From assembly GCA_905234075.1 (NCBI GenBank), contig CAJOGI010000001.1:1-64000 (forward strand): a stretch of DNA of 64,000 nt, written 5' to 3'. This document shows, piece by piece, positions 1 through 64,000 of this stretch (positions are counted from its first letter, which is position 1; every line of letters begins with the position of its first letter). The position numbers and the translations under genes were made by a program. The notes beneath the pieces were generated by a model. That model saw nothing but the letters and a program-made list of their open reading frames with translations, was not told the DNA's origin and ran no database searches. This DNA comes from an uncultured Synergistales bacterium. Lineage in GTDB: Bacteria; Synergistota; Synergistia; Synergistales; Aminobacteriaceae.

Positions 1-154
1 AAAAAAATTAACATTAAATAAAATAAAATTTTAAGCGTGAGCAGATCCCATATAATAAAAAACGTTATCTTCTTTAGAAAATTTAATACTGCATAATAAA
101 TTTCCCTTTCCTCAATTATTCATTTGATATAATAAATTTCACGAGGGGCTCGCT

Positions 155-220
155 ATGAGAACACGGCTCATAAAACGGGAAAGTCCTCCGTGTAGAAATC
201 TGGTGAATTATCTTGGCTAA
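155..220 (+). CDS. possible 21-residue leader ORF
   Basis: An ATG at 155 opens a 21-codon frame. It is preceded by GAGGGG (143-148) at six-base spacing, and a perfect TATAAT lies at 128-133. The ribosome site sits inside a small hairpin (CGAG-GGG-CTCG, 142-152). The frame ends at 220 and overlaps the next small frame (213-365) by eight bases, the geometry expected for translational coupling. I do not recognise the peptide (starts MRTRLIKRES). It could be a leader peptide controlling the second frame, or chance. Confidence 0.25.
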   Translation: MRTRLIKRESPPCRNLVNYLG

Positions 221-365
221 ATGTCAAAAGAACAAAAGCCAACGCTCCAGACAAAAACGACGGCACGGCCTTATCCCCATAATTAAAGCCATTGCCACCG
301 TTCTTTATTGGCTCGTGAGTTTTGCTCTCATGTTGTTACAACTTTGGGAGTATCTCAAAAGTTAG
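213..365 (+). CDS. possible small basic membrane protein (TTG start)
   Basis: A 50-residue frame starts at TTG 213, with GGTGA (202-206) six bases upstream as a plausible ribosome site. Residues 3-18 are strongly basic (eight Lys/Arg), and residues about 21-43 form one hydrophobic helix ending in an LWEYLKS tail. A basic N-terminus plus one helix is typical of small membrane toxins, membrane-anchored regulators and other tiny membrane proteins; I recognise no family. A strong terminator (395-430) follows on the same strand, so the cassette looks like a complete small transcription unit. Real expression is uncertain. Confidence 0.3.
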   Translation: MAKCQKNKSQRSRQKRRHGLIPIIKAIATVLYWLVSFALMLLQLWEYLKS

Positions 366-394
366 TACCGAGCGTTTTATCTGATTTTATTTTT

Positions 395-430
395 ATAGGG
401 AACAACTCCCCTCAATGTTGTCCCTATTTT
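395..430 (+). terminator. Rho-independent terminator of the small-ORF cassette
   Basis: ATAGGGAACAAC (395-406) pairs with GTTGTCCCTAT (417-427) with one bulged A, followed by TTTT. On the opposite strand the hairpin is followed by A-rich sequence, so it acts on plus-strand transcripts. No larger plus-strand gene precedes it, which supports a short transcript starting near 140. Confidence 0.7.
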
Positions 431-451
431 ATCACAGTGCACGGAATATAA

Positions 452-482
452 ACTCCTAATTCCTAATTCCTAACTCCTAACT
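452..482 (-). repeat. heptamer repeat copy 1 (four units)
   Basis: On the minus strand: CAGT, then TAGGAGT, TAGGAAT, TAGGAAT, TAGGAGT. It lies just past the stop of the YoaK-like gene. Same family as the copies listed below. Confidence 0.9.
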
Positions 483-486
483 GAAT

Positions 487-1248
487 TTAATGTCCGTGAG
501 GTTTCAAATCTAACATTGCTTTCTCATAAATTAAATCCGAGCGCAGTAAAAATATAAAGCACAAACTCAACGGAACGACGGCGAGCCAAATACTTTTTTC
601 TGCAAAATAACGGCTTGCGAACGTCATGACAGTTCCGCCGAAGAAAAATGCTGAAATAAGTCTCGCGTGCTTCATGGCTTTTGCGCGTGCTTCAGCTTCC
701 TGTTCGTGATGACGGATTACACGCGCAATGCTTATTCCGATTTGTCTCACGTGATTAGTTACAAACGTTGTCGCCATTGGAACGCCCTCTGCCTGTCTGA
801 ACGTGTTAAACTGCATTGAACACAAAAAGCAGATTAAAACCTGCGAAATTTGATCCGGCCACGAGAACGGAATGAGGCCGATGAAGAATAAAATTATTAT
901 TTCAATCCCGACAAGCATAGTGTCCCAGCGTATGAAGTGCGAGCGTCTGACTTTCTGCGGAAGAATTTCCGAAATAATTGTCCCTAATATATACGCAGCG
1001 AACGGAATAAAATAATATAGGGCCTCTAAAAATTCTCCGCTGCTGACCGCCATAGCCATCTTAACTATATTTCCCGTCTGAGCATTGCTGAAAACTCCGC
1101 CGCGCAGGTTGTAAGTGTAAAGCCCCATCATTCCGGCGGCGATCGTCAAAAGTTCAAAGATAAAATATTTTTCGCATGTCAAATAAAATTCCCGGTGCAA
1201 TTCTTTATGAAGTTCTTTATGCTGCTCTGTTGTAAAAATTTCTTTCAT
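487..1248 (-). CDS. YoaK/DUF1275 family integral membrane protein
   Basis: A 253-residue protein with about six hydrophobic helices starting near residue 30. It has the DUF1275 (YoaK) hallmark near residues 48-60, GGVFSNAQTGN followed by IVKMA, where the family has a G-F-x-x-x-Q-T-G-N loop. The family is a small membrane protein group of unsettled transport function. The N-terminus carries a short H/E/K-rich stretch (TEQHKELHKELH). The ATG has an excellent AGGAGG five bases upstream, and that site is the last unit of a heptamer repeat (1251-1284). It follows the helicase gene on the same strand, 30 bases apart, so the two are probably cotranscribed. Family call firm; substrate unknown. Confidence 0.85.
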   Translation of the reverse strand: MKEIFTTEQHKELHKELHREFYLTCEKYFIFELLTIAAGMMGLYTYNLRGGVFSNAQTGNIVKMAMAVSSGEFLEALYYFIPFAAYILGTIISEILPQKVRRSHFIRWDTMLVGIEIIILFFIGLIPFSWPDQISQVLICFLCSMQFNTFRQAEGVPMATTFVTNHVRQIGISIARVIRHHEQEAEARAKAMKHARLISAFFFGGTVMTFASRYFAEKSIWLAVVPLSLCFIFLLRSDLIYEKAMLDLKPHGH

Positions 1249-1250
1249 TC

Positions 1251-1284
1251 TTACCTCCTAACTCCTAATTCCTAACTCCTACCT
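1251..1284 (-). repeat. heptamer repeat copy 2 (four units)
   Basis: Minus strand: CAGG, TAGGAGT, TAGGAAT, TAGGAGT, TAGGAGG, TAA. The first TAG is the stop codon of the helicase gene, and the last AGGAGG is the ribosome-binding site of the YoaK-like gene. Confidence 0.95.
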
Positions 1285-4200
1285 GAAAAAAGCACAGCCT
1301 TTCTTGAATGGACATGCAGCGCAGTGTTCACGCTTGGGATTAAACGGCCCGGACGCGCATGTTTCAGCAGCGTTTAATATTTTTTCGCGTATAGCGTCGA
1401 AATTATCGCACGCTCTCTCAGCGAAAACGCCCTCGCGCAAAAATACCGTATGAGTTTTTATAACTTCATGCCCCGTCAGTTCATGAGCGGCAAGCGCGTA
1501 AAAATCTAATTGTGATTCGTAAAGTTCAGAAGGCGCGTTGTCAACTGAAGTAATTTTGTAATCAATCACGTTATTTTTATAAATAGCGTCCATTGCTCCG
1601 GCAAGTGCGGTATTTTTATCAAGCCTCAGCATAAAACGGCGTTCGCGCTCAATATTTTTTTCTGTTCTTAAAATAATTCCAAGATCGCTCGAAGAAAACT
1701 TTTTCAGCCATTCCTGAAGATTATTTTTTGAAATTTTATCGCGCCATGCGTCACGAAGCTGTGCCGGCAGTCTTGAAATCATTTCGCGGTCATTGAGATA
1801 ATATTCAAGCTCTTCATTAAAATTTTCGTTCTTTGGCCACCGAGCTAAAATCCAGTGAGCTAAACTTCCAAGTGCTGCTCCGCCAGTAAAATTTTCATCA
1901 GCTTCAAAGTCGCGGTCAGTTACTTCCCATGAAAGAGTACGGCCCTGACGGTAACGCCTCCGCCAAGCGAACGGGCACCACTCGAACAATGAAAAAGAAC
2001 TTGCAGAGAATTGACGCAGAGAATTTTTTGCATGGATTATATTTATCGGAGTTAATGATTTTTTTTCGGCTTCTTCACTGTTCTTGGCCTCATCGTATGA
2101 AATTTCTGCGCCTTCAGCAAAATTTATTTTTACTTTATCGTCAATATTATCAAGCAAAAATTTTGTCCATGTATTTTCAAAAGGCTTTTCGTCTTCGTCA
2201 ACAATTCCGCAGAAAATTAAACTGTCCTGAGCTCTCGTGGCTGCGACGTAAAATAATCTTGTCTCTTCTTCTAAGTCGCCCTGCTCCGCTAAAATATTTT
2301 CCCAGCCTGCACAGCGCGATTTGTCATCGTTAATTTTTATTTCATCAGGAATATTTGTAAAGACTAATCCAAGTTCGCGTGAAGGCCGCAGAGGATCCCT
2401 TTCTGTCTGTTTTACCTTGCTTCCTTCAAAAACTATTGTAACGGGGTATTCAAGCCCCTTAGCTGAATGAACTGTCGCAAGTTTCACGGCGTTTTCGTCC
2501 TCGTCGTGCCATTCAGGCTCTTCAAGTTTTACTGCACGTCTTACGGAACGTGTCAGCCAATCAGCACAGGCAGCAAGGCTCGAAGTTCCCGACTGCTGAA
2601 AACTCCGCGCCATTGAAAGAGCATGACGGAAATTTCTCAAAACTCTGAGCCTGTCTTTTTCTTTGTAGCATGAAAGCCACTTGCGGTCTTTATTAAAAAT
2701 TGAAAGCACTCCTGCCGGGCCTTCGTTCTCGCCGATTATTGAAAGATATTCGAGTTTTGAATACGCTTCGGGAAGATTAGTTTTAATAATTTCAGAAAGG
2801 TTGTTATTTTTTTTCAGGAGCGTTAAACATTTATTAATTGCCTCATCTTCGCTCACCCCTGAGAATGGCGACATCAGCCAGCCTGCAACGGCGAAGGAGT
2901 CATTAATATCTGCGGCGGCCCTCAACATACACACGGCATCGCCGATTTCTCCGCGCGTGAAAAAATCTTCGCTTCTGTCTCTCACTGACGGAATATTAAA
3001 TTTTTCTAAAGCCGCTTCAATATCCTGATAAACATTTCTCGAACGCGACAACACAGCAAAATCTGAAAATTTTACGGGCCTTATGATTTTTTTGCTTTTG
3101 TCCCAGATTGTGAATCCATTTTTAATCCATTGAGAAATTTTTTGCGCAATTTCTTCGGCTAAAGTTTTTCTGGCTTCCTGCACAGTGCTGATATACCGCG
3201 TTAAAATTATTTCAAACGGCGGAACTGTCCCTGAGTCCCTTTCTCCTCCGTTAAAAGCAGGCTGGAGATTTTCATAATTTAATCCCTGCATCGCCGGAGA
3301 TTTTCCCAAGCCGCCGCGCCATAAAGACGCAAAAATTTTATTAATTTCTGTTAAAAGCGGCTTTCTTGTTCTGAAACTGACATCAAGAGAAATTTTATTA
3401 TCAGCATTTTTTATAGTTGCGGCGAATAATGACGGGTCAGCGTGGCGGAATTTATAAATAGACTGCTTAGGATCGCCGACTGCAAATAAACTTGTGTCTT
3501 CGGAAGTTTTTGCAAGAGCTTCTATCATGTTGAACTGCAACGGATCAGTGTCTTGAAACTCGTCAACTAAAATATGAGGAAAATTTCGTTTAACTGAATT
3601 ATTATTAATCGCGCTGCGTGCGTGTAAAATCATGTCCGCAAAAGATAAAAGCCCCCGTCTTTTTTTCATCATGTCCCACATTCCCCACGAGACAGCGCAG
3701 AATTTTAATAAAGTCTTCCGCATTTTTAATTCAGGCTCTGAAATTTCTTCGTCAATGTTCTGTGAAATTTCTCTTAACACAGCCGGTCTTGTGTCGCGCC
3801 ATTTCGCAAGAGTTGTGCCGAGAATTATTTTAAGAGTGTCAAAAGGCTCGCCCTTTGTTGTCTTTATGTCCTTGTCAATTACGAGACGTTTATAAAAATG
3901 CTGTAACGCTTCAATATTTTCGGGAGAGTTTAATTTTTGCCAGGCAAGCAGATCATTTAACATTGCGCCGGAACTTTCAGGCTTTTTAGCTTCGGGGAGT
4001 GAAACATTTTCAAAAAATTCCCAGACTTCGCGCCACTCGTCAGCTAAAATATTTTTGATTAAAGGCCGGGTATTTTTAATTAAATTGTCATCTTCCGACC
4101 ATGCTAACATTTCTTCCCACGAGCGGCCCGACGAGGCGTGAAGTTCCGCAGCTTCCCGGGCAAGGTCGCACAATCTCTCAGACCGCCATTTATTTACAGC

Positions 4201-4734
4201 CGCGCTCATGTATTCATCTTCATCAAGAAATTTAGCCGTGTCGCGTAAAATTTTATCTCCGTAAGTTCTTGCAAGCTCGCGCAGATTTGCAAAGTCAACG
4301 GCGTTTTTAATGCCCTCCCAAAATTCCTGCGCCTGCTGATTATTAATTACGGTTGCAGTCGGGTCAATGTCGAGCGACAAACCTGACTCTCGTATTAATC
4401 TTCCTGCGAATGAATGAATTGTAGAAATCCAAGAATCCGCAAGGCCGTCTAAAATTTCTCTTTTTCGTTCGGGATTGTCAGAGTGTTCAAGTTCTTTCTC
4501 TAGACGCTCAATAATTCTTGATTTCATTTCTTCGGCGGCGGCTTCAGTGTACGTTAAAGTTAAAATATTTGCGGGCAAAAGATTTTTCCCCTCGATTAAA
4601 AGTCTTATATAGCGTCCTGAAAGCACCCAAGTTTTTCCTGTTCCTGCGCCTGCTCCGACGGTAATTAATTTATCGTTGGCCGTGATTGCATCGCGCTGGC
4701 CCTTCGGAGTGTCTGGCGGCAAAAAAAATTTCAC
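1279..4734 (-). CDS. AddA-like UvrD/Rep helicase-nuclease
   Basis: An 1151-residue superfamily 1 helicase. Walker A is GAGAGTGKT near residue 28, followed by TLTYTEAAAEEM. Walker B is DEFQDTDPLQ, motif III GDPKQSIYKFR, motif V HSAKGLEYPV and motif VI FYVAATRAQD. The last ~300 residues form a PD-(D/E)XK nuclease (GSLAHWIL, LAGAMDAIY, VIDYKI). Four cysteines surround it, one in EWCPFAW and three in CAACPFKKGC, the arrangement that binds a 4Fe-4S cluster in AddB and Cas4. AddA itself normally lacks that cluster, so this may be a single-chain variant or belong to a related RecB-like group; no AddB or RecC/D partner is in the window. It would process double-strand DNA ends. Start is GTG with AAGGAG ten bases upstream. 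The stop codon is supplied by a heptamer repeat. It diverges from pnp. Confidence 0.85.
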   Translation of the reverse strand: MKFFLPPDTPKGQRDAITANDKLITVGAGAGTGKTWVLSGRYIRLLIEGKNLLPANILTLTYTEAAAEEMKSRIIERLEKELEHSDNPERKREILDGLADSWISTIHSFAGRLIRESGLSLDIDPTATVINNQQAQEFWEGIKNAVDFANLRELARTYGDKILRDTAKFLDEDEYMSAAVNKWRSERLCDLAREAAELHASSGRSWEEMLAWSEDDNLIKNTRPLIKNILADEWREVWEFFENVSLPEAKKPESSGAMLNDLLAWQKLNSPENIEALQHFYKRLVIDKDIKTTKGEPFDTLKIILGTTLAKWRDTRPAVLREISQNIDEEISEPELKMRKTLLKFCAVSWGMWDMMKKRRGLLSFADMILHARSAINNNSVKRNFPHILVDEFQDTDPLQFNMIEALAKTSEDTSLFAVGDPKQSIYKFRHADPSLFAATIKNADNKISLDVSFRTRKPLLTEINKIFASLWRGGLGKSPAMQGLNYENLQPAFNGGERDSGTVPPFEIILTRYISTVQEARKTLAEEIAQKISQWIKNGFTIWDKSKKIIRPVKFSDFAVLSRSRNVYQDIEAALEKFNIPSVRDRSEDFFTRGEIGDAVCMLRAAADINDSFAVAGWLMSPFSGVSEDEAINKCLTLLKKNNNLSEIIKTNLPEAYSKLEYLSIIGENEGPAGVLSIFNKDRKWLSCYKEKDRLRVLRNFRHALSMARSFQQSGTSSLAACADWLTRSVRRAVKLEEPEWHDEDENAVKLATVHSAKGLEYPVTIVFEGSKVKQTERDPLRPSRELGLVFTNIPDEIKINDDKSRCAGWENILAEQGDLEEETRLFYVAATRAQDSLIFCGIVDEDEKPFENTWTKFLLDNIDDKVKINFAEGAEISYDEAKNSEEAEKKSLTPINIIHAKNSLRQFSASSFSLFEWCPFAWRRRYRQGRTLSWEVTDRDFEADENFTGGAALGSLAHWILARWPKNENFNEELEYYLNDREMISRLPAQLRDAWRDKISKNNLQEWLKKFSSSDLGIILRTEKNIERERRFMLRLDKNTALAGAMDAIYKNNVIDYKITSVDNAPSELYESQLDFYALAAHELTGHEVIKTHTVFLREGVFAERACDNFDAIREKILNAAETCASGPFNPKREHCAACPFKKGCAFFR

Positions 4735-4846
4735 GATCTTAAATCTCCTTAATCTATTTTTTTTATTTTAGCAAAATCGCGTGCTTTTTTGCTTATCAAT
4801 GATTAAAATAAACAAGTTAAAAAAAATAGAAGGAGTTAAAAAAATT

Positions 4847-7198
4847 TTGGATCAAGAAAAAATATACTCCGTCATGGTGGGAGAGACCCCGCTTGTTTTT
4901 AAGACGGGGAAAATAGCAAAGCAGGCAAACGGAGCCGTAATGGCTTCACATGGAGAGACAGTGATACTTAGCACGGCCTGCATGACGGATACAGTGAGGA
5001 CTGGAATAGACTTTTTCCCCTTGATAGTTGACTACGAGGAAAGATATTACGCAGCAGGAAAAATTCCCGGAGGTTTCGTTAAAAGAGAAGGCAAACCTGC
5101 GGACAGCGGAATTTTAGGTTCAAGGGTTGCGGACCGCTCTATACGTTCCTTATTTGACGACGACATGCGCAACGAAGTTCAGATCGTTAATACTGTAATG
5201 GCGGTCGATCAGATTTACCCCCCGAATATCTTGGGCATCAACGGAGCAAGCGCGGCCCTCGCGATTTCCGGCATACCTTGGAACGGTCCGGTCGGTGCCG
5301 TTAGGATCGGCCTGATAGGCGGAAAATTAGTCGTCAACCCGACTGAACAGCAGATGGAAGACTCTATGCTGAATTTAATTGTTGCCGGTCATGAGGACGG
5401 AATTACAATGGTTGAGGCAGGTTCTTATGAAGTCTCCGAAGAATTACTAGTTGACGCTCTCGAACTTGCGCACAATGAAATTAAAAAAATTATTGCCGTT
5501 ATCAAGCAGATGAAAGAAGAAATCGGCAAGCCGCTGATTGAAATCCCGCAGCCTGAAAAATTCCCGGAGGTTGACGACTGGATACGCGAAAATCTTGACG
5601 GACAAGTTGACGAGGCAGTCAGAATACACGAAAAAAAGCCGAGAGAGAAGAAAATCGATGAGATTAAAACCGCCGCACAAGAGCACTTCAAAGATTTTAT
5701 AGCCGAAAATTCCGACAAGGCTATAGCAGAATATATTTCGGCATTCATTGACGGACGGGTAAAAACTATCATGCGCGGAATAATTATTAATGAACATGTC
5801 CGCGTTGACGGCAGAAAAATGGATCAGATACGCCCGATTTCATGCGAGCTTAATATTTTGCCCAAAGTTCATGGCTCCGCGCTGTTCACTCGCGGCGAAA
5901 CTCAATCGCTTGCCATAACAACTTTAGGCATGATTGGCGAGGACGATCAGATTCAGGACGGCATAAAATTAAACGAACCAGCAAAAAGATTTATGCTTCA
6001 TTATAATTTTCCGCCTTATTCAGTCGGCGAGGTCAGAGCGATACGCGGGCCGGGCCGCCGTGAAATAGGTCATGGCGCGTTAGCTGAAAGAGCATTGCTT
6101 CCCGTCATTCCGACTGAAGAAGAATTTCCGTACGTCATTCGCGTTGTTTCGGATATTATGGAGTCGAACGGCTCAAGCTCGCAGGCAAGTATCTGCGGAG
6201 GAAGTCTCTCAATGATGTATACGGGAGTGCCGCTCAGGTGCCACGTCGCCGGTATTGCTATGGGTTTGATTAAAGAGGGCGACAAAGTTCAAATTTTAAC
6301 GGACATTCAGGGACTTGAAGATCATTACGGCGACATGGATTTCAAAGTTGCAGGAACACGCGCAGGAGTTACAGCTCTTCAAATGGACAACAAGGCCGGA
6401 GGAATTACTCGCGAAATTCTTGAGAATGCTTTGGAACAGGCACGCCGGGCAAGAATGCAGATTCTTGAAGAAATGGAGGCAGTTATCCCTGTACCGAATA
6501 AACTTTCACCGACTGCGCCTAGAATAATTTCATTTAACATTGAATTAGATAAAATCAGAGAAGTTATCGGTCCTGGCGGAAGAGTTATCAAGAGCATCAG
6601 TCAGGAAGCAGACGTTGAAATTGATGTTGACGATTACGGTGTCGTTACGATTATGGGCGCGACTATGGAGCATGTCGAGAAGGCTCGCGAAATGGTTCTT
6701 TCAGTAATACGCGACCTGACCGTAGGAGATATTTATTACGGAACTGTTACAAGACTTATGGGCTTCGGGGCTTTTGTCCAGTGTCTGCCCGGTAAAGAAG
6801 GAATGCTGCACACAAACGAAATCAGCGCGAACAGAGTGCAGCATGTCGAAGATGTGTTAAAAGTCGGCGATAAAGTTCTGGTTATGGTCAAAGAAATTGA
6901 CGATATGGGACGGCCCAACCTCTCAAGGCGCAGAGTTATGGCAAATGAAGAAAAAATCCGCGAGGCTGGTTTAGCTTACGCGCTTCCTGACGAGAGAGAG
7001 CGCGACAACTTAATTGCAAGCCTTTCATCAAGGAGCAGGGGCGGCTATGGCTTCTCAATGAGAGATAGAATAAATCCCAAAGAGGCAAAAGCAAAAGTAG
7101 GCGGCTACTTCGGGCGCGGTTATTCATCGAACAGGTCGAGCCGCAACGATTTTGAAAATGCAAGGGAACGACGCGGCAGGGGAGACCGCAGGAGGTAA
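4847..7198 (+). CDS. pnp: polyribonucleotide nucleotidyltransferase (PNPase)
   Basis: PNPase degrades RNA 3' to 5' with phosphate in the cytoplasm. Two RNase PH cores are visible (first from FKTGKIAKQANGAV and YEERYYAAGKIPGGF; second from VDGRKMDQIRPI, LFTRGETQSL and GPGRREIGHGALAERAL). They are followed by a KH domain (IREVIGPGGRVIKSI), an S1 domain (VGDIYYGTV to DDMGRPNLSRR) and an Arg/Gly/Ser-rich tail. I place the start at TTG 4847 (783 residues) because AGGAG lies at 4831-4835 and this gives the usual ~22 residues before the TGKIAKQ motif. An in-frame ATG at 4781 would add 22 lysine-rich residues with no good ribosome site. dut follows five bases after the stop, so the two are an operon. 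Confidence 0.97.
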   Translation: MDQEKIYSVMVGETPLVFKTGKIAKQANGAVMASHGETVILSTACMTDTVRTGIDFFPLIVDYEERYYAAGKIPGGFVKREGKPADSGILGSRVADRSIRSLFDDDMRNEVQIVNTVMAVDQIYPPNILGINGASAALAISGIPWNGPVGAVRIGLIGGKLVVNPTEQQMEDSMLNLIVAGHEDGITMVEAGSYEVSEELLVDALELAHNEIKKIIAVIKQMKEEIGKPLIEIPQPEKFPEVDDWIRENLDGQVDEAVRIHEKKPREKKIDEIKTAAQEHFKDFIAENSDKAIAEYISAFIDGRVKTIMRGIIINEHVRVDGRKMDQIRPISCELNILPKVHGSALFTRGETQSLAITTLGMIGEDDQIQDGIKLNEPAKRFMLHYNFPPYSVGEVRAIRGPGRREIGHGALAERALLPVIPTEEEFPYVIRVVSDIMESNGSSSQASICGGSLSMMYTGVPLRCHVAGIAMGLIKEGDKVQILTDIQGLEDHYGDMDFKVAGTRAGVTALQMDNKAGGITREILENALEQARRARMQILEEMEAVIPVPNKLSPTAPRIISFNIELDKIREVIGPGGRVIKSISQEADVEIDVDDYGVVTIMGATMEHVEKAREMVLSVIRDLTVGDIYYGTVTRLMGFGAFVQCLPGKEGMLHTNEISANRVQHVEDVLKVGDKVLVMVKEIDDMGRPNLSRRRVMANEEKIREAGLAYALPDERERDNLIASLSSRSRGGYGFSMRDRINPKEAKAKVGGYFGRGYSSNRSSRNDFENARERRGRGDRRR

Positions 7199-7203
7199 TA
7201 CCT

Positions 7204-7644
7204 TTGGAAAAAATTAACGTTAAAATTTTTCGCGAGGCTAACACAATCGCAATCCCGCAATACGCCACGCCTAATTCGTCCGGTGTCGATTTATGCTCAA
7301 CGATGTACTGCATGATTAAGCCGGGCGAACAGGCTCTAATTCCGACGGGGATAAAAATTGCCATACCCGAAGGCTACGAAGCTCAGATAAGGCCAAGAAG
7401 CGGACTCGCTCTCAATCAAAAAATTACTATCCCGAACAGTCCCGGCACCATTGACTCTGACTATCGAGGAGAAATTATGGTACTGCTAAAAAATAACGGC
7501 GAGGATCCCTTCACTCTCCGTTTCGGAGACAGAATTGCTCAAATGGTTTTCGTGCCGGTTGTGCAGGCAAATTTCATTGAAGTAAAACAGCTTGACGAAA
7601 CTAAACGGGGTTCGGGCGGTTTCGGTTCAACCGGAACTAATTGA
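7204..7644 (+). CDS. dut: dUTP diphosphatase
   Basis: A 146-residue trimeric-type dUTPase that hydrolyses dUTP to dUMP and pyrophosphate. The five conserved motifs are present: SSGVDLCS, RPRSGLALN, NSPGTIDSDYRGEI, RFGDRIAQMVF and the C-terminal RGSGGFGSTG that closes over the nucleotide. The start is TTG at 7204, with AGGAGG overlapping the pnp stop codon, so translation is probably coupled to pnp. A strong terminator begins at its stop codon. Confidence 0.97.
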   Translation: MEKINVKIFREANTIAIPQYATPNSSGVDLCSTMYCMIKPGEQALIPTGIKIAIPEGYEAQIRPRSGLALNQKITIPNSPGTIDSDYRGEIMVLLKNNGEDPFTLRFGDRIAQMVFVPVVQANFIEVKQLDETKRGSGGFGSTGTN

Positions 7645-7679
7645 ACTGTCGCCACTTCCATGAGTGGCGGCAGTTTTTT
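7644..7679 (+). terminator. terminator of pnp-dut
   Basis: ACTGTCGCCACT (7645-7656) and AGTGGCGGCAGT (7663-7674) form a 12-bp stem with one mispair and a six-base loop, followed by TTTTTT. The stop of dut touches the stem. The U-tract is only on the plus-strand transcript. Confidence 0.9.
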
Positions 7680-7682
7680 AAC

Positions 7683-8474
7683 TTAGTTCAGAGCGTCTTT
7701 AATGTATGGTTCTAAAAAAGCCCAGTATGTTTCTGGAAGTTCTGTGATATATAAATTTTTTGTCTCGTCATAAAGAAAATCCCGCGTGAAGCCCTGAGTG
7801 GATAAAATCCACCTCGATACCTGAATACCTCCCAGCACGATAATACTCATTCCGATTATGACGAGAATAATATTCATTCTTACTGCCTTGCGGTGTTCCC
7901 TCACATCAAAATTTTTAGTAAAAAGGCTTCTGAAAATAATAATCAAAAATCCCAATGCTATCGCTAAAATTGAAATATACGGCATCGGAAGTTCTTTTTT
8001 TAATTTTGCGCTGACACTGTCAAGTTTTTTCTGCCACACTACAGGCTGAAGAGAGGCAATTTCTTCGTATAAAAAGAGCTGTTTTAATTTTTCTTTTGAA
8101 AAATGAACGGGGCTTGCCTCAAGAAAAGTGTAGTACTTATCATAAAAATCCTTGAAAAATAATTCGTATTCCGGCTGAAAGTCCGCGAATGTAGTATCCA
8201 AAATTCCTTCGATTATTTTGCCAGCGTTCATGGCAAGCTGAATACTGCTGGTCCCAAACGTCATTGAATGAATATTATCTTCAATTTCCTTGTCGAGTAT
8301 TCTGAACAGCCTGTAATTAAAATTAGATGATCGCCACTCGGAACTGTAAAGGATCATGAAGCCATTTTTCAAATTGTCTAGTGTATGCTGTACATCGGCA
8401 CAAATAGCAGGGGAGGGCGATAAAGCGAGCAAACAGGACAAAATTAAAACCGCGCACAAAAAATTAGTCTTCAT
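7683..8474 (-). CDS. exported/membrane protein of unknown function, tandem paralogue A
   Basis: A 263-residue protein with a cleavable-looking signal peptide (MKTNFLCAVLILSCLLAL, then a short Ser/Pro stretch and AICA before DVQH) and two hydrophobic helices near residues 168-185 and 198-218. It is clearly related to the next gene: both have FM-LY-SEW, NFNYRLF-I-D, M-FGT-S-QLA-N and a C-terminal T-GF/GV-REF/DFL-E/DE region followed by TSELP or TELPETYW. The ~140 residues before the first helix should lie outside the membrane. I do not recognise the family. It is the last gene of a minus-strand group of exported proteins. Start ATG 8474 follows GGAGG by about 13 bases. Confidence 0.7.
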   Translation of the reverse strand: MKTNFLCAVLILSCLLALSPSPAICADVQHTLDNLKNGFMILYSSEWRSSNFNYRLFRILDKEIEDNIHSMTFGTSSIQLAMNAGKIIEGILDTTFADFQPEYELFFKDFYDKYYTFLEASPVHFSKEKLKQLFLYEEIASLQPVVWQKKLDSVSAKLKKELPMPYISILAIALGFLIIIFRSLFTKNFDVREHRKAVRMNIILVIIGMSIIVLGGIQVSRWILSTQGFTRDFLYDETKNLYITELPETYWAFLEPYIKDALN

Positions 8475-8503
8475 TAAACATTAACAGCCTCCGTTAAAGA
8501 AAT

Positions 8504-8515
8504 GGGAGTTAGGAG
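8504..8515 (+). repeat. vestigial heptamer repeat (about two units)
   Basis: GGGAGTTAGGAG in the gap between the two paralogues matches one and a half heptamer units. It is probably a degraded copy of the dispersed repeat. Confidence 0.5.
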
Positions 8516-8525
8516 CAAGTTGAAA

Positions 8526-9323
8526 TTATGAATTAATGTCCGTCCTTATAGTTATATGTTCCTTGATGATATTCCAAAACATGTCCGGAAGTTCTGACGT
8601 GTAAAATACTTTTGCCTGCTCGTTAAAAAACTCTCTTGCTACTCCCTTAGTGAAGAAAAGACCTCTTGACACAAAGACAACGCCCAAGATAAAGCAGAGT
8701 AAACCTGCCAAGCCGAATATTTTTCTGACGTTTTTTGTTTTTTTATCACTGCTGAAAATTCTTGCTAAAAGCCCCCTGAACAAAATAATAAAGATGCCAA
8801 GCAGCAGCCACATAAAACTGATATGCGGCGTGGACAATCGGTCTTTAATTCTTGCGTGCAGATTGCTCCAGACGCTGTCCAGCATTTTTTGTTCGCCTTG
8901 TCGGTACAATTCAACAACGTTGCTAAAAGCTAGGCGCTGCTCCGTCTGCTTTATGAAAGACACTTGAGAGTTATTTTGAAGCCTTTTATAGAAATTGCTC
9001 TGAAATCTTCTTAAAAACAAAATATACTCAGAGTAAAATTTTTGAAACATGCTGGACAGTATTTTTTCTGCGATGTTGTCATAGTTCAGCGCAAGCTGAA
9101 AGCTCCCGGTACCGAACGGCATTGACTTCATCTGCGAATCGAAATCCGAGTCAATGATCGTAAAAAGCCTGTAGTTAAAATTATATAACTTCCATTCAGA
9201 ATTGTAGAGGGACATGAACTCTCTTTTAAGTTCACTATTAACGTCGGCCGCATTTGCACAGGAAGCAACGAGGACAATTAACAAAACTGTCAAAGCACAC
9301 AAAAACCTAATTTTTATTTTCAT
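8526..9323 (-). CDS. exported/membrane protein of unknown function, tandem paralogue B
   Basis: Paralogue of the preceding entry, 265 residues from the start I choose at 9323 (MKIKIRFLCA, with AGAGGA about 11 bases upstream). An earlier in-frame ATG at 9362 would add 13 residues before the signal peptide. It has an N-terminal signal sequence ending VASCANA before ADVN, an ~140-residue extracytoplasmic region sharing SEWKLYNFNYRLFTI and MPFGTGSFQLALN with its neighbour, then two membrane helices. VASC could also be read as a lipobox-like site, but the AxA end is the simpler reading. Function unknown. Tandem duplication suggests a hetero-oligomer or recent dosage increase. Confidence 0.7.
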   Translation of the reverse strand: MKIKIRFLCALTVLLIVLVASCANAADVNSELKREFMSLYNSEWKLYNFNYRLFTIIDSDFDSQMKSMPFGTGSFQLALNYDNIAEKILSSMFQKFYSEYILFLRRFQSNFYKRLQNNSQVSFIKQTEQRLAFSNVVELYRQGEQKMLDSVWSNLHARIKDRLSTPHISFMWLLLGIFIILFRGLLARIFSSDKKTKNVRKIFGLAGLLCFILGVVFVSRGLFFTKGVAREFFNEQAKVFYTSELPDMFWNIIKEHITIRTDINS

Positions 9324-9404
9324 GATTTTCACATTCCTCTGAAAAAAATAAAAATACAGCAATTAAAAAATTTTTTATTGAATGTGATAATTATATCGCG
9401 TTTT

Positions 9405-10697
9405 TTATTTTGTTGTAAACGCCTTTAGACACGCATTAGCTTTAATTTTTATTCCGTCAGTCCAATTTTTTCCGTCATGCGAAAAATAGCTCTCATGCTC
9501 ATTAATTATCGCGTTTTCTGAATAATTTTTTATTATGCTTTCTACAGGCATATAATTTCCGCTGAGCTTTAACACGACTGAAAAATATTCGCCGCGCTTC
9601 ATTGAAATTTTTTCCGGCAGCGTGATTGTATGGTAGCCTGCGTAATTTATTTTGCCCTTCGTGTCTGCGATTAATTTTTCTGAAACAGGCGAGCCCGGAA
9701 ATTTTTGGCCGTGCTGATAAATAAAAATCTCGTAAGAAAGATTATTAGACGGCGTGTAAAACGCTGCTTCAATTAATTTTTCTTTGTTGCCGTCAATTTT
9801 GAAAATATTTGCAGCCCATGAATAATTTACAGACTGACACCAGCCTAAATCATCATAGCCGTAGTGTTTTAAGCGCGGATTATTTTTCTCGGCAATAAAA
9901 GCTGTTCCGCCAAAAGTTTTTTGTTCATAAGACAGCCAAAAATATCCGTCATTGCTTCCGCGTGTCGTTCCCCATGAATTTTTTACGAGCCACGCGCCGT
10001 TTTTTTGGGGCTTAGGTGAAAAATTATCGCGCGAAAAATTATCGTCCCAGCCCGCAATAGCGACTATGTGATTAATTTCGCTGCCGTGCTCGTCATTAAA
10101 GTAAGTGTAATATTCTCCCTTTGTATGATATTTTGCGAAATCGCTGTACATGCTCACGACTATTGCGCCGTGCTTCATGATTAATTCTTTTCGGACGTTC
10201 TCGCCGGGATCTTGGGTGCCGTGTAAAAAATAAGCCTCTCTCAATCTCATCGAACGCTTAAAATTTTCGGGAGCTTTCTTTAGCAGAGCCTTTCTATCGT
10301 CGTAATTTATATCTGTCGTGTAGCGCAATAAATTATCATTGACGGGGCCGGCGAGCCTGGACATGAAAGCAACAGGCATAAAAGCATTTCCTTCAAGACT
10401 CAAGGTGCCGGACTTCTTTGCGGAAGTAAAAGCAGATTTTTTATCCGGGTTCATGTAACAGAAAAAGGCCAAGTGCATTTCTGAAAGGTCAGGAGTTTTT
10501 CCGTTAGTGTTTAATTTTTGCGTCAGATAATTTGACTCCATCGCCGCCAGAGCAGCAAAGGCCCAGCACGGTCCGGGTATGCCCTGATTCTTCACGCTTG
10601 TTATTCTGCCGTAATCCCTAAGGTCATAACGGGCAGGGAATGCCTCAGCATTTTTTACGCACAATAAAATTAAAACCGCAATAAAAATTTTTTTCAT
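9405..10697 (-). CDS. secreted papain-like (C1A) cysteine protease with lectin-like C-terminal domain
   Basis: A 430-residue protein with a signal peptide (first ~19 residues, ending AEA before FPARYDLRD). The C1A catalytic set is visible: Gln and Cys in NQGIPGPCWAFAALAAMES, His in NHIVAIAGWDD, and Asn in WLVKNSWGTTRG. There is no long inhibitory propeptide; the mature enzyme starts almost directly with YDLRDYG. Residues from about 285 (SVNYSWAANIF) to the end match the beta-rich lectin-like domain often fused to bacterial C1 proteases (FYTPSNNLSYEIFIY, YHTITL, FSVVLKLSG). It probably acts outside the cytoplasmic membrane on protein or surface substrates. It sits 12 bases after the TerB-domain gene on the same strand. 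Confidence 0.9.
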   Translation of the reverse strand: MKKIFIAVLILLCVKNAEAFPARYDLRDYGRITSVKNQGIPGPCWAFAALAAMESNYLTQKLNTNGKTPDLSEMHLAFFCYMNPDKKSAFTSAKKSGTLSLEGNAFMPVAFMSRLAGPVNDNLLRYTTDINYDDRKALLKKAPENFKRSMRLREAYFLHGTQDPGENVRKELIMKHGAIVVSMYSDFAKYHTKGEYYTYFNDEHGSEINHIVAIAGWDDNFSRDNFSPKPQKNGAWLVKNSWGTTRGSNDGYFWLSYEQKTFGGTAFIAEKNNPRLKHYGYDDLGWCQSVNYSWAANIFKIDGNKEKLIEAAFYTPSNNLSYEIFIYQHGQKFPGSPVSEKLIADTKGKINYAGYHTITLPEKISMKRGEYFSVVLKLSGNYMPVESIIKNYSENAIINEHESYFSHDGKNWTDGIKIKANACLKAFTTK

Positions 10698-10708
10698 CTT
10701 TAATAAAT

Positions 10709-12589
10709 TTATTTGAATAATAAGTTCATGATCTTCAAAATTTCGCTGCCTCTGTCGCTCGTTTTCTTCGTAAGTTCTTCGGCCGGTGTCTGTTCGTTTT
10801 CGTCGAGCTTGAGAAATTCGCAGAGGATTGAATTAACTTCGGGATTGTTTCCAAATTCCGGCATAAAGCTGACAATATCGAGCACTAAATATTTTACGGC
10901 CTTGCGTTCTTCTTCTGAGAGCCAAGCGCACAAAAATTCGCCGTAATAATCCGGCCCGTATTGAGTCGGAAGGTCGAGCACCCTTTGAGCCTCAAGCCTG
11001 ATATTATCTTCTTCAGTCAATTTGAAAAAGTCATTCAGCCTGTGTCGGAGCGGTTCAAATACTCTGTCCTCGTCGGCAGCGATTGAAGCGCAGGTAAACT
11101 CAAGAATAAAAGAAGCCACCCTGTAGTTTTGAGAAAGCTGTGTGCCCGGAGCAAGCTCAACGAATAAAATATTATCCTGCCAATTATATTCGCGGCCCGA
11201 TATTCCCAAGTCCGGCAAAATCTGCCAGCCCTCGACCTGCGCAACGTCAACGATAGCTTTTCGCTCCTTGCCTGTAAGTTTAACGCCCTCTTTTGTGTCG
11301 AATTTCATGACCCGTCCGAGTTTTTCAAGCGTCGTGATTAACGGCAGGCTGCTTCCTTCCGGCCTTAATTTATTTATAAATCCCTCAAGGTCAGGACGTT
11401 CTTCAATGTTCGCTAAATTAGGTTCAGGTTCTGATTTTTTATGAGCAGTCAGAAAAACTTCCCACGAATCTAAAAGCGGCTTGAAGATTTCTAAATTTTC
11501 AAAGAAGTCCGGGATCTCTACGGTGTTGCTGTCTTTTTTGCCGAGTGTTATTGAAGGATTGCCCGGCTTATATTCAATCTTCAAATTTTTTTCCGGCTTA
11601 GTTAAAATCAATCCGCCCTTGCATAAATCTTTATAGATCGGCGTAAAAATTTTCAAGGCTTCATCAGAATGAAAAATCTGCGGCTCATTTTCGCGGTGAA
11701 GTTTTTCGCACGTCCTCATAAGCGTGAAGGCTACGGCTGAAGGCAGAGGCAATAAAGAATTAGCATAGGAGTTCAATAAAATATCTAAGAGTCCTTCGGG
11801 AACTTTGTTAAGCCTTTTACATTGAGCTAATAAATCTTCGTCGGGCAGCCAGACTTTTATCGCGAGCCACGTTATGAAATTTATCAGGCTGTCGCTCAAA
11901 ACGTCCCAGCGCATCAGCGGCAATAATCTGAAAGCCTCGCTTATGCACAAGCCTAAATCTAATTTATCAACGATTGTGCGGCGTTCAATTCCGTAAAGCC
12001 ATATAGTCGGGTAGCATAAATGCATGGGGGGCTGTATTCTCGCGCCGGCAAGCCACGTTAAATATAATCCGCGCTGTAAAGGTGTCATGGCCGCGTAGCT
12101 TTCCGCGCCGTCCGCCGGTAATTCATCGCCCTGCTTAGGAAATTCTACAGGCAGAGTAACATCTATGCACGACGGCTCAGGAGTGGCACACTCTCCGTTC
12201 GACCAGTAAGCCACAGGGCCGGGCACCGTGATATTATCGAGCTGAATATTTCCGGAGCGTCCGCACCACCGCAATAAATTAACCTGCGCCTGAGCTTTTT
12301 TCTTGGGCTCTGTTGAAAGTCCGTAGGGTGATTCTTCGCCTGCCGGAGCGTGGGCTGAATACGTTGCGCCCGAAGCAAGTTCAGGGGAAGTCAGGGGCTT
12401 TGCCGAGAGAATAAAATTCTGCTCGTCTTCGTCTGTTGATGTCTGTTCAGTGTCGGGAAGATCTAAAGATGCCGGAGCTATTGCTTGAGCGTCTTGAGTT
12501 TCGTTTTCTGTGCCGGCCTGCTTCGACTGCTGACGGAAGAACGCGCCGACCGCCACAACGACGAACAAGCTTATAACTAAATAAATCAT
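10709..12589 (-). CDS. membrane-anchored TerB-N/TerB-C domain protein
   Basis: A 626-residue protein with one N-terminal helix (IYLVISLFVVVAVGAFF), then a low-complexity acidic/Thr-rich linker to about residue 110. A region resembling TerB-N follows (MTPLQRGLYLTWLAGARIQPP, WLYGIERRTI). The C-terminal ~120 residues resemble TerB-C (LNDFFKLTEEDNIRLEA, YYGEFLCAWLSEEERKAV). The middle (about 330-440) is helical and charged. TerB-domain proteins are linked to tellurite/stress and membrane signalling complexes, but the biochemical role is unresolved. Being 12 bases ahead of the protease, it probably shares its transcript. Domain assignment is by eye and moderately sure. Confidence 0.65.
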   Translation of the reverse strand: MIYLVISLFVVVAVGAFFRQQSKQAGTENETQDAQAIAPASLDLPDTEQTSTDEDEQNFILSAKPLTSPELASGATYSAHAPAGEESPYGLSTEPKKKAQAQVNLLRWCGRSGNIQLDNITVPGPVAYWSNGECATPEPSCIDVTLPVEFPKQGDELPADGAESYAAMTPLQRGLYLTWLAGARIQPPMHLCYPTIWLYGIERRTIVDKLDLGLCISEAFRLLPLMRWDVLSDSLINFITWLAIKVWLPDEDLLAQCKRLNKVPEGLLDILLNSYANSLLPLPSAVAFTLMRTCEKLHRENEPQIFHSDEALKIFTPIYKDLCKGGLILTKPEKNLKIEYKPGNPSITLGKKDSNTVEIPDFFENLEIFKPLLDSWEVFLTAHKKSEPEPNLANIEERPDLEGFINKLRPEGSSLPLITTLEKLGRVMKFDTKEGVKLTGKERKAIVDVAQVEGWQILPDLGISGREYNWQDNILFVELAPGTQLSQNYRVASFILEFTCASIAADEDRVFEPLRHRLNDFFKLTEEDNIRLEAQRVLDLPTQYGPDYYGEFLCAWLSEEERKAVKYLVLDIVSFMPEFGNNPEVNSILCEFLKLDENEQTPAEELTKKTSDRGSEILKIMNLLFK

Positions 12590-12690
12590 GATAAAAAAAA
12601 TCGCCGCTTTCTTAAAATTTTGTATTAATATACCAAAAAGTGCGGCAGAGTTTTAATTTTTTTTCACTTAGCCGGAAGCTGCGGCTTTTT

Positions 12691-12699
12691 TGTTATACT
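12691..12699 (+). promoter_or_regulatory. extended -10 promoter of the SAH-hydrolase gene
   Basis: TGTTATACT is a TGn-TATACT extended -10 box 33 bases before the start codon. No good -35 is visible. Directly upstream AGCCG and CGGCT (12670-12686) can pair and are followed by TTTTTT, so a short terminator-like hairpin overlaps the promoter. Confidence 0.5.
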
Positions 12700-12731
12700 A
12701 TCTAGCGAAATTTTTAATCGGAGGAATTTTT

Positions 12732-13976
12732 ATGAAAGATTTTGAAGTTAAAGATATATCGCTTGCTGAACGCGGTCAGAAAAAAATTGACTGGGCTTGG
12801 CAGTATATGCCCTCGCTTAATTTTCTTTATGATAAGTACAAAAATTCGCAGCCGTTCAAAGGCGCAACGATTGCGGCGTGTCTTCACCTTGAGGCCAAGA
12901 CGGCAAATTTATTAATCACCCTCACGAAACTTGGAGCGACCGTCGCGGCCTGCGGAAGCAATCCCCTCTCGACTCAGGACGACATCTGCGCGGCTCTCGC
13001 TAAAAACGGCGTGCACGTTTACAGCCACAGGGGCATGACGTCGGACGAATATTTTGATTACGTTAAAAAAGTTTTGAGTTACAAGCCTAACGTGATAATC
13101 GATGACGGCGCGGACGTAGTAGCAACCGTTCACAAAGAAATGCCGGAGTTAATTCCGAACATTCTCGGCGGCTCTGAAGAAACTACGAGCGGAGTTAAAA
13201 GACTCAAGGCCATGAACGCTCAGGGCGTTTTGAAATTTCCGATGATTGATGTTAATGACGCATTGAGCAAATATTTATTTGATAACCGTTACGGGACGGG
13301 CCAGTCAGTCTGGGACGGCTTCATACGAACAACTAACATGATAGTTGCCGGTAAAACTGTTGTAATTGTCGGTTACGGCTGGTGCGGACGCGGAGCAGCC
13401 ATGAGGGCGGCAGGCTTCGGGGCTCATGTCGTAGTTACTGAGGTTGACCCTCACAAAGCCTGCGAGGCGTTAATGGACGGCTTTAGAGTCATGAGCATGG
13501 ACGAGGCCGCAAAGATCGGCGATATTTTCCTGACGTTCACTGGAAATATTCACGTAATCCGCAAAGAACATATCGAGAAAATGAAAAACGGAGTCGTTCT
13601 CGGCAACGCAGGACACTTTGACGTGGAAATCAGCAAGCCGGATTTACTTGCGCTCTCTGATCATGTAGAGCAGCTGCGGGATAACATTGACACTTATGTT
13701 ATGAAGGACGGACGCAGAATAAATTTATTAGGCGAGGGAAGATTGACGAACTTGGCCTGCGCGGACGGACACCCGATTGAAATCATGGATCTGAGCTTCT
13801 CTCTTCAGCTTGAGAGCGCGTTATACGTCTATACTCATAAACTTGAAAAAGGTTTATATCCCGTTCCTGTTGAGACTGACAGAGCAGTAATGGAGTCAAA
13901 ACTCGCGGCACTCGGAATTAACATTGACACAATGACAACTGAACAGGTCGAATATATGAAGAGCTGGCAGGAGTGA
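12732..13976 (+). CDS. ahcY: adenosylhomocysteinase family protein, possibly S-inosylhomocysteine hydrolase
   Basis: A 414-residue NAD-dependent hydrolase of the SAH hydrolase family, cytoplasmic, splitting S-adenosyl- (or S-inosyl-) homocysteine into homocysteine and nucleoside. It has the SNPLSTQDD motif, the NAD fold VVIVGYGWCGRG, NRYGTGQSVWDG, and the closing LGEGRLTNLACADGHP and MDLSFSLQ. It is the short form lacking the ~40-residue insertion of many bacterial and eukaryotic enzymes. In the base-binding helix the usual HMTxE/QTA reads HLEAKTA, so the Glu/Gln that contacts the adenine amino group is Lys, as I recall for the Thermotoga enzyme. An SAH/MTA deaminase lies 0.7 kb downstream. 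Start 12732 follows GGAGG; an upstream in-frame ATG at 12690 lies before the promoter and is rejected. Confidence 0.93.
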   Translation: MKDFEVKDISLAERGQKKIDWAWQYMPSLNFLYDKYKNSQPFKGATIAACLHLEAKTANLLITLTKLGATVAACGSNPLSTQDDICAALAKNGVHVYSHRGMTSDEYFDYVKKVLSYKPNVIIDDGADVVATVHKEMPELIPNILGGSEETTSGVKRLKAMNAQGVLKFPMIDVNDALSKYLFDNRYGTGQSVWDGFIRTTNMIVAGKTVVIVGYGWCGRGAAMRAAGFGAHVVVTEVDPHKACEALMDGFRVMSMDEAAKIGDIFLTFTGNIHVIRKEHIEKMKNGVVLGNAGHFDVEISKPDLLALSDHVEQLRDNIDTYVMKDGRRINLLGEGRLTNLACADGHPIEIMDLSFSLQLESALYVYTHKLEKGLYPVPVETDRAVMESKLAALGINIDTMTTEQVEYMKSWQE

Positions 13977-13982
13977 TTTCAT

Positions 13983-14015
13983 CAGGTAGGAGTTAGGAAG
14001 TAGGAGGTAGGAGTT
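13983..14015 (+). repeat. heptamer repeat copy (four units)
   Basis: CAGG, TAGGAGT, TAGGAAG, TAGGAGG, TAGGAGT, TA, starting six bases after the SAH-hydrolase stop. Its last unit forms half of the terminator stem listed next. Confidence 0.95.
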
Positions 14016-14036
14016 ATATTTTTGCTCCTACTTTTT
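14007..14036 (+). terminator. terminator built partly from the heptamer repeat
   Basis: GTAGGAG (14007-14013), the end of the repeat, pairs with CTCCTAC (14025-14031) across an 11-base AT-rich loop. TTTTT follows at 14032-14036. This gives the SAH-hydrolase gene a plausible intrinsic terminator. Confidence 0.6.
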
Positions 14037-14046
14037 ATCTATTTAT

Positions 14047-14328
14047 CTACTCGTTAATGCCTTTTTCATAGAGAATCTCAGGGTCGATATCGATGTTGCC
14101 GTTGTCCCAAACCGCTGTGCCGTAGTCAATGTAAACAGAATTGAAGAAAGATACGTCAGCCAGCGGAGCAAAAATTTTATGTTGTAATAAATGTTTGCAA
14201 TCGTAAATTTTAGCTTCGCCGGTATTAAAACGAAGCCACAATTTATAATCAGGCAACGGACGAATACCGCAGACTTTTGGGAGCGGAGCGGGGTCGTCAG
14301 CATAGACTACGCCGTCAAGTTCATACAT
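14047..14328 (-). CDS. DUF2442 domain protein (partner of DUF4160)
   Basis: A 93-residue protein starting MYELDGVVYADDP. The DUF2442 pattern is clear (PLPDYKLWLRFNTGE, IYDCKHLL, FNSVYIDYGTAVWDN, IDIDPEILYEKG). I place the start at 14328, where AAGGAG lies about eight bases upstream; the frame is open for 35 more codons, but those overlap the DUF4160 remnant. DUF2442 and DUF4160 genes commonly sit side by side and look toxin-antitoxin-like in size and layout, though I know of no firm biochemical proof. Here the partner is broken, which leaves DUF2442 intact on its own. Confidence 0.8.
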   Translation of the reverse strand: MYELDGVVYADDPAPLPKVCGIRPLPDYKLWLRFNTGEAKIYDCKHLLQHKIFAPLADVSFFNSVYIDYGTAVWDNGNIDIDPEILYEKGINE

Positions 14329-14359
14329 AATTTTTTCTCCTTCCCGCCTATAATTTATT

Positions 14360-14617
14360 TCACAAAGGTTCAATTTTTCCGAGCGGCAATTCTCTGACAG
14401 CATTATTCCAAGCTTCGTATAATTCGTCCTCATGAATTACACCCACGCTTGAACGAGTTTTAACTGTTTTGGCGGAAATTTACCGGCTAATAATTCTCCG
14501 TCAATTCCGATTGAGGCCTCGTATTCGTTGTAAGTCGCATGAAAATGTGGCTTATGATGTTTATCGCTAAAAAACATGGTAATTATAAATATTAAAGAAA
14601 CGGCATAATTCGGGCAT
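14360..14617 (-). pseudogene. DUF4160 gene broken by two frameshifts
   Basis: The minus strand reads MPELCRFFNI from ATG 14617. One extra T at 14587 then shifts the frame to IITMFFSDKHHKPHFHA, followed by YNEYEASIGIDGELL and LKLVQAWV. A missing base near 14440 shifts it again to VIHEDELYEAW, then NNAVRELPLGKIEPL and the stop at 14360. Stitched together this is a full-length DUF4160 protein (family pattern MPEI..FFG..I.MFF.DH.PPHFHA...EA, ending PL.KIEPL). No single frame encodes it. Possible ribosome site AGGAG at 14631-14635. Either a true pseudogene or two sequencing errors; two separate lesions favour decay. Confidence 0.75.
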
Positions 14618-14692
14618 TTTTATTTTTATTCTCCTAATTTCGCATGATATATAATTATTATTCATTATATCAATCTAACTTAGGAGAAAAAC

Positions 14693-15964
14693 ATGGCAAC
14701 TTTATTCAAAGATGTTTTAATAACCGACGGCGCAAGAGAAAAGGCCCGGCGCGTTCATATGCTCGTCTCAAAAGGACGCATAGCAGAAATTATTGATGCC
14801 GATAAAAATCCGCCGAGTGCCGATAAAATTATTTCGGGACGCGGAAAAATGGCTGTCATTCCGGGCTTCGTCAATGCTCACACGCACGCGGCCATGACTT
14901 TACTGCGCGGCTTGGGCGAGGAAGCTCCGTTAATGGAATGGCTGCAAAATAAAATATGGCCGGTTGAAGAAAAATTAACGCCCGAATATATTTACTGGGG
15001 AACTTTAAGCGCGATGCTCGAAATGCTTTCAACCGGGACAACTTGTTTCGCTGATATGTATTTTGAAATGGAGCAAGTCGCTGAAGCAGTGTTAAGCGCA
15101 GGAATGAGAGCTGCAATCTGCAGGGGCATAACAGCAGGAGAACCGGGCAAAATTGAAAAATCCATTCAAAATAATTTAGACTTGGCTGAAAAATATCACG
15201 GGCGCGAAGGATTAATTACCGTTCAGCTTGGGCCTCACGCGCCCTATACAGTTCCGCTTGAATACATGAAAAAAATCTGCGCAGAAGCTAAATCTCACGG
15301 GCTTGGCGTTCATTTTCATTTTATGGAGACTGAAGGCGAGAAAAATAATTTAGGAATGTCCGACGAAAAATATTTAGAGGAGTCCGGCCTGCTTTCAGCT
15401 CCTTATGTCGCGCTAGCTCACGCCGTGTGGCTCGACACAAGTATGAACATTCCTGAAAATTTCACCCTTGTTCACAATCCCTCAAGCAATTTGAAATTAG
15501 GAAGCGGCGTTATGCCTTTGCATTCATGGCTTGAAAAAGGGACTCACTCTGCACTCGGCACAGACGGAGCCTCCAGTAACAACAGGCTCGATATGTGGGA
15601 AGAAATGAGAATGACGGGCTTAATTCACAAAGGAGTTAATAAAGATCCTTTATGCGTTACGGCAGTCGAGGCTCTAAGAATGGCTACTTACGAGGGCGCG
15701 AGGGCGTTCGGATTTTCTCAAAAAGGAATGTTAAACGAAGGCTGGGTTGCCGACTTAGTGTTAATAAATCTCGACAAGCCTCACTATATCGGCGTGAATG
15801 AAGAAAATTTAGCGCAGTATCTTGTTTACGCAGGAAGCTCCGCCGACGTTGAAGGAACTATGATTAACGGCAGATGGATTTATAAAAACGGCGAATTTCC
15901 TACGCTCGACAAAGAAGAAATTTTCCAGAAAGCCAAAGAAGCAAGAGAAGCAATAACAAAATAA
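14693..15964 (+). CDS. mtaD: S-adenosylhomocysteine / 5'-methylthioadenosine deaminase (amidohydrolase)
   Basis: A 423-residue metal-dependent amidohydrolase that removes the adenine amino group from SAH, MTA or adenosine. Metal ligands are visible in PGFVNAHTHAAMTLLRG, GPHAPYTV, VHFHFMETE, ALAHAVW and GTDGASSNNRLDMWEEM, the last being the family signature. The C-terminus carries the usual small beta domain (VADLVLINLDKPHY, GRWIYKNGEF). With the nearby Lys-variant SAH hydrolase it could form a SAH to S-inosylhomocysteine to homocysteine route. The ATG follows TTAGGAG by about nine bases. A terminator-like hairpin follows. Confidence 0.9.
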   Translation: MATLFKDVLITDGAREKARRVHMLVSKGRIAEIIDADKNPPSADKIISGRGKMAVIPGFVNAHTHAAMTLLRGLGEEAPLMEWLQNKIWPVEEKLTPEYIYWGTLSAMLEMLSTGTTCFADMYFEMEQVAEAVLSAGMRAAICRGITAGEPGKIEKSIQNNLDLAEKYHGREGLITVQLGPHAPYTVPLEYMKKICAEAKSHGLGVHFHFMETEGEKNNLGMSDEKYLEESGLLSAPYVALAHAVWLDTSMNIPENFTLVHNPSSNLKLGSGVMPLHSWLEKGTHSALGTDGASSNNRLDMWEEMRMTGLIHKGVNKDPLCVTAVEALRMATYEGARAFGFSQKGMLNEGWVADLVLINLDKPHYIGVNEENLAQYLVYAGSSADVEGTMINGRWIYKNGEFPTLDKEEIFQKAKEAREAITK

Positions 15965-15971
15965 AATGATA

Positions 15972-16019
15972 AAAAAAGAGGGGATAAATATATAAAAACT
16001 TTCCCCTTTTAATTTTTTT
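15972..16019. terminator. bidirectional terminator between convergent genes
   Basis: AGGGGA (15979-15984) and TTCCCCT (16001-16007) pair, flanked by A-runs on the left and TTTTAATTTTTTT on the right. It can serve both the deaminase gene (plus) and the GarR-like gene (minus). The loop is long and AT-rich. Confidence 0.55.
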
Positions 16020-16037
16020 AACGGAAGGCAGAAAAAA

Positions 16038-16901
16038 TTATCCTCCGTAATATTTAATCAGCGTCTGTATTCCGTTCTCAGAGAAGCCGTCCTTTTCAAG
16101 TTTCTGGTAGTGGCTCATTACAGTAACAAGAACATCGAGCCCTAAATGTTCTTTATTAGACTCATCTATCGCTAATAACATATCTTTCACAAAATGCTTA
16201 ACAGAAAATCCAGGAGTAAAATCTCTGTCAAGAATTTTCGGCGCGGCCGTGTCGAGCTGTTTGCTTCCTGCTCCGCCCGTAGATACGGCACGAAGAAATT
16301 TTGACATGTCCAAGCCTTTAGATTTTGCGTAAGTCATTCCCTCGCACACCCCTGCAATGGCTCCGGCGACCATAATTTGATTTGCAAGTTTCGCGTGCTG
16401 TCCCATGCCTGCCTCGCCCATGTAATTTATATTTGTTCCCATTGCGCGGAATAATGGCAGGCAGGCTTTGTAATCTTCTTCAGTCCCTCCGACCATGATT
16501 GAAAGCCTCGCATTTTTTGCGCCGGACACTCCGCCGGTAACGGGAGCATCGAGAACATGAAGACCGCGTTTTGTGCCTTCGTCGCTAATCATTTTTGCAA
16601 GAGTTGGACTTGTAGTAGTCATATCTATAACGTAAGCATCTGCCGGTGCGCTGTCGAGTACTCCGCCCTTAGCAAAATAAATTTCTTCTACGTCTTTAGG
16701 AATGCCAAGCATCGTAATTATTACACTGCAATCTTTTACACAGTCGCTGACGGAGCTGTGATATTTCGCGCCGTTGCTTATAACGTCATAGACTTTCATT
16801 ATTGCGCGTGCGTATATATTAACGTCAAAGCCAAGCCGGACTAAATTTTTTACCATAGGCTTGCCCATTCTTCCTACTCCGATAAAAGCTATCTTTTTCA
16901 T
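16038..16901 (-). CDS. 3-hydroxyisobutyrate/tartronate-semialdehyde reductase family dehydrogenase
   Basis: A 287-residue beta-hydroxyacid dehydrogenase, probably using NAD(P)H on a small 3-hydroxy acid such as tartronate semialdehyde or 3-hydroxyisobutyrate. Visible: N-terminal Rossmann fold IAFIGVGRMGKPM, substrate loop DAPVTGGVSGAKN, and the catalytic Lys in GQHAKLANQIMV. A GSKQL segment and an all-helical C-terminal half follow. Length fits GarR. It is monocistronic, between a bidirectional terminator and a 216-base gap. A glyoxylate/tartronate semialdehyde role would fit purine breakdown, but that is inference. Confidence 0.85.
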   Translation of the reverse strand: MKKIAFIGVGRMGKPMVKNLVRLGFDVNIYARAIMKVYDVISNGAKYHSSVSDCVKDCSVIITMLGIPKDVEEIYFAKGGVLDSAPADAYVIDMTTTSPTLAKMISDEGTKRGLHVLDAPVTGGVSGAKNARLSIMVGGTEEDYKACLPLFRAMGTNINYMGEAGMGQHAKLANQIMVAGAIAGVCEGMTYAKSKGLDMSKFLRAVSTGGAGSKQLDTAAPKILDRDFTPGFSVKHFVKDMLLAIDESNKEHLGLDVLVTVMSHYQKLEKDGFSENGIQTLIKYYGG

Positions 16902-17040
16902 TTTTTAATGACCTCCGGGAAATTTGCTTGAGAAAAAATTTTTGTCTGAATTATATCAGAGAGGCCGTGAAAAAATTTTATTTTTATTTTTGAAAAGTAT
17001 TTTGTAAAAATTTGTGAGTGCTAAAAAATTTTAAGATTTC

Positions 17041-17062
17041 TGTAGTCCCCATTGTAGTCCCC
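17041..17062. repeat. direct repeat TGTAGTCCCC x2 in a 216-base gap
   Basis: TGTAGTCCCC at 17041-17050 and 17053-17062, separated by AT. It lies in the gap 16902-17117 between the GarR-like gene and the MATE gene, next to the MATE terminator and a 14-bp palindrome, TACTTAATTAAGTA (17096-17109). No gene is visible in this gap. The role of the repeat is unknown; operator or decayed element are both possible. Confidence 0.6.
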
Positions 17063-17095
17063 AAAAAAATTTTCGCTCCCAGAATTTCTGAGAGC
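17063..17095 (-). terminator. terminator of the MATE transporter gene
   Basis: On the minus strand GCTCTCAGAA and TTCTGGGAGC (17075-17095) form a 10-bp stem with one wobble pair, followed by GAAAATTTTTTT. It sits 23 bases past the MATE stop codon. Confidence 0.8.
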
Positions 17096-17117
17096 TACTT
17101 AATTAAGTATTATAGCA

Positions 17118-18482
17118 TTAAATTTTTATTCCGGCTTCAAATTTTTTATAGACGATAAGAGAAACGATCGTCATCAAAATATCCGCAACAACCTGCGTCC
17201 AGACGATGCCGTACATTCCAAAAATATAATTCATGATAAAGAGCAGCGGAATGTTAAAGACAACCCAGCGTGCTGAGCCAAGATATAACGCTTTGTCGCC
17301 GTGTCCGACTGCCTGAAAGAAATTCACTAAATGAAAACACATGAACATAAACGGAGTTGCTAAAGTTCTTGCGCGTAAAAAATCCGTGCCAAGCGCAACG
17401 GTCTGAGCATCAGCTATAAAAATTCTCATGATGTAGGGCGCAAAAATTTCATACATTGCAACGCTCGCAAAGCCGAAAATAATTCCGACACGCCGCGAAA
17501 AATTTACAACTTCCCTCATTCTGTTAAAATTCCCTGACGAATAATTATAAGCCGCTAAAGGCATCATTCCCTGACAAAGACCTATGCCGATATTTAACGG
17601 AAGTCTCTCGGCTTTCAGAACGATCCCCACAGCCGCGAGGGGTATATCTCCGTGTCCTGCCGCGAGCCTGTCTATGATGATATATGTTAAGTCAAATAAA
17701 AATACAGCGATGGCCGCCGGGACTCCGACAGAAAATATCGAGTAAATATTTTTTCGCGGAGGGGCAATATTTTTTATTGACAGTGAAAGAACGCTGACGT
17801 TTCTTAATTTATAAATCATCACTAAAAAATACGAGCATACTAAGACGTTCGAGAGCATTGTCGCAATTCCTGCACCGAGAACTTCGTAGCCCGGAGGCAT
17901 TAACACAAACATAAACAACGGATCTAAAAATATATTTATAATTCCGCCCATTGACACTCCGAATCCGGCCTGCTTTGCATAGCCCGTGCTGCGTAAAAAA
18001 TTCGAGAGCGTCATGGCTAAAATAGTCGGCACCGCTCCGATTACGATAACGCAATAAGTGTACTGTTCGGCAAAAATTAAAGTGTCATCGCTCGCGCCGA
18101 AAAGCCTCAAGGCCGGTTCCATAAAAGCAAAAATTAAAAGCGAGAATAAACCTGCGGCGATAATCGTCATGTAAAAACAGAACGCACTGATTTTTTTTGC
18201 TTCGTCGTCGCGCCCTGCGCCCATTAAACGCGATATTAAAGTCCCTCCGCCGATGCCGAATAAATTTGCGAACGAGATAGAAATATTAAAGACCGGCAAT
18301 AAAAGCGACACGCCTGCAACCATTAAAGGATTATTCGTTCGGCCTATGTAAAAAGTATCAGCGAGGCTGTAAATTAAAATTATTAACTGCCCGAAAATCA
18401 TCGGCAGAGCTAATTCAGTCAGTGCCTTAGGGACGGGCCGGGATTCAAAAATTTCGCGGTTATCGTTGTGAATTTTTTTCAT
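17118..18482 (-). CDS. MATE family multidrug/sodium antiporter
   Basis: A 454-residue protein with twelve hydrophobic helices in two homologous halves, typical of the MATE group. The first half begins KALTELALPMIFGQL and has RTNNPLMVAGVSLLLPVF and GGGTLISRLMGAGRDDEAKK. The second half has FSVGVPAAIAVFLFDL and GLCQGMMPLAAYNYSSGN. MATE proteins export drugs or metabolites in exchange for Na+ or H+. The ATG is preceded by GAAGGAG. It is transcribed alone and diverges from the NuoL-like gene, with a two-unit heptamer repeat in the gap. Confidence 0.92.
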   Translation of the reverse strand: MKKIHNDNREIFESRPVPKALTELALPMIFGQLIILIYSLADTFYIGRTNNPLMVAGVSLLLPVFNISISFANLFGIGGGTLISRLMGAGRDDEAKKISAFCFYMTIIAAGLFSLLIFAFMEPALRLFGASDDTLIFAEQYTYCVIVIGAVPTILAMTLSNFLRSTGYAKQAGFGVSMGGIINIFLDPLFMFVLMPPGYEVLGAGIATMLSNVLVCSYFLVMIYKLRNVSVLSLSIKNIAPPRKNIYSIFSVGVPAAIAVFLFDLTYIIIDRLAAGHGDIPLAAVGIVLKAERLPLNIGIGLCQGMMPLAAYNYSSGNFNRMREVVNFSRRVGIIFGFASVAMYEIFAPYIMRIFIADAQTVALGTDFLRARTLATPFMFMCFHLVNFFQAVGHGDKALYLGSARWVVFNIPLLFIMNYIFGMYGIVWTQVVADILMTIVSLIVYKKFEAGIKI

Positions 18483-18506
18483 GAAGTTTTCACGCTCCTT
18501 CTTTTT

Positions 18507-18525
18507 AGGTAGGAGTTAGGAGTTA
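18507..18525 (+). repeat. heptamer repeat copy (two units)
   Basis: AGG, TAGGAGT, TAGGAGT, TAAA in the divergent gap between the MATE gene and the NuoL-like gene. This is a short form of the dispersed repeat. Confidence 0.8.
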
Positions 18526-18557
18526 AATAAATTATAAAGTCGTGGTCAAAAATTTTT

Positions 18558-18568
18558 TATGCTAAAAT
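18558..18568 (+). promoter_or_regulatory. extended -10 promoter TATGCTAAAAT for the NuoL-like gene
   Basis: A TGn-TAAAAT extended -10 box 41 bases before the start codon. The same 11-mer occurs at 30112-30122 and 52576-52586. No clear -35. Confidence 0.5.
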
Positions 18569-18608
18569 AATTTTTAATTCCACGAAAATTTTTTACGAAG
18601 GGTTTTTT

Positions 18609-20540
18609 ATGATAATGTCAGGAAAATTTTTGCTCTCATTTTTAATTTTATGGCCTTTTATCGGAGGGCTGCTGTCGTATTTTATCGGACGCTCAAGCCG
18701 CAGAGCGCGTGATTATTTTGCTGATTGCGTCTGTTTGATTGAATTTATTGCCGCCGTTTTGAGTTATAAATTTTTAGGCTGTGAATTTTCTGTGCCGGAC
18801 GTGTGCGGACTTGGAATAAAATTTATGCTCGACGGCTTCAGATTTATTTACGCCGTGATAATTGCTTTCATGTGGCTCATAACGACTGTATTCTCACGTG
18901 AATATTTAAGGCATCACAGAAACAGAAACCGCTATTATCTTTATGTTTTAATGACGCTTGGCTCGATCATGGGAGTATTTTTGTCCGGCGATCTATACAC
19001 GACGTTTTTATTTTTTGAAATGATGTCGTTATTTTCTTATATTATGGTCGTTCAGGAAGAGACTCCCGAAGCACAGAGGGCCGCACAGACTTATTTAGCC
19101 ATTGCGATAATCGGAGGTCTTGCAACTTTAACAGGACTGATTTTATTTTATGCCCGTGTCGGAACTCTCGACATAGACGCGCTGGGGAAATTAAATCTTG
19201 ACGATAAAAGCGGCCTTTATGTTCCGGGATTTTTAATTTTTGTCGGATTTGCGGCAAAGGCGGCGATCTTTCCTTCTCATATATGGCTTCCGACAGCCCA
19301 CACAGCAGCACCTGCACCTTCAAGCGCACTGCTCTCAGGATTATTAACTAAGTCGGGATTATTCGGCGTTATCGTTTTGAGCGCAGGCCCGTTCCTTCAT
19401 GATAAAGAGTGGGGATTTATTTTAATTATTCTTGCAGTAATTACTATGGTGCTTGGCGCGGTGCTTGCGGTCTTCTCGATTAACATCAAAAGAACGTTAG
19501 CATGTTCATCAATGTCGCAGTTAGGTTTTATTTTAACGGGAATTTCCATGCAGTGCTTTCTCGGAGCTGAAAATGATTTAGCCGTTCGCGGAACTGTTTT
19601 ATACATGGTCGGACACTCGCTCATAAAGTTAGTTTTATTTTTCTGCGCCGGCGTAATTTTTATGAATACTCATCAATTAAATCTGAACGATATAAAAGGC
19701 TTCGGGCGCGGCAAAAAAATTTTTATGTTTGCATTTTTAATGGGGGCTCTTGGCCTCATGGGCGCACCGTTGTGGAACGGCTACATCGGAAAAACTTTAA
19801 TTCATGAAAGCATCGTCGAGCATATTCACGCACTGAGCATTAATGAAAAATTTTTCTTTCAGATTATTGAATGGCTCTTCTTAATTTCCGGCGGTCTGAC
19901 TGCGGCTTACATGATTAAATTATTCATAGCGTTATTTATTGCGAGGCCGTCGCCCGATCTTCATCAGAAAGAAATTTATATTGAGCCTTTGAACGCGGTT
20001 TTATTAACTCTCTCGGCCTTAATACTTCCGGTTATAGGATTTTTCCCCAATAAAATCGGCGATGCTGTAGGAATTTTAGGCTCCGGCTTCATGCACGGCC
20101 CCGAACATCATCACGCAGTAAATTATTTTTCGCTTGAGAATCTTGAAGGCGCGGTCATCTCGATAGTAATCGGCGTATGCGTGTATATATTTTTCATTCA
20201 GAAATTTTTGATTAAGGACGAAAAATATTTGGACTTATGGCCGGTTAAATTAAACATAGAAAATTTAATTTTCCGTCCTGTTATTGCCGTTATATTGCCA
20301 TTCATCGGCGCGTTGTTCGCACGAGTTATCGATTTAATTACGGCAGGGCCTGTAGCGTTGATGCTCTCGAACATGTCAAGAATAAAATTTATAAAGCCCC
20401 CTGAAGATACCGACTTCGGCTTTTATCATGACGAAGCAAAAGCCGAAACTGTAAGCGCACTGCTGCCTTCAAGTCTGGCATACGGCTTAGTAACTTTTGC
20501 TATAGGCTTATTGTTTGTGATAGCATTTTTGATGGCTTAG
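18609..20540 (+). CDS. orphan proton-pumping antiporter-like subunit (NuoL/MrpD family)
   Basis: A 643-residue integral membrane protein with about 16 helices and the Proton_antipo_M core (GLATLTGLILFYARVGTLD, GFAAKAAIFPSHIWLPTAH, APSSALLSGLLTKSG, MVGHSLIKLVLFFCAG). Conserved in-membrane Lys and Glu residues are present (FFEMMSLFSYI, KAAIFPSH). Such subunits move H+ or Na+ in complex I, Mrp antiporters and membrane hydrogenases, but never alone. None of the partner subunits is in this window; neighbours are MATE and HU. A histidine-rich loop (HGPEHHHAVNYF) lies near residue 500. It may pair with genes elsewhere or work as a standalone antiporter. Confidence 0.85.
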   Translation: MIMSGKFLLSFLILWPFIGGLLSYFIGRSSRRARDYFADCVCLIEFIAAVLSYKFLGCEFSVPDVCGLGIKFMLDGFRFIYAVIIAFMWLITTVFSREYLRHHRNRNRYYLYVLMTLGSIMGVFLSGDLYTTFLFFEMMSLFSYIMVVQEETPEAQRAAQTYLAIAIIGGLATLTGLILFYARVGTLDIDALGKLNLDDKSGLYVPGFLIFVGFAAKAAIFPSHIWLPTAHTAAPAPSSALLSGLLTKSGLFGVIVLSAGPFLHDKEWGFILIILAVITMVLGAVLAVFSINIKRTLACSSMSQLGFILTGISMQCFLGAENDLAVRGTVLYMVGHSLIKLVLFFCAGVIFMNTHQLNLNDIKGFGRGKKIFMFAFLMGALGLMGAPLWNGYIGKTLIHESIVEHIHALSINEKFFFQIIEWLFLISGGLTAAYMIKLFIALFIARPSPDLHQKEIYIEPLNAVLLTLSALILPVIGFFPNKIGDAVGILGSGFMHGPEHHHAVNYFSLENLEGAVISIVIGVCVYIFFIQKFLIKDEKYLDLWPVKLNIENLIFRPVIAVILPFIGALFARVIDLITAGPVALMLSNMSRIKFIKPPEDTDFGFYHDEAKAETVSALLPSSLAYGLVTFAIGLLFVIAFLMA

Positions 20541-20623
20541 CCCGTAAAATGCCATGAAAACATGTTGCATAATTTATAAAAGCTGATAAAATGCAGTAAA
20601 AAGTTTCTTAGGAGGTGTAAACA

Positions 20624-20911
20624 ATGACAAAAGCAGAACTTATTGAGGCAATCACTAATAAGCTGGACATGCGTAAAAAAGATGTTTCTCCAGTTGTGGA
20701 CGCAGTTTTCTCTGAAATTCAGAATGCGTTGTCGCAGGGGGATAAGTGCACGTTCGTAGGCTTCGGAGTTTTTGAAGTTAGAGAGAGAGCCGCCAGAGAG
20801 GGACGCAATCCTCAGGATCCTTCAAAAGTTGTTCTTATCCCGGCGAAAAAAGTGCCTGTCTTCAGACCCGGCAAAGAGCTTAAAGAAAAAGTGCTTGATG
20901 CTAAAATCTAG
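20624..20911 (+). CDS. hup: HU family DNA-binding protein
   Basis: A 95-residue histone-like protein that bends and compacts DNA. It shows the HU fold from MTKAELIEAITNKLDMRKK, the GFGVFEVRERAAREGRNPQ arm with the intercalating region, and the PAKKVPVFRPGKELKE C-terminus. The usual Pro at the arm tip reads as NPQDPSKVV, as in many bacterial HUs. GGAGG lies ten bases before ATG. Monocistronic, with a terminator just downstream. Confidence 0.97.
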   Translation: MTKAELIEAITNKLDMRKKDVSPVVDAVFSEIQNALSQGDKCTFVGFGVFEVRERAAREGRNPQDPSKVVLIPAKKVPVFRPGKELKEKVLDAKI

Positions 20912-20932
20912 CTTCAATGTAACTTGCAAGAA

Positions 20933-20970
20933 GTCTCCCGTTTTAATCAGCGGGAGACGAAATTGTTTTT
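20933..20970 (+). terminator. terminator of the HU gene
   Basis: GTCTCCCG (20933-20940) and CGGGAGAC (20951-20958) pair perfectly around a ten-base loop; GAAATTGTTTTT follows. Confidence 0.8.
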
Positions 20971-20997
20971 AACATACAAAAGTAAGGGAAAATTTTT

Positions 20998-21882
20998 ATG
21001 CTGCCTTTCAAAGAATTAACTTGGCAAGACAAAGAAATTTATACACAATACTATAAAAAATCACCTGTACACTACGCGGAATATTCTTTTTTAATTTTAT
21101 GGGCGTGGCGGCACGCTTATCCTATAAATATTGCGATAACCGGCGAGGATTTATGCTGGCTTCAATCCGGCGGGCCGCTTCCGGGAATGTTCGGGCCGAT
21201 AGGGAACTGGAACGCCGTTAAAGATTGGGATAAAGAACTCGAAAATTTAAGCCCTGCAAGCGTCGTTTATGACGTTCCTGAAGAAGTTAAAAATATTCTT
21301 GAGGGCCGGGACAACCTGCGCTTCTCTGAAGACAGAGACCAGCACGAATATGTTTACGCAGTGAAGGATTTGATCGGCCTGAAGGGCAAGGCGTTTGCCC
21401 ACAAACGCAACAGAGTCAGAGCCTTTCTCGACGGCTACGAATGGGATTACTACGAAATGACTCCGGATTTTTTTGATGAAGTCATGGACTTTCAGGAACG
21501 CTGGAGAATGCACAGGGACGAGACAATGAACGAAGAAGAAATAAAATCTCTCTATAACGAGGACATTGCTATACGCTCCGTGCTTGAAAAATGGAATGAT
21601 TTTAAGTTGACAGGGGGAGTCTTAAAGGTCGATGGAAAAATCATAGCCTACACAATCGCTGCTGAACTCGATGAAAAAAATCTTGATGTCATGTTTGAAA
21701 AAGCATTCCCGGAATATACAGGAAGTTATCAGGCTATAAATTATCTTTTTCAAAAAAATCAGGGCGTTAAATATGAGTGGGCCAACCGTGAGGAAGATAT
21801 GGGCGAACCCGGCCTCCGTGAAGCTAAAATTTCATATAATCCCTCAATGATGTTAAAAAAATACATCATGGAAATTGTATAG
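20998..21882 (+). CDS. DUF2156 family protein (GNAT-like, lysylphosphatidylglycerol-synthetase-related)
   Basis: A 294-residue protein matching DUF2156, a double GNAT-like fold related to the C-terminal domain of phosphatidylglycerol lysyltransferase. Markers are SPVHYAEYSFLILWAWRH, the KRNRVRAFLDGYEWDYY region and the end region YQAINYLFQKNQGVKYEWANREEDMGEPGLR in overlapping form (residues about 245-278). The family often occurs as a free-standing protein whose acceptor is unknown. It begins 39 bases after the HU terminator stem. Family call firm, function open. Confidence 0.85.
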   Translation: MLPFKELTWQDKEIYTQYYKKSPVHYAEYSFLILWAWRHAYPINIAITGEDLCWLQSGGPLPGMFGPIGNWNAVKDWDKELENLSPASVVYDVPEEVKNILEGRDNLRFSEDRDQHEYVYAVKDLIGLKGKAFAHKRNRVRAFLDGYEWDYYEMTPDFFDEVMDFQERWRMHRDETMNEEEIKSLYNEDIAIRSVLEKWNDFKLTGGVLKVDGKIIAYTIAAELDEKNLDVMFEKAFPEYTGSYQAINYLFQKNQGVKYEWANREEDMGEPGLREAKISYNPSMMLKKYIMEIV

Positions 21883-21898
21883 CAAGAAATAAACGCCC

Positions 21899-21927
21899 TT
21901 GCGAAAAAATTAATACTGCGTTAGAAT
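21899..21927 (+). promoter_or_regulatory. promoter of tRNA-Gly
   Basis: TTGCGA (21899-21904) and TAGAAT (21922-21927) are spaced by 17 bases and lie 27 bases before the tRNA. Confidence 0.65.
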
Positions 21928-21954
21928 TTTCAGCGTTAATTACATTACGACACT

Positions 21955-22029
21955 GCGGACGTAGTTCAACGGTAGAGCGTCAGCTTCCCAAGCTGAATGT
22001 TGCGGGTTCGAATCCCGTCATCCGCTCCA
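21955..22029 (+). tRNA. tRNA-Gly, anticodon CCC
   Basis: Full cloverleaf: GCGGACG acceptor, D arm GTTCAACGGTAGAGC, anticodon stem TCAGC/GCTGA enclosing TTCCCAA (anticodon 21987-21989), and T arm GCGGG-TTCGAAT-CCCGT. The 3' CCA is encoded (22027-22029). One acceptor pair, position 6 C against 67 A, is mismatched. Confidence 0.95.
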
Positions 22030-22045
22030 AATTTGAAAATAATTT

Positions 22046-22075
22046 CGGCTTCGTGTTTTTTCACGGAGCTTTTTG
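22046..22075 (+). terminator. terminator after tRNA-Gly
   Basis: GCTTCGTG and CACGGAGC form an 8-bp stem (one G-T) with a T6 loop, followed by TTTTTG. Confidence 0.8.
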
Positions 22076-22165
22076 TTAGAGAAAAAATGTATTATACTAA
22101 TCATTAATGAGGAATGAGAAATAAGTTTTAACTCGAATTAAAGATACAGGAAGGAAATTTTTTTA

Positions 22166-22387
22166 ATGAAAGTGCTTTTATCTTGCGTTCATATAATTGT
22201 CTCAATCGTGATGATTTTGGCCGTGCTTGTCCAGCAGCGTAAGCAGGGCGGTTTTTCCGGCGTGTTCGGCGGAGGTACTCAGCCCGACTCCGGGCAGTGG
22301 CAGAGATTTACGCCGCTCACAAAATTAACGATAGTGCTCGCATCTGTCTTCATGGTAACTTCATTTTTCATCGTATTCCTGAATTAA
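22166..22387 (+). CDS. secG: preprotein translocase subunit SecG
   Basis: A 73-residue inner-membrane protein with two helices (residues 5-22 and 50-70) separated by the conserved VQQRKQGGFSGVFGGG loop. SecG supports SecYEG-mediated protein export. GGAAGG precedes the ATG. The nicotinate phosphoribosyltransferase gene starts 14 bases downstream, so the two probably share a transcript. Confidence 0.95.
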   Translation: MKVLLSCVHIIVSIVMILAVLVQQRKQGGFSGVFGGGTQPDSGQWQRFTPLTKLTIVLASVFMVTSFFIVFLN

Positions 22388-22401
22388 TTTAGAAAGGGTC
22401 A

Positions 22402-23436
22402 ATGAAAGTGTTAAATTCCCTCAAAGACGTAACAGCTCTGAAAGTCAATCCGGCTCGTTTATACAGTGCCACGCATGACGAAATTAAATCGGGCGCAACG
22501 ACGGATATTTATTTTATAAATACCAGAGATGTGTTAAATTCCGTCAACATGCTCGACACTCCTGTTGTCGCGGAAATTTTTACGAGGACTACGGGAATGT
22601 TTGCCGGGCTTGCAGAAGTTCTTGAGCTTCTCAAAGATGCGCCGGTGAAAATCGAAGCGATACCCGAAGGCGAATATTTTTCCCCTAAAGAAGTGTTAGT
22701 GAGAATTACCGGGCCTTACGGGGCATTCGGTTATCATGAAACTGACATATTAGGAATACTCTCAAGCTCCTGCGCTTGGGCATCGGCTGCTCGTGAATGC
22801 GTCGAGGCCGCTGAAGGGAAATCAGTTCTCTCGTTCGGAGCGCGTCATCTTCACCCGGCAATTTCGCCCGTAATGGAAGCTATCGCCGTAAAATTCGGAG
22901 GCTGTTCGGGCGCAAGCTGTGTACTCGGAGCAAAGCTGGCAGGCCGTGAACCTTCAGGGACAGTTCCGCACGCCGCGATATTAATCATGGGCGACACTCT
23001 GAAATTAGCAGAAGCATACGATGCTGCATTACCGCCTGAAATCGGGCGCACATTCCTTGTTGATACGTTCCATGATGAATGTGAAGAGGCTTTGAGGCTT
23101 GCGCGTGCAATGGGAGACAGGCTCGATGCGGTGAGGCTCGATACGCCCGGCGAGCGCGGAGGAGTTACGCCTGATTTAGTGAAAGAACTTCGCTACAGGC
23201 TCGACAAAGAAGGCTTCAATAAAGTTAAAATAGTTGTGTCGGGCGGTCTAAATCCTGAGCGCATTAAAATTCTTGCTCAAGCAGGCGCGGACGTTTTCGG
23301 AGTAGGAAGCTACATCGCTCACGCCGTGCCGATGGACATGACAATGGACTTAAAAGAAATTAACGGAAAGCCTTTGGCAAAACGCGGAAGACTTCCCGGA
23401 AAACTTGAAAATAAAAGACTTATTAATGTAAAATAA
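22402..23436 (+). CDS. pncB: nicotinate phosphoribosyltransferase
   Basis: A 344-residue enzyme that joins nicotinate to PRPP to give NaMN for NAD salvage. It is the short NAPRTase form: GATTDIYFINTRDVL near the start, FGARHLHPAISP, the phosphate-binding VDTFHDECEEAL and AVRLDTPGERGG, and IVVSGGLNPERI plus FGVGSYIAHA at the C-terminus. The family overlaps in fold with quinolinate phosphoribosyltransferase (NadC), but the motifs and length favour nicotinate. It directly follows secG. Confidence 0.85.
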   Translation: MKVLNSLKDVTALKVNPARLYSATHDEIKSGATTDIYFINTRDVLNSVNMLDTPVVAEIFTRTTGMFAGLAEVLELLKDAPVKIEAIPEGEYFSPKEVLVRITGPYGAFGYHETDILGILSSSCAWASAARECVEAAEGKSVLSFGARHLHPAISPVMEAIAVKFGGCSGASCVLGAKLAGREPSGTVPHAAILIMGDTLKLAEAYDAALPPEIGRTFLVDTFHDECEEALRLARAMGDRLDAVRLDTPGERGGVTPDLVKELRYRLDKEGFNKVKIVVSGGLNPERIKILAQAGADVFGVGSYIAHAVPMDMTMDLKEINGKPLAKRGRLPGKLENKRLINVK

Positions 23437-23525
23437 TTTAGCTATCAATGTGGACAAGCCCCCGTTCACTGAAGATATAAACGCAATAAGAAATTAATTA
23501 ATTTTATCGAAAGGAATTTTTTATC

Positions 23526-23957
23526 ATGACGGGCAGCAGCTCATACTTGGCAAAACCCGGCCAGGTTGAAAGAAAATGGTATGTTATCGATGCGTCCGAC
23601 AGGTCATTAGGACGGTTGGCCGCAGAAATTTCAAAGATACTTACGGGCAAAAATAAACCCACATATACTCCTCATGTTGATACAGGCGACTATGTAATCG
23701 TAATCAACGCCGAAAAAGTTAAGCTCACGGGCCACAAGGCCGCGCAGTCAACATGGCATTATCACACGGGACACCCGGGCGGCTATCGTGCAACGTCTTG
23801 GGGCGTTCTCGTAAAGACAAAACCTGAAGCATTATTCCATCATGTTGTAAAGGGAATGCTTCCGCGCAACAGGCTGAAATATGCAAGCAAGCTGAAAGTT
23901 TACGCAGGCCCTAACCACCCCCACGCCGCGCAGAACCCGACAGCCCTTGAAATTTAA
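23526..23957 (+). CDS. rplM: 50S ribosomal protein L13
   Basis: A 143-residue large-subunit protein. Conserved stretches: KWYVIDASDRSLGRLA, TYTPHVDTGDYVIVINA, HTGHPGGYR, and VKGMLPRNRLKYA near the C-terminus. Preceded by GAAAGGA. rpsI follows after 15 bases, the near-universal L13-S9 pair. Confidence 0.98.
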   Translation: MTGSSSYLAKPGQVERKWYVIDASDRSLGRLAAEISKILTGKNKPTYTPHVDTGDYVIVINAEKVKLTGHKAAQSTWHYHTGHPGGYRATSWGVLVKTKPEALFHHVVKGMLPRNRLKYASKLKVYAGPNHPHAAQNPTALEI

Positions 23958-23972
23958 GGAGGTTAAGTAAAA

Positions 23973-24368
23973 ATGTCAGAAGATAAATATACATGGGGAA
24001 CAGGAAGGCGCAAAAACGCTCTTGCTCGTGTGCGTGTCTGCATGGGAACAGGCGAGATAAAAATCAATGACCGCACGGTCGAAGAGTATTTTCCGCGTTT
24101 AGTTTGGCAGTCTCAGGTCTATCAGTCATTGAAGACCGCAGGAGTTGAAGGCCGCGTCGATGTCTTTGTCAACGCTTCGGGCGGCGGTTTAACAGGCCAA
24201 GCCGGCGCAGTGAAATTAGGAATCGCTAGAGCATTAATAAAAATGAATCCGGATTTGAGATCTGCACTCAAGAAAGAAGGACTTTTAACGAGAGACCCAA
24301 GAATGGTCGAGCGCAAGAAGTTCGGTCAGAAGGGCGCAAGAGGAAAGAGACAGTTCTCGAAGCGTTAA
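23973..24368 (+). CDS. rpsI: 30S ribosomal protein S9
   Basis: A 131-residue small-subunit protein with YTWGTGRRKNALARV, GGGLTGQAGAVKLGIARAL, LLTRDPRMVERKKFG and the basic GARGKRQFSKR tail that reaches the P-site. Second gene of the L13-S9 operon; GGAGG overlaps the rplM stop region. Confidence 0.98.
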   Translation: MSEDKYTWGTGRRKNALARVRVCMGTGEIKINDRTVEEYFPRLVWQSQVYQSLKTAGVEGRVDVFVNASGGGLTGQAGAVKLGIARALIKMNPDLRSALKKEGLLTRDPRMVERKKFGQKGARGKRQFSKR

Positions 24369-24388
24369 AATTTTTGGAGACAATAAAA

Positions 24389-24416
24389 CCCCGTCGCAAT
24401 GGCGGGGAATTTTTTT
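24389..24416 (+). terminator. terminator of rplM-rpsI
   Basis: CCCCG (24389-24393) and CGGGG (24403-24407) pair around a nine-base loop; AATTTTTTT follows. It lies only four bases before the antitoxin gene, so the toxin-antitoxin pair would need its own promoter or read-through. Confidence 0.85.
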
Positions 24417-24420
24417 AACG

Positions 24421-24672
24421 ATGAATTACAACACAGATATAATTATAAAAACTGACAGTGATGTGAAGCAGGAAACTCAGGAAATTTTTGAGGCTCTCGG
24501 CCTCGACATTGGAACAGCCGTAAATATTTTTTTGCGTCAGGTAATAATTCATCACGGCTTGCCCTTTAGTGTCATGCTTGAGCCTAATGACATCACGGTC
24601 AACGCAATAAATAATGAATTACACGGGCCCTTTAACAGCGTTGAAGAACTTATGAAAGCCCTAAATGAATAA
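24421..24672 (+). CDS. relB: RelB/DinJ family antitoxin
   Basis: An 83-residue antitoxin with a ribbon-helix-helix N-terminus (IIIKTDSDVKQETQEIF, then LGLDIGTAVNIFLRQVI and HHGLPF), the typical DinJ pattern. The C-terminal tail (VNAINNELHGPFNSVEELM) should wrap the toxin. It overlaps the toxin gene by eight bases. No ribosome site is obvious because it starts right after the rpsI terminator. Confidence 0.9.
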   Translation: MNYNTDIIIKTDSDVKQETQEIFEALGLDIGTAVNIFLRQVIIHHGLPFSVMLEPNDITVNAINNELHGPFNSVEELMKALNE

Positions 24673-24949
24673 GCTGAAAATAATATATGAAGGCCAGTTC
24701 AAGCGAGATTATAAACTTGCTGTAAAGAGAGGCTTAAATCCTGATACATTAGCAGAGATTATATCGATGCTCGCTGAAGGAATCCCCCTGCCTCCTAAAA
24801 ATAGAGATCATAAACTTGTCTCCTCAAGAAAATACAAAAATATGCGAGAGTGCCATATTGAGGCTGATTGGTTGCTTGTATATCAAATTATAAACGACGC
24901 TTTAATATTACGGCTTGTTAGAACTGGAACTCATAGCGATTTATTCTAA
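24665..24949 (+). CDS. yafQ: YafQ family mRNA interferase toxin
   Basis: A 94-residue RelE-superfamily toxin. It shows KRDYKLAVKRGLNPD, the LPPKNRDHKL loop, and the YafQ-type RECHIEADWLLVYQI core followed by LRLVRTGTHSDLF, with the catalytic histidines (DH near 58, ECH, GTH). It should cleave mRNA on the ribosome when free of the antitoxin. The coupled start (ATGAAT inside the antitoxin end) is typical of such pairs. Confidence 0.92.
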   Translation: MNKLKIIYEGQFKRDYKLAVKRGLNPDTLAEIISMLAEGIPLPPKNRDHKLVSSRKYKNMRECHIEADWLLVYQIINDALILRLVRTGTHSDLF

Positions 24950-25002
24950 AAAAATGACGCAGCCGATTTTTTTTCGACCGCGCCGTTTTTATTTTTTCGC
25001 TT

Positions 25003-25449
25003 TTATGCTTCCGAAGTAATGCTGACTTTCTTGTGCGCTCTGTCCTGACTCTTCTCGGCGACTTCGATCGTCAAAACGCCGTTCTTGAAATTTGCCTTTG
25101 CAGTTTCGGGGTCAGCTTCTGCCGGGAATGAGATTGTTCTCTCAACTTTACCCCAGCTTCTTTCGCTGCGGAAATAATTTTTGTCGTCTCCGCCCTCTTT
25201 TTTCTCCGCTTTCTTTTCAGCAGAGAGCGTCAGCCTGTCCGAATAAACGTGAAGATCAACATCTTCAGGAGCTATTCCGGGCAGTTCGGCTTCAACAAAA
25301 ATTTTTCCGTCTTTGCGGTATAAATCTACTTTCGCGCCGAAACCTTTTTCAAAAAATGCATCGTTAATTCCCCAGCCAAGTCTGTCAAACATATCCATCG
25401 GGTCTTCCATCATTTTTCTCATAACAGGATAAAACATATCTCTTGCCAT
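25003..25449 (-). CDS. small heat shock protein (Hsp20/alpha-crystallin)
   Basis: A 148-residue ATP-independent chaperone. The alpha-crystallin domain runs from about residue 40 (KVDLYRKDGKIFVEAELPG) through VDLHVYSDRLTLSAEKK to ANFKNGVLTIEVAEK, the family signature. The start is the ATG at 25449 (MARDMFYP) with AAGGAG about 11 bases upstream; a longer in-frame extension to 25554 lacks a ribosome site. Transcribed alone, converging with the toxin gene. Confidence 0.95.
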   Translation of the reverse strand: MARDMFYPVMRKMMEDPMDMFDRLGWGINDAFFEKGFGAKVDLYRKDGKIFVEAELPGIAPEDVDLHVYSDRLTLSAEKKAEKKEGGDDKNYFRSERSWGKVERTISFPAEADPETAKANFKNGVLTIEVAEKSQDRAHKKVSITSEA

Positions 25450-25652
25450 AATAAATCTTCTCCTTTGTAATTCAATTAACAATTTATTTTTTTCTTGTCG
25501 CTTTGATTTTCTCTCGCAACGCTGTGAATTATAACTCTGACTTTTATAAATCATATCGGGAAAATTACTGACTTTTATAAATTAATTAATAAAGCCCGTT
25601 GAATGATAGAATAATAAAAACAAATCGAGAGGAAAAATTTTTATAAAATCAC

Positions 25653-26876
25653 ATGGAAAAATTCGACACACTTATAATCGGCGGAGGTGCTGCCGGTCTT
25701 ATGGCGGCGATCAGGGCGGCTTCGCTTGGTCAAAATGTAGCAATCGCAGAAAAAAATCATTCGGTCGGGGAAAAATTATTAATTTCAGGCAAAGGCCGCT
25801 GTAATTTTACGAACGCTGAGAGCGATATCAATGCCTTCATAGCAAAATACGGAGATAACGGAAAATTTTTATACTCGGCTTTCAGTAAGTTCGGGCCGGC
25901 TGAAACCGTAAACTTTTTTAAGAAAATAGGGGTCGAGTCCGTCGAGGAACGAGGCAAGAGAATTTTTCCGGCTTCGGGCGGTTCTCAACGAGTTCTTGAC
26001 GCTCTAATAATGCAGTGCAAAAAATTTAACGTCAAAATTATGCGCAGCACTCCAGTAAAAGCAGTCAAAGTAAAAAATTCACATATCGACCGCGTAATAA
26101 CAAATAACGATGAATTTACAGCGGATAAATATATTTTAACGACCGGCGGAAAATCTTATCCGAAAACGGGCTCAACGGGCGACGGGTATATTTTTGCTCA
26201 ACAGGCCGGGCACACAGTAACGGATTTATATCCTGCTATCGTGCCAGTAAGAACACGTGAAACGTGGGTGAAGCTCGCTAGCGGCTGTAACTTGCGGAAC
26301 GTCAGGTTAAATGTAATTCTTGACGGAAAAAAAATTGATGAAAGATTTGGCGAAATGGAATTTACTAACTTTGGCATAAGCGGCCCTATAGTTATGGATT
26401 TAAGCTCACACGTCCCGGACTGGCAGGGCGAGTTAATTTTTTCGCTAGACTTGAAACCGACTTTGACTCAAGAAATTTTAATTGAACGAATAAAACGCGA
26501 GATAAAAAATTTTTACGGCCATAAAAGATTTTTCGGGCTTGTTCGGTCTTTAGTTCCGGCTCAAATGGTCAAATTAATTTTGGAGCTTTCAGACATTCCG
26601 CACGATAAACCGATCGAATATATTTCGGACGAAGAAATTTTAGAGCTGGTGAATTTATTAAAAGACATTCGCATGAATATAAACGGCCTATGGAGTTTTA
26701 ATAACGCTGTCGTAACTCGTGGAGGAGTGAGCTTAAAAGAAGTTGACCCGTCAACAATGAAATCAAAGTTATGTGATAATTTATATTTTGCCGGAGAAAT
26801 TTTAGACTTGAACGGTCCGTCCGGCGGCTTTAATCTGCAAATTTGCTGGAGCACGGGCTACACAGCAGGCAGTTAA
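25653..26876 (+). CDS. HI0933/YhiN-type FAD-dependent oxidoreductase
   Basis: A 407-residue flavoprotein. The FAD dinucleotide fold is at the N-terminus (LIIGGGAAGLMAAIRAAS), followed by the family hallmark GEKLLISGKGRCNFTN and a C-terminal FAD contact, NLYFAGEILDLNGPSGGFN followed by LQICWSTG. The middle holds an insertion domain of beta strands and helices (about 190-340). Members include the BaiN-like proteins; the physiological substrate here is unknown. A heptamer repeat begins at its stop codon and separates it from coaX. Confidence 0.88.
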   Translation: MEKFDTLIIGGGAAGLMAAIRAASLGQNVAIAEKNHSVGEKLLISGKGRCNFTNAESDINAFIAKYGDNGKFLYSAFSKFGPAETVNFFKKIGVESVEERGKRIFPASGGSQRVLDALIMQCKKFNVKIMRSTPVKAVKVKNSHIDRVITNNDEFTADKYILTTGGKSYPKTGSTGDGYIFAQQAGHTVTDLYPAIVPVRTRETWVKLASGCNLRNVRLNVILDGKKIDERFGEMEFTNFGISGPIVMDLSSHVPDWQGELIFSLDLKPTLTQEILIERIKREIKNFYGHKRFFGLVRSLVPAQMVKLILELSDIPHDKPIEYISDEEILELVNLLKDIRMNINGLWSFNNAVVTRGGVSLKEVDPSTMKSKLCDNLYFAGEILDLNGPSGGFNLQICWSTGYTAGS

Positions 26877-26907
26877 AAGGTAGGAGTTAGGAGTTAGGAG
26901 GTAGGAA
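26877..26907 (+). repeat. heptamer repeat copy (four units)
   Basis: AAGG, TAGGAGT, TAGGAGT, TAGGAGG, TAGGAAC, directly after the flavoprotein stop codon and before coaX. Confidence 0.95.
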
Positions 26908-26943
26908 CGAAAAACTAAAATGCAAAGGAGAAAAATAAAAAGC

Positions 26944-27714
26944 ATGTTACTCGTAATTGACACAGGCAACACGACAACAGTTGTAGGAATTTTTGACGGC
27001 GATAATTTAATTGCGCATTGGAGATTATCTTCAATTCTTCACACTGCGGACGAACTCGGAATATATTTATTAAATTTGCTGGCCACGAAAAATATCAGTC
27101 CCTCTGACATTAAGGGCGCGGCCTTTGCGAGTGTTGTGCCATCGCTTGATTTCTCGATGACTGAAGCAATAAAAAATTATTTCAACGTAAAGCCTCTTCA
27201 GGTAAACGCCTCAACGGATACAGGAATGAAAATTCTTGTCAAAAATCCGAACGAGGTCGGAGCCGACAGAATAGTAAATGCCGTCGCAGGACGCGAAAAA
27301 TACGGTGCGCCTTCAATCGTTGCTGACTACGGAACGGCAATAACGTTTGACGTAGTTTCCCCCGAAGGCGATTATTTAGGCGGAGCGATTGCACCGGGTC
27401 TTCAGTCGGGAATTTCCGCGCTCTTCTCAAAAGCCGCAAAACTTCCTCAAGTTGCTCTCTCAATCCCTGAGAACGTCATAGGCCGAAGCACCGAAGAGGC
27501 TATTCAATCGGGAATTTTATTCGGCAACGCGGGACTGACTGACAGAATAATCGACATGATAAAAGAAAATCCCGGATTAAAAGACGCTAAAGTCATAGCT
27601 ACTGGAGGCCACGCGGGATTGATGGCTAAAGTCTCTAAAAATATTGACCTCGTTGATAATTGGCTAATGCTTGAAGGATTAAAACTAATCTGGACTAAAA
27701 ATGAAAATCCCTAA
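26944..27714 (+). CDS. coaX: type III pantothenate kinase
   Basis: A 256-residue kinase that makes 4'-phosphopantothenate, the first step to coenzyme A. Motifs: phosphate-binding DTGNTTTVVGIFDGD, PNEVGADRIVNAVAG, ADYGTAITFDVV and GGAIAPGLQSG, plus ATGGHAGLM near the end. I choose ATG 26944 (MLLVIDTG) because family members start there and AAGGAG is 13 bases upstream. ATG 26920 would add eight basic residues. The dihydrouridine synthase gene overlaps its end by 14 bases. Confidence 0.95.
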   Translation: MLLVIDTGNTTTVVGIFDGDNLIAHWRLSSILHTADELGIYLLNLLATKNISPSDIKGAAFASVVPSLDFSMTEAIKNYFNVKPLQVNASTDTGMKILVKNPNEVGADRIVNAVAGREKYGAPSIVADYGTAITFDVVSPEGDYLGGAIAPGLQSGISALFSKAAKLPQVALSIPENVIGRSTEEAIQSGILFGNAGLTDRIIDMIKENPGLKDAKVIATGGHAGLMAKVSKNIDLVDNWLMLEGLKLIWTKNENP

Positions 27715-28636
27715 TACCTCCTACCTCCTACCTCCTAATTCCTACCTGAAATTGGCTCTCGCTCCGTTGGCCGGAGTTACGACTCTGCCTGTGCGTGAAT
27801 TTTTTTCGGAACACGGCGCGGAATTAACCCACACGGAAATGATAAGCTGTGCCGGATTAATCCGGGACAATGAAAAAACTTTTGATATGCTTAAAATTTC
27901 GCCGCGTGAAGCCCCGTTAGTCATTCAGTTATTTGCGCCTGACGAAAAAATTTTAATCGGCGGTGCTGAAAAAATTAAAAAGCTCTGTAAAAAATTTTTT
28001 GCCTTTGGAATTAATATGGCCTGCCCGATGCCTAAAATCACAAAAAATCATTGCGGCTCTGCTTTATTAAAGAAGCCTGAGACAGCTTTTAACATGGTAA
28101 AAGAATTAAAAAATTTTAATCTTCCCGTGTGGGTAAAAATTAGAAAGCTCGAAAACGAATCGGACACGCTAAAATTTATTGAGACTCTTACGAACGCCGG
28201 AGCTGATAATATTTGCATACACGGAAGGACAGCGGCGCAGCGTTACGAGGGCCAAGCCGATAAAAATATTGTAGGACTTGCAGCAAAAAATTTTCCAACC
28301 CTCATAAGCGCGAGCGGCGACGTTAAAACTGTTGACGACATTAACGAATACTTTTCTTATGGCTGTGTCTGTGTAATGCTTGCACGCGGAGCTATAGCTA
28401 ACCCGTTTTTATTTGAAGAATATCATGGAATTTTTAGAGACAATTACGAACGAATAGAAATTTTAATAAATTTTGCCAAACGCGCTAAAGAGCTTTCAGG
28501 CGAACACAAAGCCTTAGTGGCCATGAAAAGATTTGCGGGAAGCATAATAAAATTCTCGCAAGGTTCGGCAGAAAAAAGAAAACTTGCGTGCATGTCAACG
28601 AGCCTTGACGAAATTATAAAAATTTTGAGGGGGTAG
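27701..28636 (+). CDS. tRNA-dihydrouridine synthase with repeat-encoded N-terminus
   Basis: A 311-residue FMN enzyme that reduces uridine to dihydrouridine in tRNA. The barrel starts at residue ~17 (KLALAPLAGVTTLPVREFF). The catalytic Cys lies in INMACPMPK, followed by GSALLKKPE, the VKIRK motif, HGRTAAQRYEGQAD and the phosphate-binding ISASGDVKT and MLARGAIANPF. The first ~16 residues (MKIPNTSYLLPPNSYL) are translated from a heptamer repeat (27709-27748); normal Dus proteins have native sequence before the APMAGV motif instead. The ATG lies inside the end of coaX (14-base overlap). The true start may be a non-ATG codon after the repeat. Confidence 0.88.
   Translation: MKIPNTSYLLPPNSYLKLALAPLAGVTTLPVREFFSEHGAELTHTEMISCAGLIRDNEKTFDMLKISPREAPLVIQLFAPDEKILIGGAEKIKKLCKKFFAFGINMACPMPKITKNHCGSALLKKPETAFNMVKELKNFNLPVWVKIRKLENESDTLKFIETLTNAGADNICIHGRTAAQRYEGQADKNIVGLAAKNFPTLISASGDVKTVDDINEYFSYGCVCVMLARGAIANPFLFEEYHGIFRDNYERIEILINFAKRAKELSGEHKALVAMKRFAGSIIKFSQGSAEKRKLACMSTSLDEIIKILRG
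27709..27748 (-). repeat. heptamer repeat copy inside the Dus N-terminus (four units)
   Basis: Minus strand: CAGG, TAGGAAT, TAGGAGG, TAGGAGG, TAGGAGG, TATTA. Read on the plus strand in the Dus frame it has no stop and encodes a Ser/Tyr/Leu/Pro-rich stretch. Confidence 0.95.
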
Positions 28637-28639
28637 GAT

Positions 28640-29257
28640 ATGGTAAAAGAAATAAGACCGAATGAAACAAAAAGAGCAGTAGCGTATGAACTTTGGTTGA
28701 ACGCGCCTAATCCTATGGTTACATTTTTCAAAACTCTTAATGTAACTAATCTTGTCAGATTTAGCAGAAAAAGAAAAATGAAGTTCAATATGCTGCTAGA
28801 TTACTGTATTGGAAAAGCGGCTGTTGAAATAAAAGAATTTTATATTCTTCCTGTAGGAAAAAAGTTGATGCAATATGATACAATCGCTGTAAATACCATT
28901 GTTAAAAACAAAGAAGGAGAAGTAAGTTCTTGCGATATTCTGTATAATCCTGACTTAAATATATTTAATTGCGATTATCTGAAATATACAGCGCAGGTAG
29001 CCGAAGAATGTGAAAACAGAGACTTAGTTGACAGCATGGTTATTGGCACGTCAGCAATCTTATATACGGAGATAGACGGTGCTATAGGCATGAACAGCGG
29101 CATATATAACAATCCGTTTATTATTTGGGGAAGATACAGAAAAAAATTTTTCAAATATTATCTGCCGATTTCCTTTCAATTTCATCACACTCAAATGGAC
29201 GGAGCTCATGCAGGAAAATTTTTAGAAAACTTACAAAATGTAATAAATAATTTATAA
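28640..29257 (+). CDS. chloramphenicol acetyltransferase-like protein
   Basis: A 205-residue protein with the CAT fold pattern. The catalytic HHTQMDGAHAGKF near residue 187 matches HHxxxDGxH, and PISFQFHH precedes it. N-terminal FKTLNVTNLVRFSRKRKMK and the MLLDYCIGKAA helix correspond to the CAT N-terminal half. CAT proteins acetylate chloramphenicol from acetyl-CoA; many chromosomal relatives have other or unknown acceptors, and it is slightly shorter than classical CAT. It follows the Dus gene after three bases, with GGGGG as ribosome site. Whether it gives resistance cannot be told from the sequence. Confidence 0.8.
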   Translation: MVKEIRPNETKRAVAYELWLNAPNPMVTFFKTLNVTNLVRFSRKRKMKFNMLLDYCIGKAAVEIKEFYILPVGKKLMQYDTIAVNTIVKNKEGEVSSCDILYNPDLNIFNCDYLKYTAQVAEECENRDLVDSMVIGTSAILYTEIDGAIGMNSGIYNNPFIIWGRYRKKFFKYYLPISFQFHHTQMDGAHAGKFLENLQNVINNL

Positions 29258-29292
29258 TAAAATTAAGAACTATTTTGAGGGGATAATTAAAA

Positions 29293-29556
29293 ATGTCAGA
29301 GAAATTTGAATACATGCCAATGGGAGTTTGTCCGAAAAAAATTGAATTTGAAATCGATAACGGAAAATTGCATAACGTGAAATTTTACGGCGGCTGTCCT
29401 GGAAATCTCGCGGCCATTCCAAAATTAATTGAGGGCGCGGACGCTTTGAACGTGGCAAAAATTTTGCGTGGCAATCAGTGCGGCATTAAAGGAACTTCAT
29501 GCGCTGATCAATTAGCAATCGCTATTGAGGGTGCGTTAAATAAGAAAGCCTCGTGA
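29293..29556 (+). CDS. TSCPD domain protein (TIGR03905 type)
   Basis: An 87-residue protein with the TIGR03905 layout: YMPMGVCPKKIEFEID, FYGGCPGNLAAIPKLI, and the GTSCADQLAIAIEGAL motif that names the TSCPD fold. Four cysteines (two CP pairs, NQCGIKGTSC) could bind a metal. The same domain occurs at the C-terminus of vitamin B12-dependent ribonucleotide reductases. The function of the free-standing form is unknown. GAGGGG precedes its ATG. Confidence 0.88.
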   Translation: MSEKFEYMPMGVCPKKIEFEIDNGKLHNVKFYGGCPGNLAAIPKLIEGADALNVAKILRGNQCGIKGTSCADQLAIAIEGALNKKAS

Positions 29557-29562
29557 TTAAAA

Positions 29563-29895
29563 ATGAAAGTTGATACAAAATTCGGCAGTATATGGGACGA
29601 ACTGCCGCATAAATCCGAAAAAAAAATCCCTGAAACTCAATCGGAAGCGATGGATTTTTATCAGGCTGCCCAGTCAAGCATAACTGACTCGACAATGAAA
29701 ACGTGGGACGCTCACAACGATATGATGGCAAAATCGGCGGAGTTAAGAAAAATCAGCGCACGAAAAAAAGCTGTCGAACGTCAAGCTCAGCAACGCCGCG
29801 AAGAAAGCCTTGAGCTTATGAAGGAAGCAGCAGAAGAAAAAATAAAACGCTCCGAAGAAATTGAAAGCATATCATTAAAGCGCAAGGAAAGTTAA
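29563..29895 (+). CDS. coiled-coil protein of unknown function
   Basis: A 110-residue soluble, charged protein starting seven bases after the TSCPD gene. Residues ~65-110 form a strongly predicted coiled coil (ARKKAVERQAQQRREESL, then MKEAAEEKIKRSEEIE). The N-terminal half is polar with DFYQAAQSS and KTWDAHNDMM. No signal peptide or recognised domain. No strong ribosome site; probably translated by coupling to the gene before it. Confidence 0.6.
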   Translation: MKVDTKFGSIWDELPHKSEKKIPETQSEAMDFYQAAQSSITDSTMKTWDAHNDMMAKSAELRKISARKKAVERQAQQRREESLELMKEAAEEKIKRSEEIESISLKRKES

Positions 29896-29905
29896 AAATT
29901 TTTGC

Positions 29906-29934
29906 TTGTAAAAAATTTTATGAGCTGGTATAAT
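29906..29934 (+). promoter_or_regulatory. promoter of tRNA-Thr
   Basis: TTGTAA (29906-29911) and TATAAT (29929-29934) with 17-base spacing, 23 bases before the tRNA. Confidence 0.65.
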
Positions 29935-29957
29935 TTCTCGCTGTGAATTGAATTATT

Positions 29958-30032
29958 GCCGGTGTGGCTCAGGGGTAGAGCAGCGCACTCGTAATGCGCA
30001 GGCCAACAGTTCAAATCTGTTCACCGGCTCCA
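29958..30032 (+). tRNA. tRNA-Thr, anticodon CGT
   Basis: Acceptor GCCGGTG/CACCGGC, D arm GCTCAGGGGTAGAGC, anticodon stem GCGCA/TGCGC enclosing CTCGTAA (anticodon 29990-29992), and T arm ACAG-TTCAAAT-CTGT. CCA is encoded (30030-30032). Reads ACG codons. Confidence 0.96.
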
Positions 30033-30071
30033 GAAGAAAATTAATGCGGAATTGACCGCTTATAAATAAAA

Positions 30072-30098
30072 GACTCGCCGAGAAGCGAGTCCTTTTTT
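30072..30098 (+). terminator. terminator after tRNA-Thr
   Basis: GACTCGC (30072-30078) and GCGAGTC (30085-30091) pair perfectly around a six-base loop; CTTTTTTG follows. Confidence 0.88.
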
Positions 30099-30232
30099 GT
30101 CATAAAAATTTTATGCTAAAATATTTTGCTCAAGATTATAAAATTCACAGAAGAAAAATTTTTTACCATTACATTTGCCACTACAAAAATCTCAAAAATT
30201 TCTTGCTCTTGTAAAAATTCACGGAGCTGCTC

Positions 30233-30262
30233 AAAAAATTAGAATCGCAAATTTTTTCGCGA
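30233..30262 (-). terminator. terminator of the ssnA-ygfK-hyuA operon
   Basis: Minus strand: TCGCGAA and TTTGCGA (30245-30262) form a seven-base stem with one G-T pair, followed by TTCTAATTTTTT. It lies just past the hyuA stop. The rest of 30099-30232 holds a plus-strand TATGCTAAAAT box (30112-30122) but no convincing gene. Confidence 0.55.
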
Positions 30263-30266
30263 CACC

Positions 30267-31637
30267 TCATGATAAAAATTTTTTTCTTTTTAGAAATTTT
30301 CCGCAGTTTTCTTTTATAACTTTTCCCTCTTCGGCAGCTAGTTCGCCGCGCAGGAAAACTTTTTCAATCACGCCGTTAATTTTCATTCCTTCGAGAGGCG
30401 CGTAATCGCATTTAGAAACTTGTTCCGAAGCAGTAATTATTTTCGAGCGTTCAGGGTTTAAGATTACAATGTCAGCGTCAGAGCCTTCGCTGATAATTCC
30501 TTTGCGCGGGTAGAGCCCGTAGAGCTTCGCAGGATTTTCGCAAAGAACTTCGCACATTTTTTCGAGCGTTATTCTTTTCTTCGCAACGCCTTCAGAATAA
30601 ATTACTTCGCCGCGAGTTTCTACGCCGGGCATACCGCCGGGAATTTTTCTGAAATCATTTTTTCCTAATTCTTTTTGCTTAAGCGTAAAAGAACAGTGAT
30701 CCGTCGAGACCGTTTGAATTTCTCCGTCAGCTAAGGCCTTCCATAATGCTTCGTTATCGCTTTTTTCGCGCAAAGGAGGCGAAATTACATAACGCGCCCC
30801 CTCAAAGCCGGGCAGGTCGTATAAATCTTTCGTCATTGTCAAATATTGCGGACATGTTTCAGCGTAAACGGCTTGGCCTCTTGCGCGAGCAGCACGGATT
30901 TCGTTCAAGCCTTCTTCGCATGTTAAATGAACGTCAATGACAGGAGCGTCGGCAACTTCAGCAAAATGCAAAAGCCTTCCGATCGCTTCAGCTTCAGCCG
31001 CCGCCGGACGGGTTTTATAATGGCACGAGACATCGCCGCCGGAATTTTTATATTCTTCCTGCAAAGCCGCGATTAGGCCGTCATTTTCGCAGTGAACTCC
31101 AGTAATTCCTCCGACTTCTTTTAATCTCTTTAAGACCTGATAAATAGTCTTGTCATTTAATTTCGTGTCGTAGGTCATGTAGAGCTTGAAAGTCGTTACG
31201 CCCTCGTCCATCATTTTTTGGCACTCGTCCGAAATTTTTTCGTTCCATTCCGTTATTGACATGTGAATGCCGTAATCGCACGACACACCGGCTTCAGCTT
31301 TCTTGAGCCAGTTTTGCAAGCCCTCTTCTAACGTCTCGCCGTGATATTGAGTTCCGAAGTCAATAATCGTTGTAGTGCCTCCCGAAACAGCCGCCTTAGT
31401 CCCCGAATAAAAATCGTCGCACGTAACAGTCCCGGCCACGTGTAAATCAAAATGAGTGTGAGCGTCAATGAAGCCCGGAAAAATTAATTTGCCCGTTGCG
31501 TCAATGAGTTCAATATTTTCGGGAATGTCTTTTAATCCGCCCTTAACGACAGATTTTATTTTTTCGCCTTCGATTAATATATCCCCCGTAAAAATTTCGG
31601 AGGACGTTACTATTTTTCCGTTTTTAATTAATTTCAT
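30267..31637 (-). CDS. hyuA: dihydropyrimidinase/hydantoinase family ring-opening hydrolase
   Basis: A 456-residue cyclic amidohydrolase. Binuclear metal site: FPGFIDAHTHFDLH, the Lys to be carbamylated in VTTFKLYMTYD, VHCENDG, VDVHLTCEE and the Asp in STDHCSFTL. It matches D-hydantoinase/dihydropyrimidinase by length and motifs. In the gut-bacterial purine/urate cluster described in 2023, hyuA is one of the required genes, and here it sits in the same transcript as ygfK and ssnA. It presumably opens a cyclic ureide or imide intermediate. The ATG lies 68 bases after ygfK, with a heptamer repeat in the gap. Confidence 0.9.
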   Translation of the reverse strand: MKLIKNGKIVTSSEIFTGDILIEGEKIKSVVKGGLKDIPENIELIDATGKLIFPGFIDAHTHFDLHVAGTVTCDDFYSGTKAAVSGGTTTIIDFGTQYHGETLEEGLQNWLKKAEAGVSCDYGIHMSITEWNEKISDECQKMMDEGVTTFKLYMTYDTKLNDKTIYQVLKRLKEVGGITGVHCENDGLIAALQEEYKNSGGDVSCHYKTRPAAAEAEAIGRLLHFAEVADAPVIDVHLTCEEGLNEIRAARARGQAVYAETCPQYLTMTKDLYDLPGFEGARYVISPPLREKSDNEALWKALADGEIQTVSTDHCSFTLKQKELGKNDFRKIPGGMPGVETRGEVIYSEGVAKKRITLEKMCEVLCENPAKLYGLYPRKGIISEGSDADIVILNPERSKIITASEQVSKCDYAPLEGMKINGVIEKVFLRGELAAEEGKVIKENCGKFLKRKKFLS

Positions 31638-31680
31638 GATGTTAAATTTTATTTAAGAAATAAGAGGCGGAAGATTAAAA

Positions 31681-31712
31681 CTTCCTACCTCCTATCTCCT
31701 AATTCCTACCTC
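31681..31712 (-). repeat. heptamer repeat copy (four units)
   Basis: Minus strand: the ygfK stop TGA, then GG, TAGGAAT, TAGGAGA, TAGGAGG, TAGGAAG. It separates ygfK from hyuA. Confidence 0.95.
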
Positions 31713-34675
31713 ATTAAATATTTATAGTCGCGGTAAACCGTGTCGATAATGTCCGCAAGCTCGGCATCAATATTATTTCCGCCGACTTTGTAATTGCATT
31801 TCGCGCCCTTGACTCTCACGACTGCCTCACAGTCAGAAATGAAAGCGAAGCCGTCATTCGTTGAGTCGTTCATGTCCTCTTCACATTCAAAGAGCGTGAA
31901 CTTGTCTTTATACGGCGATGAGTCATAAGGACAAAATACTGTGCAGTTTCCGCACTCGTTGCACATTTGATCGACGTGAATAATCTGATTTTTGCGTCCC
32001 GGAATTTTTATTGAGATGTTTGCTCTGTTCGGGCAGACCTCGACGCAGTTTTCGCAGATTAAATCGCACGTCAGGCAGCGTTTGTCGGCAGTTCCGCAGG
32101 CCGGAGCCTCTTCCAAAATTCCGCGCTTTGCGTAAATAATTTCGTCAGCGAGTGAAGGTCTCTGCTCTTTCGCAATTTCAAAGCCCAAAATATCCGAGCA
32201 GGCTTTTTGAGCGTCAGCGATCGCCCTAACAACAACCGAAGCACCGAACGCGCCGTCGCCGACAGCGTAAACGCCTTTTAATGAAGTTTCGCATGTATCG
32301 TGATTTAATTTCGGGTTTCCTTTTTCGTCAATTTCAATTCCGTTTGCACTGTAGAAATTCGCGTCAATTTTTTCGCCGATTGAAGCTATCACGGTGTCGC
32401 AAGGAATTTCAACAACTTCATCAAGTTCTTTAACGCTTCTGCGTCCGCTCTCGTCAGGCGCGGCAAGTTCCATTTTATGACAAATTAATTTGCCGTTCTC
32501 AAGACTCACGGGTGCCAAGAGTTCTTTGAAGATTACGCCGTCATTTATTGCGTCATTCAATTCTTCTTCGTCGGCAGGCATGTAACGGCGTGTGCGTCTG
32601 TAAACAAGATAGACGTTTTTAACTCCGTCAGTGCGTTTCGCGGCGCGTGCCGTGTCCATCGCGGTGTTACCTCCGCCAACGACTGCGACATTCTCACCGA
32701 TTTTCAAATGGCCGTTATTTTTCTTGAAGTCCGTTAAAAATTCGAGGGCATTAACCGCGCTTCCGTTCTTTAATTTCAGCGGCGTGTTTTTGTGCGCTCC
32801 TATTGCAAGAATAATCGCGTCGGCTTTTAATTCTTTGATGTTCTCAATTTTTTTCTTGAGGACAAATTTTGCTCCGACCGCTTCAGCAAGTTTAACGTCC
32901 TTTTGAATTTCATCGCTCGAAATTCTGAACGCAGGTATCACATTTTGAATAACTCCTCCGGCATTTTCGTTTTCGTCATAGACAGTAACGTCAGCACCGG
33001 CTCTTCCCAAGAAGAACGCCGCAGCTATACCTGCCGGGCCCGCGCCGACGATGATAATTTTTTTGCCGTTTGCTTTACCCGGCTTCAATTCCTTAATCAC
33101 AGAGTCGAATGCTTTTCGGGCCGCGATTAATTTATTATTGCGTATCTGTACGGGCGTTTCGTAGTGATTTCGCGTGCAGGCAGTCTGGCAGATATGAGTG
33201 CAGATGTTGCCCGTGATGAAGGGCAGCGGATTTTTCGCAAGAATTACGCGCAGAGCCTCTTCATATTTTTCATAGCCCACGAGCTGTCCGTAAAGCGTAA
33301 TATCCTGATGTATAGGGCATCTGTCAGAGCAGGGCGCGGTGAAGCAGTCAACGAGCGGAACTTTATTTTCTGATTTTCTCTTCGGCAGAGGCTTAATAGG
33401 CTTGACGTGATGTTTATCAGTCTTGGCCGCTTCCGCAAGATTTTCAAGAGCAGCTACGTTAATTCCGTCCCACTTCTTTGGATCATTTTGCGTCAGCATG
33501 TTGGCCATTTGCACAAGTCTTTCATAGCCGCCCGGCTTTAATATCGTAGTCGCCATTGTAACAGGCCAAATCCCTGTGCCGATGACTTTATCAATATTAA
33601 AGAAATCACAGCCGCCGGAGAAAGCTATTCTCAATTTCCCGTTAAAGTCCCTTGAAAGGTTGCGGGCTACTCTCAATGAAAGCGGATACAAAGATTTTCC
33701 CGACATGTACATTTCTGACGAAGGCAATTCGTTTCGCGTAACGTCAACGGGGAAAGTGTTTGTGATTTTTACGCCGAACTCAAGATTTTTTTCGTCAGCA
33801 AGTTTTTGCAGGCGCGTCAGCATCGGTATAGCGTCTGAATATTGCAGGTCGCCCTTAAAATGAACGTCAGTGAACTGAATATAATCGTAGCCCATGTCGT
33901 TAAGGGTTTTTCTTGCTTCTTCATAGCCCAATAAAGTCGGGTTGCATTTAACGAAAGTGTGAAGGCCCTTTTCAGTCAATAAATACGCAGCGATCGCTTC
34001 AATTTCCTGCGGAGGGCAGCCGTGCAGCGTTGACACAGTAACAGAATTAACTATATCGCTTCTTATTGCGTCAATGTCTGCTTCAGTAACTTTTGAAAAT
34101 CTTTTGAGATTTTCTTTCAGCCACGCTTTGCACTCCTTAAAAATCGGCGTGTTCTCTGCGTGCATAATATTATCGATGAAAGTGTTGACCTTCTCGCCCT
34201 TAATGCCTTCGAGATCATAGCCTACTGAAATATTAAATTGAAAGCCGTCCGGCGAACCCAAGCCCCATTCTTTTGAGATTACGCTCAGAATAAACCATGC
34301 TTTGACGTATTCTTCATAAGCCTGCTGGACTGTCAGCTCCGTTGACCATTCGCAGTTATAGCACTCGTCTTCGGCCAAGATGCACGGCTTATTAACACAT
34401 GCCGCCAATTCGCGCCCGTCCATTTTCTGAACGGTTTTGAGCTCGAAAAATCTTGAACCGCCGTAATAAGACGCGACGATATTTTGAGCAAGCTGTGTGT
34501 TAGGGCCTGCCGCAGGGCCTATTTGAGTTTCAAGTTTGCGCCCGAAAATCGTAAAAGATTTTGCCGGGTCAGCCTTGTAACATTTTCTTACGCCGAAGCA
34601 CGAGCCTTTTTTATGCTCCTCTAAAACTCTTTCCATTAAGCCGGAAAAAGCAATCGGTTTCATTATGTCGCTCAT
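31706..34675 (-). CDS. ygfK: YgfK: multidomain Fe-S flavoprotein of purine degradation (annotated as selenate reductase subunit)
   Basis: A 989-residue protein. Residues ~1-440 resemble a dihydroorotate/dihydropyrimidine dehydrogenase-like barrel (GPAAGPNTQLAQNI, FFELKTVQKMDG, STLHGCPPQEIEAIA, IAFSGGCDFFNID). Then a GltD-like Fe-S region (PCSDRCPIHQDI, CTHICQTACTRNHYE), an FAD fold (IIIVGAGPAGIAAAFFLGRAG), an NAD(P)H fold (VAVVGGGNTAMDTARAAKR) and C-terminal ferredoxin-type clusters (CLTCDLICENCVEVCPNRA, CNECGNCTVFCPYDSSP). The 2023 urate-degradation work found ygfK essential for anaerobic purine breakdown; the old selenate reductase name is doubtful. It probably reduces a purine-ring intermediate. 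Between ssnA and hyuA, both gaps carry heptamer repeats. Confidence 0.93.
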   Translation of the reverse strand: MSDIMKPIAFSGLMERVLEEHKKGSCFGVRKCYKADPAKSFTIFGRKLETQIGPAAGPNTQLAQNIVASYYGGSRFFELKTVQKMDGRELAACVNKPCILAEDECYNCEWSTELTVQQAYEEYVKAWFILSVISKEWGLGSPDGFQFNISVGYDLEGIKGEKVNTFIDNIMHAENTPIFKECKAWLKENLKRFSKVTEADIDAIRSDIVNSVTVSTLHGCPPQEIEAIAAYLLTEKGLHTFVKCNPTLLGYEEARKTLNDMGYDYIQFTDVHFKGDLQYSDAIPMLTRLQKLADEKNLEFGVKITNTFPVDVTRNELPSSEMYMSGKSLYPLSLRVARNLSRDFNGKLRIAFSGGCDFFNIDKVIGTGIWPVTMATTILKPGGYERLVQMANMLTQNDPKKWDGINVAALENLAEAAKTDKHHVKPIKPLPKRKSENKVPLVDCFTAPCSDRCPIHQDITLYGQLVGYEKYEEALRVILAKNPLPFITGNICTHICQTACTRNHYETPVQIRNNKLIAARKAFDSVIKELKPGKANGKKIIIVGAGPAGIAAAFFLGRAGADVTVYDENENAGGVIQNVIPAFRISSDEIQKDVKLAEAVGAKFVLKKKIENIKELKADAIILAIGAHKNTPLKLKNGSAVNALEFLTDFKKNNGHLKIGENVAVVGGGNTAMDTARAAKRTDGVKNVYLVYRRTRRYMPADEEELNDAINDGVIFKELLAPVSLENGKLICHKMELAAPDESGRRSVKELDEVVEIPCDTVIASIGEKIDANFYSANGIEIDEKGNPKLNHDTCETSLKGVYAVGDGAFGASVVVRAIADAQKACSDILGFEIAKEQRPSLADEIIYAKRGILEEAPACGTADKRCLTCDLICENCVEVCPNRANISIKIPGRKNQIIHVDQMCNECGNCTVFCPYDSSPYKDKFTLFECEEDMNDSTNDGFAFISDCEAVVRVKGAKCNYKVGGNNIDAELADIIDTVYRDYKYLMR

Positions 34676-34698
34676 TAAAGTTTTACCCCCTTTATTTT

Positions 34699-34730
34699 AG
34701 GTAGGAGTTAGGAATTAGGAGTTAGGAGGT
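34699..34730 (+). repeat. heptamer repeat copy (four units)
   Basis: AGG, TAGGAGT, TAGGAAT, TAGGAGT, TAGGAGG, TTTTA between ssnA and ygfK. Here the G-rich strand is opposite to the genes. Confidence 0.95.
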
Positions 34731-34738
34731 TTTATTTT

Positions 34739-36067
34739 TTAGCCGTTAATGCTTTTCCAGAGTCTTTCCGCCCCCTCGCGGATATGAGCCATTGCTGCTT
34801 CTTCGTCAATGTTCTGTAAAACTCTGTCCTTCATTAAAACTTTTCCGTTCGCTATTGTCGTTATGACCGAGCGTCCGTTCATGCCGAATAAAATATGGCC
34901 GTTGATATTATTTTCGCTTAACGGTGTCGGGGCAACGTAGTCCGTGATGATTACGTCAGCAGACGCGCCCTTCTCAAGAACGCCTAATTTATTTTTGAAG
35001 TAACGGCTTGCGATCGTAGCGTTGTGCTTGAAAAGCATTTCGGGAACTTCGCCCCATGCCGCGTTAGGATCGCAGAGGTGGTGCTTGTGAAGAATGTTAG
35101 CGACCTTCCACGACTCGATCATGTCGTGAGTGTAGCCGTCAGTACCAAGCCCGGTAACTATTCCCTTGTGAACAAGCTCCATTGTAGGAGGACAGCCGCA
35201 GGCGTTGCCCATGTTCGACTCCGGGTTATGAACGGTCATTGTGTTCGTGTCTTTTATTAAATCTATCTCGTGAGGATTTACATATATGCAGTGAGCCAAG
35301 AGAGTTTTTTCGCCGAGTATGTCCCAATCGTAAAGCCTATCGACAATTCTTTTTGAATGTTTCTTGAGACATTCGTGAAGGTCTAAAATTCCTTCTGCGA
35401 CGTGAATGTGATAGCCTATTTCCTTTGGCTTCTCTTGTCTGCAAAGCTCCATAGTCTTATCAGAAATTGTAAAACTTGCGTGCATACCCATCATTCCGGC
35501 AATCATTCCCGAATCATCAGCGAGAGCGTGTTTCGCAAAATCTACATTTTCTTTAACGGCGGCCTTTGCTTTTTCTTCGCCGTCCCTGTCAGAAATTTCA
35601 TAGCACAGACAGCTTCTTATGCCCGTCTCTTTTGCGGCCTCTTCAATAGCAAATAAAGATCCGTGAATTTCTCCGAAACTTGCATGGTGATCAAAAATCG
35701 TTGTAACTCCGTTCTTAATGCACTCGATATAAGTCTCAAGAGCTGAGAGCTTCGTCAGCTTATTATCAAGATGTCTGTCGATGTTCCACCACTGCCCGTC
35801 AAGAATTTCAAGAAAACCTTTCGGGTTATAGCCTTTAATTGAAAGTCCGCGAGCCATTGCCGAATAAATATGCTCATGAGCGTTAATGAACGCAGGCATA
35901 ATTATTCCGCCGTGAGCGTCAATGAACTCCGCGCCGCTGTATTTTTCTTTGAGGCTTGCATCTCCGACTTCGAGAATTTTATTGCCGTCAAGAACTACAG
36001 CTCCGTTTTCGATAAAAGGCTGAGCTGAATTGCGAGTAATGACCTTGCCATTTCCTACGATTAGCAT
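34739..36067 (-). CDS. ssnA: SsnA: aminohydrolase of the purine-degradation cluster
   Basis: A 442-residue metal amidohydrolase. Metal ligands are in IMPAFINAHEHIYSAMARG (the usual HxH reads HEH), YHIHVAEGILDLHECLK, LAHCIYV and LGTDGYTHDM. It matches SsnA by length and motif order. One of the conserved set with ygfK, hyuA, ygeX, ygeY, ygeW and xdhD in gut purine degraders, it presumably deaminates or hydrolyses a ring intermediate. First gene of the leftward operon, diverging from ygeX. Pyrimidine-rich sequence GTTACCCCCTTTT upstream gives AAAGGGGG as ribosome site. Confidence 0.92.
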   Translation of the reverse strand: MLIVGNGKVITRNSAQPFIENGAVVLDGNKILEVGDASLKEKYSGAEFIDAHGGIIMPAFINAHEHIYSAMARGLSIKGYNPKGFLEILDGQWWNIDRHLDNKLTKLSALETYIECIKNGVTTIFDHHASFGEIHGSLFAIEEAAKETGIRSCLCYEISDRDGEEKAKAAVKENVDFAKHALADDSGMIAGMMGMHASFTISDKTMELCRQEKPKEIGYHIHVAEGILDLHECLKKHSKRIVDRLYDWDILGEKTLLAHCIYVNPHEIDLIKDTNTMTVHNPESNMGNACGCPPTMELVHKGIVTGLGTDGYTHDMIESWKVANILHKHHLCDPNAAWGEVPEMLFKHNATIASRYFKNKLGVLEKGASADVIITDYVAPTPLSENNINGHILFGMNGRSVITTIANGKVLMKDRVLQNIDEEAAMAHIREGAERLWKSING

Positions 36068-36130
36068 ACAGTTACCCCCTTTTAATTTTTGCTTAAGTGT
36101 GAGTATAATAATTTTATAATAAAAAAAATC

Positions 36131-36142
36131 TTATTGCAATAA
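36131..36142. promoter_or_regulatory. operator-like palindrome between ssnA and ygeX
   Basis: TTATTGCAATAA is a perfect 12-bp palindrome in the middle of the divergent ssnA/ygeX control region, with a further half site TTATTG at 36149-36154 next to the ygeX -35 box. Nine of its twelve bases recur before xdhD (TTGCAATAA, 44597-44605). Confidence 0.5.
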
Positions 36143-36152
36143 AAATTTATTA

Positions 36153-36180
36153 TTGCTTTTTTTATTAAAATCTTTATAAT
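36153..36180 (+). promoter_or_regulatory. promoter of the ygeX operon
   Basis: TTGCTT (36153-36158) and a perfect TATAAT (36175-36180) with 16-base spacing. The same -35 hexamer and spacing occur at the molybdenum operon promoter (57835-57862). Confidence 0.65.
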
Positions 36181-36237
36181 TTGCTTTAATCAAATTCACA
36201 ACAATATAAAAAATTTTTATAACAAAGGGGAAGCAAA

Positions 36238-37434
36238 ATGCCTCAAGAAATAAAATGGGTCATGAATAACATGCCTAAGACTGAAGACAAAAATCTTCCG
36301 ATTATGTCGGTTAATGAAGTCGCAAAGGCAAGAAAATTTCACGAGAGTTTTCCTCAATATAGCGTAACGCCGCTGACTAACCTTGCGAAAATGGCGGAGT
36401 ATCTTGGCTTGAATGAAGTCAAGATTAAAGACGAGTCGTGGCGTTTCGGCCTCAATGCCTTCAAAGTCTTGGGAGGCTCTTACGCGATAGCGCGTTACAT
36501 TGCCGACGAGACAGGCACAGATGTTTCTGAACTTCCATATAAAGTTCTCAAGAGTGAAGAATTAAAAAAGAAATTCGGTTCAGCTACGTTCTTTTCTGCG
36601 ACTGACGGAAATCACGGGCGCGGAGTTGCTTGGGCAGCTAATCAGCTCGGACAGAAAGCCGTTATCATTATGCCTAAGGGCTCAACGGAGACGAGATTAA
36701 ATAACATTAAAGCCGAAAACGCAAAGGCTTGGATTTCTGACGTTAATTATGACGAGTGCGTCAGGCAGGCCGCGAAACTTGCAAGCGAGACGGAACACGG
36801 CGTAGTTGTTCAGGATACGGCTTGGGAAGGCTACGAAAAAATCCCGGCTTGGATCATGCAGGGTTACGGGACAATGGCCTCTGAAGCCGGCGAACAGTTC
36901 GGAGAACGTCCGACGCATGTTTTTGTTCAGGCCGGAGTCGGTTCGCTTGCCGGAGGCGTAGTCGGTTACTTCTCAAACCTTTACAAGGACAATCCGCCCG
37001 TCATGGTCGTTGTTGAAGCCGAAGCCGCCGCGTGTCTCTATAAAGGAGCAGTGGCAGGAGACGGAAAGCCGCGCATCGTTGACGGCGATATGGATACGAT
37101 TATGGCCGGGCTTGCCTGCGGAGAGCCTAATATAACATCATGGGACATTCTTAAAAATCACGTAACTGCTTTCTTGGCCGTCGAAGATTCAGTAGCCGCT
37201 CGCGGTATGAGAATGTTGGCCGCGCCTTTGAAGGGCGACGCTCAGGTTACGTCAGGCGAGTCAGGAGCCGCGCCGTTCGGAGCATTGGCGACAATCATGA
37301 AGGACGACGAATATAAAGAGCTTCGTGAAAAATTAAAGTTAGATAAAAATTCAAAAGTTTTGTTGTTCTCAACTGAAGGCGACACGGATCCGGGACGCTG
37401 GAAAAATATTATCTGGGAAGCAAAAGACAGGTAA
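36238..37434 (+). CDS. ygeX: 2,3-diaminopropionate ammonia-lyase
   Basis: A 398-residue PLP enzyme that converts 2,3-diaminopropionate to pyruvate and two ammonia. The PLP lysine is in RFGLNAFKVLGGSYA. ATDGNHGRGVAWAA binds the substrate carboxylate, and the PLP phosphate loop is VQAGVGSLAGGVVG. The C-terminal SGESGAAPFG and LFSTEGDTDPGRW are typical of YgeX. In purine degradation this step yields pyruvate and ammonium at the end of the pathway. First gene of the rightward operon, with AAGGGG before ATG. Confidence 0.95.
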   Translation: MPQEIKWVMNNMPKTEDKNLPIMSVNEVAKARKFHESFPQYSVTPLTNLAKMAEYLGLNEVKIKDESWRFGLNAFKVLGGSYAIARYIADETGTDVSELPYKVLKSEELKKKFGSATFFSATDGNHGRGVAWAANQLGQKAVIIMPKGSTETRLNNIKAENAKAWISDVNYDECVRQAAKLASETEHGVVVQDTAWEGYEKIPAWIMQGYGTMASEAGEQFGERPTHVFVQAGVGSLAGGVVGYFSNLYKDNPPVMVVVEAEAAACLYKGAVAGDGKPRIVDGDMDTIMAGLACGEPNITSWDILKNHVTAFLAVEDSVAARGMRMLAAPLKGDAQVTSGESGAAPFGALATIMKDDEYKELREKLKLDKNSKVLLFSTEGDTDPGRWKNIIWEAKDR

Positions 37435-37435
37435 A

Positions 37436-37469
37436 CAGGTAGGAATTAGGAGTTAGGAGGCAGGAGTTA
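37436..37469 (+). repeat. heptamer repeat copy (four units)
   Basis: CAGG, TAGGAAT, TAGGAGT, TAGGAGG, CAGGAGT, TAA, starting one base past the ygeX stop and before ygeY. Confidence 0.95.
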
Positions 37470-37516
37470 AAAGACCTTCTAACTTAAATTTAATAAAAGG
37501 GAGTAAAGAAATTAAA

Positions 37517-38842
37517 ATGGGAAAGTTGACTCAGGAAGAATTAAAAAAGATTAAGGACGCGGCTGAAGGTTACCGCGCCGACATGACGGCATTTTTGCGC
37601 GCAATCGTTAAAAATCCCGGCGAGTCTGCAGGCGAAGCCGCTCACGTTGCGACGATTAAAGCAGAAATGGAAAAAGTAGGATTTGATGAAGTCAGGGTTG
37701 ACCCTCAAGGCAATGTCATGGGCTTCATGGGCAAGGGCTCAACGCTCATTGCCTTTGACGGGCACATTGACACAGTAGGGATCGGCAACCGCGCAAACTG
37801 GAATTTTGACCCTTATGAGGGTTTCGAGAACGATCACGAAATCGGCGGGCGCGGAGTTTCTGACCAGCTTGGCGGAACAGTCAGCGCAGTTTATGCTGCA
37901 AAAATCATGAAGGACTTGGGACTTCTCAACGATAAATATAAAGTCATGGTAGTCGGAACTGTTCAGGAAGAAGACTGCGACGGGCTTTGCTGGGAGTATA
38001 TCTGCAAGGAAGATAAAATCAGGCCGGAGTTTGTCGTATCTTCAGAGCCTACGGACGGCGGACTTTATCGCGGCCAGCGCGGACGCATGGAAATCAGAAT
38101 TGACGTTAAGGGCGTTTCTTGTCATGGCTCGGCACCTGAGCGCGGCGACAATGCAATTTATAAAATGGCCGACATTCTCCGCGATGTTCGTGCGTTAAAC
38201 AACAACGGCGACGCAGAGTCAACAGAGATTAAAGGCCTCGTGAAAATGCTCAATCCTAAATTCAATCCCGAATGGAAAGAAGCAAGATTTTTGGGGCGCG
38301 GAACTGTTACAGCGTCAGAAATTTTCTTCACGTCCCCTTCACGCTGTGCAGTCGCTGACTCTTGCGCGGTATCTCTCGACAGAAGAATGACGGTCGGCGA
38401 GACTTGGGAGTCATGCTTACAGGAAATTAGAGACCTCCCGGCAGTCAAAAAATACGGCGATGATGTAAAAGTCTCAATGTATCACTATGACAGACCGTCA
38501 TATACCGGGCTTGTTTATCCTATTGAGTGCTATTTCCCGACGTGGGTGCTTCCGGCAGATCACAAAGTCTGCAAAGCCGCTGTAGCTGCTTACACTGATT
38601 TATTCGGCGATAAGAGAATCGGCGACGAAGAGACGATCAAAGAGCGCGAAGTCAGACCGCTTTTAGATAAGTGGACGTTCTCAACGAACGGCGTTTCAAT
38701 CATGGGGCGCAACGGTATTCCCGTAATCGGCTTCGGGCCCGGCGCAGAAGCTCAGGCACACGCACCGAACGAAATTACTTGGAAAAACGACCTCGTAACC
38801 TGCGCGGCGTTCTATGCAGCACTTCCGCAGTACTATTGCTAA
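37517..38842 (+). CDS. ygeY: YgeY family selenium-linked M20-type hydrolase
   Basis: A 441-residue metallohydrolase of the M20 peptidase/deacylase superfamily. Metal and catalytic residues: [40 protein letters not shown] (catalytic Glu pair), SSEPTDGG, and the dimerisation-domain motif [18 protein letters not shown]-terminal His ligand is in [11 protein letters not shown]. YgeY is one of the conserved purine-cluster genes and should cleave an amide or ureido bond of a late intermediate; the exact substrate is not established here. Between ygeX and ygeW, with repeats in both gaps. Confidence 0.92.
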
Positions 38843-38844
38843 GT

Positions 38845-38879
38845 AAGGTAGGAGTTAGGAGGTAGGAAGTAGGAGGTAA
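38845..38879 (+). repeat. heptamer repeat copy (four units) with a second C-rich run
   Basis: AAGG, TAGGAGT, TAGGAGG, TAGGAAG, TAGGAGG, TAAA directly after ygeY. A different pyrimidine-rich run with three CTCA/TCAC-type steps (38884-38911) follows before ygeW. Confidence 0.95.
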
Positions 38880-38948
38880 AAAACTCACCCCTCACCACTA
38901 ACTCCTCACTAAAATAAAATCAAAATTAAAGAAAGGAATTTTTTTACG

Positions 38949-40142
38949 ATGGCAAAATTTGAGAAACTCATCAACAAACTTACTTCGCTTCGTTCCGGCA
39001 AAATGTACAACAATGACTTTTTCCTTACATGGGAAAAAACTGATGATGAAATTCAAGCCGTCTGGACGGTTGCCGACGCTCTTAGAAATTTGAGGGAGCG
39101 CAACATTTCAACGAAAGTTTTTGACTCCGGGCTGGGAATTTCTTTGTTCAGAGATAACTCAACGCGCACGAGATTTTCTTTTGCAAGCGCATGCAATCTG
39201 CTTGGCCTCGAAGTTCAGGACTTGGACGAGAAAAAATCACAGGTTGCTCACGGCGAGACGGTCCGCGAAACTGCCAACATGATTTCATTCATGGCTGACG
39301 TTATCGGAATTAGAGACGATATGTATATCGGCAAGGGCAACGCTTACATGCACGAGGTTGCTGACTCTGTCGAAGCAGGCTACAGGGACGGAATTTTGGA
39401 GCAGCGTCCGACGCTCGTAAATTTACAGTGCGACATTGACCACCCGACGCAGTGCATGGCTGACGCTTTACACGTAATTCACGAGTTCGGAGGAATTGAG
39501 AAATTAAAAGGCAAGAAACTTGCTATGACTTGGGCATATTCGCCTTCATACGGCAAGCCTCTTTCAGTGCCGCAGGGCGTTATCGGACTTTTCACGAGAC
39601 TTGGACTCGATGTTACGCTCGCTTATCCTGAAGGCTACGAAGTCATGCCCGACGTTGTCGAAGTTGCAAAGAAGCAGGCTTTTGCGGCCGGAAGCAATTT
39701 CAAAATCACAAACGACATGAAAGACGCTTTCAAAGATGCCGATATAGTTTATCCGAAGTCATGGGCACCGTTCGCGGCAATGGAGAAGCGCACAGTTTTA
39801 TACGGCAACGGCGACGACGCAGGAATTAAAGCCCTTGAAAAAGAACTTTTAGCACAGAACGCCACGCACAAAGACTGGGCTTGCACCGAAGACATGATGA
39901 AGCTCACGAAGAACGGCAGAGCTTTATATCTTCACTGCTTACCGGCGGACATCACCGGCGTTTCATGCGAAGAAGGCGAAGTTGACGGCTCCGTCTTTGA
40001 CCACTACAGGACACCGCTTTACAAACAAGCAAGCTACAAGCCCTATGTAATCGCGGCTATGATTATGCTTGAAAAATTCCCGAACCCTGCAGAAATTCTC
40101 GTGAAACTCAACGAGCGCGGAACGAAAAGGATTTTTGACTAA
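38949..40142 (+). CDS. ygeW: YgeW: knotted carbamoyltransferase
   Basis: A 397-residue member of the aspartate/ornithine carbamoyltransferase superfamily. The carbamoyl-phosphate loop is FRDNSTRTRFSFASA, with HGETVRETANM, then HPTQCMADALHVIHEF and the C-terminal HCLPADITGVSCEEGEVD. These match YgeW, whose substrate is neither aspartate nor ornithine. In purine degradation it would run in the phosphorolytic direction, giving carbamoyl phosphate for the adjacent carbamate kinase and 2,3-diaminopropionate for YgeX (inference). Its stop overlaps the arcC start (TAATG). Confidence 0.94.
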   Translation: MAKFEKLINKLTSLRSGKMYNNDFFLTWEKTDDEIQAVWTVADALRNLRERNISTKVFDSGLGISLFRDNSTRTRFSFASACNLLGLEVQDLDEKKSQVAHGETVRETANMISFMADVIGIRDDMYIGKGNAYMHEVADSVEAGYRDGILEQRPTLVNLQCDIDHPTQCMADALHVIHEFGGIEKLKGKKLAMTWAYSPSYGKPLSVPQGVIGLFTRLGLDVTLAYPEGYEVMPDVVEVAKKQAFAAGSNFKITNDMKDAFKDADIVYPKSWAPFAAMEKRTVLYGNGDDAGIKALEKELLAQNATHKDWACTEDMMKLTKNGRALYLHCLPADITGVSCEEGEVDGSVFDHYRTPLYKQASYKPYVIAAMIMLEKFPNPAEILVKLNERGTKRIFD

Positions 40143-41086
40143 TGTCTGAACATAAAAAAATAGTGCTTGCCTTAGGCGGAAATGCCTTAGGCAATACACT
40201 TCCCGAACAGTTAAAAGCGGCTCAAGTTACCGCAAAGGCCATTGTTGATTTAGTCGATGACGGTCATCAGGTCGTAGTAGTTCACGGCAACGGCCCGCAG
40301 GTCGGAATTATTAACAACGCTATGACGGAGTACTCACAGCATAATAATTCTTTCACCGTTCCTCTTTCTGTATGCGTGGCAATGAGCCAGGCTTATATCG
40401 GCTACGATATTCAGAACGCTCTGCGCGAAGAATTTTTGAACAGAGGTGAAGAACCTCCGGCAATGGCTTCGCTTGTTACCCAAGTAAGAGTTGACCCGGA
40501 AGACCCGGCTTTTACTGCTCCGTCAAAGCCCATCGGAAATTTCATGGCTAAGGACGAGGCACTCAAGGAAGCAGGCGAACGGGGCTGGATAGTTAAAGAG
40601 GACGCAGGGCGCGGTTATCGCCGTGTTGTTGCCTCACCGAAGCCTCAAGAAATTATTGAGTTAAAAGCTATTCGCGCAATGGCTGACTCCGGGCATTTAG
40701 TAATCTGCTGCGGAGGCGGTGGCATTCCCGTTATCTCTCAAGGCAAACACTTGGCAGGAGTTCCTGCGGTAATCGATAAAGATTTGTCGGCTTCATTGTT
40801 AGCTCAGAGCATGGAAGCGGATATGCTTTTAATTTTAACGGCGGTCGAGAAAGTCGCAGTTCATTTCGGCAAGCCCGATCAAAAAGGACTTGACACTATA
40901 ACTATAAAAGAAGCTGAAAAATATATTGCTGACGGTGAATTTGCGCCCGGCTCAATGCTCCCGAAAGTGCAGGCCGGAATTAAGTTCGCCGAGTCCGGCA
41001 GAGGCCGAACAGCCCTCATCACACATCTTCAGAAAGCTCGTGAGGCTTTGAAAGGAAATACGGGTACACGAATCATTAAGGAGTAA
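40142..41086 (+). CDS. arcC: carbamate kinase
   Basis: A 314-residue kinase of the amino-acid kinase fold that makes ATP from carbamoyl phosphate and ADP, releasing carbamate. Motifs: VLALGGNALG, VVVHGNGPQVG, EDAGRGYRRVVASPKP, ICCGGGGIPVI, AVIDKDLSASLLA and FAPGSMLPKVQAGI. Translationally coupled to ygeW by a one-base stop/start overlap, so it provides the energy-yielding step of the pathway. The permease starts four bases after it. Confidence 0.97.
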   Translation: MSEHKKIVLALGGNALGNTLPEQLKAAQVTAKAIVDLVDDGHQVVVVHGNGPQVGIINNAMTEYSQHNNSFTVPLSVCVAMSQAYIGYDIQNALREEFLNRGEEPPAMASLVTQVRVDPEDPAFTAPSKPIGNFMAKDEALKEAGERGWIVKEDAGRGYRRVVASPKPQEIIELKAIRAMADSGHLVICCGGGGIPVISQGKHLAGVPAVIDKDLSASLLAQSMEADMLLILTAVEKVAVHFGKPDQKGLDTITIKEAEKYIADGEFAPGSMLPKVQAGIKFAESGRGRTALITHLQKAREALKGNTGTRIIKE

Positions 41087-41090
41087 TTTA

Positions 41091-42407
41091 ATGAGACGTG
41101 CATCTATTTTTGAATTTGACGGAGTGCCTTCAATCACGGAGGCTCTCCCTTTAGCTTTTCAACATGTTTTGGCAATGATAGCGGGCTGTATAGCTCCGGC
41201 TATTATCGTCGCTAATATGGCTCTTTTGAGTCCAAGTGACAGCACTTTATTAATTCAGTCAGCGTTAGTCATCGCGGCTCTTACAACTTTATTGCAGCTA
41301 TTTCCGATCGGGAAGAAAAACGGCTTCCATATAGGCGCAAAATTGCCCGTCATAATGGGAATTAGTTTTGCCTATGTTCCAAGTATGCAGGCTATAGCGG
41401 TTGACTCTGGAGTCCCTGCGATATTAGGGGCGCAGATTGTCGGCGGAATTGTCGCAATTATTGTCGGACTTTCAGTTAAAAAAATACAAAAATTTTTTCC
41501 GCCGTTAATCACGGGCACAGTGGTTTTTACTATAGGCTTGTCGCTTTATCCCGTTGCTGTTAATTACATGGCCGGAGGAATAGGGAGCCCAACTTACGGT
41601 TCGCCTCTTAACTGGGGGATTGCTCTTTTAACCCTCGCAGTAGTAACGGCTTTCAATCATTTTGCTAAAGGCATTGCAAAATTATCATCAATTTTAATCG
41701 GAATGACAGTCGGCTACATTGCGGCTCTTTTATGCGGAATTGTAGATTTTTCGCCCATTGCAGAGGCTTCGCTTTTTTCACTCCCTAAACCGCTTCACTT
41801 CGGAGTTAAATTTGAAGCTGCCCCCTGCATAGCAATAGGTCTGTTATTTGCGATAAATTCCATTCAAGCTATCGGAGATTTTACGGCAACAACGAGCGGA
41901 GCTATGAATCGTTTTCCGACTGACGAGGAATTAAAAGGCGGCATCGTCGGCTACGGCACTGCAAATATTTTCGGGGCATTAATCGGCGGACTTCCGACGG
42001 CGAGTTTCTCTCAGAATGTCGGCATAGTAACGACCACAAAAGTTATTAACAGATGTGTGCTCGGACTTGCGGCTTTAATTTTATTGACGGCCGGAATAGT
42101 TCCGAAAGTTTCTGCACTGCTTACGACAATTCCGTTATGTGTGCTTGGAGGCGCAACGATTTCTGTCTTTGCGTCTATCTCGATGACGGGACTAAGATTA
42201 ATCGACAAAGAAAAATCAGATTACCGCAACAGTTCTATCGTTGGTCTTTCAGTTGCTCTCGGCATGGGAATTTATCAATATAAGCAGGCTCTTGCGTTAT
42301 TCCCTGCGTGGACGACAACAATTTTCGGGAACAGTCCCGTAGTAGTAGCTACGATTATGGCAATTTTTCTGAATATAATTTTGCCGAAACAAAAAGAAAA
42401 TAATTAG
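41091..42407 (+). CDS. NCS2 family purine/urate permease
   Basis: A 438-residue membrane protein with about 13-14 helices. NCS2 signatures are LPLAFQHVLAMIAGCIAPA near the start, the ATTSGAMNRFPTDEEL loop, and the QNVGIVTTTKVINR motif that lines the substrate site. Likely a proton symporter for xanthine, urate or a related purine. It closes the ygeX-ygeY-ygeW-arcC run and is followed by an intrinsic terminator. The substrate cannot be decided from sequence; a second NCS2 protein lies at 52639-53991. Confidence 0.92.
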   Translation: MRRASIFEFDGVPSITEALPLAFQHVLAMIAGCIAPAIIVANMALLSPSDSTLLIQSALVIAALTTLLQLFPIGKKNGFHIGAKLPVIMGISFAYVPSMQAIAVDSGVPAILGAQIVGGIVAIIVGLSVKKIQKFFPPLITGTVVFTIGLSLYPVAVNYMAGGIGSPTYGSPLNWGIALLTLAVVTAFNHFAKGIAKLSSILIGMTVGYIAALLCGIVDFSPIAEASLFSLPKPLHFGVKFEAAPCIAIGLLFAINSIQAIGDFTATTSGAMNRFPTDEELKGGIVGYGTANIFGALIGGLPTASFSQNVGIVTTTKVINRCVLGLAALILLTAGIVPKVSALLTTIPLCVLGGATISVFASISMTGLRLIDKEKSDYRNSSIVGLSVALGMGIYQYKQALALFPAWTTTIFGNSPVVVATIMAIFLNIILPKQKENN

Positions 42408-42426
42408 AAATTTTTCTAAAATATAA

Positions 42427-42460
42427 CCCGGAGGGCTTAATAAACTTTCCGGGCTTTTTA
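42427..42460 (+). terminator. terminator after the first purine permease
   Basis: CCCGGA (42427-42432) and TCCGGG (42448-42453) with a 15-base loop, followed by CTTTTTAT. A TATAAT at 42461-42466 just behind it may start the next transcript. Confidence 0.75.
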
Positions 42461-42503
42461 TATAATAAAACATAAAAATAATTAATTAAGGAAGGAAAAA
42501 ATT

Positions 42504-43394
42504 TTGAAATATAACGTAATAATTTTATCGTTGCTGATGTGCCTTTTTATTTTTTCATTTAAGGGTGAAGCTGATACCGATTTACAAAAAAATCAAAGCA
42601 TTAATCTTCAAAGCATCGGCAATGCCCGTGAGCTTGGCGGTTATGCTGCGGACAATGGAAGAAAAGTTAAACACGGCGTTCTGTTACGGACTGCAAGCCT
42701 AAATAAAATTTCAAGTGATGACATAGCGCGGCTGACGAAAATTTATAACTTGTCCGTCATAGCAGATTTAAGAATGAGTTTTGAAGCCGCGGCCAAGCCC
42801 GACCCGGTTATAGAAGGCGTTAAATATGTAAATCTGCGCGTCATTGACGAAGAGTTATACATGCGTAAACTCGAAAAAATATTATCAGGTGAAAAAGATC
42901 CTTTTGAAATTCTTAAAATTACAGTTAATAGCGGAATGATAAGCGACAATATTTATATTGATTTTCTGTCGGGAAATTTCGGTAAAAAAGCATACAGCGA
43001 ATTTTTCAAAGAGCTTTTGAATTTGCCGGAAGGACGTTCATTATTATTCCATTGCACGCAAGGCAAAGACCGTACAGGCTGCGCGGCCATGTTAATACTT
43101 TCTGCACTCGGTGTAAGCGAAGATATTATCTTAGAAGATTATATGCTCACGAATATTTTTAACGCCGGTTTAATCGAAAATGACCGCAAAATGCTTCTGT
43201 CTCGCGGAATAAAAGAAGACGAGCTTAAAAAATATATGTTCGTTCTAAATTCCGTAAACATAGAAATGATGACAAATGCTCTTTCATGGCTCAAAGAAAA
43301 TTACGGTTCGCCTGTCGGATATATTATTCATGAGCTTGGGATAAATGAAAATGAAATCGAAAAATTAAAATCGAAATTTCTTGAAAAGGAATAA
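42504..43394 (+). CDS. exported tyrosine/dual-specificity phosphatase
   Basis: A 296-residue phosphatase with an N-terminal signal/anchor (YNVIILSLLMCLFIFSF). The tyrosine-phosphatase signature is complete, HCTQGKDRTG near residue 185 (C-x5-R), with the N-terminal RNARELGGY-like segment IGNARELGGYAADNGR and RTASLNKIS typical of the protein-tyrosine phosphatase/Siw14-like bacterial family. It should act outside the cytoplasm on phosphotyrosine or a phospho-metabolite. Start is TTG with AAGGAAGGA upstream. Next to a STAS-kinase fusion gene and inside the purine island; role there unknown. Confidence 0.85.
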   Translation: MKYNVIILSLLMCLFIFSFKGEADTDLQKNQSINLQSIGNARELGGYAADNGRKVKHGVLLRTASLNKISSDDIARLTKIYNLSVIADLRMSFEAAAKPDPVIEGVKYVNLRVIDEELYMRKLEKILSGEKDPFEILKITVNSGMISDNIYIDFLSGNFGKKAYSEFFKELLNLPEGRSLLFHCTQGKDRTGCAAMLILSALGVSEDIILEDYMLTNIFNAGLIENDRKMLLSRGIKEDELKKYMFVLNSVNIEMMTNALSWLKENYGSPVGYIIHELGINENEIEKLKSKFLEKE

Positions 43395-43400
43395 GTTTTT

Positions 43401-44591
43401 ATGAAAACAGAATTAAAAGATAATGCCCTCACGATTTTTTTAGAGGGACGTTTGGACTCAAACAACGCCGGCGAAATTGAATCGCAAATTACGGAAGCAG
43501 TCTCGCAAAATCCGACAGCTTCAAAAATTCAAATTGACGTTGAAAAACTTGATTATATTTCTTCGGCGGGTCTGCGCGTTCTCTTAAAAATACGCAAGCA
43601 AGTTAAAAAGCCTCTGCCCGTTCTGAACGCTTCAAACGAACTTTACGAAATTTTTAACGTAACGGGCTTCACGGAATTACTTGACGTTCATAAAAAATTG
43701 CGCGAAGTCTCCATAGAAGGCTGCGAAGTCATCGGCGAGGGGGCTAACGGAAAAGTTTACCGCTTAACAAAGGACGAGATTATAAAAGTTTTCAAATACG
43801 GTGCTACTCTTGACAGCGTTGAAGCCGAACGTGAAGCAAGCCGCAAAGCATTTTTGTTGGGCGTGCCCTGTGCTATTGCCTTCGATACCGTTAAATGCGG
43901 AGACAGCTACGGAACTATTTACGAAATGTTAAACGCCGGGACGCTTTCAGAAAGAATTATGGCCGATCATGAAAGACTGCCGGAATTTGCAAAGGCTTCG
44001 GCTTTATTATTAAAACGGCTTCATGAAATTGAAGTGCCTGAAGGACAAATGCCCAGAGCCTCGCGTCTGCTGCATAACACGATTGACAAATTAAACGGAA
44101 TATTTACGCCCGATGAGATTGAAAAAATGCACGCGATTTATAATACAATCCCTGAAAAAAATCATTTCGTTCACAACGATTATCACCCTAAAAATATTAT
44201 GGAGTCAAACGGCGAATTAATGCTCATTGACTTAGGGGACGCAGGCATGGGAAATCCGATTATTGATATTATTCATGACTATTTCGTTTTTAATCTTGTC
44301 GGCAGGGTCTCCGGCCTTTATAAAGTATCTGATGACGACATCGGCTTCATCGGAATAACTTACCGCGATATGAGAGAATTTTGGAAAATTTTTCTTGAAA
44401 CTTATTGCAACGGCGATAATGAAAAAGTCATGAACCTTCAGGAAAAATTAGAGCCGCTTTCTCTGTTAATGTATATGTCAACAGCACTGTCGCACCCGTT
44501 AATGAGTGAAGAAGGGCGCAAGGCGTATATTGAAAAAATGCGCAATTTAGTTTTGTCGCGTTATGACGAACTTGTTAATTATAAATGGTAA
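43401..44591 (+). CDS. STAS domain fused to an aminoglycoside-phosphotransferase-like kinase
   Basis: A 396-residue two-domain protein. Residues 1-100 are a STAS (anti-sigma antagonist) domain: ALTIFLEGRLDSNNAGEIE, IDVEKLDYISSAGLRVLLK (with the Ser that is phosphorylated in SpoIIAA proteins), then VTGFTELLDV. Residues ~108-390 form an APH/choline-kinase-like domain: G-loop IGEGANGKVYRLTKDE, Lys in IIKVFKYG, catalytic HNDYHPKNIM and metal-binding LIDLGDAGMGNP. The combination resembles the paralogous family first noted in Fibrobacter (TIGR02172). Six bases after the phosphatase gene, suggesting a phosphatase-kinase signalling pair. Target unknown. Confidence 0.85.
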   Translation: MKTELKDNALTIFLEGRLDSNNAGEIESQITEAVSQNPTASKIQIDVEKLDYISSAGLRVLLKIRKQVKKPLPVLNASNELYEIFNVTGFTELLDVHKKLREVSIEGCEVIGEGANGKVYRLTKDEIIKVFKYGATLDSVEAEREASRKAFLLGVPCAIAFDTVKCGDSYGTIYEMLNAGTLSERIMADHERLPEFAKASALLLKRLHEIEVPEGQMPRASRLLHNTIDKLNGIFTPDEIEKMHAIYNTIPEKNHFVHNDYHPKNIMESNGELMLIDLGDAGMGNPIIDIIHDYFVFNLVGRVSGLYKVSDDDIGFIGITYRDMREFWKIFLETYCNGDNEKVMNLQEKLEPLSLLMYMSTALSHPLMSEEGRKAYIEKMRNLVLSRYDELVNYKW

Positions 44592-44596
44592 ATAAT

Positions 44597-44605
44597 TTGC
44601 AATAA
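44597..44605. promoter_or_regulatory. TTGCAATAA half-palindrome before xdhD
   Basis: TTGCAATAA in the 37-base gap before xdhD repeats nine of the twelve bases of the ssnA/ygeX palindrome. Candidate shared regulator site. Confidence 0.3.
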
Positions 44606-44628
44606 TTTTTTATAAGGAGCGTGATTTT

Positions 44629-47220
44629 ATGAGCGAGCTTTTTACGATTAAAGTCAATGGCCGTGAAGTTCAGACGGACAAAAATAAAAAATTAATCCGT
44701 TTTCTGCGCGATGATTTAGGCCTGTTATCTGTTAAGGACGGCTGCAGCGAAGGAGCTTGCGGAACTTGTACGATTTTAATGGACGGTCGGCCCGTTCGAG
44801 CCTGTATCATGACGACTAAGCAGGCTGACGGAAAAGAATTAATCACAGTCGAGGGGCTCTCGGATTTTGAGAAAGAAGCCTACGTTTACGCCTTCGGAAA
44901 AGCCGGAGCGGTGCAGTGCGGTTTTTGTACGCCCGGAATGATAATGGCATCGAAGGCTCTTCTAGACACAAATAAAAATCCCAACGAAGAGGACGTTAAA
45001 AAAGCCATTCGCGGAAATCTTTGCAGATGCACGGGATACAAAAAAATTCTCGAAGCTGTTTTGTTAGTTGCGGCAATTTTACGGGGCGATGAAAAAATTG
45101 ATGAAAATCTCGAACGCTCTAATAATTTTTCAGTCGGAGAACACACTTTCAGAAATGATGTCCGCGAAAAAGTTTTAGGCTACGGAAAATATCCTGATGA
45201 CATTTACATGGAAGGAATGCTGCACGGCTCCGCTGTCCGTTCGGCTTATCCGAGAGCAAAAATTCTTGACATCGATACAAGCGAAGCGAAAAAATTGCCC
45301 GGCGTTGTTGATATTTTGACAGCTGATGACGTTCCTAATAATAAGGTCGGACACATTCAGCAGGACTGGGACGTTTTCATAGCTAAAGGAGATATTACGC
45401 GCTGCGTCGGCGATGCTATATGCCTTGTTGTCGGAGAGAGCCGCGAAATTGTCGAAGAGGCTAAGAAATTAGTTAAGATTGATTATGAAGTCTTAACGCC
45501 CGTAAAAAATATTGACGAAGCAAAAGCCCCTGACGCTCCTCAAATTCATGCACACGCAAAGGGTAATTTATGCCAGAGCAGGCATGTTGTAAGAGGCGAC
45601 GCAAAAAAAGCCATCGAAAATTCAAAATACGTTGTAACTCAAACCTACGTAACACCGTTCACTGAACACGCTTTCTTAGAGCCTGAATGCGCCGTAGCTT
45701 TTCCGTATAAAAACGGCGTGAAAATTCTTTCAACGGATCAAGGCACTTACGACACGCGCAAAGAGACCGCAATAATGTTCGGCTGGGAGCCTGAAAGAGT
45801 TGTCGTTGAAAATGCTTTAGTAGGCGGAGGCTTCGGAGGCAAGGAAGATGTTTCTGTTCAGCACTTGGCCGCGCTGGCCGCCGTTAAATTAAACCGCCCC
45901 GTAAAAGTTAAATTGAGCCGTCAGGAAAGCATAAACTTTCACCCGAAACGCCACGCGATGGTCGGGACGTTCACTCTTGGCTGCGACGAGAACGGAATTT
46001 TTACGGGCTTGGACTGCGAAATTAATTTTGATACGGGGGCTTACGCCTCACTCTGCGGACCTGTTCTTGAAAGAGCCTGCACTCACTCCGTCGGGCCGTA
46101 CTGCTATCAAAATACCGACATTCGCGGCTACGGTTACTACACAAATAATCCTCCCGCAGGAGCTTTTAGGGGCTTCGGAGTATGTCAGAGCGAATTTGCA
46201 TTAGAACAAAATATTAACCTGCTCGCTGAAAAAGTCGGAATATCAGCGTGGGAAATTCGTTACAGAAATGCAATAGAGCCCGGAAAAGTTTTGCCAAACG
46301 GTCAAATCGCTGACTGCTCCACCGCGTTGAAAGAAACTTTGTTAGCCGTTAAAGATGTCTATGAAAAAAATAAATCTCACGCCGGAATAGCCTGCGCAAT
46401 GAAAAACGCCGGAGTCGGTGTCGGACTTCCTGACAAAGGACGCGCAAAAATTAAAGTTGAGGACAGCACAGTCTGCCTGTACACTGCCGCAAGCGACATC
46501 GGGCAGGGCTGCTCTACTGTATTCATGCAAATTCTTGAGTCAACGTTAGGACTTCCACGCGACAAAATGAAATTAATGCCGGGCAGCACGGAGACTTCCC
46601 CCGACTCCGGGACGACTTCGGGCTCTCGTCAGACATTAATAACCGGCGAGGCTGTGAGAATGGTCGGAGTAACTTTCAAGAAAGCTCTCGATGAAGCCGG
46701 CGGAGATATTTCAAAATTAGAAGGACAAGAATTTTTTGAAGAGTTCTTTGACCCGACAGACAAGCTGGGAGCAGACAAGCCCAATCCCAAGAGCCATGTT
46801 GCATACGGATTTGCTACTCATGTAGTAATTCTTGACGATAACGGCAAAGTCTCCGAAGTTTACGCAGCGCATGACTCAGGAAAAGTTGTCAACCCCACGT
46901 CCATTCAAGGCCAGATTGAAGGCGGCGTGTTAATGGGGCTCGGCTACGCTTTGACCGAAGATTTTCCGTTAGATAACTGCGTGCCTAAGGCAAAATTCGG
47001 AACGCTGGGCCTTATGCGTGCCACTGACATTCCGAACATTCACGCGATTTACGTTGAAAAAGGTGAGCTTCTGCCGTTCGCTTACGGAGCAAAGGGGATC
47101 GGAGAAATTGCGACAATCCCGACAGCACCGGCCGCCGCAGGAGCGTATTATGCACGTGATAAAGTCTTTCGCTCTAAATTGCCGATGGACGGAACACCTT
47201 ATCGTCCGAAGAAAAAATAG
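44629..47220 (+). CDS. xdhD: selenium-dependent xanthine dehydrogenase, fused Fe-S and Mo subunits
   Basis: An 863-residue molybdenum hydroxylase. The N-terminus holds two 2Fe-2S clusters: plant-type Cys 39, 44, 47, 59, and a helical cluster in VQCGFCTPG and NLCRCTGY. The Mo-binding part starts near 170 (VREKVLGYGKYPDDIYMEG) with VGGGFGGKEDVS, GAFRGFGVCQSEFALEQ, DIGQGCSTVFM and the catalytic Glu in AYGAKGIGEIATIPT. No FAD domain is present. It matches the Se-dependent XDH family (TIGR03311) and E. coli XdhD, in which a labile selenium ligand, not selenocysteine, sits on molybdenum; there is no in-frame TGA. It should hydroxylate xanthine or hypoxanthine, or reduce urate. Its companions yqeB and yqeC follow. 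Confidence 0.93.
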   Translation: MSELFTIKVNGREVQTDKNKKLIRFLRDDLGLLSVKDGCSEGACGTCTILMDGRPVRACIMTTKQADGKELITVEGLSDFEKEAYVYAFGKAGAVQCGFCTPGMIMASKALLDTNKNPNEEDVKKAIRGNLCRCTGYKKILEAVLLVAAILRGDEKIDENLERSNNFSVGEHTFRNDVREKVLGYGKYPDDIYMEGMLHGSAVRSAYPRAKILDIDTSEAKKLPGVVDILTADDVPNNKVGHIQQDWDVFIAKGDITRCVGDAICLVVGESREIVEEAKKLVKIDYEVLTPVKNIDEAKAPDAPQIHAHAKGNLCQSRHVVRGDAKKAIENSKYVVTQTYVTPFTEHAFLEPECAVAFPYKNGVKILSTDQGTYDTRKETAIMFGWEPERVVVENALVGGGFGGKEDVSVQHLAALAAVKLNRPVKVKLSRQESINFHPKRHAMVGTFTLGCDENGIFTGLDCEINFDTGAYASLCGPVLERACTHSVGPYCYQNTDIRGYGYYTNNPPAGAFRGFGVCQSEFALEQNINLLAEKVGISAWEIRYRNAIEPGKVLPNGQIADCSTALKETLLAVKDVYEKNKSHAGIACAMKNAGVGVGLPDKGRAKIKVEDSTVCLYTAASDIGQGCSTVFMQILESTLGLPRDKMKLMPGSTETSPDSGTTSGSRQTLITGEAVRMVGVTFKKALDEAGGDISKLEGQEFFEEFFDPTDKLGADKPNPKSHVAYGFATHVVILDDNGKVSEVYAAHDSGKVVNPTSIQGQIEGGVLMGLGYALTEDFPLDNCVPKAKFGTLGLMRATDIPNIHAIYVEKGELLPFAYGAKGIGEIATIPTAPAAAGAYYARDKVFRSKLPMDGTPYRPKKK

Positions 47221-47226
47221 AAAGTG

Positions 47227-47248
47227 AGGAATTATAGGAATTAGGAAT
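47227..47248 (+). repeat. degenerate heptamer repeat, inverted relative to the next copy
   Basis: AGGAATTA, TAGGAAT, TAGGAAT just after xdhD. It faces the C-rich copy at 47261-47293 across AAACAAAAAA, so the two can form a long hairpin. Confidence 0.7.
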
Positions 47249-47260
47249 GAAAAACAAAAA

Positions 47261-47293
47261 AACTCCTACCTCCTACCTCCTAATTCCTACCTG
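47261..47293 (-). repeat. heptamer repeat copy before yqeB (four units)
   Basis: Minus strand: CAGG, TAGGAAT, TAGGAGG, TAGGAGG, TAGGAGT. It ends six bases before the yqeB ATG and leaves no visible ribosome-binding site. Confidence 0.95.
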
Positions 47294-47298
47294 AAAAA

Positions 47299-48093
47299 AT
47301 GCTTGCATGTATTCGAGGGGCGGGGGATTTAGCTTCCGGGATTGCAGTGAGGCTCTTCCGCTCCAACTTCAAAATTATTATGCTTGACATCGAAAATCCG
47401 ACGACCGTCCGCAGAACTGTGAGTTTCTCTGAGGCTGTCCGTTTGGGAAAAACTTTTGTCGAGGATATTGTCGCATACCGCGCTGAAAATTTTAGCGAGG
47501 CTCTGGAAATCGCAAATAAAAATTCCGTTGCCGTTCTTGTTGACCCTGACGGAAGCGTCATAAAAAATATTGCGCCTGATGTTTTAATTGACGCAATAAT
47601 AGCAAAAAAGAACTTGGGCACAAAAATTAACGATGCTCCGATAGTAATCGGCGTAGGGCCGGGTTTTACGGCCGGGATTGACTGCCATGCTGTAATCGAA
47701 ACGAAACGCGGACACACTTTAGGCCGGGCATTTTATAAGAAAGGTGCGAAGGCTATAAAAAATACCGGCGTTCCAGGAAATATCGGAGGCTATTCAGTTG
47801 AAAGAGTTTTACGAGCTCCGTGCGACGGCGTTATAACTCCCGTTAAGGAAATCGGCGACATAGTCAAAGCCGGAGAAATTGCTGCGACTGTTGATAATAC
47901 TCCGCTATACTGCACGATTGACGGAATGCTGCGCGGAATGTTGGCACCAGGCGTAAAAGTTTTTGAGGGCATGAAAAGCGGCGACATTGACCCAAGAGGC
48001 GCGGAGGTCGATTATTTGAAAGTCTCCGATAAAGCTCTCTCAATCGCCGGCGGAGTTTTAGAAGCAATTTTGCATTTTCATGAAAATAATTAA
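47299..48093 (+). CDS. yqeB: YqeB: selenium-dependent molybdenum cofactor maturation protein
   Basis: A 264-residue protein of the TIGR03309 family found with Se-dependent molybdenum hydroxylases. The N-terminal Rossmann-like fold (IRGAGDLASGIAVRLFRSN) is followed by MLDIENPTTVRRTVSFSEA, VGVGPGFTAGIDCHAVIET and a lipoyl/biotin-like C-terminal half (APCDGVITPVKEIGD, VKAGEIAATV). It probably helps put selenium on the molybdenum of XdhD; the exact reaction is not known. The ATG has no clear ribosome site because a heptamer repeat fills the upstream region. The yqeC start overlaps its end by 14 bases. Confidence 0.93.
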   Translation: MLACIRGAGDLASGIAVRLFRSNFKIIMLDIENPTTVRRTVSFSEAVRLGKTFVEDIVAYRAENFSEALEIANKNSVAVLVDPDGSVIKNIAPDVLIDAIIAKKNLGTKINDAPIVIGVGPGFTAGIDCHAVIETKRGHTLGRAFYKKGAKAIKNTGVPGNIGGYSVERVLRAPCDGVITPVKEIGDIVKAGEIAATVDNTPLYCTIDGMLRGMLAPGVKVFEGMKSGDIDPRGAEVDYLKVSDKALSIAGGVLEAILHFHENN

Positions 48094-49276
48094 CTCCTGC
48101 CTCCTGCCTCCTACTTCCTACTTCCTAACTCCTACCTGTATAGCGGTCGTCGGTGCAGGCGGAAAAAGTACGTTAATCGAAAATTTAGCTGAAAAATTTG
48201 CCGCTGAAAATAAAAAGGTCTGTATCACAACAACGACACATATTTATAAAAATCATGACCGTGAAAATATTTTTTATGCCGGAACGGACGAGGGTGAAAA
48301 GCTTTCTTATCCGGGCGACGAAAATTTTTCACGGCTTTGTGCTTCTTATGACGTTGTTTTAGTTGAGGCTGACGGCTCAAAACATTTCCCGATAAAAATT
48401 CCTAATGAAAACGAGCCTGTTATCCCTTCTAACGTCAATGAAATTTTTGTAGTCATGGGATTAAACGCTCTTGGCCGTCCTGTCGGCGAAGTCTGCCAGC
48501 GTTTCGATAAAGAAAAATTAATTGCAAAATTCCCCGGCATTGACGAAAAATTTTTAGTGAATGACGAGTTAATTAATTTCATTGCAGAAAAATTTTATAT
48601 AAGGCCGCTGAAAAAAAATTTTCCTGACACAAAAATAAATTTTATAAAAAATAATTTTTTATCACTTCCTACCTCCTGCCTCCTAACTCCTAGCTCAAAA
48701 GTTGCTTTGATTTTATTAGCTTCGGGAATGTCAAAACGCTTTGAGGCTGATAAAAATAAACTTTTCTATAAAATTCACGGCAAAGAAATTTTCAGATACG
48801 GCCTTGAGGCTTTAATAAACGCTAAAAAAATTTTGAGTAAAAATAAAATTAATTCCCAAGTTTTTATAACAGGCGGAAATATTAAAGAATATGAGGACGT
48901 AAAAATTATTGACAATCCCGACAGGCTCGAAGGCATCGCAGGCTCAATAAGGCACGGAACAGAAGCCGCGATAAAAAATAATTGTAATGCGGTTTTATTT
49001 TTTGCTGCCGACATGCCGAATTTTCCTGCCGAAGACATAGCAGAACTAGTCCGCGAATTTTTATTCTCAAAAAAATTATGCGGCTGTGCTTTCTCAAATT
49101 ATCCGGCTAATCCCGGAATTTTTGCAGCTTCAATGTATAAAGATTTATTAAAACTTTCGGGCGATACCGGTGCGTTAAAAATTATCAGGAAAAACCCCGA
49201 AAAAACTCATTATTACGTCGTAAGACCCGAAAAACTTTTTGATATTGATATTCTAAACGACACCGCCGATTTTTAA
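48080..49276 (+). CDS. YqeC-MocA fusion protein joined through a translated heptamer repeat
   Basis: A 398-residue fusion. Residues ~20-195 are YqeC (selenium cofactor protein, P-loop-like VVGAGGKSTLIENLAEKF, TTTTHIYKN, VLVEADGSKHFPIK, EVCQRFDKEKL). Residues ~207-395 are a MocA-type cytidylyltransferase/NTP-transferase (LILLASGMSKRFEADKNKL, ITGGNI, FFAADMPNFPAEDIA, NPGIFAASMYKDLL, GDTGALKII). MocA normally moves CMP onto molybdopterin. The first ~18 residues and the inter-domain stretch SLPTSCLLTPSS are both encoded by heptamer repeats (48090-48138, 48664-48696), so each domain has lost its own start and is replaced by repeat-derived sequence. The ATG lies inside the end of yqeB. Confidence 0.88.
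   Translation: MKIINSCLLPPTSYFLTPTCIAVVGAGGKSTLIENLAEKFAAENKKVCITTTTHIYKNHDRENIFYAGTDEGEKLSYPGDENFSRLCASYDVVLVEADGSKHFPIKIPNENEPVIPSNVNEIFVVMGLNALGRPVGEVCQRFDKEKLIAKFPGIDEKFLVNDELINFIAEKFYIRPLKKNFPDTKINFIKNNFLSLPTSCLLTPSSKVALILLASGMSKRFEADKNKLFYKIHGKEIFRYGLEALINAKKILSKNKINSQVFITGGNIKEYEDVKIIDNPDRLEGIAGSIRHGTEAAIKNNCNAVLFFAADMPNFPAEDIAELVREFLFSKKLCGCAFSNYPANPGIFAASMYKDLLKLSGDTGALKIIRKNPEKTHYYVVRPEKLFDIDILNDTADF
48090..48138 (-). repeat. heptamer repeat copy encoding the YqeC N-terminus (six units)
   Basis: Minus strand: CAGG, TAGGAGT, TAGGAAG, TAGGAAG, TAGGAGG, CAGGAGG, CAGGAGT, TA. The longest copy in the window. Open in the fusion frame on the plus strand. Confidence 0.95.
48664..48696 (-). 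repeat. heptamer repeat copy at the YqeC-MocA junction (four units)
   Basis: Minus strand: GAGC, TAGGAGT, TAGGAGG, CAGGAGG, TAGGAAG, T. It lies entirely inside the fused reading frame and marks the domain boundary. Confidence 0.95.
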
Positions 49277-49942
49277 TTGAGACATATAACGGTAAACACT
49301 GGCTTGCGAACAACGAAGGCCAAGCGCGACATCTTTTACAACGCCCTTCAATAAAAATATTCCCTGTTCTTCAAGTGCCGCGATAACTTTCATTCGCTCT
49401 TCTGCTGTCATTCTGTCGGCAGAAATTCCCATTTTCTCAAGCTCTTTTTGAATAGCGTCCGCCGCAACCCCTTCGGACGATGAGTTATATTTTTCCGTAA
49501 TGTCCGCCGCAAATTCCGACGGCGTTTTTTCTGCAATTCCGTTTTCAATGAAATTCATCGGGTGAGCCAGTGCCATAATTTTTTCCGTCGCTTCTCTATA
49601 ACGGCTGTCGTCAAAATTTATGCACAACATTCCGATTAATTTCCCCTCGTGCTTAATGAAAAGCGTGTTCGAGCGCAGCTGTCTGCCCGAAGCTGAAAGC
49701 CCGTAGTCGTTTACTCTGTAGTCTTCATTTTCATAGCCTTTATCTTTTATGACTGACAAAGCTACATTAGTTAAAGGCGCACCAACCTTCCGGCCGCTTA
49801 TGTGTCCGTTCACAATGGCTATGATTGAGTGGTTAGGGTCTGTCAAATCATGAAAGACTATCTCATAATCCGGGCCAAGCACCTGCCCTAAAAATTCCGT
49901 AAGTTTTACATATCCCTGCAATATTTCTGAAGTATCGGCCAT
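49253..49942 (-). CDS. YheO-like PAS/helix-turn-helix transcriptional regulator
   Basis: A 229-residue regulator. Residues ~1-130 form the YheO-type PAS-like sensor (GQVLGPDYEIVFHDLTDP, HSIIAIVNGHISGRKVG, LIGMLCINFDDSRYREA). Residues ~170-225 form the DNA-binding part (MTAEERMKVIAALEEQGIF, LKGVVKDVALGLRCSQASVY). The family includes DauR and YheO. It is the only recognisable DNA-binding regulator in the purine island and so the best candidate for its control, possibly at the 36131 palindrome (inference). Its 3' end overlaps the YqeC-MocA gene by 24 bases tail to tail. TCAGAAAGGAG precedes ATG. Confidence 0.87.
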   Translation of the reverse strand: MADTSEILQGYVKLTEFLGQVLGPDYEIVFHDLTDPNHSIIAIVNGHISGRKVGAPLTNVALSVIKDKGYENEDYRVNDYGLSASGRQLRSNTLFIKHEGKLIGMLCINFDDSRYREATEKIMALAHPMNFIENGIAEKTPSEFAADITEKYNSSSEGVAADAIQKELEKMGISADRMTAEERMKVIAALEEQGIFLLKGVVKDVALGLRCSQASVYRYMSQLKIGGVV

Positions 49943-50008
49943 ATGTGCTCCTTTCTGAGAGTTATTTTTTATAATAATAATAATTTATCGAAATTTTTTT
50001 GTCAAAAA

Positions 50009-51121
50009 TCAGTCCGTAATATCTATATCGGGCAGAATCTGCACCGTATAATCAGGATATAAATCTTTAATCTCATGAATTAGTACGTTGAGAGCCTCTC
50101 TTTGCGACACGTCGAAACTGAGAACAACATCAAATCTTATTGTCTTATTTTCGAGATAAAAGCCGTGAATCTGCAACGCCCATTCGTGAGCCAAAACGGT
50201 TTTCTGAATTTCCTCGCGCATTTTCGCCGCAAGTTCGTTCTTTGTGTTATATGAATAAACGCTCACGCCTGCCAAGACAACGCCCGTTTCTTTATAAATG
50301 CGTCTTTGAAGTTTTCGTGTGAGTAAATCAACTTCGTCAACTGTCATAACATCAGGTAATTCAAGATGAACGGCTCCATAGCTTTTATTAGGCCCGTAGT
50401 CGAATAAAACTAAGTCATAAGCTCCTCTGACTTCCGGTTCCTGAGTCAAAATGGATTTTATTTTTTTGCTCACTTCAGCGTCCGTCCTGTGTCCTATTAA
50501 ATCATTGAGAGTTTCTCTCATCATTTCAAAACTCGCTTTAATAATGGCTATGGATATGACGACACCGACATAAGCCTCTAAAGATATTCCCGAAATCAAA
50601 AATATAATTGCTGAGGCCAAGACCGAAGCCGATAATACAGCGTCAAAAGAAGCGTCATAGCCTGAAGCGATTAGAGCTCCTGAATTTGCTTTTTCTCCCT
50701 GCGTCTTAACGTATTTTCCTAAAATTAATTTAACCACAATCGCAACGGCGATAATCAATAAGTCAATAAAATTATAATTTGCAGTTTCAGGAAAAATTAT
50801 TTTTTCTATTGACTCTACAAGTGAAGTTATGCCGGCGTAAAAGACAATAGCCGCAACGATCATTGAGCTTATATATTCAACTCTTCCGTGTCCTAGCGGG
50901 TGATCCTTGTCGGCGCGTCTTGCGCCTAATTTAGCTCCGATTATCGTTATTATTGAAGACATAGCGTCAGAGAGATTATTAACCGCGTCAAGCACTATGG
51001 CTATTGAATTTGACATCAGCCCTATAACCGCCTTAAAGCCTGCGAGCAGGACATTAGTAATAATTCCTATAATGCTTGTTCTTACTATTATTTTGCTTCT
51101 ATCGTTTTCAAGTTGCTTCAA
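50009..51121 (-). CDS. cation diffusion facilitator metal transporter
   Basis: A 370-residue CDF antiporter with six N-terminal helices and a cytoplasmic C-terminal domain. Metal-site motifs: DAVNNLSDAMSSIITII in the second helix region, HPLGHGRVEYISSM in the next loop, and GYDASFDAVLSASVL in helix five. The C-terminal dimer domain (AYDLVLFDYGPNKSYGAVH) is present, with an extra ~70-residue extension. Exports Zn, Fe or Mn. Start is TTG at 51121, overlapping the guanine deaminase stop (TTGA) with GGAG ten bases upstream, so the two are coupled. Confidence 0.9.
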   Translation of the reverse strand: MKQLENDRSKIIVRTSIIGIITNVLLAGFKAVIGLMSNSIAIVLDAVNNLSDAMSSIITIIGAKLGARRADKDHPLGHGRVEYISSMIVAAIVFYAGITSLVESIEKIIFPETANYNFIDLLIIAVAIVVKLILGKYVKTQGEKANSGALIASGYDASFDAVLSASVLASAIIFLISGISLEAYVGVVISIAIIKASFEMMRETLNDLIGHRTDAEVSKKIKSILTQEPEVRGAYDLVLFDYGPNKSYGAVHLELPDVMTVDEVDLLTRKLQRRIYKETGVVLAGVSVYSYNTKNELAAKMREEIQKTVLAHEWALQIHGFYLENKTIRFDVVLSFDVSQREALNVLIHEIKDLYPDYTVQILPDIDITD

Positions 51122-52383
51122 AATATTTTTTCTCCTTTAACATATTTTGCCGTAAGTTTTACGTTCTCGTCAGCAAGATAAATGCTTTGCTCAAGTCTCT
51201 CAAGTAAATGTTCGCGCCTCACTCCTGAATTTCTTTCGGGCAGTACGATAACATCAGCTTCATAGCCGGGCAGAAAACTTCCGACAGAGCCGAAAAATTT
51301 TCCTCCGCCCATCGTCGCCATATAAAACGCTTCTGAAAAAGTTAAGGGCTTCTGTTCGTTGTTAATAAAACGCCAGCGCAGCTTTGAAACTCCTACAGTG
51401 TCGGCAATGGCTCTGAACATTGAAAGAGTCGCCCCTGCGGCCAAGTCAGTTCCGAGACCGACATTAATTCCGCGTAATAAAAATCTTTTCACGGGGGCCA
51501 CGCCGCTGGCTAAATTCATGTTAGACTGCGGACAGTGGGCGATAAAAGCTTTTCGCTCTGCCATTAACTCAAATTCATCATCTTTTAAGAATACGCAGTG
51601 AGCCATTATAGTTTTTTCGTCAAGAAGTCCTGCCCTGTCGTAAGTGTCGGCGTAATTTTTGCTGTCGGGGCAAAGTTCCCGAACCCACTCAACTTCGGAA
51701 GGGTTTTCGCTCAAATGCGACTGCACGGGAAGATTATATTTTTTCTTCAATTCTCCCAAGCCCTTCATTAATTTATCAGAGCATGACGGAGTAAATCTCG
51801 GCGTTAAAATCGGACGGGTGCGCTTGTAATTTTTTGACTCGTTTATAAAAATTTCAGTGTCCTTCAACGATTGCTCCGTAGTCTCCGTGAGATATTCAGG
51901 AGAATTTCTGTCCATGTTGACTTTTCCAACGTAAGTTATAAGTCCTGACGCTTCTAATTTCTCCATTAATATTTTTGTAGCGGGGACGTGAATCGAGCTG
52001 AAAATTACGGCACGTGTCGTCGGACTTGCTGTCAACGCTTCCGTGAAAGATTTATAAACCTGCTCGGCGTATTCAAGATCTTTATATTCTTTTTCTTCGG
52101 GGAATGTGTAAGTATTCAGCCAGTCGAGCAATTCTAAATCCATTCCAAGCCCCCTGAACGGGAACTGCGGCGCATGGACGTGTAAATCGATCATGCCTGG
52201 CATTATTAAATCTTCGCCGTAATCTTTAATTTCAATGCCCGAAAATTTTTCCGGCAGAGTCTCAAAAACTCCGGCGACCTTCCCTTCCGAAATGACAAGA
52301 TAACTTTTTTCGTGCGCTTTAATATTTTTGCTGTCGGTGCTGTAGAAAATATTTCCCTTCAACGCAAATGTTTTCTGCTTCAT
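51118..52383 (-). CDS. guaD: guanine deaminase
   Basis: A 422-residue zinc amidohydrolase that converts guanine to xanthine, feeding the purine pathway. The GuaD-specific PQFPFRGLGMDLELLDWLN and the metal site (MIDLHVHAPQF, VQSHLSENPSEVEW, MAHCVFLKD, GLGTDLAAGATLSM) are present. I start at 52383 (MKQKTFAL), seven bases after AAGGAG. An in-frame ATG at 52470 would add 29 residues that look like a signal or membrane anchor (LAVFLIVFVFETIFIY, then EGAAD), with a poorer ribosome site. Translationally coupled to the CDF gene; diverges from the xdhABC operon. Confidence 0.93.
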   Translation of the reverse strand: MKQKTFALKGNIFYSTDSKNIKAHEKSYLVISEGKVAGVFETLPEKFSGIEIKDYGEDLIMPGMIDLHVHAPQFPFRGLGMDLELLDWLNTYTFPEEKEYKDLEYAEQVYKSFTEALTASPTTRAVIFSSIHVPATKILMEKLEASGLITYVGKVNMDRNSPEYLTETTEQSLKDTEIFINESKNYKRTRPILTPRFTPSCSDKLMKGLGELKKKYNLPVQSHLSENPSEVEWVRELCPDSKNYADTYDRAGLLDEKTIMAHCVFLKDDEFELMAERKAFIAHCPQSNMNLASGVAPVKRFLLRGINVGLGTDLAAGATLSMFRAIADTVGVSKLRWRFINNEQKPLTFSEAFYMATMGGGKFFGSVGSFLPGYEADVIVLPERNSGVRREHLLERLEQSIYLADENVKLTAKYVKGEKIF

Positions 52384-52575
52384 GTCCGCTGCTCCTTCAT
52401 AAATAAATATAGTCTCAAAAACGAAAACGATTAAAAAAACAGCAAGTGAGCGAGAAATTTTTTTAATCATGTTCTTAGCTCTGCCTTTTCCTAAAAATTA
52501 ATTAATGTTGGAATTTTCTTTAATTAATTATAGCGCAAAATTTCAATAAAAATTTTTTATCAAAATAAAAATTTT

Positions 52576-52586
52576 TATGCTAAAAT
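52576..52586 (+). promoter_or_regulatory. extended -10 promoter TATGCTAAAAT of the permease-xdhABC operon
   Basis: TGn-TAAAAT extended -10 box 53 bases before the permease ATG, identical over 11 bases to the one before the NuoL-like gene. No clear -35. Confidence 0.5.
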
Positions 52587-52638
52587 AAATCAACTTCAAA
52601 TAGATTATTCAAAAATTTTTTTCAGGAGGGGAACGTTT

Positions 52639-53991
52639 ATGTCAGAAAGTTCTTCTAATCGCGTGAGTGTTGATAATATTTATCAGCTTAACGGCAGAGT
52701 ACCTTTAGACAAGGCCATACCGTTCGGACTTCAGCATGTTCTTGCAATGTTCGTTGCAAACCTCGCACCCATTACAATCATCGCAGGGGCAGCAGGACTA
52801 TCGCCGGAACAAACAGGAATGTTGTTACAAAACGCTATGTTTGTTGCAGGAATAGCGACGCTTGTTCAGCTCTACCCGATTATTCTGCCGGGCACGGGGC
52901 TTCGCATCGGAGCTCGTCTTCCTATTGTAATGGGAGTAAGTTTCACGTTCGTTACGATTTTATGCTCGGTCGCCGTAAATTTCGGCTATCCTGCTGTAAT
53001 CGGAGCGGTTTTGGTCGGCGGACTTTTTGAAGGAATTTTAGGACTGTTCGCAAAATATCTTGCTAAATTTATCAAGCCCATTGTTGCTGCCTCAGTTGTT
53101 ACCGCTATAGGAATGTCATTGTTCACTGTCGGAGCGCGTTCGTTCGGAGGCGGTTATGCTGAAGACTTCGGCTCGGCTACAAATCTTTTCATCGGAACGT
53201 TTACGCTCATTGTGTGCCTTGTTTGGTCGGCTGTAATGAAGGGATATTTGAAACAGCTTTCAGTTTTAGCCGGATTAATCGCAGGCTATATCGTTTCAAT
53301 TTTCTTGGGCAAGGTTGATTTAAGCGGAATTTTGAACGGCGGAGCCGTCTCGCTTCCTCACTTCATGATGTTCAAACCTGAATTTCATTTAGGCGCGATT
53401 ATTTCAGTGTGCATTATATTTTTAGTATCAGCGGCTGAGACAATAGGCGACACTTCCGCGATGACAATCGGAGGACTTGGAAGAAAAATAACAGATGATG
53501 AAATTTCCGGCTCTCTTGCGTGCGACGGCTTTGCTTCGGCGTTCTCTTCGTTCTTCGGCTGCTCGCCCGTTACGTCATTCTCACAGAACGTCGGATTAAT
53601 CGCCATGACCAAAGTTGTAAACAGATTTACAATAATGACGGGAGCTATTTGCATGGTTTTGGGCGGCTTAGTTCCTGTAGTAGGAAATTTCTTTGCGTCA
53701 TTGCCTCAAGCTGTTCTCGGCGGCTGTACGATTATGATGTTCGGACAGATTTTATTATCAGGTATGCAGATGATTGCGGACTGCGGCTTTAATCATAGAA
53801 ACATGACGATTGCTTCACTTTCATTGGCAGTAGGTGTCGGCTTCACGGCATCGACAGAGATTGAAATTTGGAAAATATTTCCTCAGCTTGTGAAAGATGT
53901 TTTCGGAGCTAATGTTGTTGCAGTCGTTTTCGTTGTGGCTATGCTTTTAAGCTACGTTCTCCCTGCAGATATGGAGATTAAAACAAAATGA
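52639..53991 (+). CDS. NCS2 family xanthine/purine permease
   Basis: A 450-residue membrane symporter with about 14 helices, homologous to the permease at 41091. Signatures: PFGLQHVLAMFVANLAP, SAAETIGDTSAMTIGGLG and QNVGLIAMTKVVNR. Bacterial relatives carry xanthine, urate or uracil; the location directly before xdhABC argues for xanthine or hypoxanthine. Stop and xdhA start overlap by four bases (ATGA), so it is the first gene of that operon. GGAGGGG precedes ATG. Confidence 0.92.
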   Translation: MSESSSNRVSVDNIYQLNGRVPLDKAIPFGLQHVLAMFVANLAPITIIAGAAGLSPEQTGMLLQNAMFVAGIATLVQLYPIILPGTGLRIGARLPIVMGVSFTFVTILCSVAVNFGYPAVIGAVLVGGLFEGILGLFAKYLAKFIKPIVAASVVTAIGMSLFTVGARSFGGGYAEDFGSATNLFIGTFTLIVCLVWSAVMKGYLKQLSVLAGLIAGYIVSIFLGKVDLSGILNGGAVSLPHFMMFKPEFHLGAIISVCIIFLVSAAETIGDTSAMTIGGLGRKITDDEISGSLACDGFASAFSSFFGCSPVTSFSQNVGLIAMTKVVNRFTIMTGAICMVLGGLVPVVGNFFASLPQAVLGGCTIMMFGQILLSGMQMIADCGFNHRNMTIASLSLAVGVGFTASTEIEIWKIFPQLVKDVFGANVVAVVFVVAMLLSYVLPADMEIKTK

Positions 53992-56270
53992 TAGTAGGAA
54001 AAAGTTATGCCCGAGTCGATGCCTACGACAAGGCTTCAGGACGAACTAAATACACTGAAGATCTTTGCGACAGGCACGCGCTCGTAGCAAAAATCAAACA
54101 CTCTAACGTTGCTCATGCTATTGTTAAGTCTGTTGATATTTCCGAAGCCGAAAAAGTTCCGGGAGTTGTTAAAGTTTTAACATGCTTTGACGCTCCAGAC
54201 TGCCTTTTTCCGACCGCCGGGCACCCTTGGTCAACTGAAGAAAGCCATCAGGATATTTGCGACAGAAACGTTTTAACGAAGCATGTAAGATATTACGGCG
54301 ACGATGTTGCAGCAGTTATAGCTGAAGACGATATTGCCGCCAACAGAGCAATTAAATTAATCAAGGTTGAGTATGAAGTTCTGCCTTTTGTTCTTGATGC
54401 TCAAGAAGCAATGAAGGACGGCGCACCGCAGCTTCACGAGAAATATAAAAACAACGTCCTCGCTCATACGCAAATTAAAAAAGGAAACTACGAAGAAGCA
54501 ATAAAAGAGCCGGGATTAATTAAAGTCGAGGGCTGGTACGAGACACCGACTGTACAGCATTGCCACATAGAGAACGCAATATGCTACGCTTGGGAAGACA
54601 ACGGAAGAATTTACGTAACTGCTTCGACACAAATTCCGCATATAACAAAACGCTGCATAGCTCAGGCATTGGGCGTTGAATGGGGAAAAATCCGTCTTTT
54701 TAAGCCCTACATCGGCGGAGGCTTCGGAAATAAACAGGACGCTTTGTACGAGCCTTTATGCGCTTGGCTTACGACACAGGTCGGCGGAAGATTGGTAAAA
54801 TTAGACTGCCAGCGCGAAGAAACTTTTGCAAACAACAGAGTCCGCCACGCAATACGCTATCATATTATTTCATGGCTCAGAGATGACGGAACATTGGCGG
54901 CGCGTAAAGTTGAATGTTTCTCTAATCAGGGAGCTTACGCAAGTCATGGACATTCAATCTGCGCAAAGGGCTTGGGCTCGTTCAATCAGCTTTATCCCTG
55001 CGAAAATTTTGAGGGCGACGGCTGGACGATTTTTACAAATAGGCAGGTTGCCGGAGCTATGAGGGGCTACGGAATGCCACAGGCTGTCTTTGCAGTCGAA
55101 GCACACACCGAAGATATTTGCACAAAATTAAATCTTGATCCCATTGAGTACCGCCGCAAAACTGTAATGCCTGTTGGATATGTTGACGCATTTTCTAAAA
55201 ACGAACTTTATTCCGATACCTTCAATCAGTGCCTCGACAAGGGAATTAAATACATCGACTTTGAACGCAAAAGAAAAGAATACGCTAATCAAACCGGCGA
55301 TGTGCGTCGCGGAATCGGCGTGTCGCTCTTATGGTATAACACTGCTGTGTGGCCTATCGCGCTTGAAACTTCATCGTGTCGAATGGTCATGAACCAAGAC
55401 GGCTCAATCCAAGTTCAGGTTGGGGAAACTGAAATCGGTCAGGGAGCTGATACGGCATATACACAAATGGCCGCAGAGACTTTAGGATTACCGTTCGAGA
55501 AAGTTCACGTTGTATCGTGCCAAGATACGGACGTTACTCCTTTTGGAACGGGTGCTTATGCTTCGCGGCAGACTTACACGGCAGGAATGGGAGTTCGCGG
55601 CTGTGCAGAGGCTTTCAAGCAGCATATTCTCGAGGTTGCATATAGATATACAAGAATGCAGCCTTATTTGATGGACATCAAAGACGGAAACATAGTCCGC
55701 ACAACCGACGGAAGAGTTTTAATGACGCTTGGCGAGCTTGCTACTAAGACGCTGTATGACCGCGAACACAACGAACATTTAACAATGGAAAAGACAACGC
55801 AGATTAAGTCTAACGCTTATTCGTTCGGCTGCTGCTTCGCTGAGGTCGAGGTCGATATTCCGATGTGCCAAGTAAAATTATTGAACATCATCAACGTTCA
55901 CGACGCAGGTATTTTAATTAACCCGGCACTTGCTGAAGCTCAAGTTCACGGCGGAATGAGCATGGGCATCGGCTTCGCTCTTTCAGAAAAAATGCTCTAT
56001 GACGAGAAAACAGGCAAGCTATTAAACGGAAATTTGTTGGACTACAAATTATCAACGATGATGGATCACCCTCACTTAGAGGCGCAGTTTGTTGAGAACG
56101 CAGAGCCCACGAGCGCATACGGCACAAAAGGACTCGGCGAGCCTCCTGTCTGCCCGGTGTCTTCAGCAATCCGCAACGCGATATTAAACGCAACCGGCGT
56201 AGCTTTCAACGAGCTTCCTATCCGGCCTCACCTGATGTACGAAAAATTTTCGCAGGCCGGATTATTTTAA
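53988..56270 (+). CDS. xdhA: xanthine dehydrogenase molybdenum-binding subunit
   Basis: A 760-residue large subunit of a three-part molybdenum hydroxylase. Domain I starts ARVDAYDKASGRTKYTEDL. Molybdopterin-binding motifs are IGGGFGNKQDALYEPL, GAMRGYGMPQAVFAVE, VGETEIGQGADTAYTQM and the catalytic Glu in GTKGLGEPPVCP. It is close to E. coli XdhA (HIENAICYAW region). Oxidises hypoxanthine/xanthine-type purines with water, passing electrons to the XdhC Fe-S and XdhB FAD subunits encoded next. Start overlaps the permease stop. Confidence 0.95.
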   Translation: MIVGKSYARVDAYDKASGRTKYTEDLCDRHALVAKIKHSNVAHAIVKSVDISEAEKVPGVVKVLTCFDAPDCLFPTAGHPWSTEESHQDICDRNVLTKHVRYYGDDVAAVIAEDDIAANRAIKLIKVEYEVLPFVLDAQEAMKDGAPQLHEKYKNNVLAHTQIKKGNYEEAIKEPGLIKVEGWYETPTVQHCHIENAICYAWEDNGRIYVTASTQIPHITKRCIAQALGVEWGKIRLFKPYIGGGFGNKQDALYEPLCAWLTTQVGGRLVKLDCQREETFANNRVRHAIRYHIISWLRDDGTLAARKVECFSNQGAYASHGHSICAKGLGSFNQLYPCENFEGDGWTIFTNRQVAGAMRGYGMPQAVFAVEAHTEDICTKLNLDPIEYRRKTVMPVGYVDAFSKNELYSDTFNQCLDKGIKYIDFERKRKEYANQTGDVRRGIGVSLLWYNTAVWPIALETSSCRMVMNQDGSIQVQVGETEIGQGADTAYTQMAAETLGLPFEKVHVVSCQDTDVTPFGTGAYASRQTYTAGMGVRGCAEAFKQHILEVAYRYTRMQPYLMDIKDGNIVRTTDGRVLMTLGELATKTLYDREHNEHLTMEKTTQIKSNAYSFGCCFAEVEVDIPMCQVKLLNIINVHDAGILINPALAEAQVHGGMSMGIGFALSEKMLYDEKTGKLLNGNLLDYKLSTMMDHPHLEAQFVENAEPTSAYGTKGLGEPPVCPVSSAIRNAILNATGVAFNELPIRPHLMYEKFSQAGLF

Positions 56271-56285
56271 GGAGGTGGATTTGTA

Positions 56286-57167
56286 ATGTATGACGTTGAA
56301 GCGATTTACGAAGCAAAAACAGTGGCGGAGGCAATTAAACTCCGTCAGGAACACCCGAAGGCCGTAATCATAGCGGGAGGTTCTGACGTTTTAATAAAAA
56401 TCCGCGAGGGCAAATTGGCAGGCTGTGAGCTTATCAGTATTTACGGAGTTGATGAAATTCGCGGCGTAAAACTGGAAGATGACGGAACATTGAGAATAGG
56501 CTCGTTGACTTCTTTCTCTCACATAACAAAAAATGAATTAATCCAAAAATATATTAACGTTCTTGGTGAAGCAGTTGACAAAGTCGGAGGCCCTCAAATC
56601 CGCGCAATTGGAACAATCGGAGGAAATACCTGCAACGGCGTAACGTCGGCGGACTCCGCTTCCACTTTAATGGCATGGGACGCGATCATCGAATTGACCG
56701 GCCCTGAAGGAGTGCGGAGAGTTCCAATCGAAAAATTTTATCTAGGTGCAGGAAAAGTTGACATACACGAGGGAGAAATTCAGACGGGCGTTTTAATTCC
56801 AAAAACATCGTATGAAAATTGCAAAGGCCATTATATTAAATACGGAATGAGGAACGCAATGGAAATTGCTACGACAGGCTGTTCGGTGAATGTCAGATTA
56901 TCGCCCGATAAAAAAATCGTGGAGCGTTTACGAATTGGCTACGGCGTTGCGGCTCCTGTACCAATCAGAGCGCACAAGACCGAAGAAAAATTTAACAGCG
57001 CACCCGTATCAATGCAGACTGCAGAAGGAATTTCAAAAGCAGTCCTAGAAGATGTAAATCCGCGTGACAGCTGGCGAGCTTCAAAGGATATGAGGCTTCA
57101 TTTATGTTCGGAAATGGCAAAACGTGCATTTATTGAGGCTGTTCGTTTGTGCGGAGGTGAGATTTAA
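56286..57167 (+). CDS. xdhB: xanthine dehydrogenase FAD-binding subunit
   Basis: A 293-residue FAD subunit. The FAD-binding stretch is AVIIAGGSDVLIKIREGKL; RAIGTIGGNTCNGVTSAD and the KCO-type C-terminal domain (RNAMEIATTGCSVNVRL) follow. It passes electrons from the Fe-S clusters to NAD or a ferredoxin-like acceptor. GGAGG lies ten bases before the ATG; stop and the next start overlap by one base. Confidence 0.95.
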   Translation: MYDVEAIYEAKTVAEAIKLRQEHPKAVIIAGGSDVLIKIREGKLAGCELISIYGVDEIRGVKLEDDGTLRIGSLTSFSHITKNELIQKYINVLGEAVDKVGGPQIRAIGTIGGNTCNGVTSADSASTLMAWDAIIELTGPEGVRRVPIEKFYLGAGKVDIHEGEIQTGVLIPKTSYENCKGHYIKYGMRNAMEIATTGCSVNVRLSPDKKIVERLRIGYGVAAPVPIRAHKTEEKFNSAPVSMQTAEGISKAVLEDVNPRDSWRASKDMRLHLCSEMAKRAFIEAVRLCGGEI

Positions 57168-57652
57168 TGGCTCAATACAAATTAGTAACATGCACGATTA
57201 ACGGCAAAAAACGCAGTGCAATGGTCGATGTCCGCGCCTCTTTAACGGATATGCTGCGCAACGATTACGGCCTTACATCAGTAAAAAAAGGCTGTGAAGT
57301 CGGCGAGTGCGGGGCTTGCGCTGTAATCATTGACGGCGAGAGCTTTAATTCCTGTATTTATCTTGCAATTTGGGCGGACGGCAAAAATATCACAACGCTT
57401 GAGGGATTAACTCACGAGGACGGAACATTGTCGGATATTCAGCAGGCTTTTGTTGATGAGACGGCTATTCAGTGCGGATTTTGTTCGCCAGGCTTCATGA
57501 TCGAAGCTGAGTCGTTCTTGCAAAACGGAAAGATTTACACTGATGACGAATTGCGAAAATTATTATCCGGCCATCTTTGCCGCTGCACGGGTTACGAAAA
57601 TATCTTGAGGGCAGTCAAAAAAGTCATGCACTCACGCGCAAAAACAGAATAA
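57167..57652 (+). CDS. xdhC: xanthine dehydrogenase 2Fe-2S subunit
   Basis: A 161-residue electron-transfer subunit (the E. coli XdhC, not the XdhC/CoxI maturation factor listed later). The plant-type cluster uses Cys 43, 48, 51 and 63 (KGCEVGECGACAV, NSCIYL); the second cluster lies in IQCGFCSPGFM and HLCRCTGYENIL. Last gene of the permease-xdhABC operon, followed by a long AT-rich terminator. Confidence 0.95.
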   Translation: MAQYKLVTCTINGKKRSAMVDVRASLTDMLRNDYGLTSVKKGCEVGECGACAVIIDGESFNSCIYLAIWADGKNITTLEGLTHEDGTLSDIQQAFVDETAIQCGFCSPGFMIEAESFLQNGKIYTDDELRKLLSGHLCRCTGYENILRAVKKVMHSRAKTE

Positions 57653-57665
57653 GCAAAAAAATTTT

Positions 57666-57713
57666 AATGTCATTAAGTTCGATGTCTCTCAAAAAACTTA
57701 ATGACATTTTTTT
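57666..57713. terminator. long AT-rich terminator after xdhABC
   Basis: AATGTCATTAAGTT (57666-57679) and AACTTAATGACATT (57695-57708) form a perfect 14-bp stem with a 15-base loop, followed by TTTTT. The opposite strand ends in AAAATTTTTTT, so it may work both ways. Confidence 0.85.
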
Positions 57714-57834
57714 ATTAAGTGCTTAAAAAAAATTTTTGATTCTATTTTTGAAAATGTCTTCGTAAAAAATTATGTTTGCGGAAAAGTTTTGAAATTTTTG
57801 TAGGTGTAAAAGTAGTTGCAAAAAAACATTTTAT

Positions 57835-57862
57835 TTGCTTTCTGGATTTATGCTAGTATTAT
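57835..57862 (+). promoter_or_regulatory. promoter of the molybdenum cofactor/transport operon
   Basis: TTGCTT (57835-57840) and TATTAT (57857-57862) with 16-base spacing, 37 bases before the start codon. The rest of 57714-57834 is AT-rich and I see no riboswitch I can name. Confidence 0.6.
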
Positions 57863-57898
57863 AGCACAAACTTAAATTTTATGATAGGTGAAAATTTT

Positions 57899-58915
57899 AT
57901 GAAGTTAATAAAAACAGAAAACGCCGTTGGACAAATGCTGTGCCACGATATAACACAAATAATTCCGGGCGTGAAAAAAGGCCCTGCGTTTCGTAAAGGC
58001 CACATAATAAAAGAAGAAGATGTGCCGGTTTTATTAAGTCTCGGCAAAGATAATGTTTATATTTGGGAAATTGACGAGAACACAATGCATGAGAACGATG
58101 CCGCAGAAATTTTATACAGCCTTTGCAAAAATACAAATATTCATCACGGCGAAATTAAAGAAGGAAAAATTGAGGCCATTGCTGATATCGACGGATTATT
58201 AAAAGTTGATACAAAAAAATTAAATATCGTAAACTCTCAAGGCGAGATGATGATCGCAGCAAGGCATGGAAATTTTCCCGTAAAAGCCGGCGATATTTTA
58301 GCAGGTATGCGGATTATTCCGTTAATAATTGAAAAATCCAAAATGGAAAAAGTTAAACGCGAGGCCAGCGGAGATCCGATACTAAAAATTATGCCGTTTA
58401 TATTAAAAAAAGTCGGTATTATAACAACAGGGAACGAAATCTTTTACAATAGAATTGAAGATAAATTTACGCCCGTTGTAAAATCAAAAATCGAAGAGTA
58501 TGGAGGAGAGATAATCGCACACAAAATAAGCAGTGATGATCCTGAAATGACGATTAATTTTATAAAAGAAATTTTGGATATTGGAGCAGAGATAATTTTA
58601 TGCACCGGCGGAATGAGCGTTGACCCTGACGACAGAACGCCTTACGCAATAAAAAAATCTTCGGATAAAATTATTTCATACGGCGCACCCGTTTTGCCCG
58701 GTGCTATGTTCATGCTTGCATACAAAAACGATGTTCCGATAGTAGGGTTGCCTGGCTGTGTTATGTATGCAAAGAGAACAATTTTTGATTTAATTTTGCC
58801 GCGATTAATGGCAAAAGATACAATTACTCGCGAAGAGATTAATAATTTAGGTGAAGGCGGTCTCTGCTTAAACTGCAAAGTCTGTACATTTCCTAATTGC
58901 AGCTTTGGAAAATGA
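57899..58915 (+). CDS. MoCF-domain molybdopterin-binding protein with Cys-rich tail
   Basis: A 338-residue protein with a MoeA-like beginning (TENAVGQMLCHDITQIIPG, AFRKGHIIKEEDV) and the MoCF molybdopterin-binding core at ~165-300 (KVGIITTGNEIFYNRIEDKF, ILCTGGMSVDPDDRTPYAI, VVGLPG-like PIVGLPGCVMYAKRTIFD). The last ~20 residues hold four cysteines (LCLNCKVCTFPNCSFGK). It is shorter than MoeA and of the type found beside Se-dependent molybdenum hydroxylase genes in anaerobes, where it probably handles molybdate insertion. I start at 57899 (MKLIKTENA) after AGGTG; an upstream ATG adds six residues. First gene of the operon. Confidence 0.85.
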   Translation: MKLIKTENAVGQMLCHDITQIIPGVKKGPAFRKGHIIKEEDVPVLLSLGKDNVYIWEIDENTMHENDAAEILYSLCKNTNIHHGEIKEGKIEAIADIDGLLKVDTKKLNIVNSQGEMMIAARHGNFPVKAGDILAGMRIIPLIIEKSKMEKVKREASGDPILKIMPFILKKVGIITTGNEIFYNRIEDKFTPVVKSKIEEYGGEIIAHKISSDDPEMTINFIKEILDIGAEIILCTGGMSVDPDDRTPYAIKKSSDKIISYGAPVLPGAMFMLAYKNDVPIVGLPGCVMYAKRTIFDLILPRLMAKDTITREEINNLGEGGLCLNCKVCTFPNCSFGK

Positions 58916-59952
58916 ACACAAAATTTTTTGAAATCATAAAAAATTCCAATCCTAACAAAGAAAATATTTCTTTCACCGTAATAAAAGGCGAAGGACTTGG
59001 AGAAAAAGCAATTTTTTCTGACGGTGAGTGCATTTTTTTCTCGGACTACAAAGGATTTCTAAAATCAAATTTCAATCTTTTAGCAAAATTTCACAATACA
59101 GGAATTTATACCGTTGAAAATTCTTTGATTTATGCTGAAAAACTCTCAACTGAGAAGAAAATAATTATCTGCGGTGCCGGTCATGTATCCATGCCGATAG
59201 TAAAATTTGCAAAAATTCTCGGCTTTCATGTTACAGTTATTGATGACAGAGAAATTTTTATTGAGAACGCTCTTAAAAACGGGGCCGACGTTATAATATG
59301 CGAGCCTTTTGAAAGTGCTTTATCCAAAATTCCCGGCGGTTTTAATTCGTATTTTGTAATCGTTACTCGCGGTCATCGTTATGATTCTGAGTGTTTGCGC
59401 TCAATTCTCAAGAAAACTTATGCTTACGTCGGCATGATGGGATCAATCAGAAGAGTTAAAATTGTCCGTGAAAGTCTCTTAAATGAAGGCTTTGACGCTG
59501 GAGCCGTGCTTGGTATTCATTCGCCGATAGGGCTTGCGATAAACGCTGAAACGCCCGAAGAAATTGCAATTTCAATTTTTGCCGAGATAATACAAATAAA
59601 AAACAAAAACCGCGATTTTGAATTTTCTTCAGAAATTTTAGATGATATTTTAGCAGCAGGTCATCATGAGACTTTACCTGGCCGAAAAGTTTTATGTACG
59701 ATTGTATCCAAGCAGGGAGCAGGTCCACGCAACGTTGGAACTAAAATGTTGTGTACAAGCGAAGGGAAAATTTTGGGTACTATCGGCGGCGGCTTAATGG
59801 AAGCGCAAGTTATCAAGAAAGCCGGAGAATTATTTAGTCAAGAAAATTTTTCTCCCGTCTTGGTAAAATTTAACCTTACTGCCGGAGAACTTTCAGAGGA
59901 AGGCGAAGTCTGCGGCGGCGTCATCGAAATTTTTATTGAGAGTGTTTCATGA
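58912..59952 (+). CDS. XdhC/CoxI family molybdenum hydroxylase maturation factor with reversed domain order
   Basis: A 346-residue maturation protein from ATG 58912, which overlaps the previous stop (ATGA). Residues ~80-225 are the XdhC Rossmann domain (KKIIICGAGHVSMPIVKFA, VTVIDDREIFIENALKNGA, FVIVTRGHRYDSECL, VGMMGSIRRVKIVRESL, HSPIGLAINAETPEEIAIS). Residues ~250-345 are the CoxI-type domain (VLCTIVSKQGAGPRNVGTKM, ILGTIGGGLMEAQVI, GEVCGGVIEIFIE). In classic XdhC the CoxI domain comes first, so the order here is permuted. XdhC proteins bind and protect sulfurated (or selenated) Moco before insertion. Last bases overlap moaA. Confidence 0.85.
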   Translation: MNTKFFEIIKNSNPNKENISFTVIKGEGLGEKAIFSDGECIFFSDYKGFLKSNFNLLAKFHNTGIYTVENSLIYAEKLSTEKKIIICGAGHVSMPIVKFAKILGFHVTVIDDREIFIENALKNGADVIICEPFESALSKIPGGFNSYFVIVTRGHRYDSECLRSILKKTYAYVGMMGSIRRVKIVRESLLNEGFDAGAVLGIHSPIGLAINAETPEEIAISIFAEIIQIKNKNRDFEFSSEILDDILAAGHHETLPGRKVLCTIVSKQGAGPRNVGTKMLCTSEGKILGTIGGGLMEAQVIKKAGELFSQENFSPVLVKFNLTAGELSEEGEVCGGVIEIFIESVS

Positions 59953-60926
59953 AAGATAAATTTTCCCGTGATATAAACTATATGCGAATTTCCGTTACAA
60001 ACCGCTGCAACATGCGATGTAACTATTGTATGCCTGATGTTGTTAAAAATCTTTGCGAGAAAGAAATTTTAACCGATGAAGAAATAATATCAACAGTCAG
60101 AGCGGCAGTTCAATGCGGCATTGTTAAGTTCAAAATAACAGGCGGAGAACCTTTATTGCGTCCCAAAATTACGGAACTTATATACAAATTAAAAAAAATT
60201 TCGGGTGTTGAAAGCCTTAGCATGACAACAAACGGAGTATTGCTCGCAGAAAGTATCAATGAGCTTAAAAACTCCGGCCTTGACGCTGTAAATATTTCGC
60301 TTGATTCTCTAGATACACAACGCTTTGAAAAAATAACGGGCTTTAATTTTCTAAATAAAGTTTTAGATGGAATTGACGCGGCAATTTCTTCAGGTATCCA
60401 CACAAAAATTAACACTGTTCTTCAAAAGGAAATTAATGATGATGAATGGGAAAAAATTTTATTAATTGCTAAAGAAAATCCCGTTTATGTAAGATTTATT
60501 GAGCTTATGCCGATTGGCGAAGGGAAAAATTTTTTTGGTATAAGCAACGCGAAAATTTTGAATGAAATCCGCAAAAAATATCAAGGTATTAAGACTGATT
60601 CTTACGTTCACGGCAACGGTCCGGCAGTTTATATAAAAATTCCGGGATTTTTTGGCGGTGTCGGCTTTATCAGCGCGATGTGCGGAAAATTTTGCTCTTC
60701 ATGCAATAGATTGAGGCTTACTGCGCAAGGAAAATTAAAGCCGTGTCTGTCTTTTTCAGATTATCTTGACGTTAGGGAAATTTTGAGAAGCAGTGAAAAA
60801 AATTTAATCCAGATAAAATTGGAAAATCTTATCAAAAAAGCTATTGAAATGAAACCGCGTGAACATTGCTTTGAAACGCCGGTTAAAAATTCAGAAACCC
60901 TGCGAATGTTCGAGATTGGAGGCTGA
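59949..60926 (+). CDS. moaA: GTP 3',8-cyclase MoaA
   Basis: A 325-residue radical-SAM enzyme that starts molybdopterin synthesis from GTP. The SAM cluster is Cys 20, 24, 27 (NRCNMRCNYCMPD); KFKITGGEPLLRP, MTTNGVLL and NISLDSLD follow. The C-terminal substrate cluster is CGKFCSSCNRLRLTAQGKLKPCL, written here as its parts CGKFCSSC and KLKPCL, and the protein ends in the required Gly-Gly (EIGG). The ATG overlaps the XdhC-type stop by four bases. moaC follows. Confidence 0.96.
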   Translation: MKDKFSRDINYMRISVTNRCNMRCNYCMPDVVKNLCEKEILTDEEIISTVRAAVQCGIVKFKITGGEPLLRPKITELIYKLKKISGVESLSMTTNGVLLAESINELKNSGLDAVNISLDSLDTQRFEKITGFNFLNKVLDGIDAAISSGIHTKINTVLQKEINDDEWEKILLIAKENPVYVRFIELMPIGEGKNFFGISNAKILNEIRKKYQGIKTDSYVHGNGPAVYIKIPGFFGGVGFISAMCGKFCSSCNRLRLTAQGKLKPCLSFSDYLDVREILRSSEKNLIQIKLENLIKKAIEMKPREHCFETPVKNSETLRMFEIGG

Positions 60927-60930
60927 AATT

Positions 60931-61425
60931 TTGGAAGATTTCACACATTTTGATGATAAAGGTCGCGCACGTATGGTGGACGTTCACGAAAAAAATATTA
61001 CCCAAAGAAAAGCTGTAGCTGCCGCGAAGGTTTTGGTAAATCGTGAAACTTTTGAATTAATAAAAACAGGCGGGATTAAAAAGGGCGATGTTCTGACTGT
61101 TGCTCAGATTGCCGGAATAATGGGGGCAAAACGAACGCCGGATTTAATACCAATGTGCCACCCAATTTTTATTGAGGGCGTTAATTTAAGTTTGTCGCTC
61201 GATGAAGAAAATTTTTCGGTTGAAATTTTGGCTGAAGTTCACTGCGAAGGTAAAACAGGCGTGGAAATGGAGGCTCTAACTGCGGCGGCGGTCGCGGCTC
61301 TCACAGTTTACGACATGTGCAAAGCAGTACAAAGAGATATAATTATTCAAGATATTTATTTAGTGAGCAAGACAGGAGGTTCACATGGAGATTATCACAG
61401 CGGCAGTAATTACTGTCAGCGATAA
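60931..61425 (+). CDS. moaC: cyclic pyranopterin monophosphate synthase MoaC
   Basis: A 164-residue enzyme completing cPMP formation after MoaA. Conserved: FTHFDDKGRARMVDVHEK, AQIAGIMGAKRTPDLIPMC (then HP), EVHCEGKTGVEMEALTA and VYDMCKAVQRDI. I start at TTG 60931 because GGAGG at 60918-60922 is eight bases upstream and the length then fits the family; the frame is open further into moaA but without a ribosome site. Its end overlaps the Mog-MOSC gene by 41 bases. Confidence 0.95.
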   Translation: MEDFTHFDDKGRARMVDVHEKNITQRKAVAAAKVLVNRETFELIKTGGIKKGDVLTVAQIAGIMGAKRTPDLIPMCHPIFIEGVNLSLSLDEENFSVEILAEVHCEGKTGVEMEALTAAAVAALTVYDMCKAVQRDIIIQDIYLVSKTGGSHGDYHSGSNYCQR

Positions 61426-62323
61426 AGGCTTCAAAGGCGAACGGGAAGATACAAGCGGCCCAGCTCTCAAAGAAATGTTAGAGGCAGACGGCTGGAAAGT
61501 TGTTTACACAAATATTATTCCTGATGAACGCGAAAAAATTAAAAGCGAGTTGGTAAAATGTGCAGATGAATTGAAAATTAATTTAGTCTTGACCACAGGA
61601 GGCACAGGATTTTCTCCGCGTGATGTAACGCCCGAAGCAACTTTGAATATTATCGAACGCCGTGCGCCCGGCATACCCGAAGCAATGAGAGCGGAGAGCA
61701 TGAAAATTACTCAGCGTGCTTGTCTTTCACGCGAAGAGGCTGGAATTAGAAAGCAGACTTTAATAATTAATCTTCCGGGAAGCAAAAAAGCCGCTACAGA
61801 AAATTTTTCTGCTGTCATAAATGCAGTGAGGCACGGTGTAGAAATGATTAACTCTTTCGGCTCGGCGGACTGCGCTGAACAAATAGGAAAAATTTTATCC
61901 GTCAACATCAGCGAAAAAAAAGGTACACCAAAGCACCCCGTAGATAAAATTATAATGAAGCCTAATCTCGGCATTGTCGGCGATGCTCACGCAGGAAACT
62001 GGCACAGGCAAATTAGCTTATTGGGAGGTGAGAGCGTACAAAAAGCACAAAAAAATTTGTCTGTTAATTTAGCTCCGGGCGATTTTGCTGAAAATATTTT
62101 AATCGAGGGAATTTGTTTATATAAATTACCAGTCGGTACACGCTTGAAAATTGGTACGGCATTGTGTGAAGTAACTCAGATCGGCAAAGAATGCCACTCT
62201 GATTGCGCAATTCGCAAATTAACGGGCGATTGCGTTATGCCGCGTGAGGGGGTTTTTGCAAAGGTTCTCGAGGCGGGCGAAGCTAAAGCAGGAGACTTTG
62301 TTCAGGTAGGAGTTAGGAATTAG
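61385..62323 (+). CDS. MogA/MoaB-MOSC fusion protein
   Basis: A 312-residue fusion. Residues 1-~160 are a MogA/MoaB molybdopterin adenylyltransferase (TAAVITVSDKGFKGEREDTS, VLTTGGTGFSPRDVTPEAT, IINLPGSKKA). Residues ~165-312 are a MOSC domain (GIVGDAHAGNWHRQISLL, LAPGDFAENILIEG, IGKECHSDCAIRKLTGDC, MPREGVFAKVL). MogA adenylates molybdopterin before molybdenum insertion; MOSC domains relate to Moco sulfurase C-termini and may carry sulfur or here selenium (inference). GAGG lies six bases before the ATG. The last residues (QVGVRN) and the stop come from a heptamer repeat. Confidence 0.92.
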   Translation: MEIITAAVITVSDKGFKGEREDTSGPALKEMLEADGWKVVYTNIIPDEREKIKSELVKCADELKINLVLTTGGTGFSPRDVTPEATLNIIERRAPGIPEAMRAESMKITQRACLSREEAGIRKQTLIINLPGSKKAATENFSAVINAVRHGVEMINSFGSADCAEQIGKILSVNISEKKGTPKHPVDKIIMKPNLGIVGDAHAGNWHRQISLLGGESVQKAQKNLSVNLAPGDFAENILIEGICLYKLPVGTRLKIGTALCEVTQIGKECHSDCAIRKLTGDCVMPREGVFAKVLEAGEAKAGDFVQVGVRN

Positions 62324-62329
62324 GAGGTA
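62303..62329 (+). repeat. heptamer repeat copy between Mog-MOSC and modA (three units)
   Basis: CAGG, TAGGAGT, TAGGAAT, TAGGAGG, TAA. It supplies the last six residues and the TAG stop of the Mog-MOSC gene and the AGGAGG ribosome site of modA. Confidence 0.95.
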
Positions 62330-62339
62330 AAAATTAAGA

Positions 62340-63116
62340 ATGAAAAAAATTTTTTTATTAGTGTTGGTATTTATCGTTGCTTCTGTGAATGTTGCAGGAG
62401 CGGAGAAAAAAGATTTAATAGTCTTTGCGGCGGCCTCAATGACCGAAACAATGAACGAGATCAAAAATTTGTATGAAAATGAAAATCCTGATGTTAATGT
62501 AATTTTTAATTTCGACTCGTCGGGAACGCTCAAGACTCAAATTCAAGAGGGCGCGGCGTGTGATCTATTCATCTCTGCAGGACAAAAGCAAATGAACCAA
62601 CTTGAGGAGCTTGGATTAATTCTCAAAGGCACGCGGATTAATTTGCTTGAAAATAAAATTGCTCTCGTTATTTCTGAGGGAGGCGCAGCAAATATAAAGA
62701 GCTTCGATGATTTTGCAAAGGCCCTCGAAAACGAAAAAATTTTATTTACAATGGGCAACAGCGATGTCCCCGTTGGTCAATATACGCAGAAAATTTTTGC
62801 TTATTACGGCCTCGACGAAAAAAAATTAGCTCAAGCAGGAAAAATTACATACGGCTCAAACGTCAAAGAAGTTACAACGCAAGTTAAAGAGTCGAGCGTA
62901 GATTGCGGCGTTATATACTGCACGGACGCTTACAGCGCAGGCTTAAAAATTATTGATACGGCCACTTCGGAAATGTGCGGTCAGGTAATTTATCCGGCGG
63001 CGGTTATAAAAGACAGCGCGAATATTAAAGAAGCTGAAAAATTTTTGGATTATCTTAAAAAATCAGAGGTCATGAAAATTTTTGCGGCAGTGGGTTTTTC
63101 TCCGGCACAAAATTAA
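62340..63116 (+). CDS. modA: molybdate ABC transporter substrate-binding protein
   Basis: A 258-residue periplasmic or surface-anchored binding protein for molybdate. The signal peptide is the first ~21 residues (KKIFLLVLVFIVASVNVAGA). The ModA pattern follows: VFAAASMTETMNEI, NFDSSGTLKTQIQEGAACD, LFISAGQKQMNQLEEL, SDVPVGQYTQKIF, VDCGVIYCTDAYSAG. It delivers molybdate for the two xanthine dehydrogenases encoded upstream. AGGAGG, part of the heptamer repeat, lies 12 bases before ATG. Confidence 0.96.
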   Translation: MKKIFLLVLVFIVASVNVAGAEKKDLIVFAAASMTETMNEIKNLYENENPDVNVIFNFDSSGTLKTQIQEGAACDLFISAGQKQMNQLEELGLILKGTRINLLENKIALVISEGGAANIKSFDDFAKALENEKILFTMGNSDVPVGQYTQKIFAYYGLDEKKLAQAGKITYGSNVKEVTTQVKESSVDCGVIYCTDAYSAGLKIIDTATSEMCGQVIYPAAVIKDSANIKEAEKFLDYLKKSEVMKIFAAVGFSPAQN

Positions 63117-63125
63117 AAATTAAAA

Positions 63126-63806
63126 ATGGATTTTTATCCGCTTTATAATTCGTTAAGGATTGCGGCTATTAGCAGCGTTATTGTGTTTTTTGCAGGGATT
63201 GCCGCAGCTTATTACTCTTCGCGGCTTCCAAAATTAGTAAAAGGATTTTTGGACGTTGTTTTGACTTTGCCGCTCGTGCTTCCTCCGACTGTGTGCGGAT
63301 ATTTTTTGATTGTAATTTTTGGATTAAAAAGGCCGCTTGGAAAATTTTTGGCTCATTTTGGAATTAAATTCGTAATGACGTGGTACGGAGGCATAATCGC
63401 GGCGGCGGTCGTTGCTTTTCCTTTGATGTACAGGACTGCACGCGGAGCGTTTGAAAGTTTCGATATGAACTTGGCTTATTCTGCGCAGACTTTGGGACTG
63501 TCCGACACTTATATTTTTTGGCGGATAATGATGCCTGCGTGCCGTCAGGGAATCATCGCCGGAGCTGTTTTATCTTTTGCCCGCGCACTTGGAGAATACG
63601 GAGCTACAAGCATGTTAATCGGCTACACACCGGGACGGACGGCAACAATTTCAACTACAGTTTATCAATTATGGCGCACAAATGACGAGGCCGGAGCTTT
63701 TTTGTGGGTCATGATAAATTTAGCTATCAGTGCCGTTGTTTTACTGCTCGTGAATATGCTTGAGGAGGGGCGCAGAAAAAATCATGAGCCTTTTTATAAA
63801 CATTGA
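63126..63806 (+). CDS. modB: molybdate ABC transporter permease
   Basis: A 226-residue inner-membrane permease with about six helices. The ModB pattern is clear: VLTLPLVLPPTVCGYFLIV, then PLMYRTARGAFESFD and the cytoplasmic EAA-type loop AQTLGLSDTYIFWRIMMPA, ending ARALGEYGATSMLIGY. Starts nine bases after modA and overlaps modC by 23 bases. Confidence 0.96.
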   Translation: MDFYPLYNSLRIAAISSVIVFFAGIAAAYYSSRLPKLVKGFLDVVLTLPLVLPPTVCGYFLIVIFGLKRPLGKFLAHFGIKFVMTWYGGIIAAAVVAFPLMYRTARGAFESFDMNLAYSAQTLGLSDTYIFWRIMMPACRQGIIAGAVLSFARALGEYGATSMLIGYTPGRTATISTTVYQLWRTNDEAGAFLWVMINLAISAVVLLLVNMLEEGRRKNHEPFYKH

Positions 63807-64000
63807 AAAAAATTTTGAAAACTTTTCACTAAAAATTAATCTTGAGAACGATAACAATATTCTTGGTATTCTCGGTGCTTCGGGCTGCGGAAAGAGTATG
63901 ACGCTGAAATGTATCGCAGGCATTGAAAAGCCGGATAAAGGCAAAATTATTCTCGATGATGAAATTTTATTTGACTCGCAAAAAAAAATTAATCTGCCTC
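63784..64000 (+). CDS. modC: molybdate ABC transporter ATP-binding protein, N-terminal part
   Basis: The first 72 codons only; the gene runs off the end of the window. Walker A is GASGCGKSMT, followed by LKCIAGIEKPDKGKIILDD, typical of ModC. The ATG overlaps the end of modB, with GAGGGG about 16 bases upstream. It powers ModAB. The ModC-specific C-terminal MOP domain, if present, lies outside. Confidence 0.93.
   Translation, partial: MSLFINIEKNFENFSLKINLENDNNILGILGASGCGKSMTLKCIAGIEKPDKGKIILDDEILFDSQKKINLP

Follow-up and report, generated by a model that had tools for sequence, protein, structure and literature searches.

Dispersed four-unit TAGGARK heptamer arrays in a Synergistales genome: recent gains at gene junctions and a candidate non-autonomous repeat element

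Arrays of short tandemly repeated heptamers (STRR) are dispersed through the intergenic DNA of cyanobacteria, and the Nostoc unit GGGGA(C/T)T is, we presume, probably the same thing. MITEs and REP/RAYT-type palindromic elements are likewise small, dispersed, and intergenic, and they carry inverted repeats and possibly a target duplication. Xanthomonas and Nostoc harbor G-rich heptamer repeats, GGGAATC and GGGGA(C/T)T, in which four is the commonest unit number (Rehm et al. 2015, PMC4692102). These repeats are intergenic, lie in sense just past stop codons or in antisense just before start codons, frequently form facing inverted pairs, are rare between divergent genes, and vary in length among relatives; a regulatory quadruplex role has been proposed for them (PMC4692102). 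Another heptamer, TAACTGA, is described by MacGregor (2015, PMC4679880) as direct repeats in Beggiatoaceae, Cyanobacteria, and Bacteroidetes, with about 170 sets of 2-6 heptamers, those of Beggiatoa mostly preceding start codons by a few nucleotides. Judged by shared features, the class described by Rehm et al. (PMC4692102) is the closest known kind to the TAGGARK arrays reported here. A first-pass annotation had aptly likened these arrays to the cyanobacterial heptamers and knew of no described family, although Rehm et al. describe the kind. Four-unit heptamer arrays have been reported in several bacterial groups. Here recent gains were caught and polarised with outgroups.

The analyzed window is a stretch of 64,000 nucleotides from an uncultured Synergistales bacterium, a member of the Synergistaceae of rumen type, whose genome (G000, 1.84 Mb) was searched with two- and three-unit TAGGARK patterns. 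The two-unit pattern occurs 50 times in the window, as against 2.7 expected from shuffling, and 0 of 100 shuffles reached 50. The three-unit pattern occurs 298 times in the whole genome and 0 times when reversed. Thus, the arrays far exceed the frequency predicted by base composition; a heptamer at no more than that frequency was the outcome that the first-pass annotation had named as fatal to its proposal. Period 7 accounts for 11 arrays per 100 kb, and every other period from 4 to 13 for at most 1.5. Among 121 arrays in 764 kb sampled of G000, 81 have four units and 4 have five; in a close relative (G007), whose DNA is ~94% identical over the aligned parts, 52 of 105 have four. An additional search with AGGANNN had an uninformative reversed-pattern control because AGGA is identical when read backwards.

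A position table of 63 arrays revealed a sharp 5' edge, (C)AGG, with A in 95%, G in 87%, and G in 75% of arrays at positions -3 to -1 and C in 62% at -4. Position +28 is T in 79% and is followed by A/T-rich sequence. The proposed unit TAGGARK is the consensus, but its degeneracy depends on position in the array: T closes unit 1 in 89% of arrays, and G closes unit 3 in 71%. Some 5' joins vary, with GAGT or AAGT in place of CAGG. Rfam matches in the window comprise two tRNAs only, with none at the arrays, and a literature search for the unit TAGGAGT returned nothing relevant among the best-ranked matches. The idea that each species of the genus has its own heptamer was rejected; the TAGTGRT array of G004 stands alone, with three mutually overlapping matches in 1 genome out of 43.

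The arrays have a distinct geometry relative to genes, comprising placement at stop codons, stops supplied by the arrays, and facing C-rich partners, which the first-pass annotation missed. Genes were taken from simple ORF calls, in which start codons are uncertain and stop codons certain. Where a same-strand gene lies 5' of an array of at least three units, the array starts within 16 nt of the stop codon in 64 of 65 cases. Near stop codons, sense arrays outnumber antisense ones 66 to 8 (p about 2e-12), and in 22 cases the stop codon belongs to the array. Antisense arrays start 9-141 nt upstream of the neighboring gene's start codon, so that the G-rich strand always runs outward, away from the gene, at both gene edges. 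Only 7 arrays lie in divergent spacers, though these hold 28% of intergenic bases. By simple arithmetic, a sense array of at least three units carries TAG in all three frames and is therefore able to end a gene wherever it lands. The arrays were also considered as working Shine-Dalgarno sites, which was rejected since the next start is too distant for most sense arrays.

All of the approximately 16 sites first noted in the window are present. Automated counts gave exactly four units, as had been claimed for the element, at 452, 13987, 26881, 27717, 31681, 34702, 37440, 38849, 47262, and 48665, whereas unit numbers vary at the other sites. On the minus strand, a four-unit array with the prefix CAGT occupies 452-479, and four units plus a degenerate fifth with the prefix CAGG (1247-1284) supply the stop codon of the gene at 1279-4734. 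On the plus strand, a vestigial array is found at 8503-8516, CAGG and four units (13983-14014, units from 13987) lie ~10 nt past the adenosylhomocysteinase stop, and AGG and two units (18507-18523, units from 18510) have divergent genes on either side. Also on the plus strand, AAGG and four units (26877-26908, units from 26881) stand behind the stop of the gene at 25653-26876, a junction that is compact in most relatives, and CAGG with three units (62303-62334, units from 62307) stands at a stop codon, its fourth unit decayed; G007 has four units there.

Many arrays do lie between genes, as first described, but those at 27717 and 48093 are in frame at protein N termini and that at 48665 is in a protein linker. 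Antisense arrays can thus remain open. AGG and four units (27717-27747, minus strand) lie in frame at the N terminus of the Dus gene, whose frame reads MKIPNTSYLLPPNSYLK through the array. Similarly, CAGG and six units (48093-48138, minus strand), absent in the non-carriers G033 and G063, lie at the N terminus of a YqeC-like protein, whose frame reads MKIINSCLLPPTSYFLTPT, and four antisense units (48665-48692, minus strand) lie in the linker that joins the YqeC and NTP-transferase domains of a fusion protein. A dynamin-like GTPase-type protein in L091 has array-derived ITSCLLPPNACLLPPASCLLPPTSY and EEVGGRREELGG, and in EEVGGRREELGG GAG replaces the unit's would-be in-frame TAG.

Comparison of orthologous intergenic regions supports the earlier proposal that a whole four-unit element was dispersed. 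Five arrays, all with four units, are missing in the 94%-identical relative G007 and, on comparison with further species, in outgroups, and are therefore new gains. The junction is empty in G007 and G033 for the gain at window position 34702; in G007, G008, G020, G025, G009, and G033 for C2:203348; in G007 and six others for C2:47470; in G007, G065, G025, G020, and G033 for C2:79337, at the infC-rpmI junction; and in G007, G014, G008, G065, G020, and G033 for C3:83194. The infC-rpmI junction of G014 has an independent, different array, and the pilin junction corresponding to C3:83194 has its own, independent facing pair in G025. A 10-nt direct repeat of unique sequence, TGCGCGGAAT, flanks C2:203348 over the first codons of the next gene and re-creates that gene's start. 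At 34702, an 8-nt AT-rich repeat, TTTATTTT, stands on both sides of the array. No clear duplication was found at C2:47470, C2:79337, or C3:83194, where the surrounding sequence is also altered, and target duplication is convincing at only one of the five gains. Most of the gains are solo arms, so that a hairpin is not obligatory.

In the selenium/purine cluster (window 30.2-49.3 kb), seven array-bearing places have no array in G033 and/or G063, whose genes touch or overlap at these points. AGG and four units (31681-31711, minus strand) constitute the stop of the YgfK gene and are absent in G033 and rewritten in G007. On the plus strand, AGG and four units at 34699-34729 (units from 34702) are the polarised gain already described. 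CAGG and four units (37436-37467, plus strand, units from 37440) lie behind the diaminopropionate ammonia-lyase stop, and AGG and four units (38846-38876, plus strand, units from 38849) behind the YgeY stop; both are absent in G033 and G063, and the latter is replaced in G007. A two-unit arm at 47235-47248 (plus strand) faces CAGG and four units at 47262-47293 (minus strand), where the genes overlap in G033.

At several junctions, gene ends are replaced and not merely split. This observation favors repair filling, in which the cell mends breaks or stalled forks at junctions with copies of a heptamer template, made by template switching or a reverse transcriptase, and leaves flanking duplications and local loss. 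The variable 5' joins (GAGT and AAGT beside CAGG) would fit microhomology joining, and the G-rich strand points outward from both gene edges. However, the four-unit length and the CAGG boundary are fixed in most copies, and a preferred arm order in Clostridia (see below) points to whole-element copying, and we regard repair filling as unlikely.

Once in place, arrays change. For 53 G000 arrays of at least three units with orthologous flanks in G007, the unit number is the same in 23 and different in 12, and 18 are not recognized by a strict criterion, some of these being merely degenerate and some absent. Slippage therefore acts on arrays after arrival, and the constancy of unit number, held earlier to argue against slippage, applies to the gains but not to the 12 of 53 orthologous arrays. 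Could the arrays be ordinary simple-sequence repeats, grown by polymerase slippage from seeds that join a stop codon and a Shine-Dalgarno sequence, like TAAGGAGG? TAGGAGG is indeed a TAG stop overlapping AGGAGG, and the 12 altered arrays are what slippage predicts. Nevertheless, the distribution peaks at four units and collapses at five (81 versus 4), all five new arrays were born with four, and the array-free junctions of relatives often have no seed, which makes this origin very unlikely.

Between the relatives, the core AGGA differs at 6 of 298 sites, and T1, R6, and K7 at 24 of 225, with an intergenic background of 5.6%. As proof of function, this difference is weakened by ascertainment: the arrays had been picked in a single genome for their match to the consensus, so that the low core rate is weak evidence of constraint. 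It has a place in the proposal that the arrays are four-tract G-quadruplex elements, selected for regulation in the 3' or 5' regions of mRNA. Moreover, the four-unit mode and the strand-specific placement at gene edges match the Xanthomonas and Nostoc heptamers (PMC4692102), and a two-layer RNA quadruplex is predicted for the consensus array once it has three or more units. The same prediction, however, holds for just 33 of the 81 four-unit arrays and fails for the TAGGAAT type, so that the quadruplex was rejected as a universal property. With ascertainment taken into account, core change cannot be called clearly slower than neutral; most selenium-cluster arrays were inserted recently at junctions that function in their absence, and some arrays lie in frame inside proteins. 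Selection for a quadruplex thus seems quite unlikely to explain the arrays.

Facing pairs are a common arrangement. Of 103 arrays, 25 have a C-rich facing array within 90 nt on their 3' side, none has one on the 5' side, and a distant control gave 0; a looser score finds 43 of 103, with 0 on the 5' side and 4 in shuffles. In G000, the share of arrays with a facing arm is thus about a quarter or more but below one half. The pairs are predicted to fold strongly (-42.7 kcal/mol, with -12.7 as the mean for shuffled sequences). Such stable hairpins behind stop codons could serve as transcription terminators or stabilizers of mRNA 3' ends. This role is most improbable, as a recognizable C-arm is present in under half of the arrays, many arrays lie inside operons or genes, and the empty junctions are ancestral. 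Pairing is more regular in the rumen Clostridia G079 and G082, where inverted-repeat elements, mostly 105-130 bp long, contain 34 of the 37 arrays as pairs. Four units are present in 33 of 37, and the interior of ~50-67 nt has recurring ends. The two arms have a preferred unit order, which was seen again in about half of the parsed elements.

Beyond G000, where the genome scan gave the 298 three-unit matches, a first search of relatives found the pattern in 5 of 37 genomes of the genus (G000 counted), and a later phylum-wide search added a sixth, G065, against 37 species of the genus that are non-carriers. A longer AGG-prefixed pattern matches 4 of 188 genomes of the phylum, all within the genus of G000. 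Four of the carriers, in a tree built from three proteins, group with G020, itself devoid of three-unit matches, in a five-species clade with full support. Outside the phylum, rumen Clostridia, a Selenomonadales, an Alphaproteobacterium, and scattered others carry a 34-base form, and the three-unit matches in these genomes number from 2 to over 300. Some outside arrays (e.g. in Bacteroidales and Sulfurovum) are long slippage-type arrays, possibly unrelated to the element. The host range is patchy, which we count in favor of a mobile element.

With polarised gains, four-unit births, placement, pairing, and decay observed directly, we lean toward a dispersed, recently active, non-autonomous repeat element that arrives as a whole four-unit arm, and non-autonomous mobility is the likeliest mechanism. 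The arriving unit would be a complete arm, (C)AGG(TAGGARK)4T, sometimes with a facing C-rich arm, and the full form a hairpin of G-arm, AT-rich loop, and C-arm. New copies would enter compact, often overlapping gene junctions, usually in sense just behind a stop codon and otherwise in antisense just before a start codon, with a short target duplicated in at least one gain; later decay would combine substitutions with the addition or removal of entire heptamers. Copies are proposed to persist because three or more TAG heptamers stop all three frames and the C-rich strand can stay open. We infer that one trans-acting enzyme inserts the arrays, and their placement would reflect which copies survive rather than a targeted choice of site. 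Counted against mobility are the whole-unit length changes and the fact that neither an autonomous partner nor a transposase was found. The mobile partner anticipated in the first-pass annotation was not found; no autonomous parent appears in the arrays read, and to our knowledge none is known for the TAGGARK element. A RAYT (Y1) or IS200-type transposase was rejected as the mover, as PF01797, the only family searched, has no match in the complete G000 or in G007. Tentatively, and with some doubt, a single undescribed, horizontally spreading mobile system might underlie the distant arrays of Synergistota, rumen Clostridia, and others, inserting a fixed four-heptamer cassette at translation-stop junctions, with classic STRR-type heptamers as relics of such systems. 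Complete four-unit arrival, mostly at stop-codon junctions, makes it testable which activity inserts the 31-nt cassette. The repeats split overlapping genes, supply stop codons, and add in-frame N-terminal peptides.

Compared with MITEs and REP elements, the TAGGARK element has arms of tandem heptamers, and no RAYT is present in G000 or G007. Terminal inverted repeats are clear in Clostridia, and in G000 a facing arm accompanies 25 to 43 of 103 arrays; flanking repeats are of 10 nt at C2:203348 and of 8 nt (AT-rich) at 34702, with none clear at three gains. Like the TAACTGA repeats (PMC4679880), the arrays are intergenic, have a unit with a stop codon, and are patchy across distant phyla. They differ in unit and in lying behind stops rather than before starts, and the four-unit mode and facing pairs are not known to be reported for TAACTGA. 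The cyanobacterial STRR are likewise dispersed intergenic heptamers with a different unit sequence. The repeats of Rehm et al. share the four-unit mode (81/121 in G000, 52/105 in G007, and 33/37 in Clostridia), the sense-after-stop and antisense-before-start placement with few arrays in divergent spacers (7), and the common facing pairs (25/103 strict, 43/103 loose). However, TAGGARK has GG rather than the GGG(G) tracts of GGGNATC or GGGGAYT, with a quadruplex predicted in only 33/81, and it shows a strong sense bias at stops. Unlike the Rehm repeats, the TAGGARK arrays range over one genus within the phylum and scattered members of other phyla, and their gains are polarised with outgroups.

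A selenium-linked purine/diaminopropionate gene cluster occupies window positions 30267-49276. Of 41 genomes of the genus, only 4 hold a high-identity copy of one gene of this cluster, namely the host genome (G000), its close relative G007, and G063 and G033, the two genomes that lack heptamer arrays in the comparison of this cluster. This restricted distribution suggests that the cluster was acquired horizontally, at a time before the arrays entered it. A second dispersed repeat, which is AT-rich and approximately 155-190 nt long, is located at window 30104-30291, immediately downstream of a tRNA; dozens of copies are present in G007 and several in the related genome G020.

In relatives, some heptamer arrays contain, or are replaced by, a short palindrome that is rich in GC and has the form CCTGCC...GGCAGG, as observed on contig C32 of G007 (stretch L230, 7075-7172 and 14237-14304) and in G025 (stretch L119). 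The palindrome appears as if it were a second element nested in the arrays. Other heptamers are also present in related species: (GATTAGT)5 in G004 (L137) occupies the junction that holds the four-unit array at 26881 in the window, and AGGAGTC forms long arrays in G017 (L247).

Three heptamer arrays encode peptides, LLPP repeats among them, within a dynamin-like GTPase-type protein (stretch L091, 9809-11995). Moreover, a facing pair of four-unit arrays is located at 4125-4250 of L341, a contig filed as viral in IMG/VR, and eight further contigs filed as viral there carry one array each.
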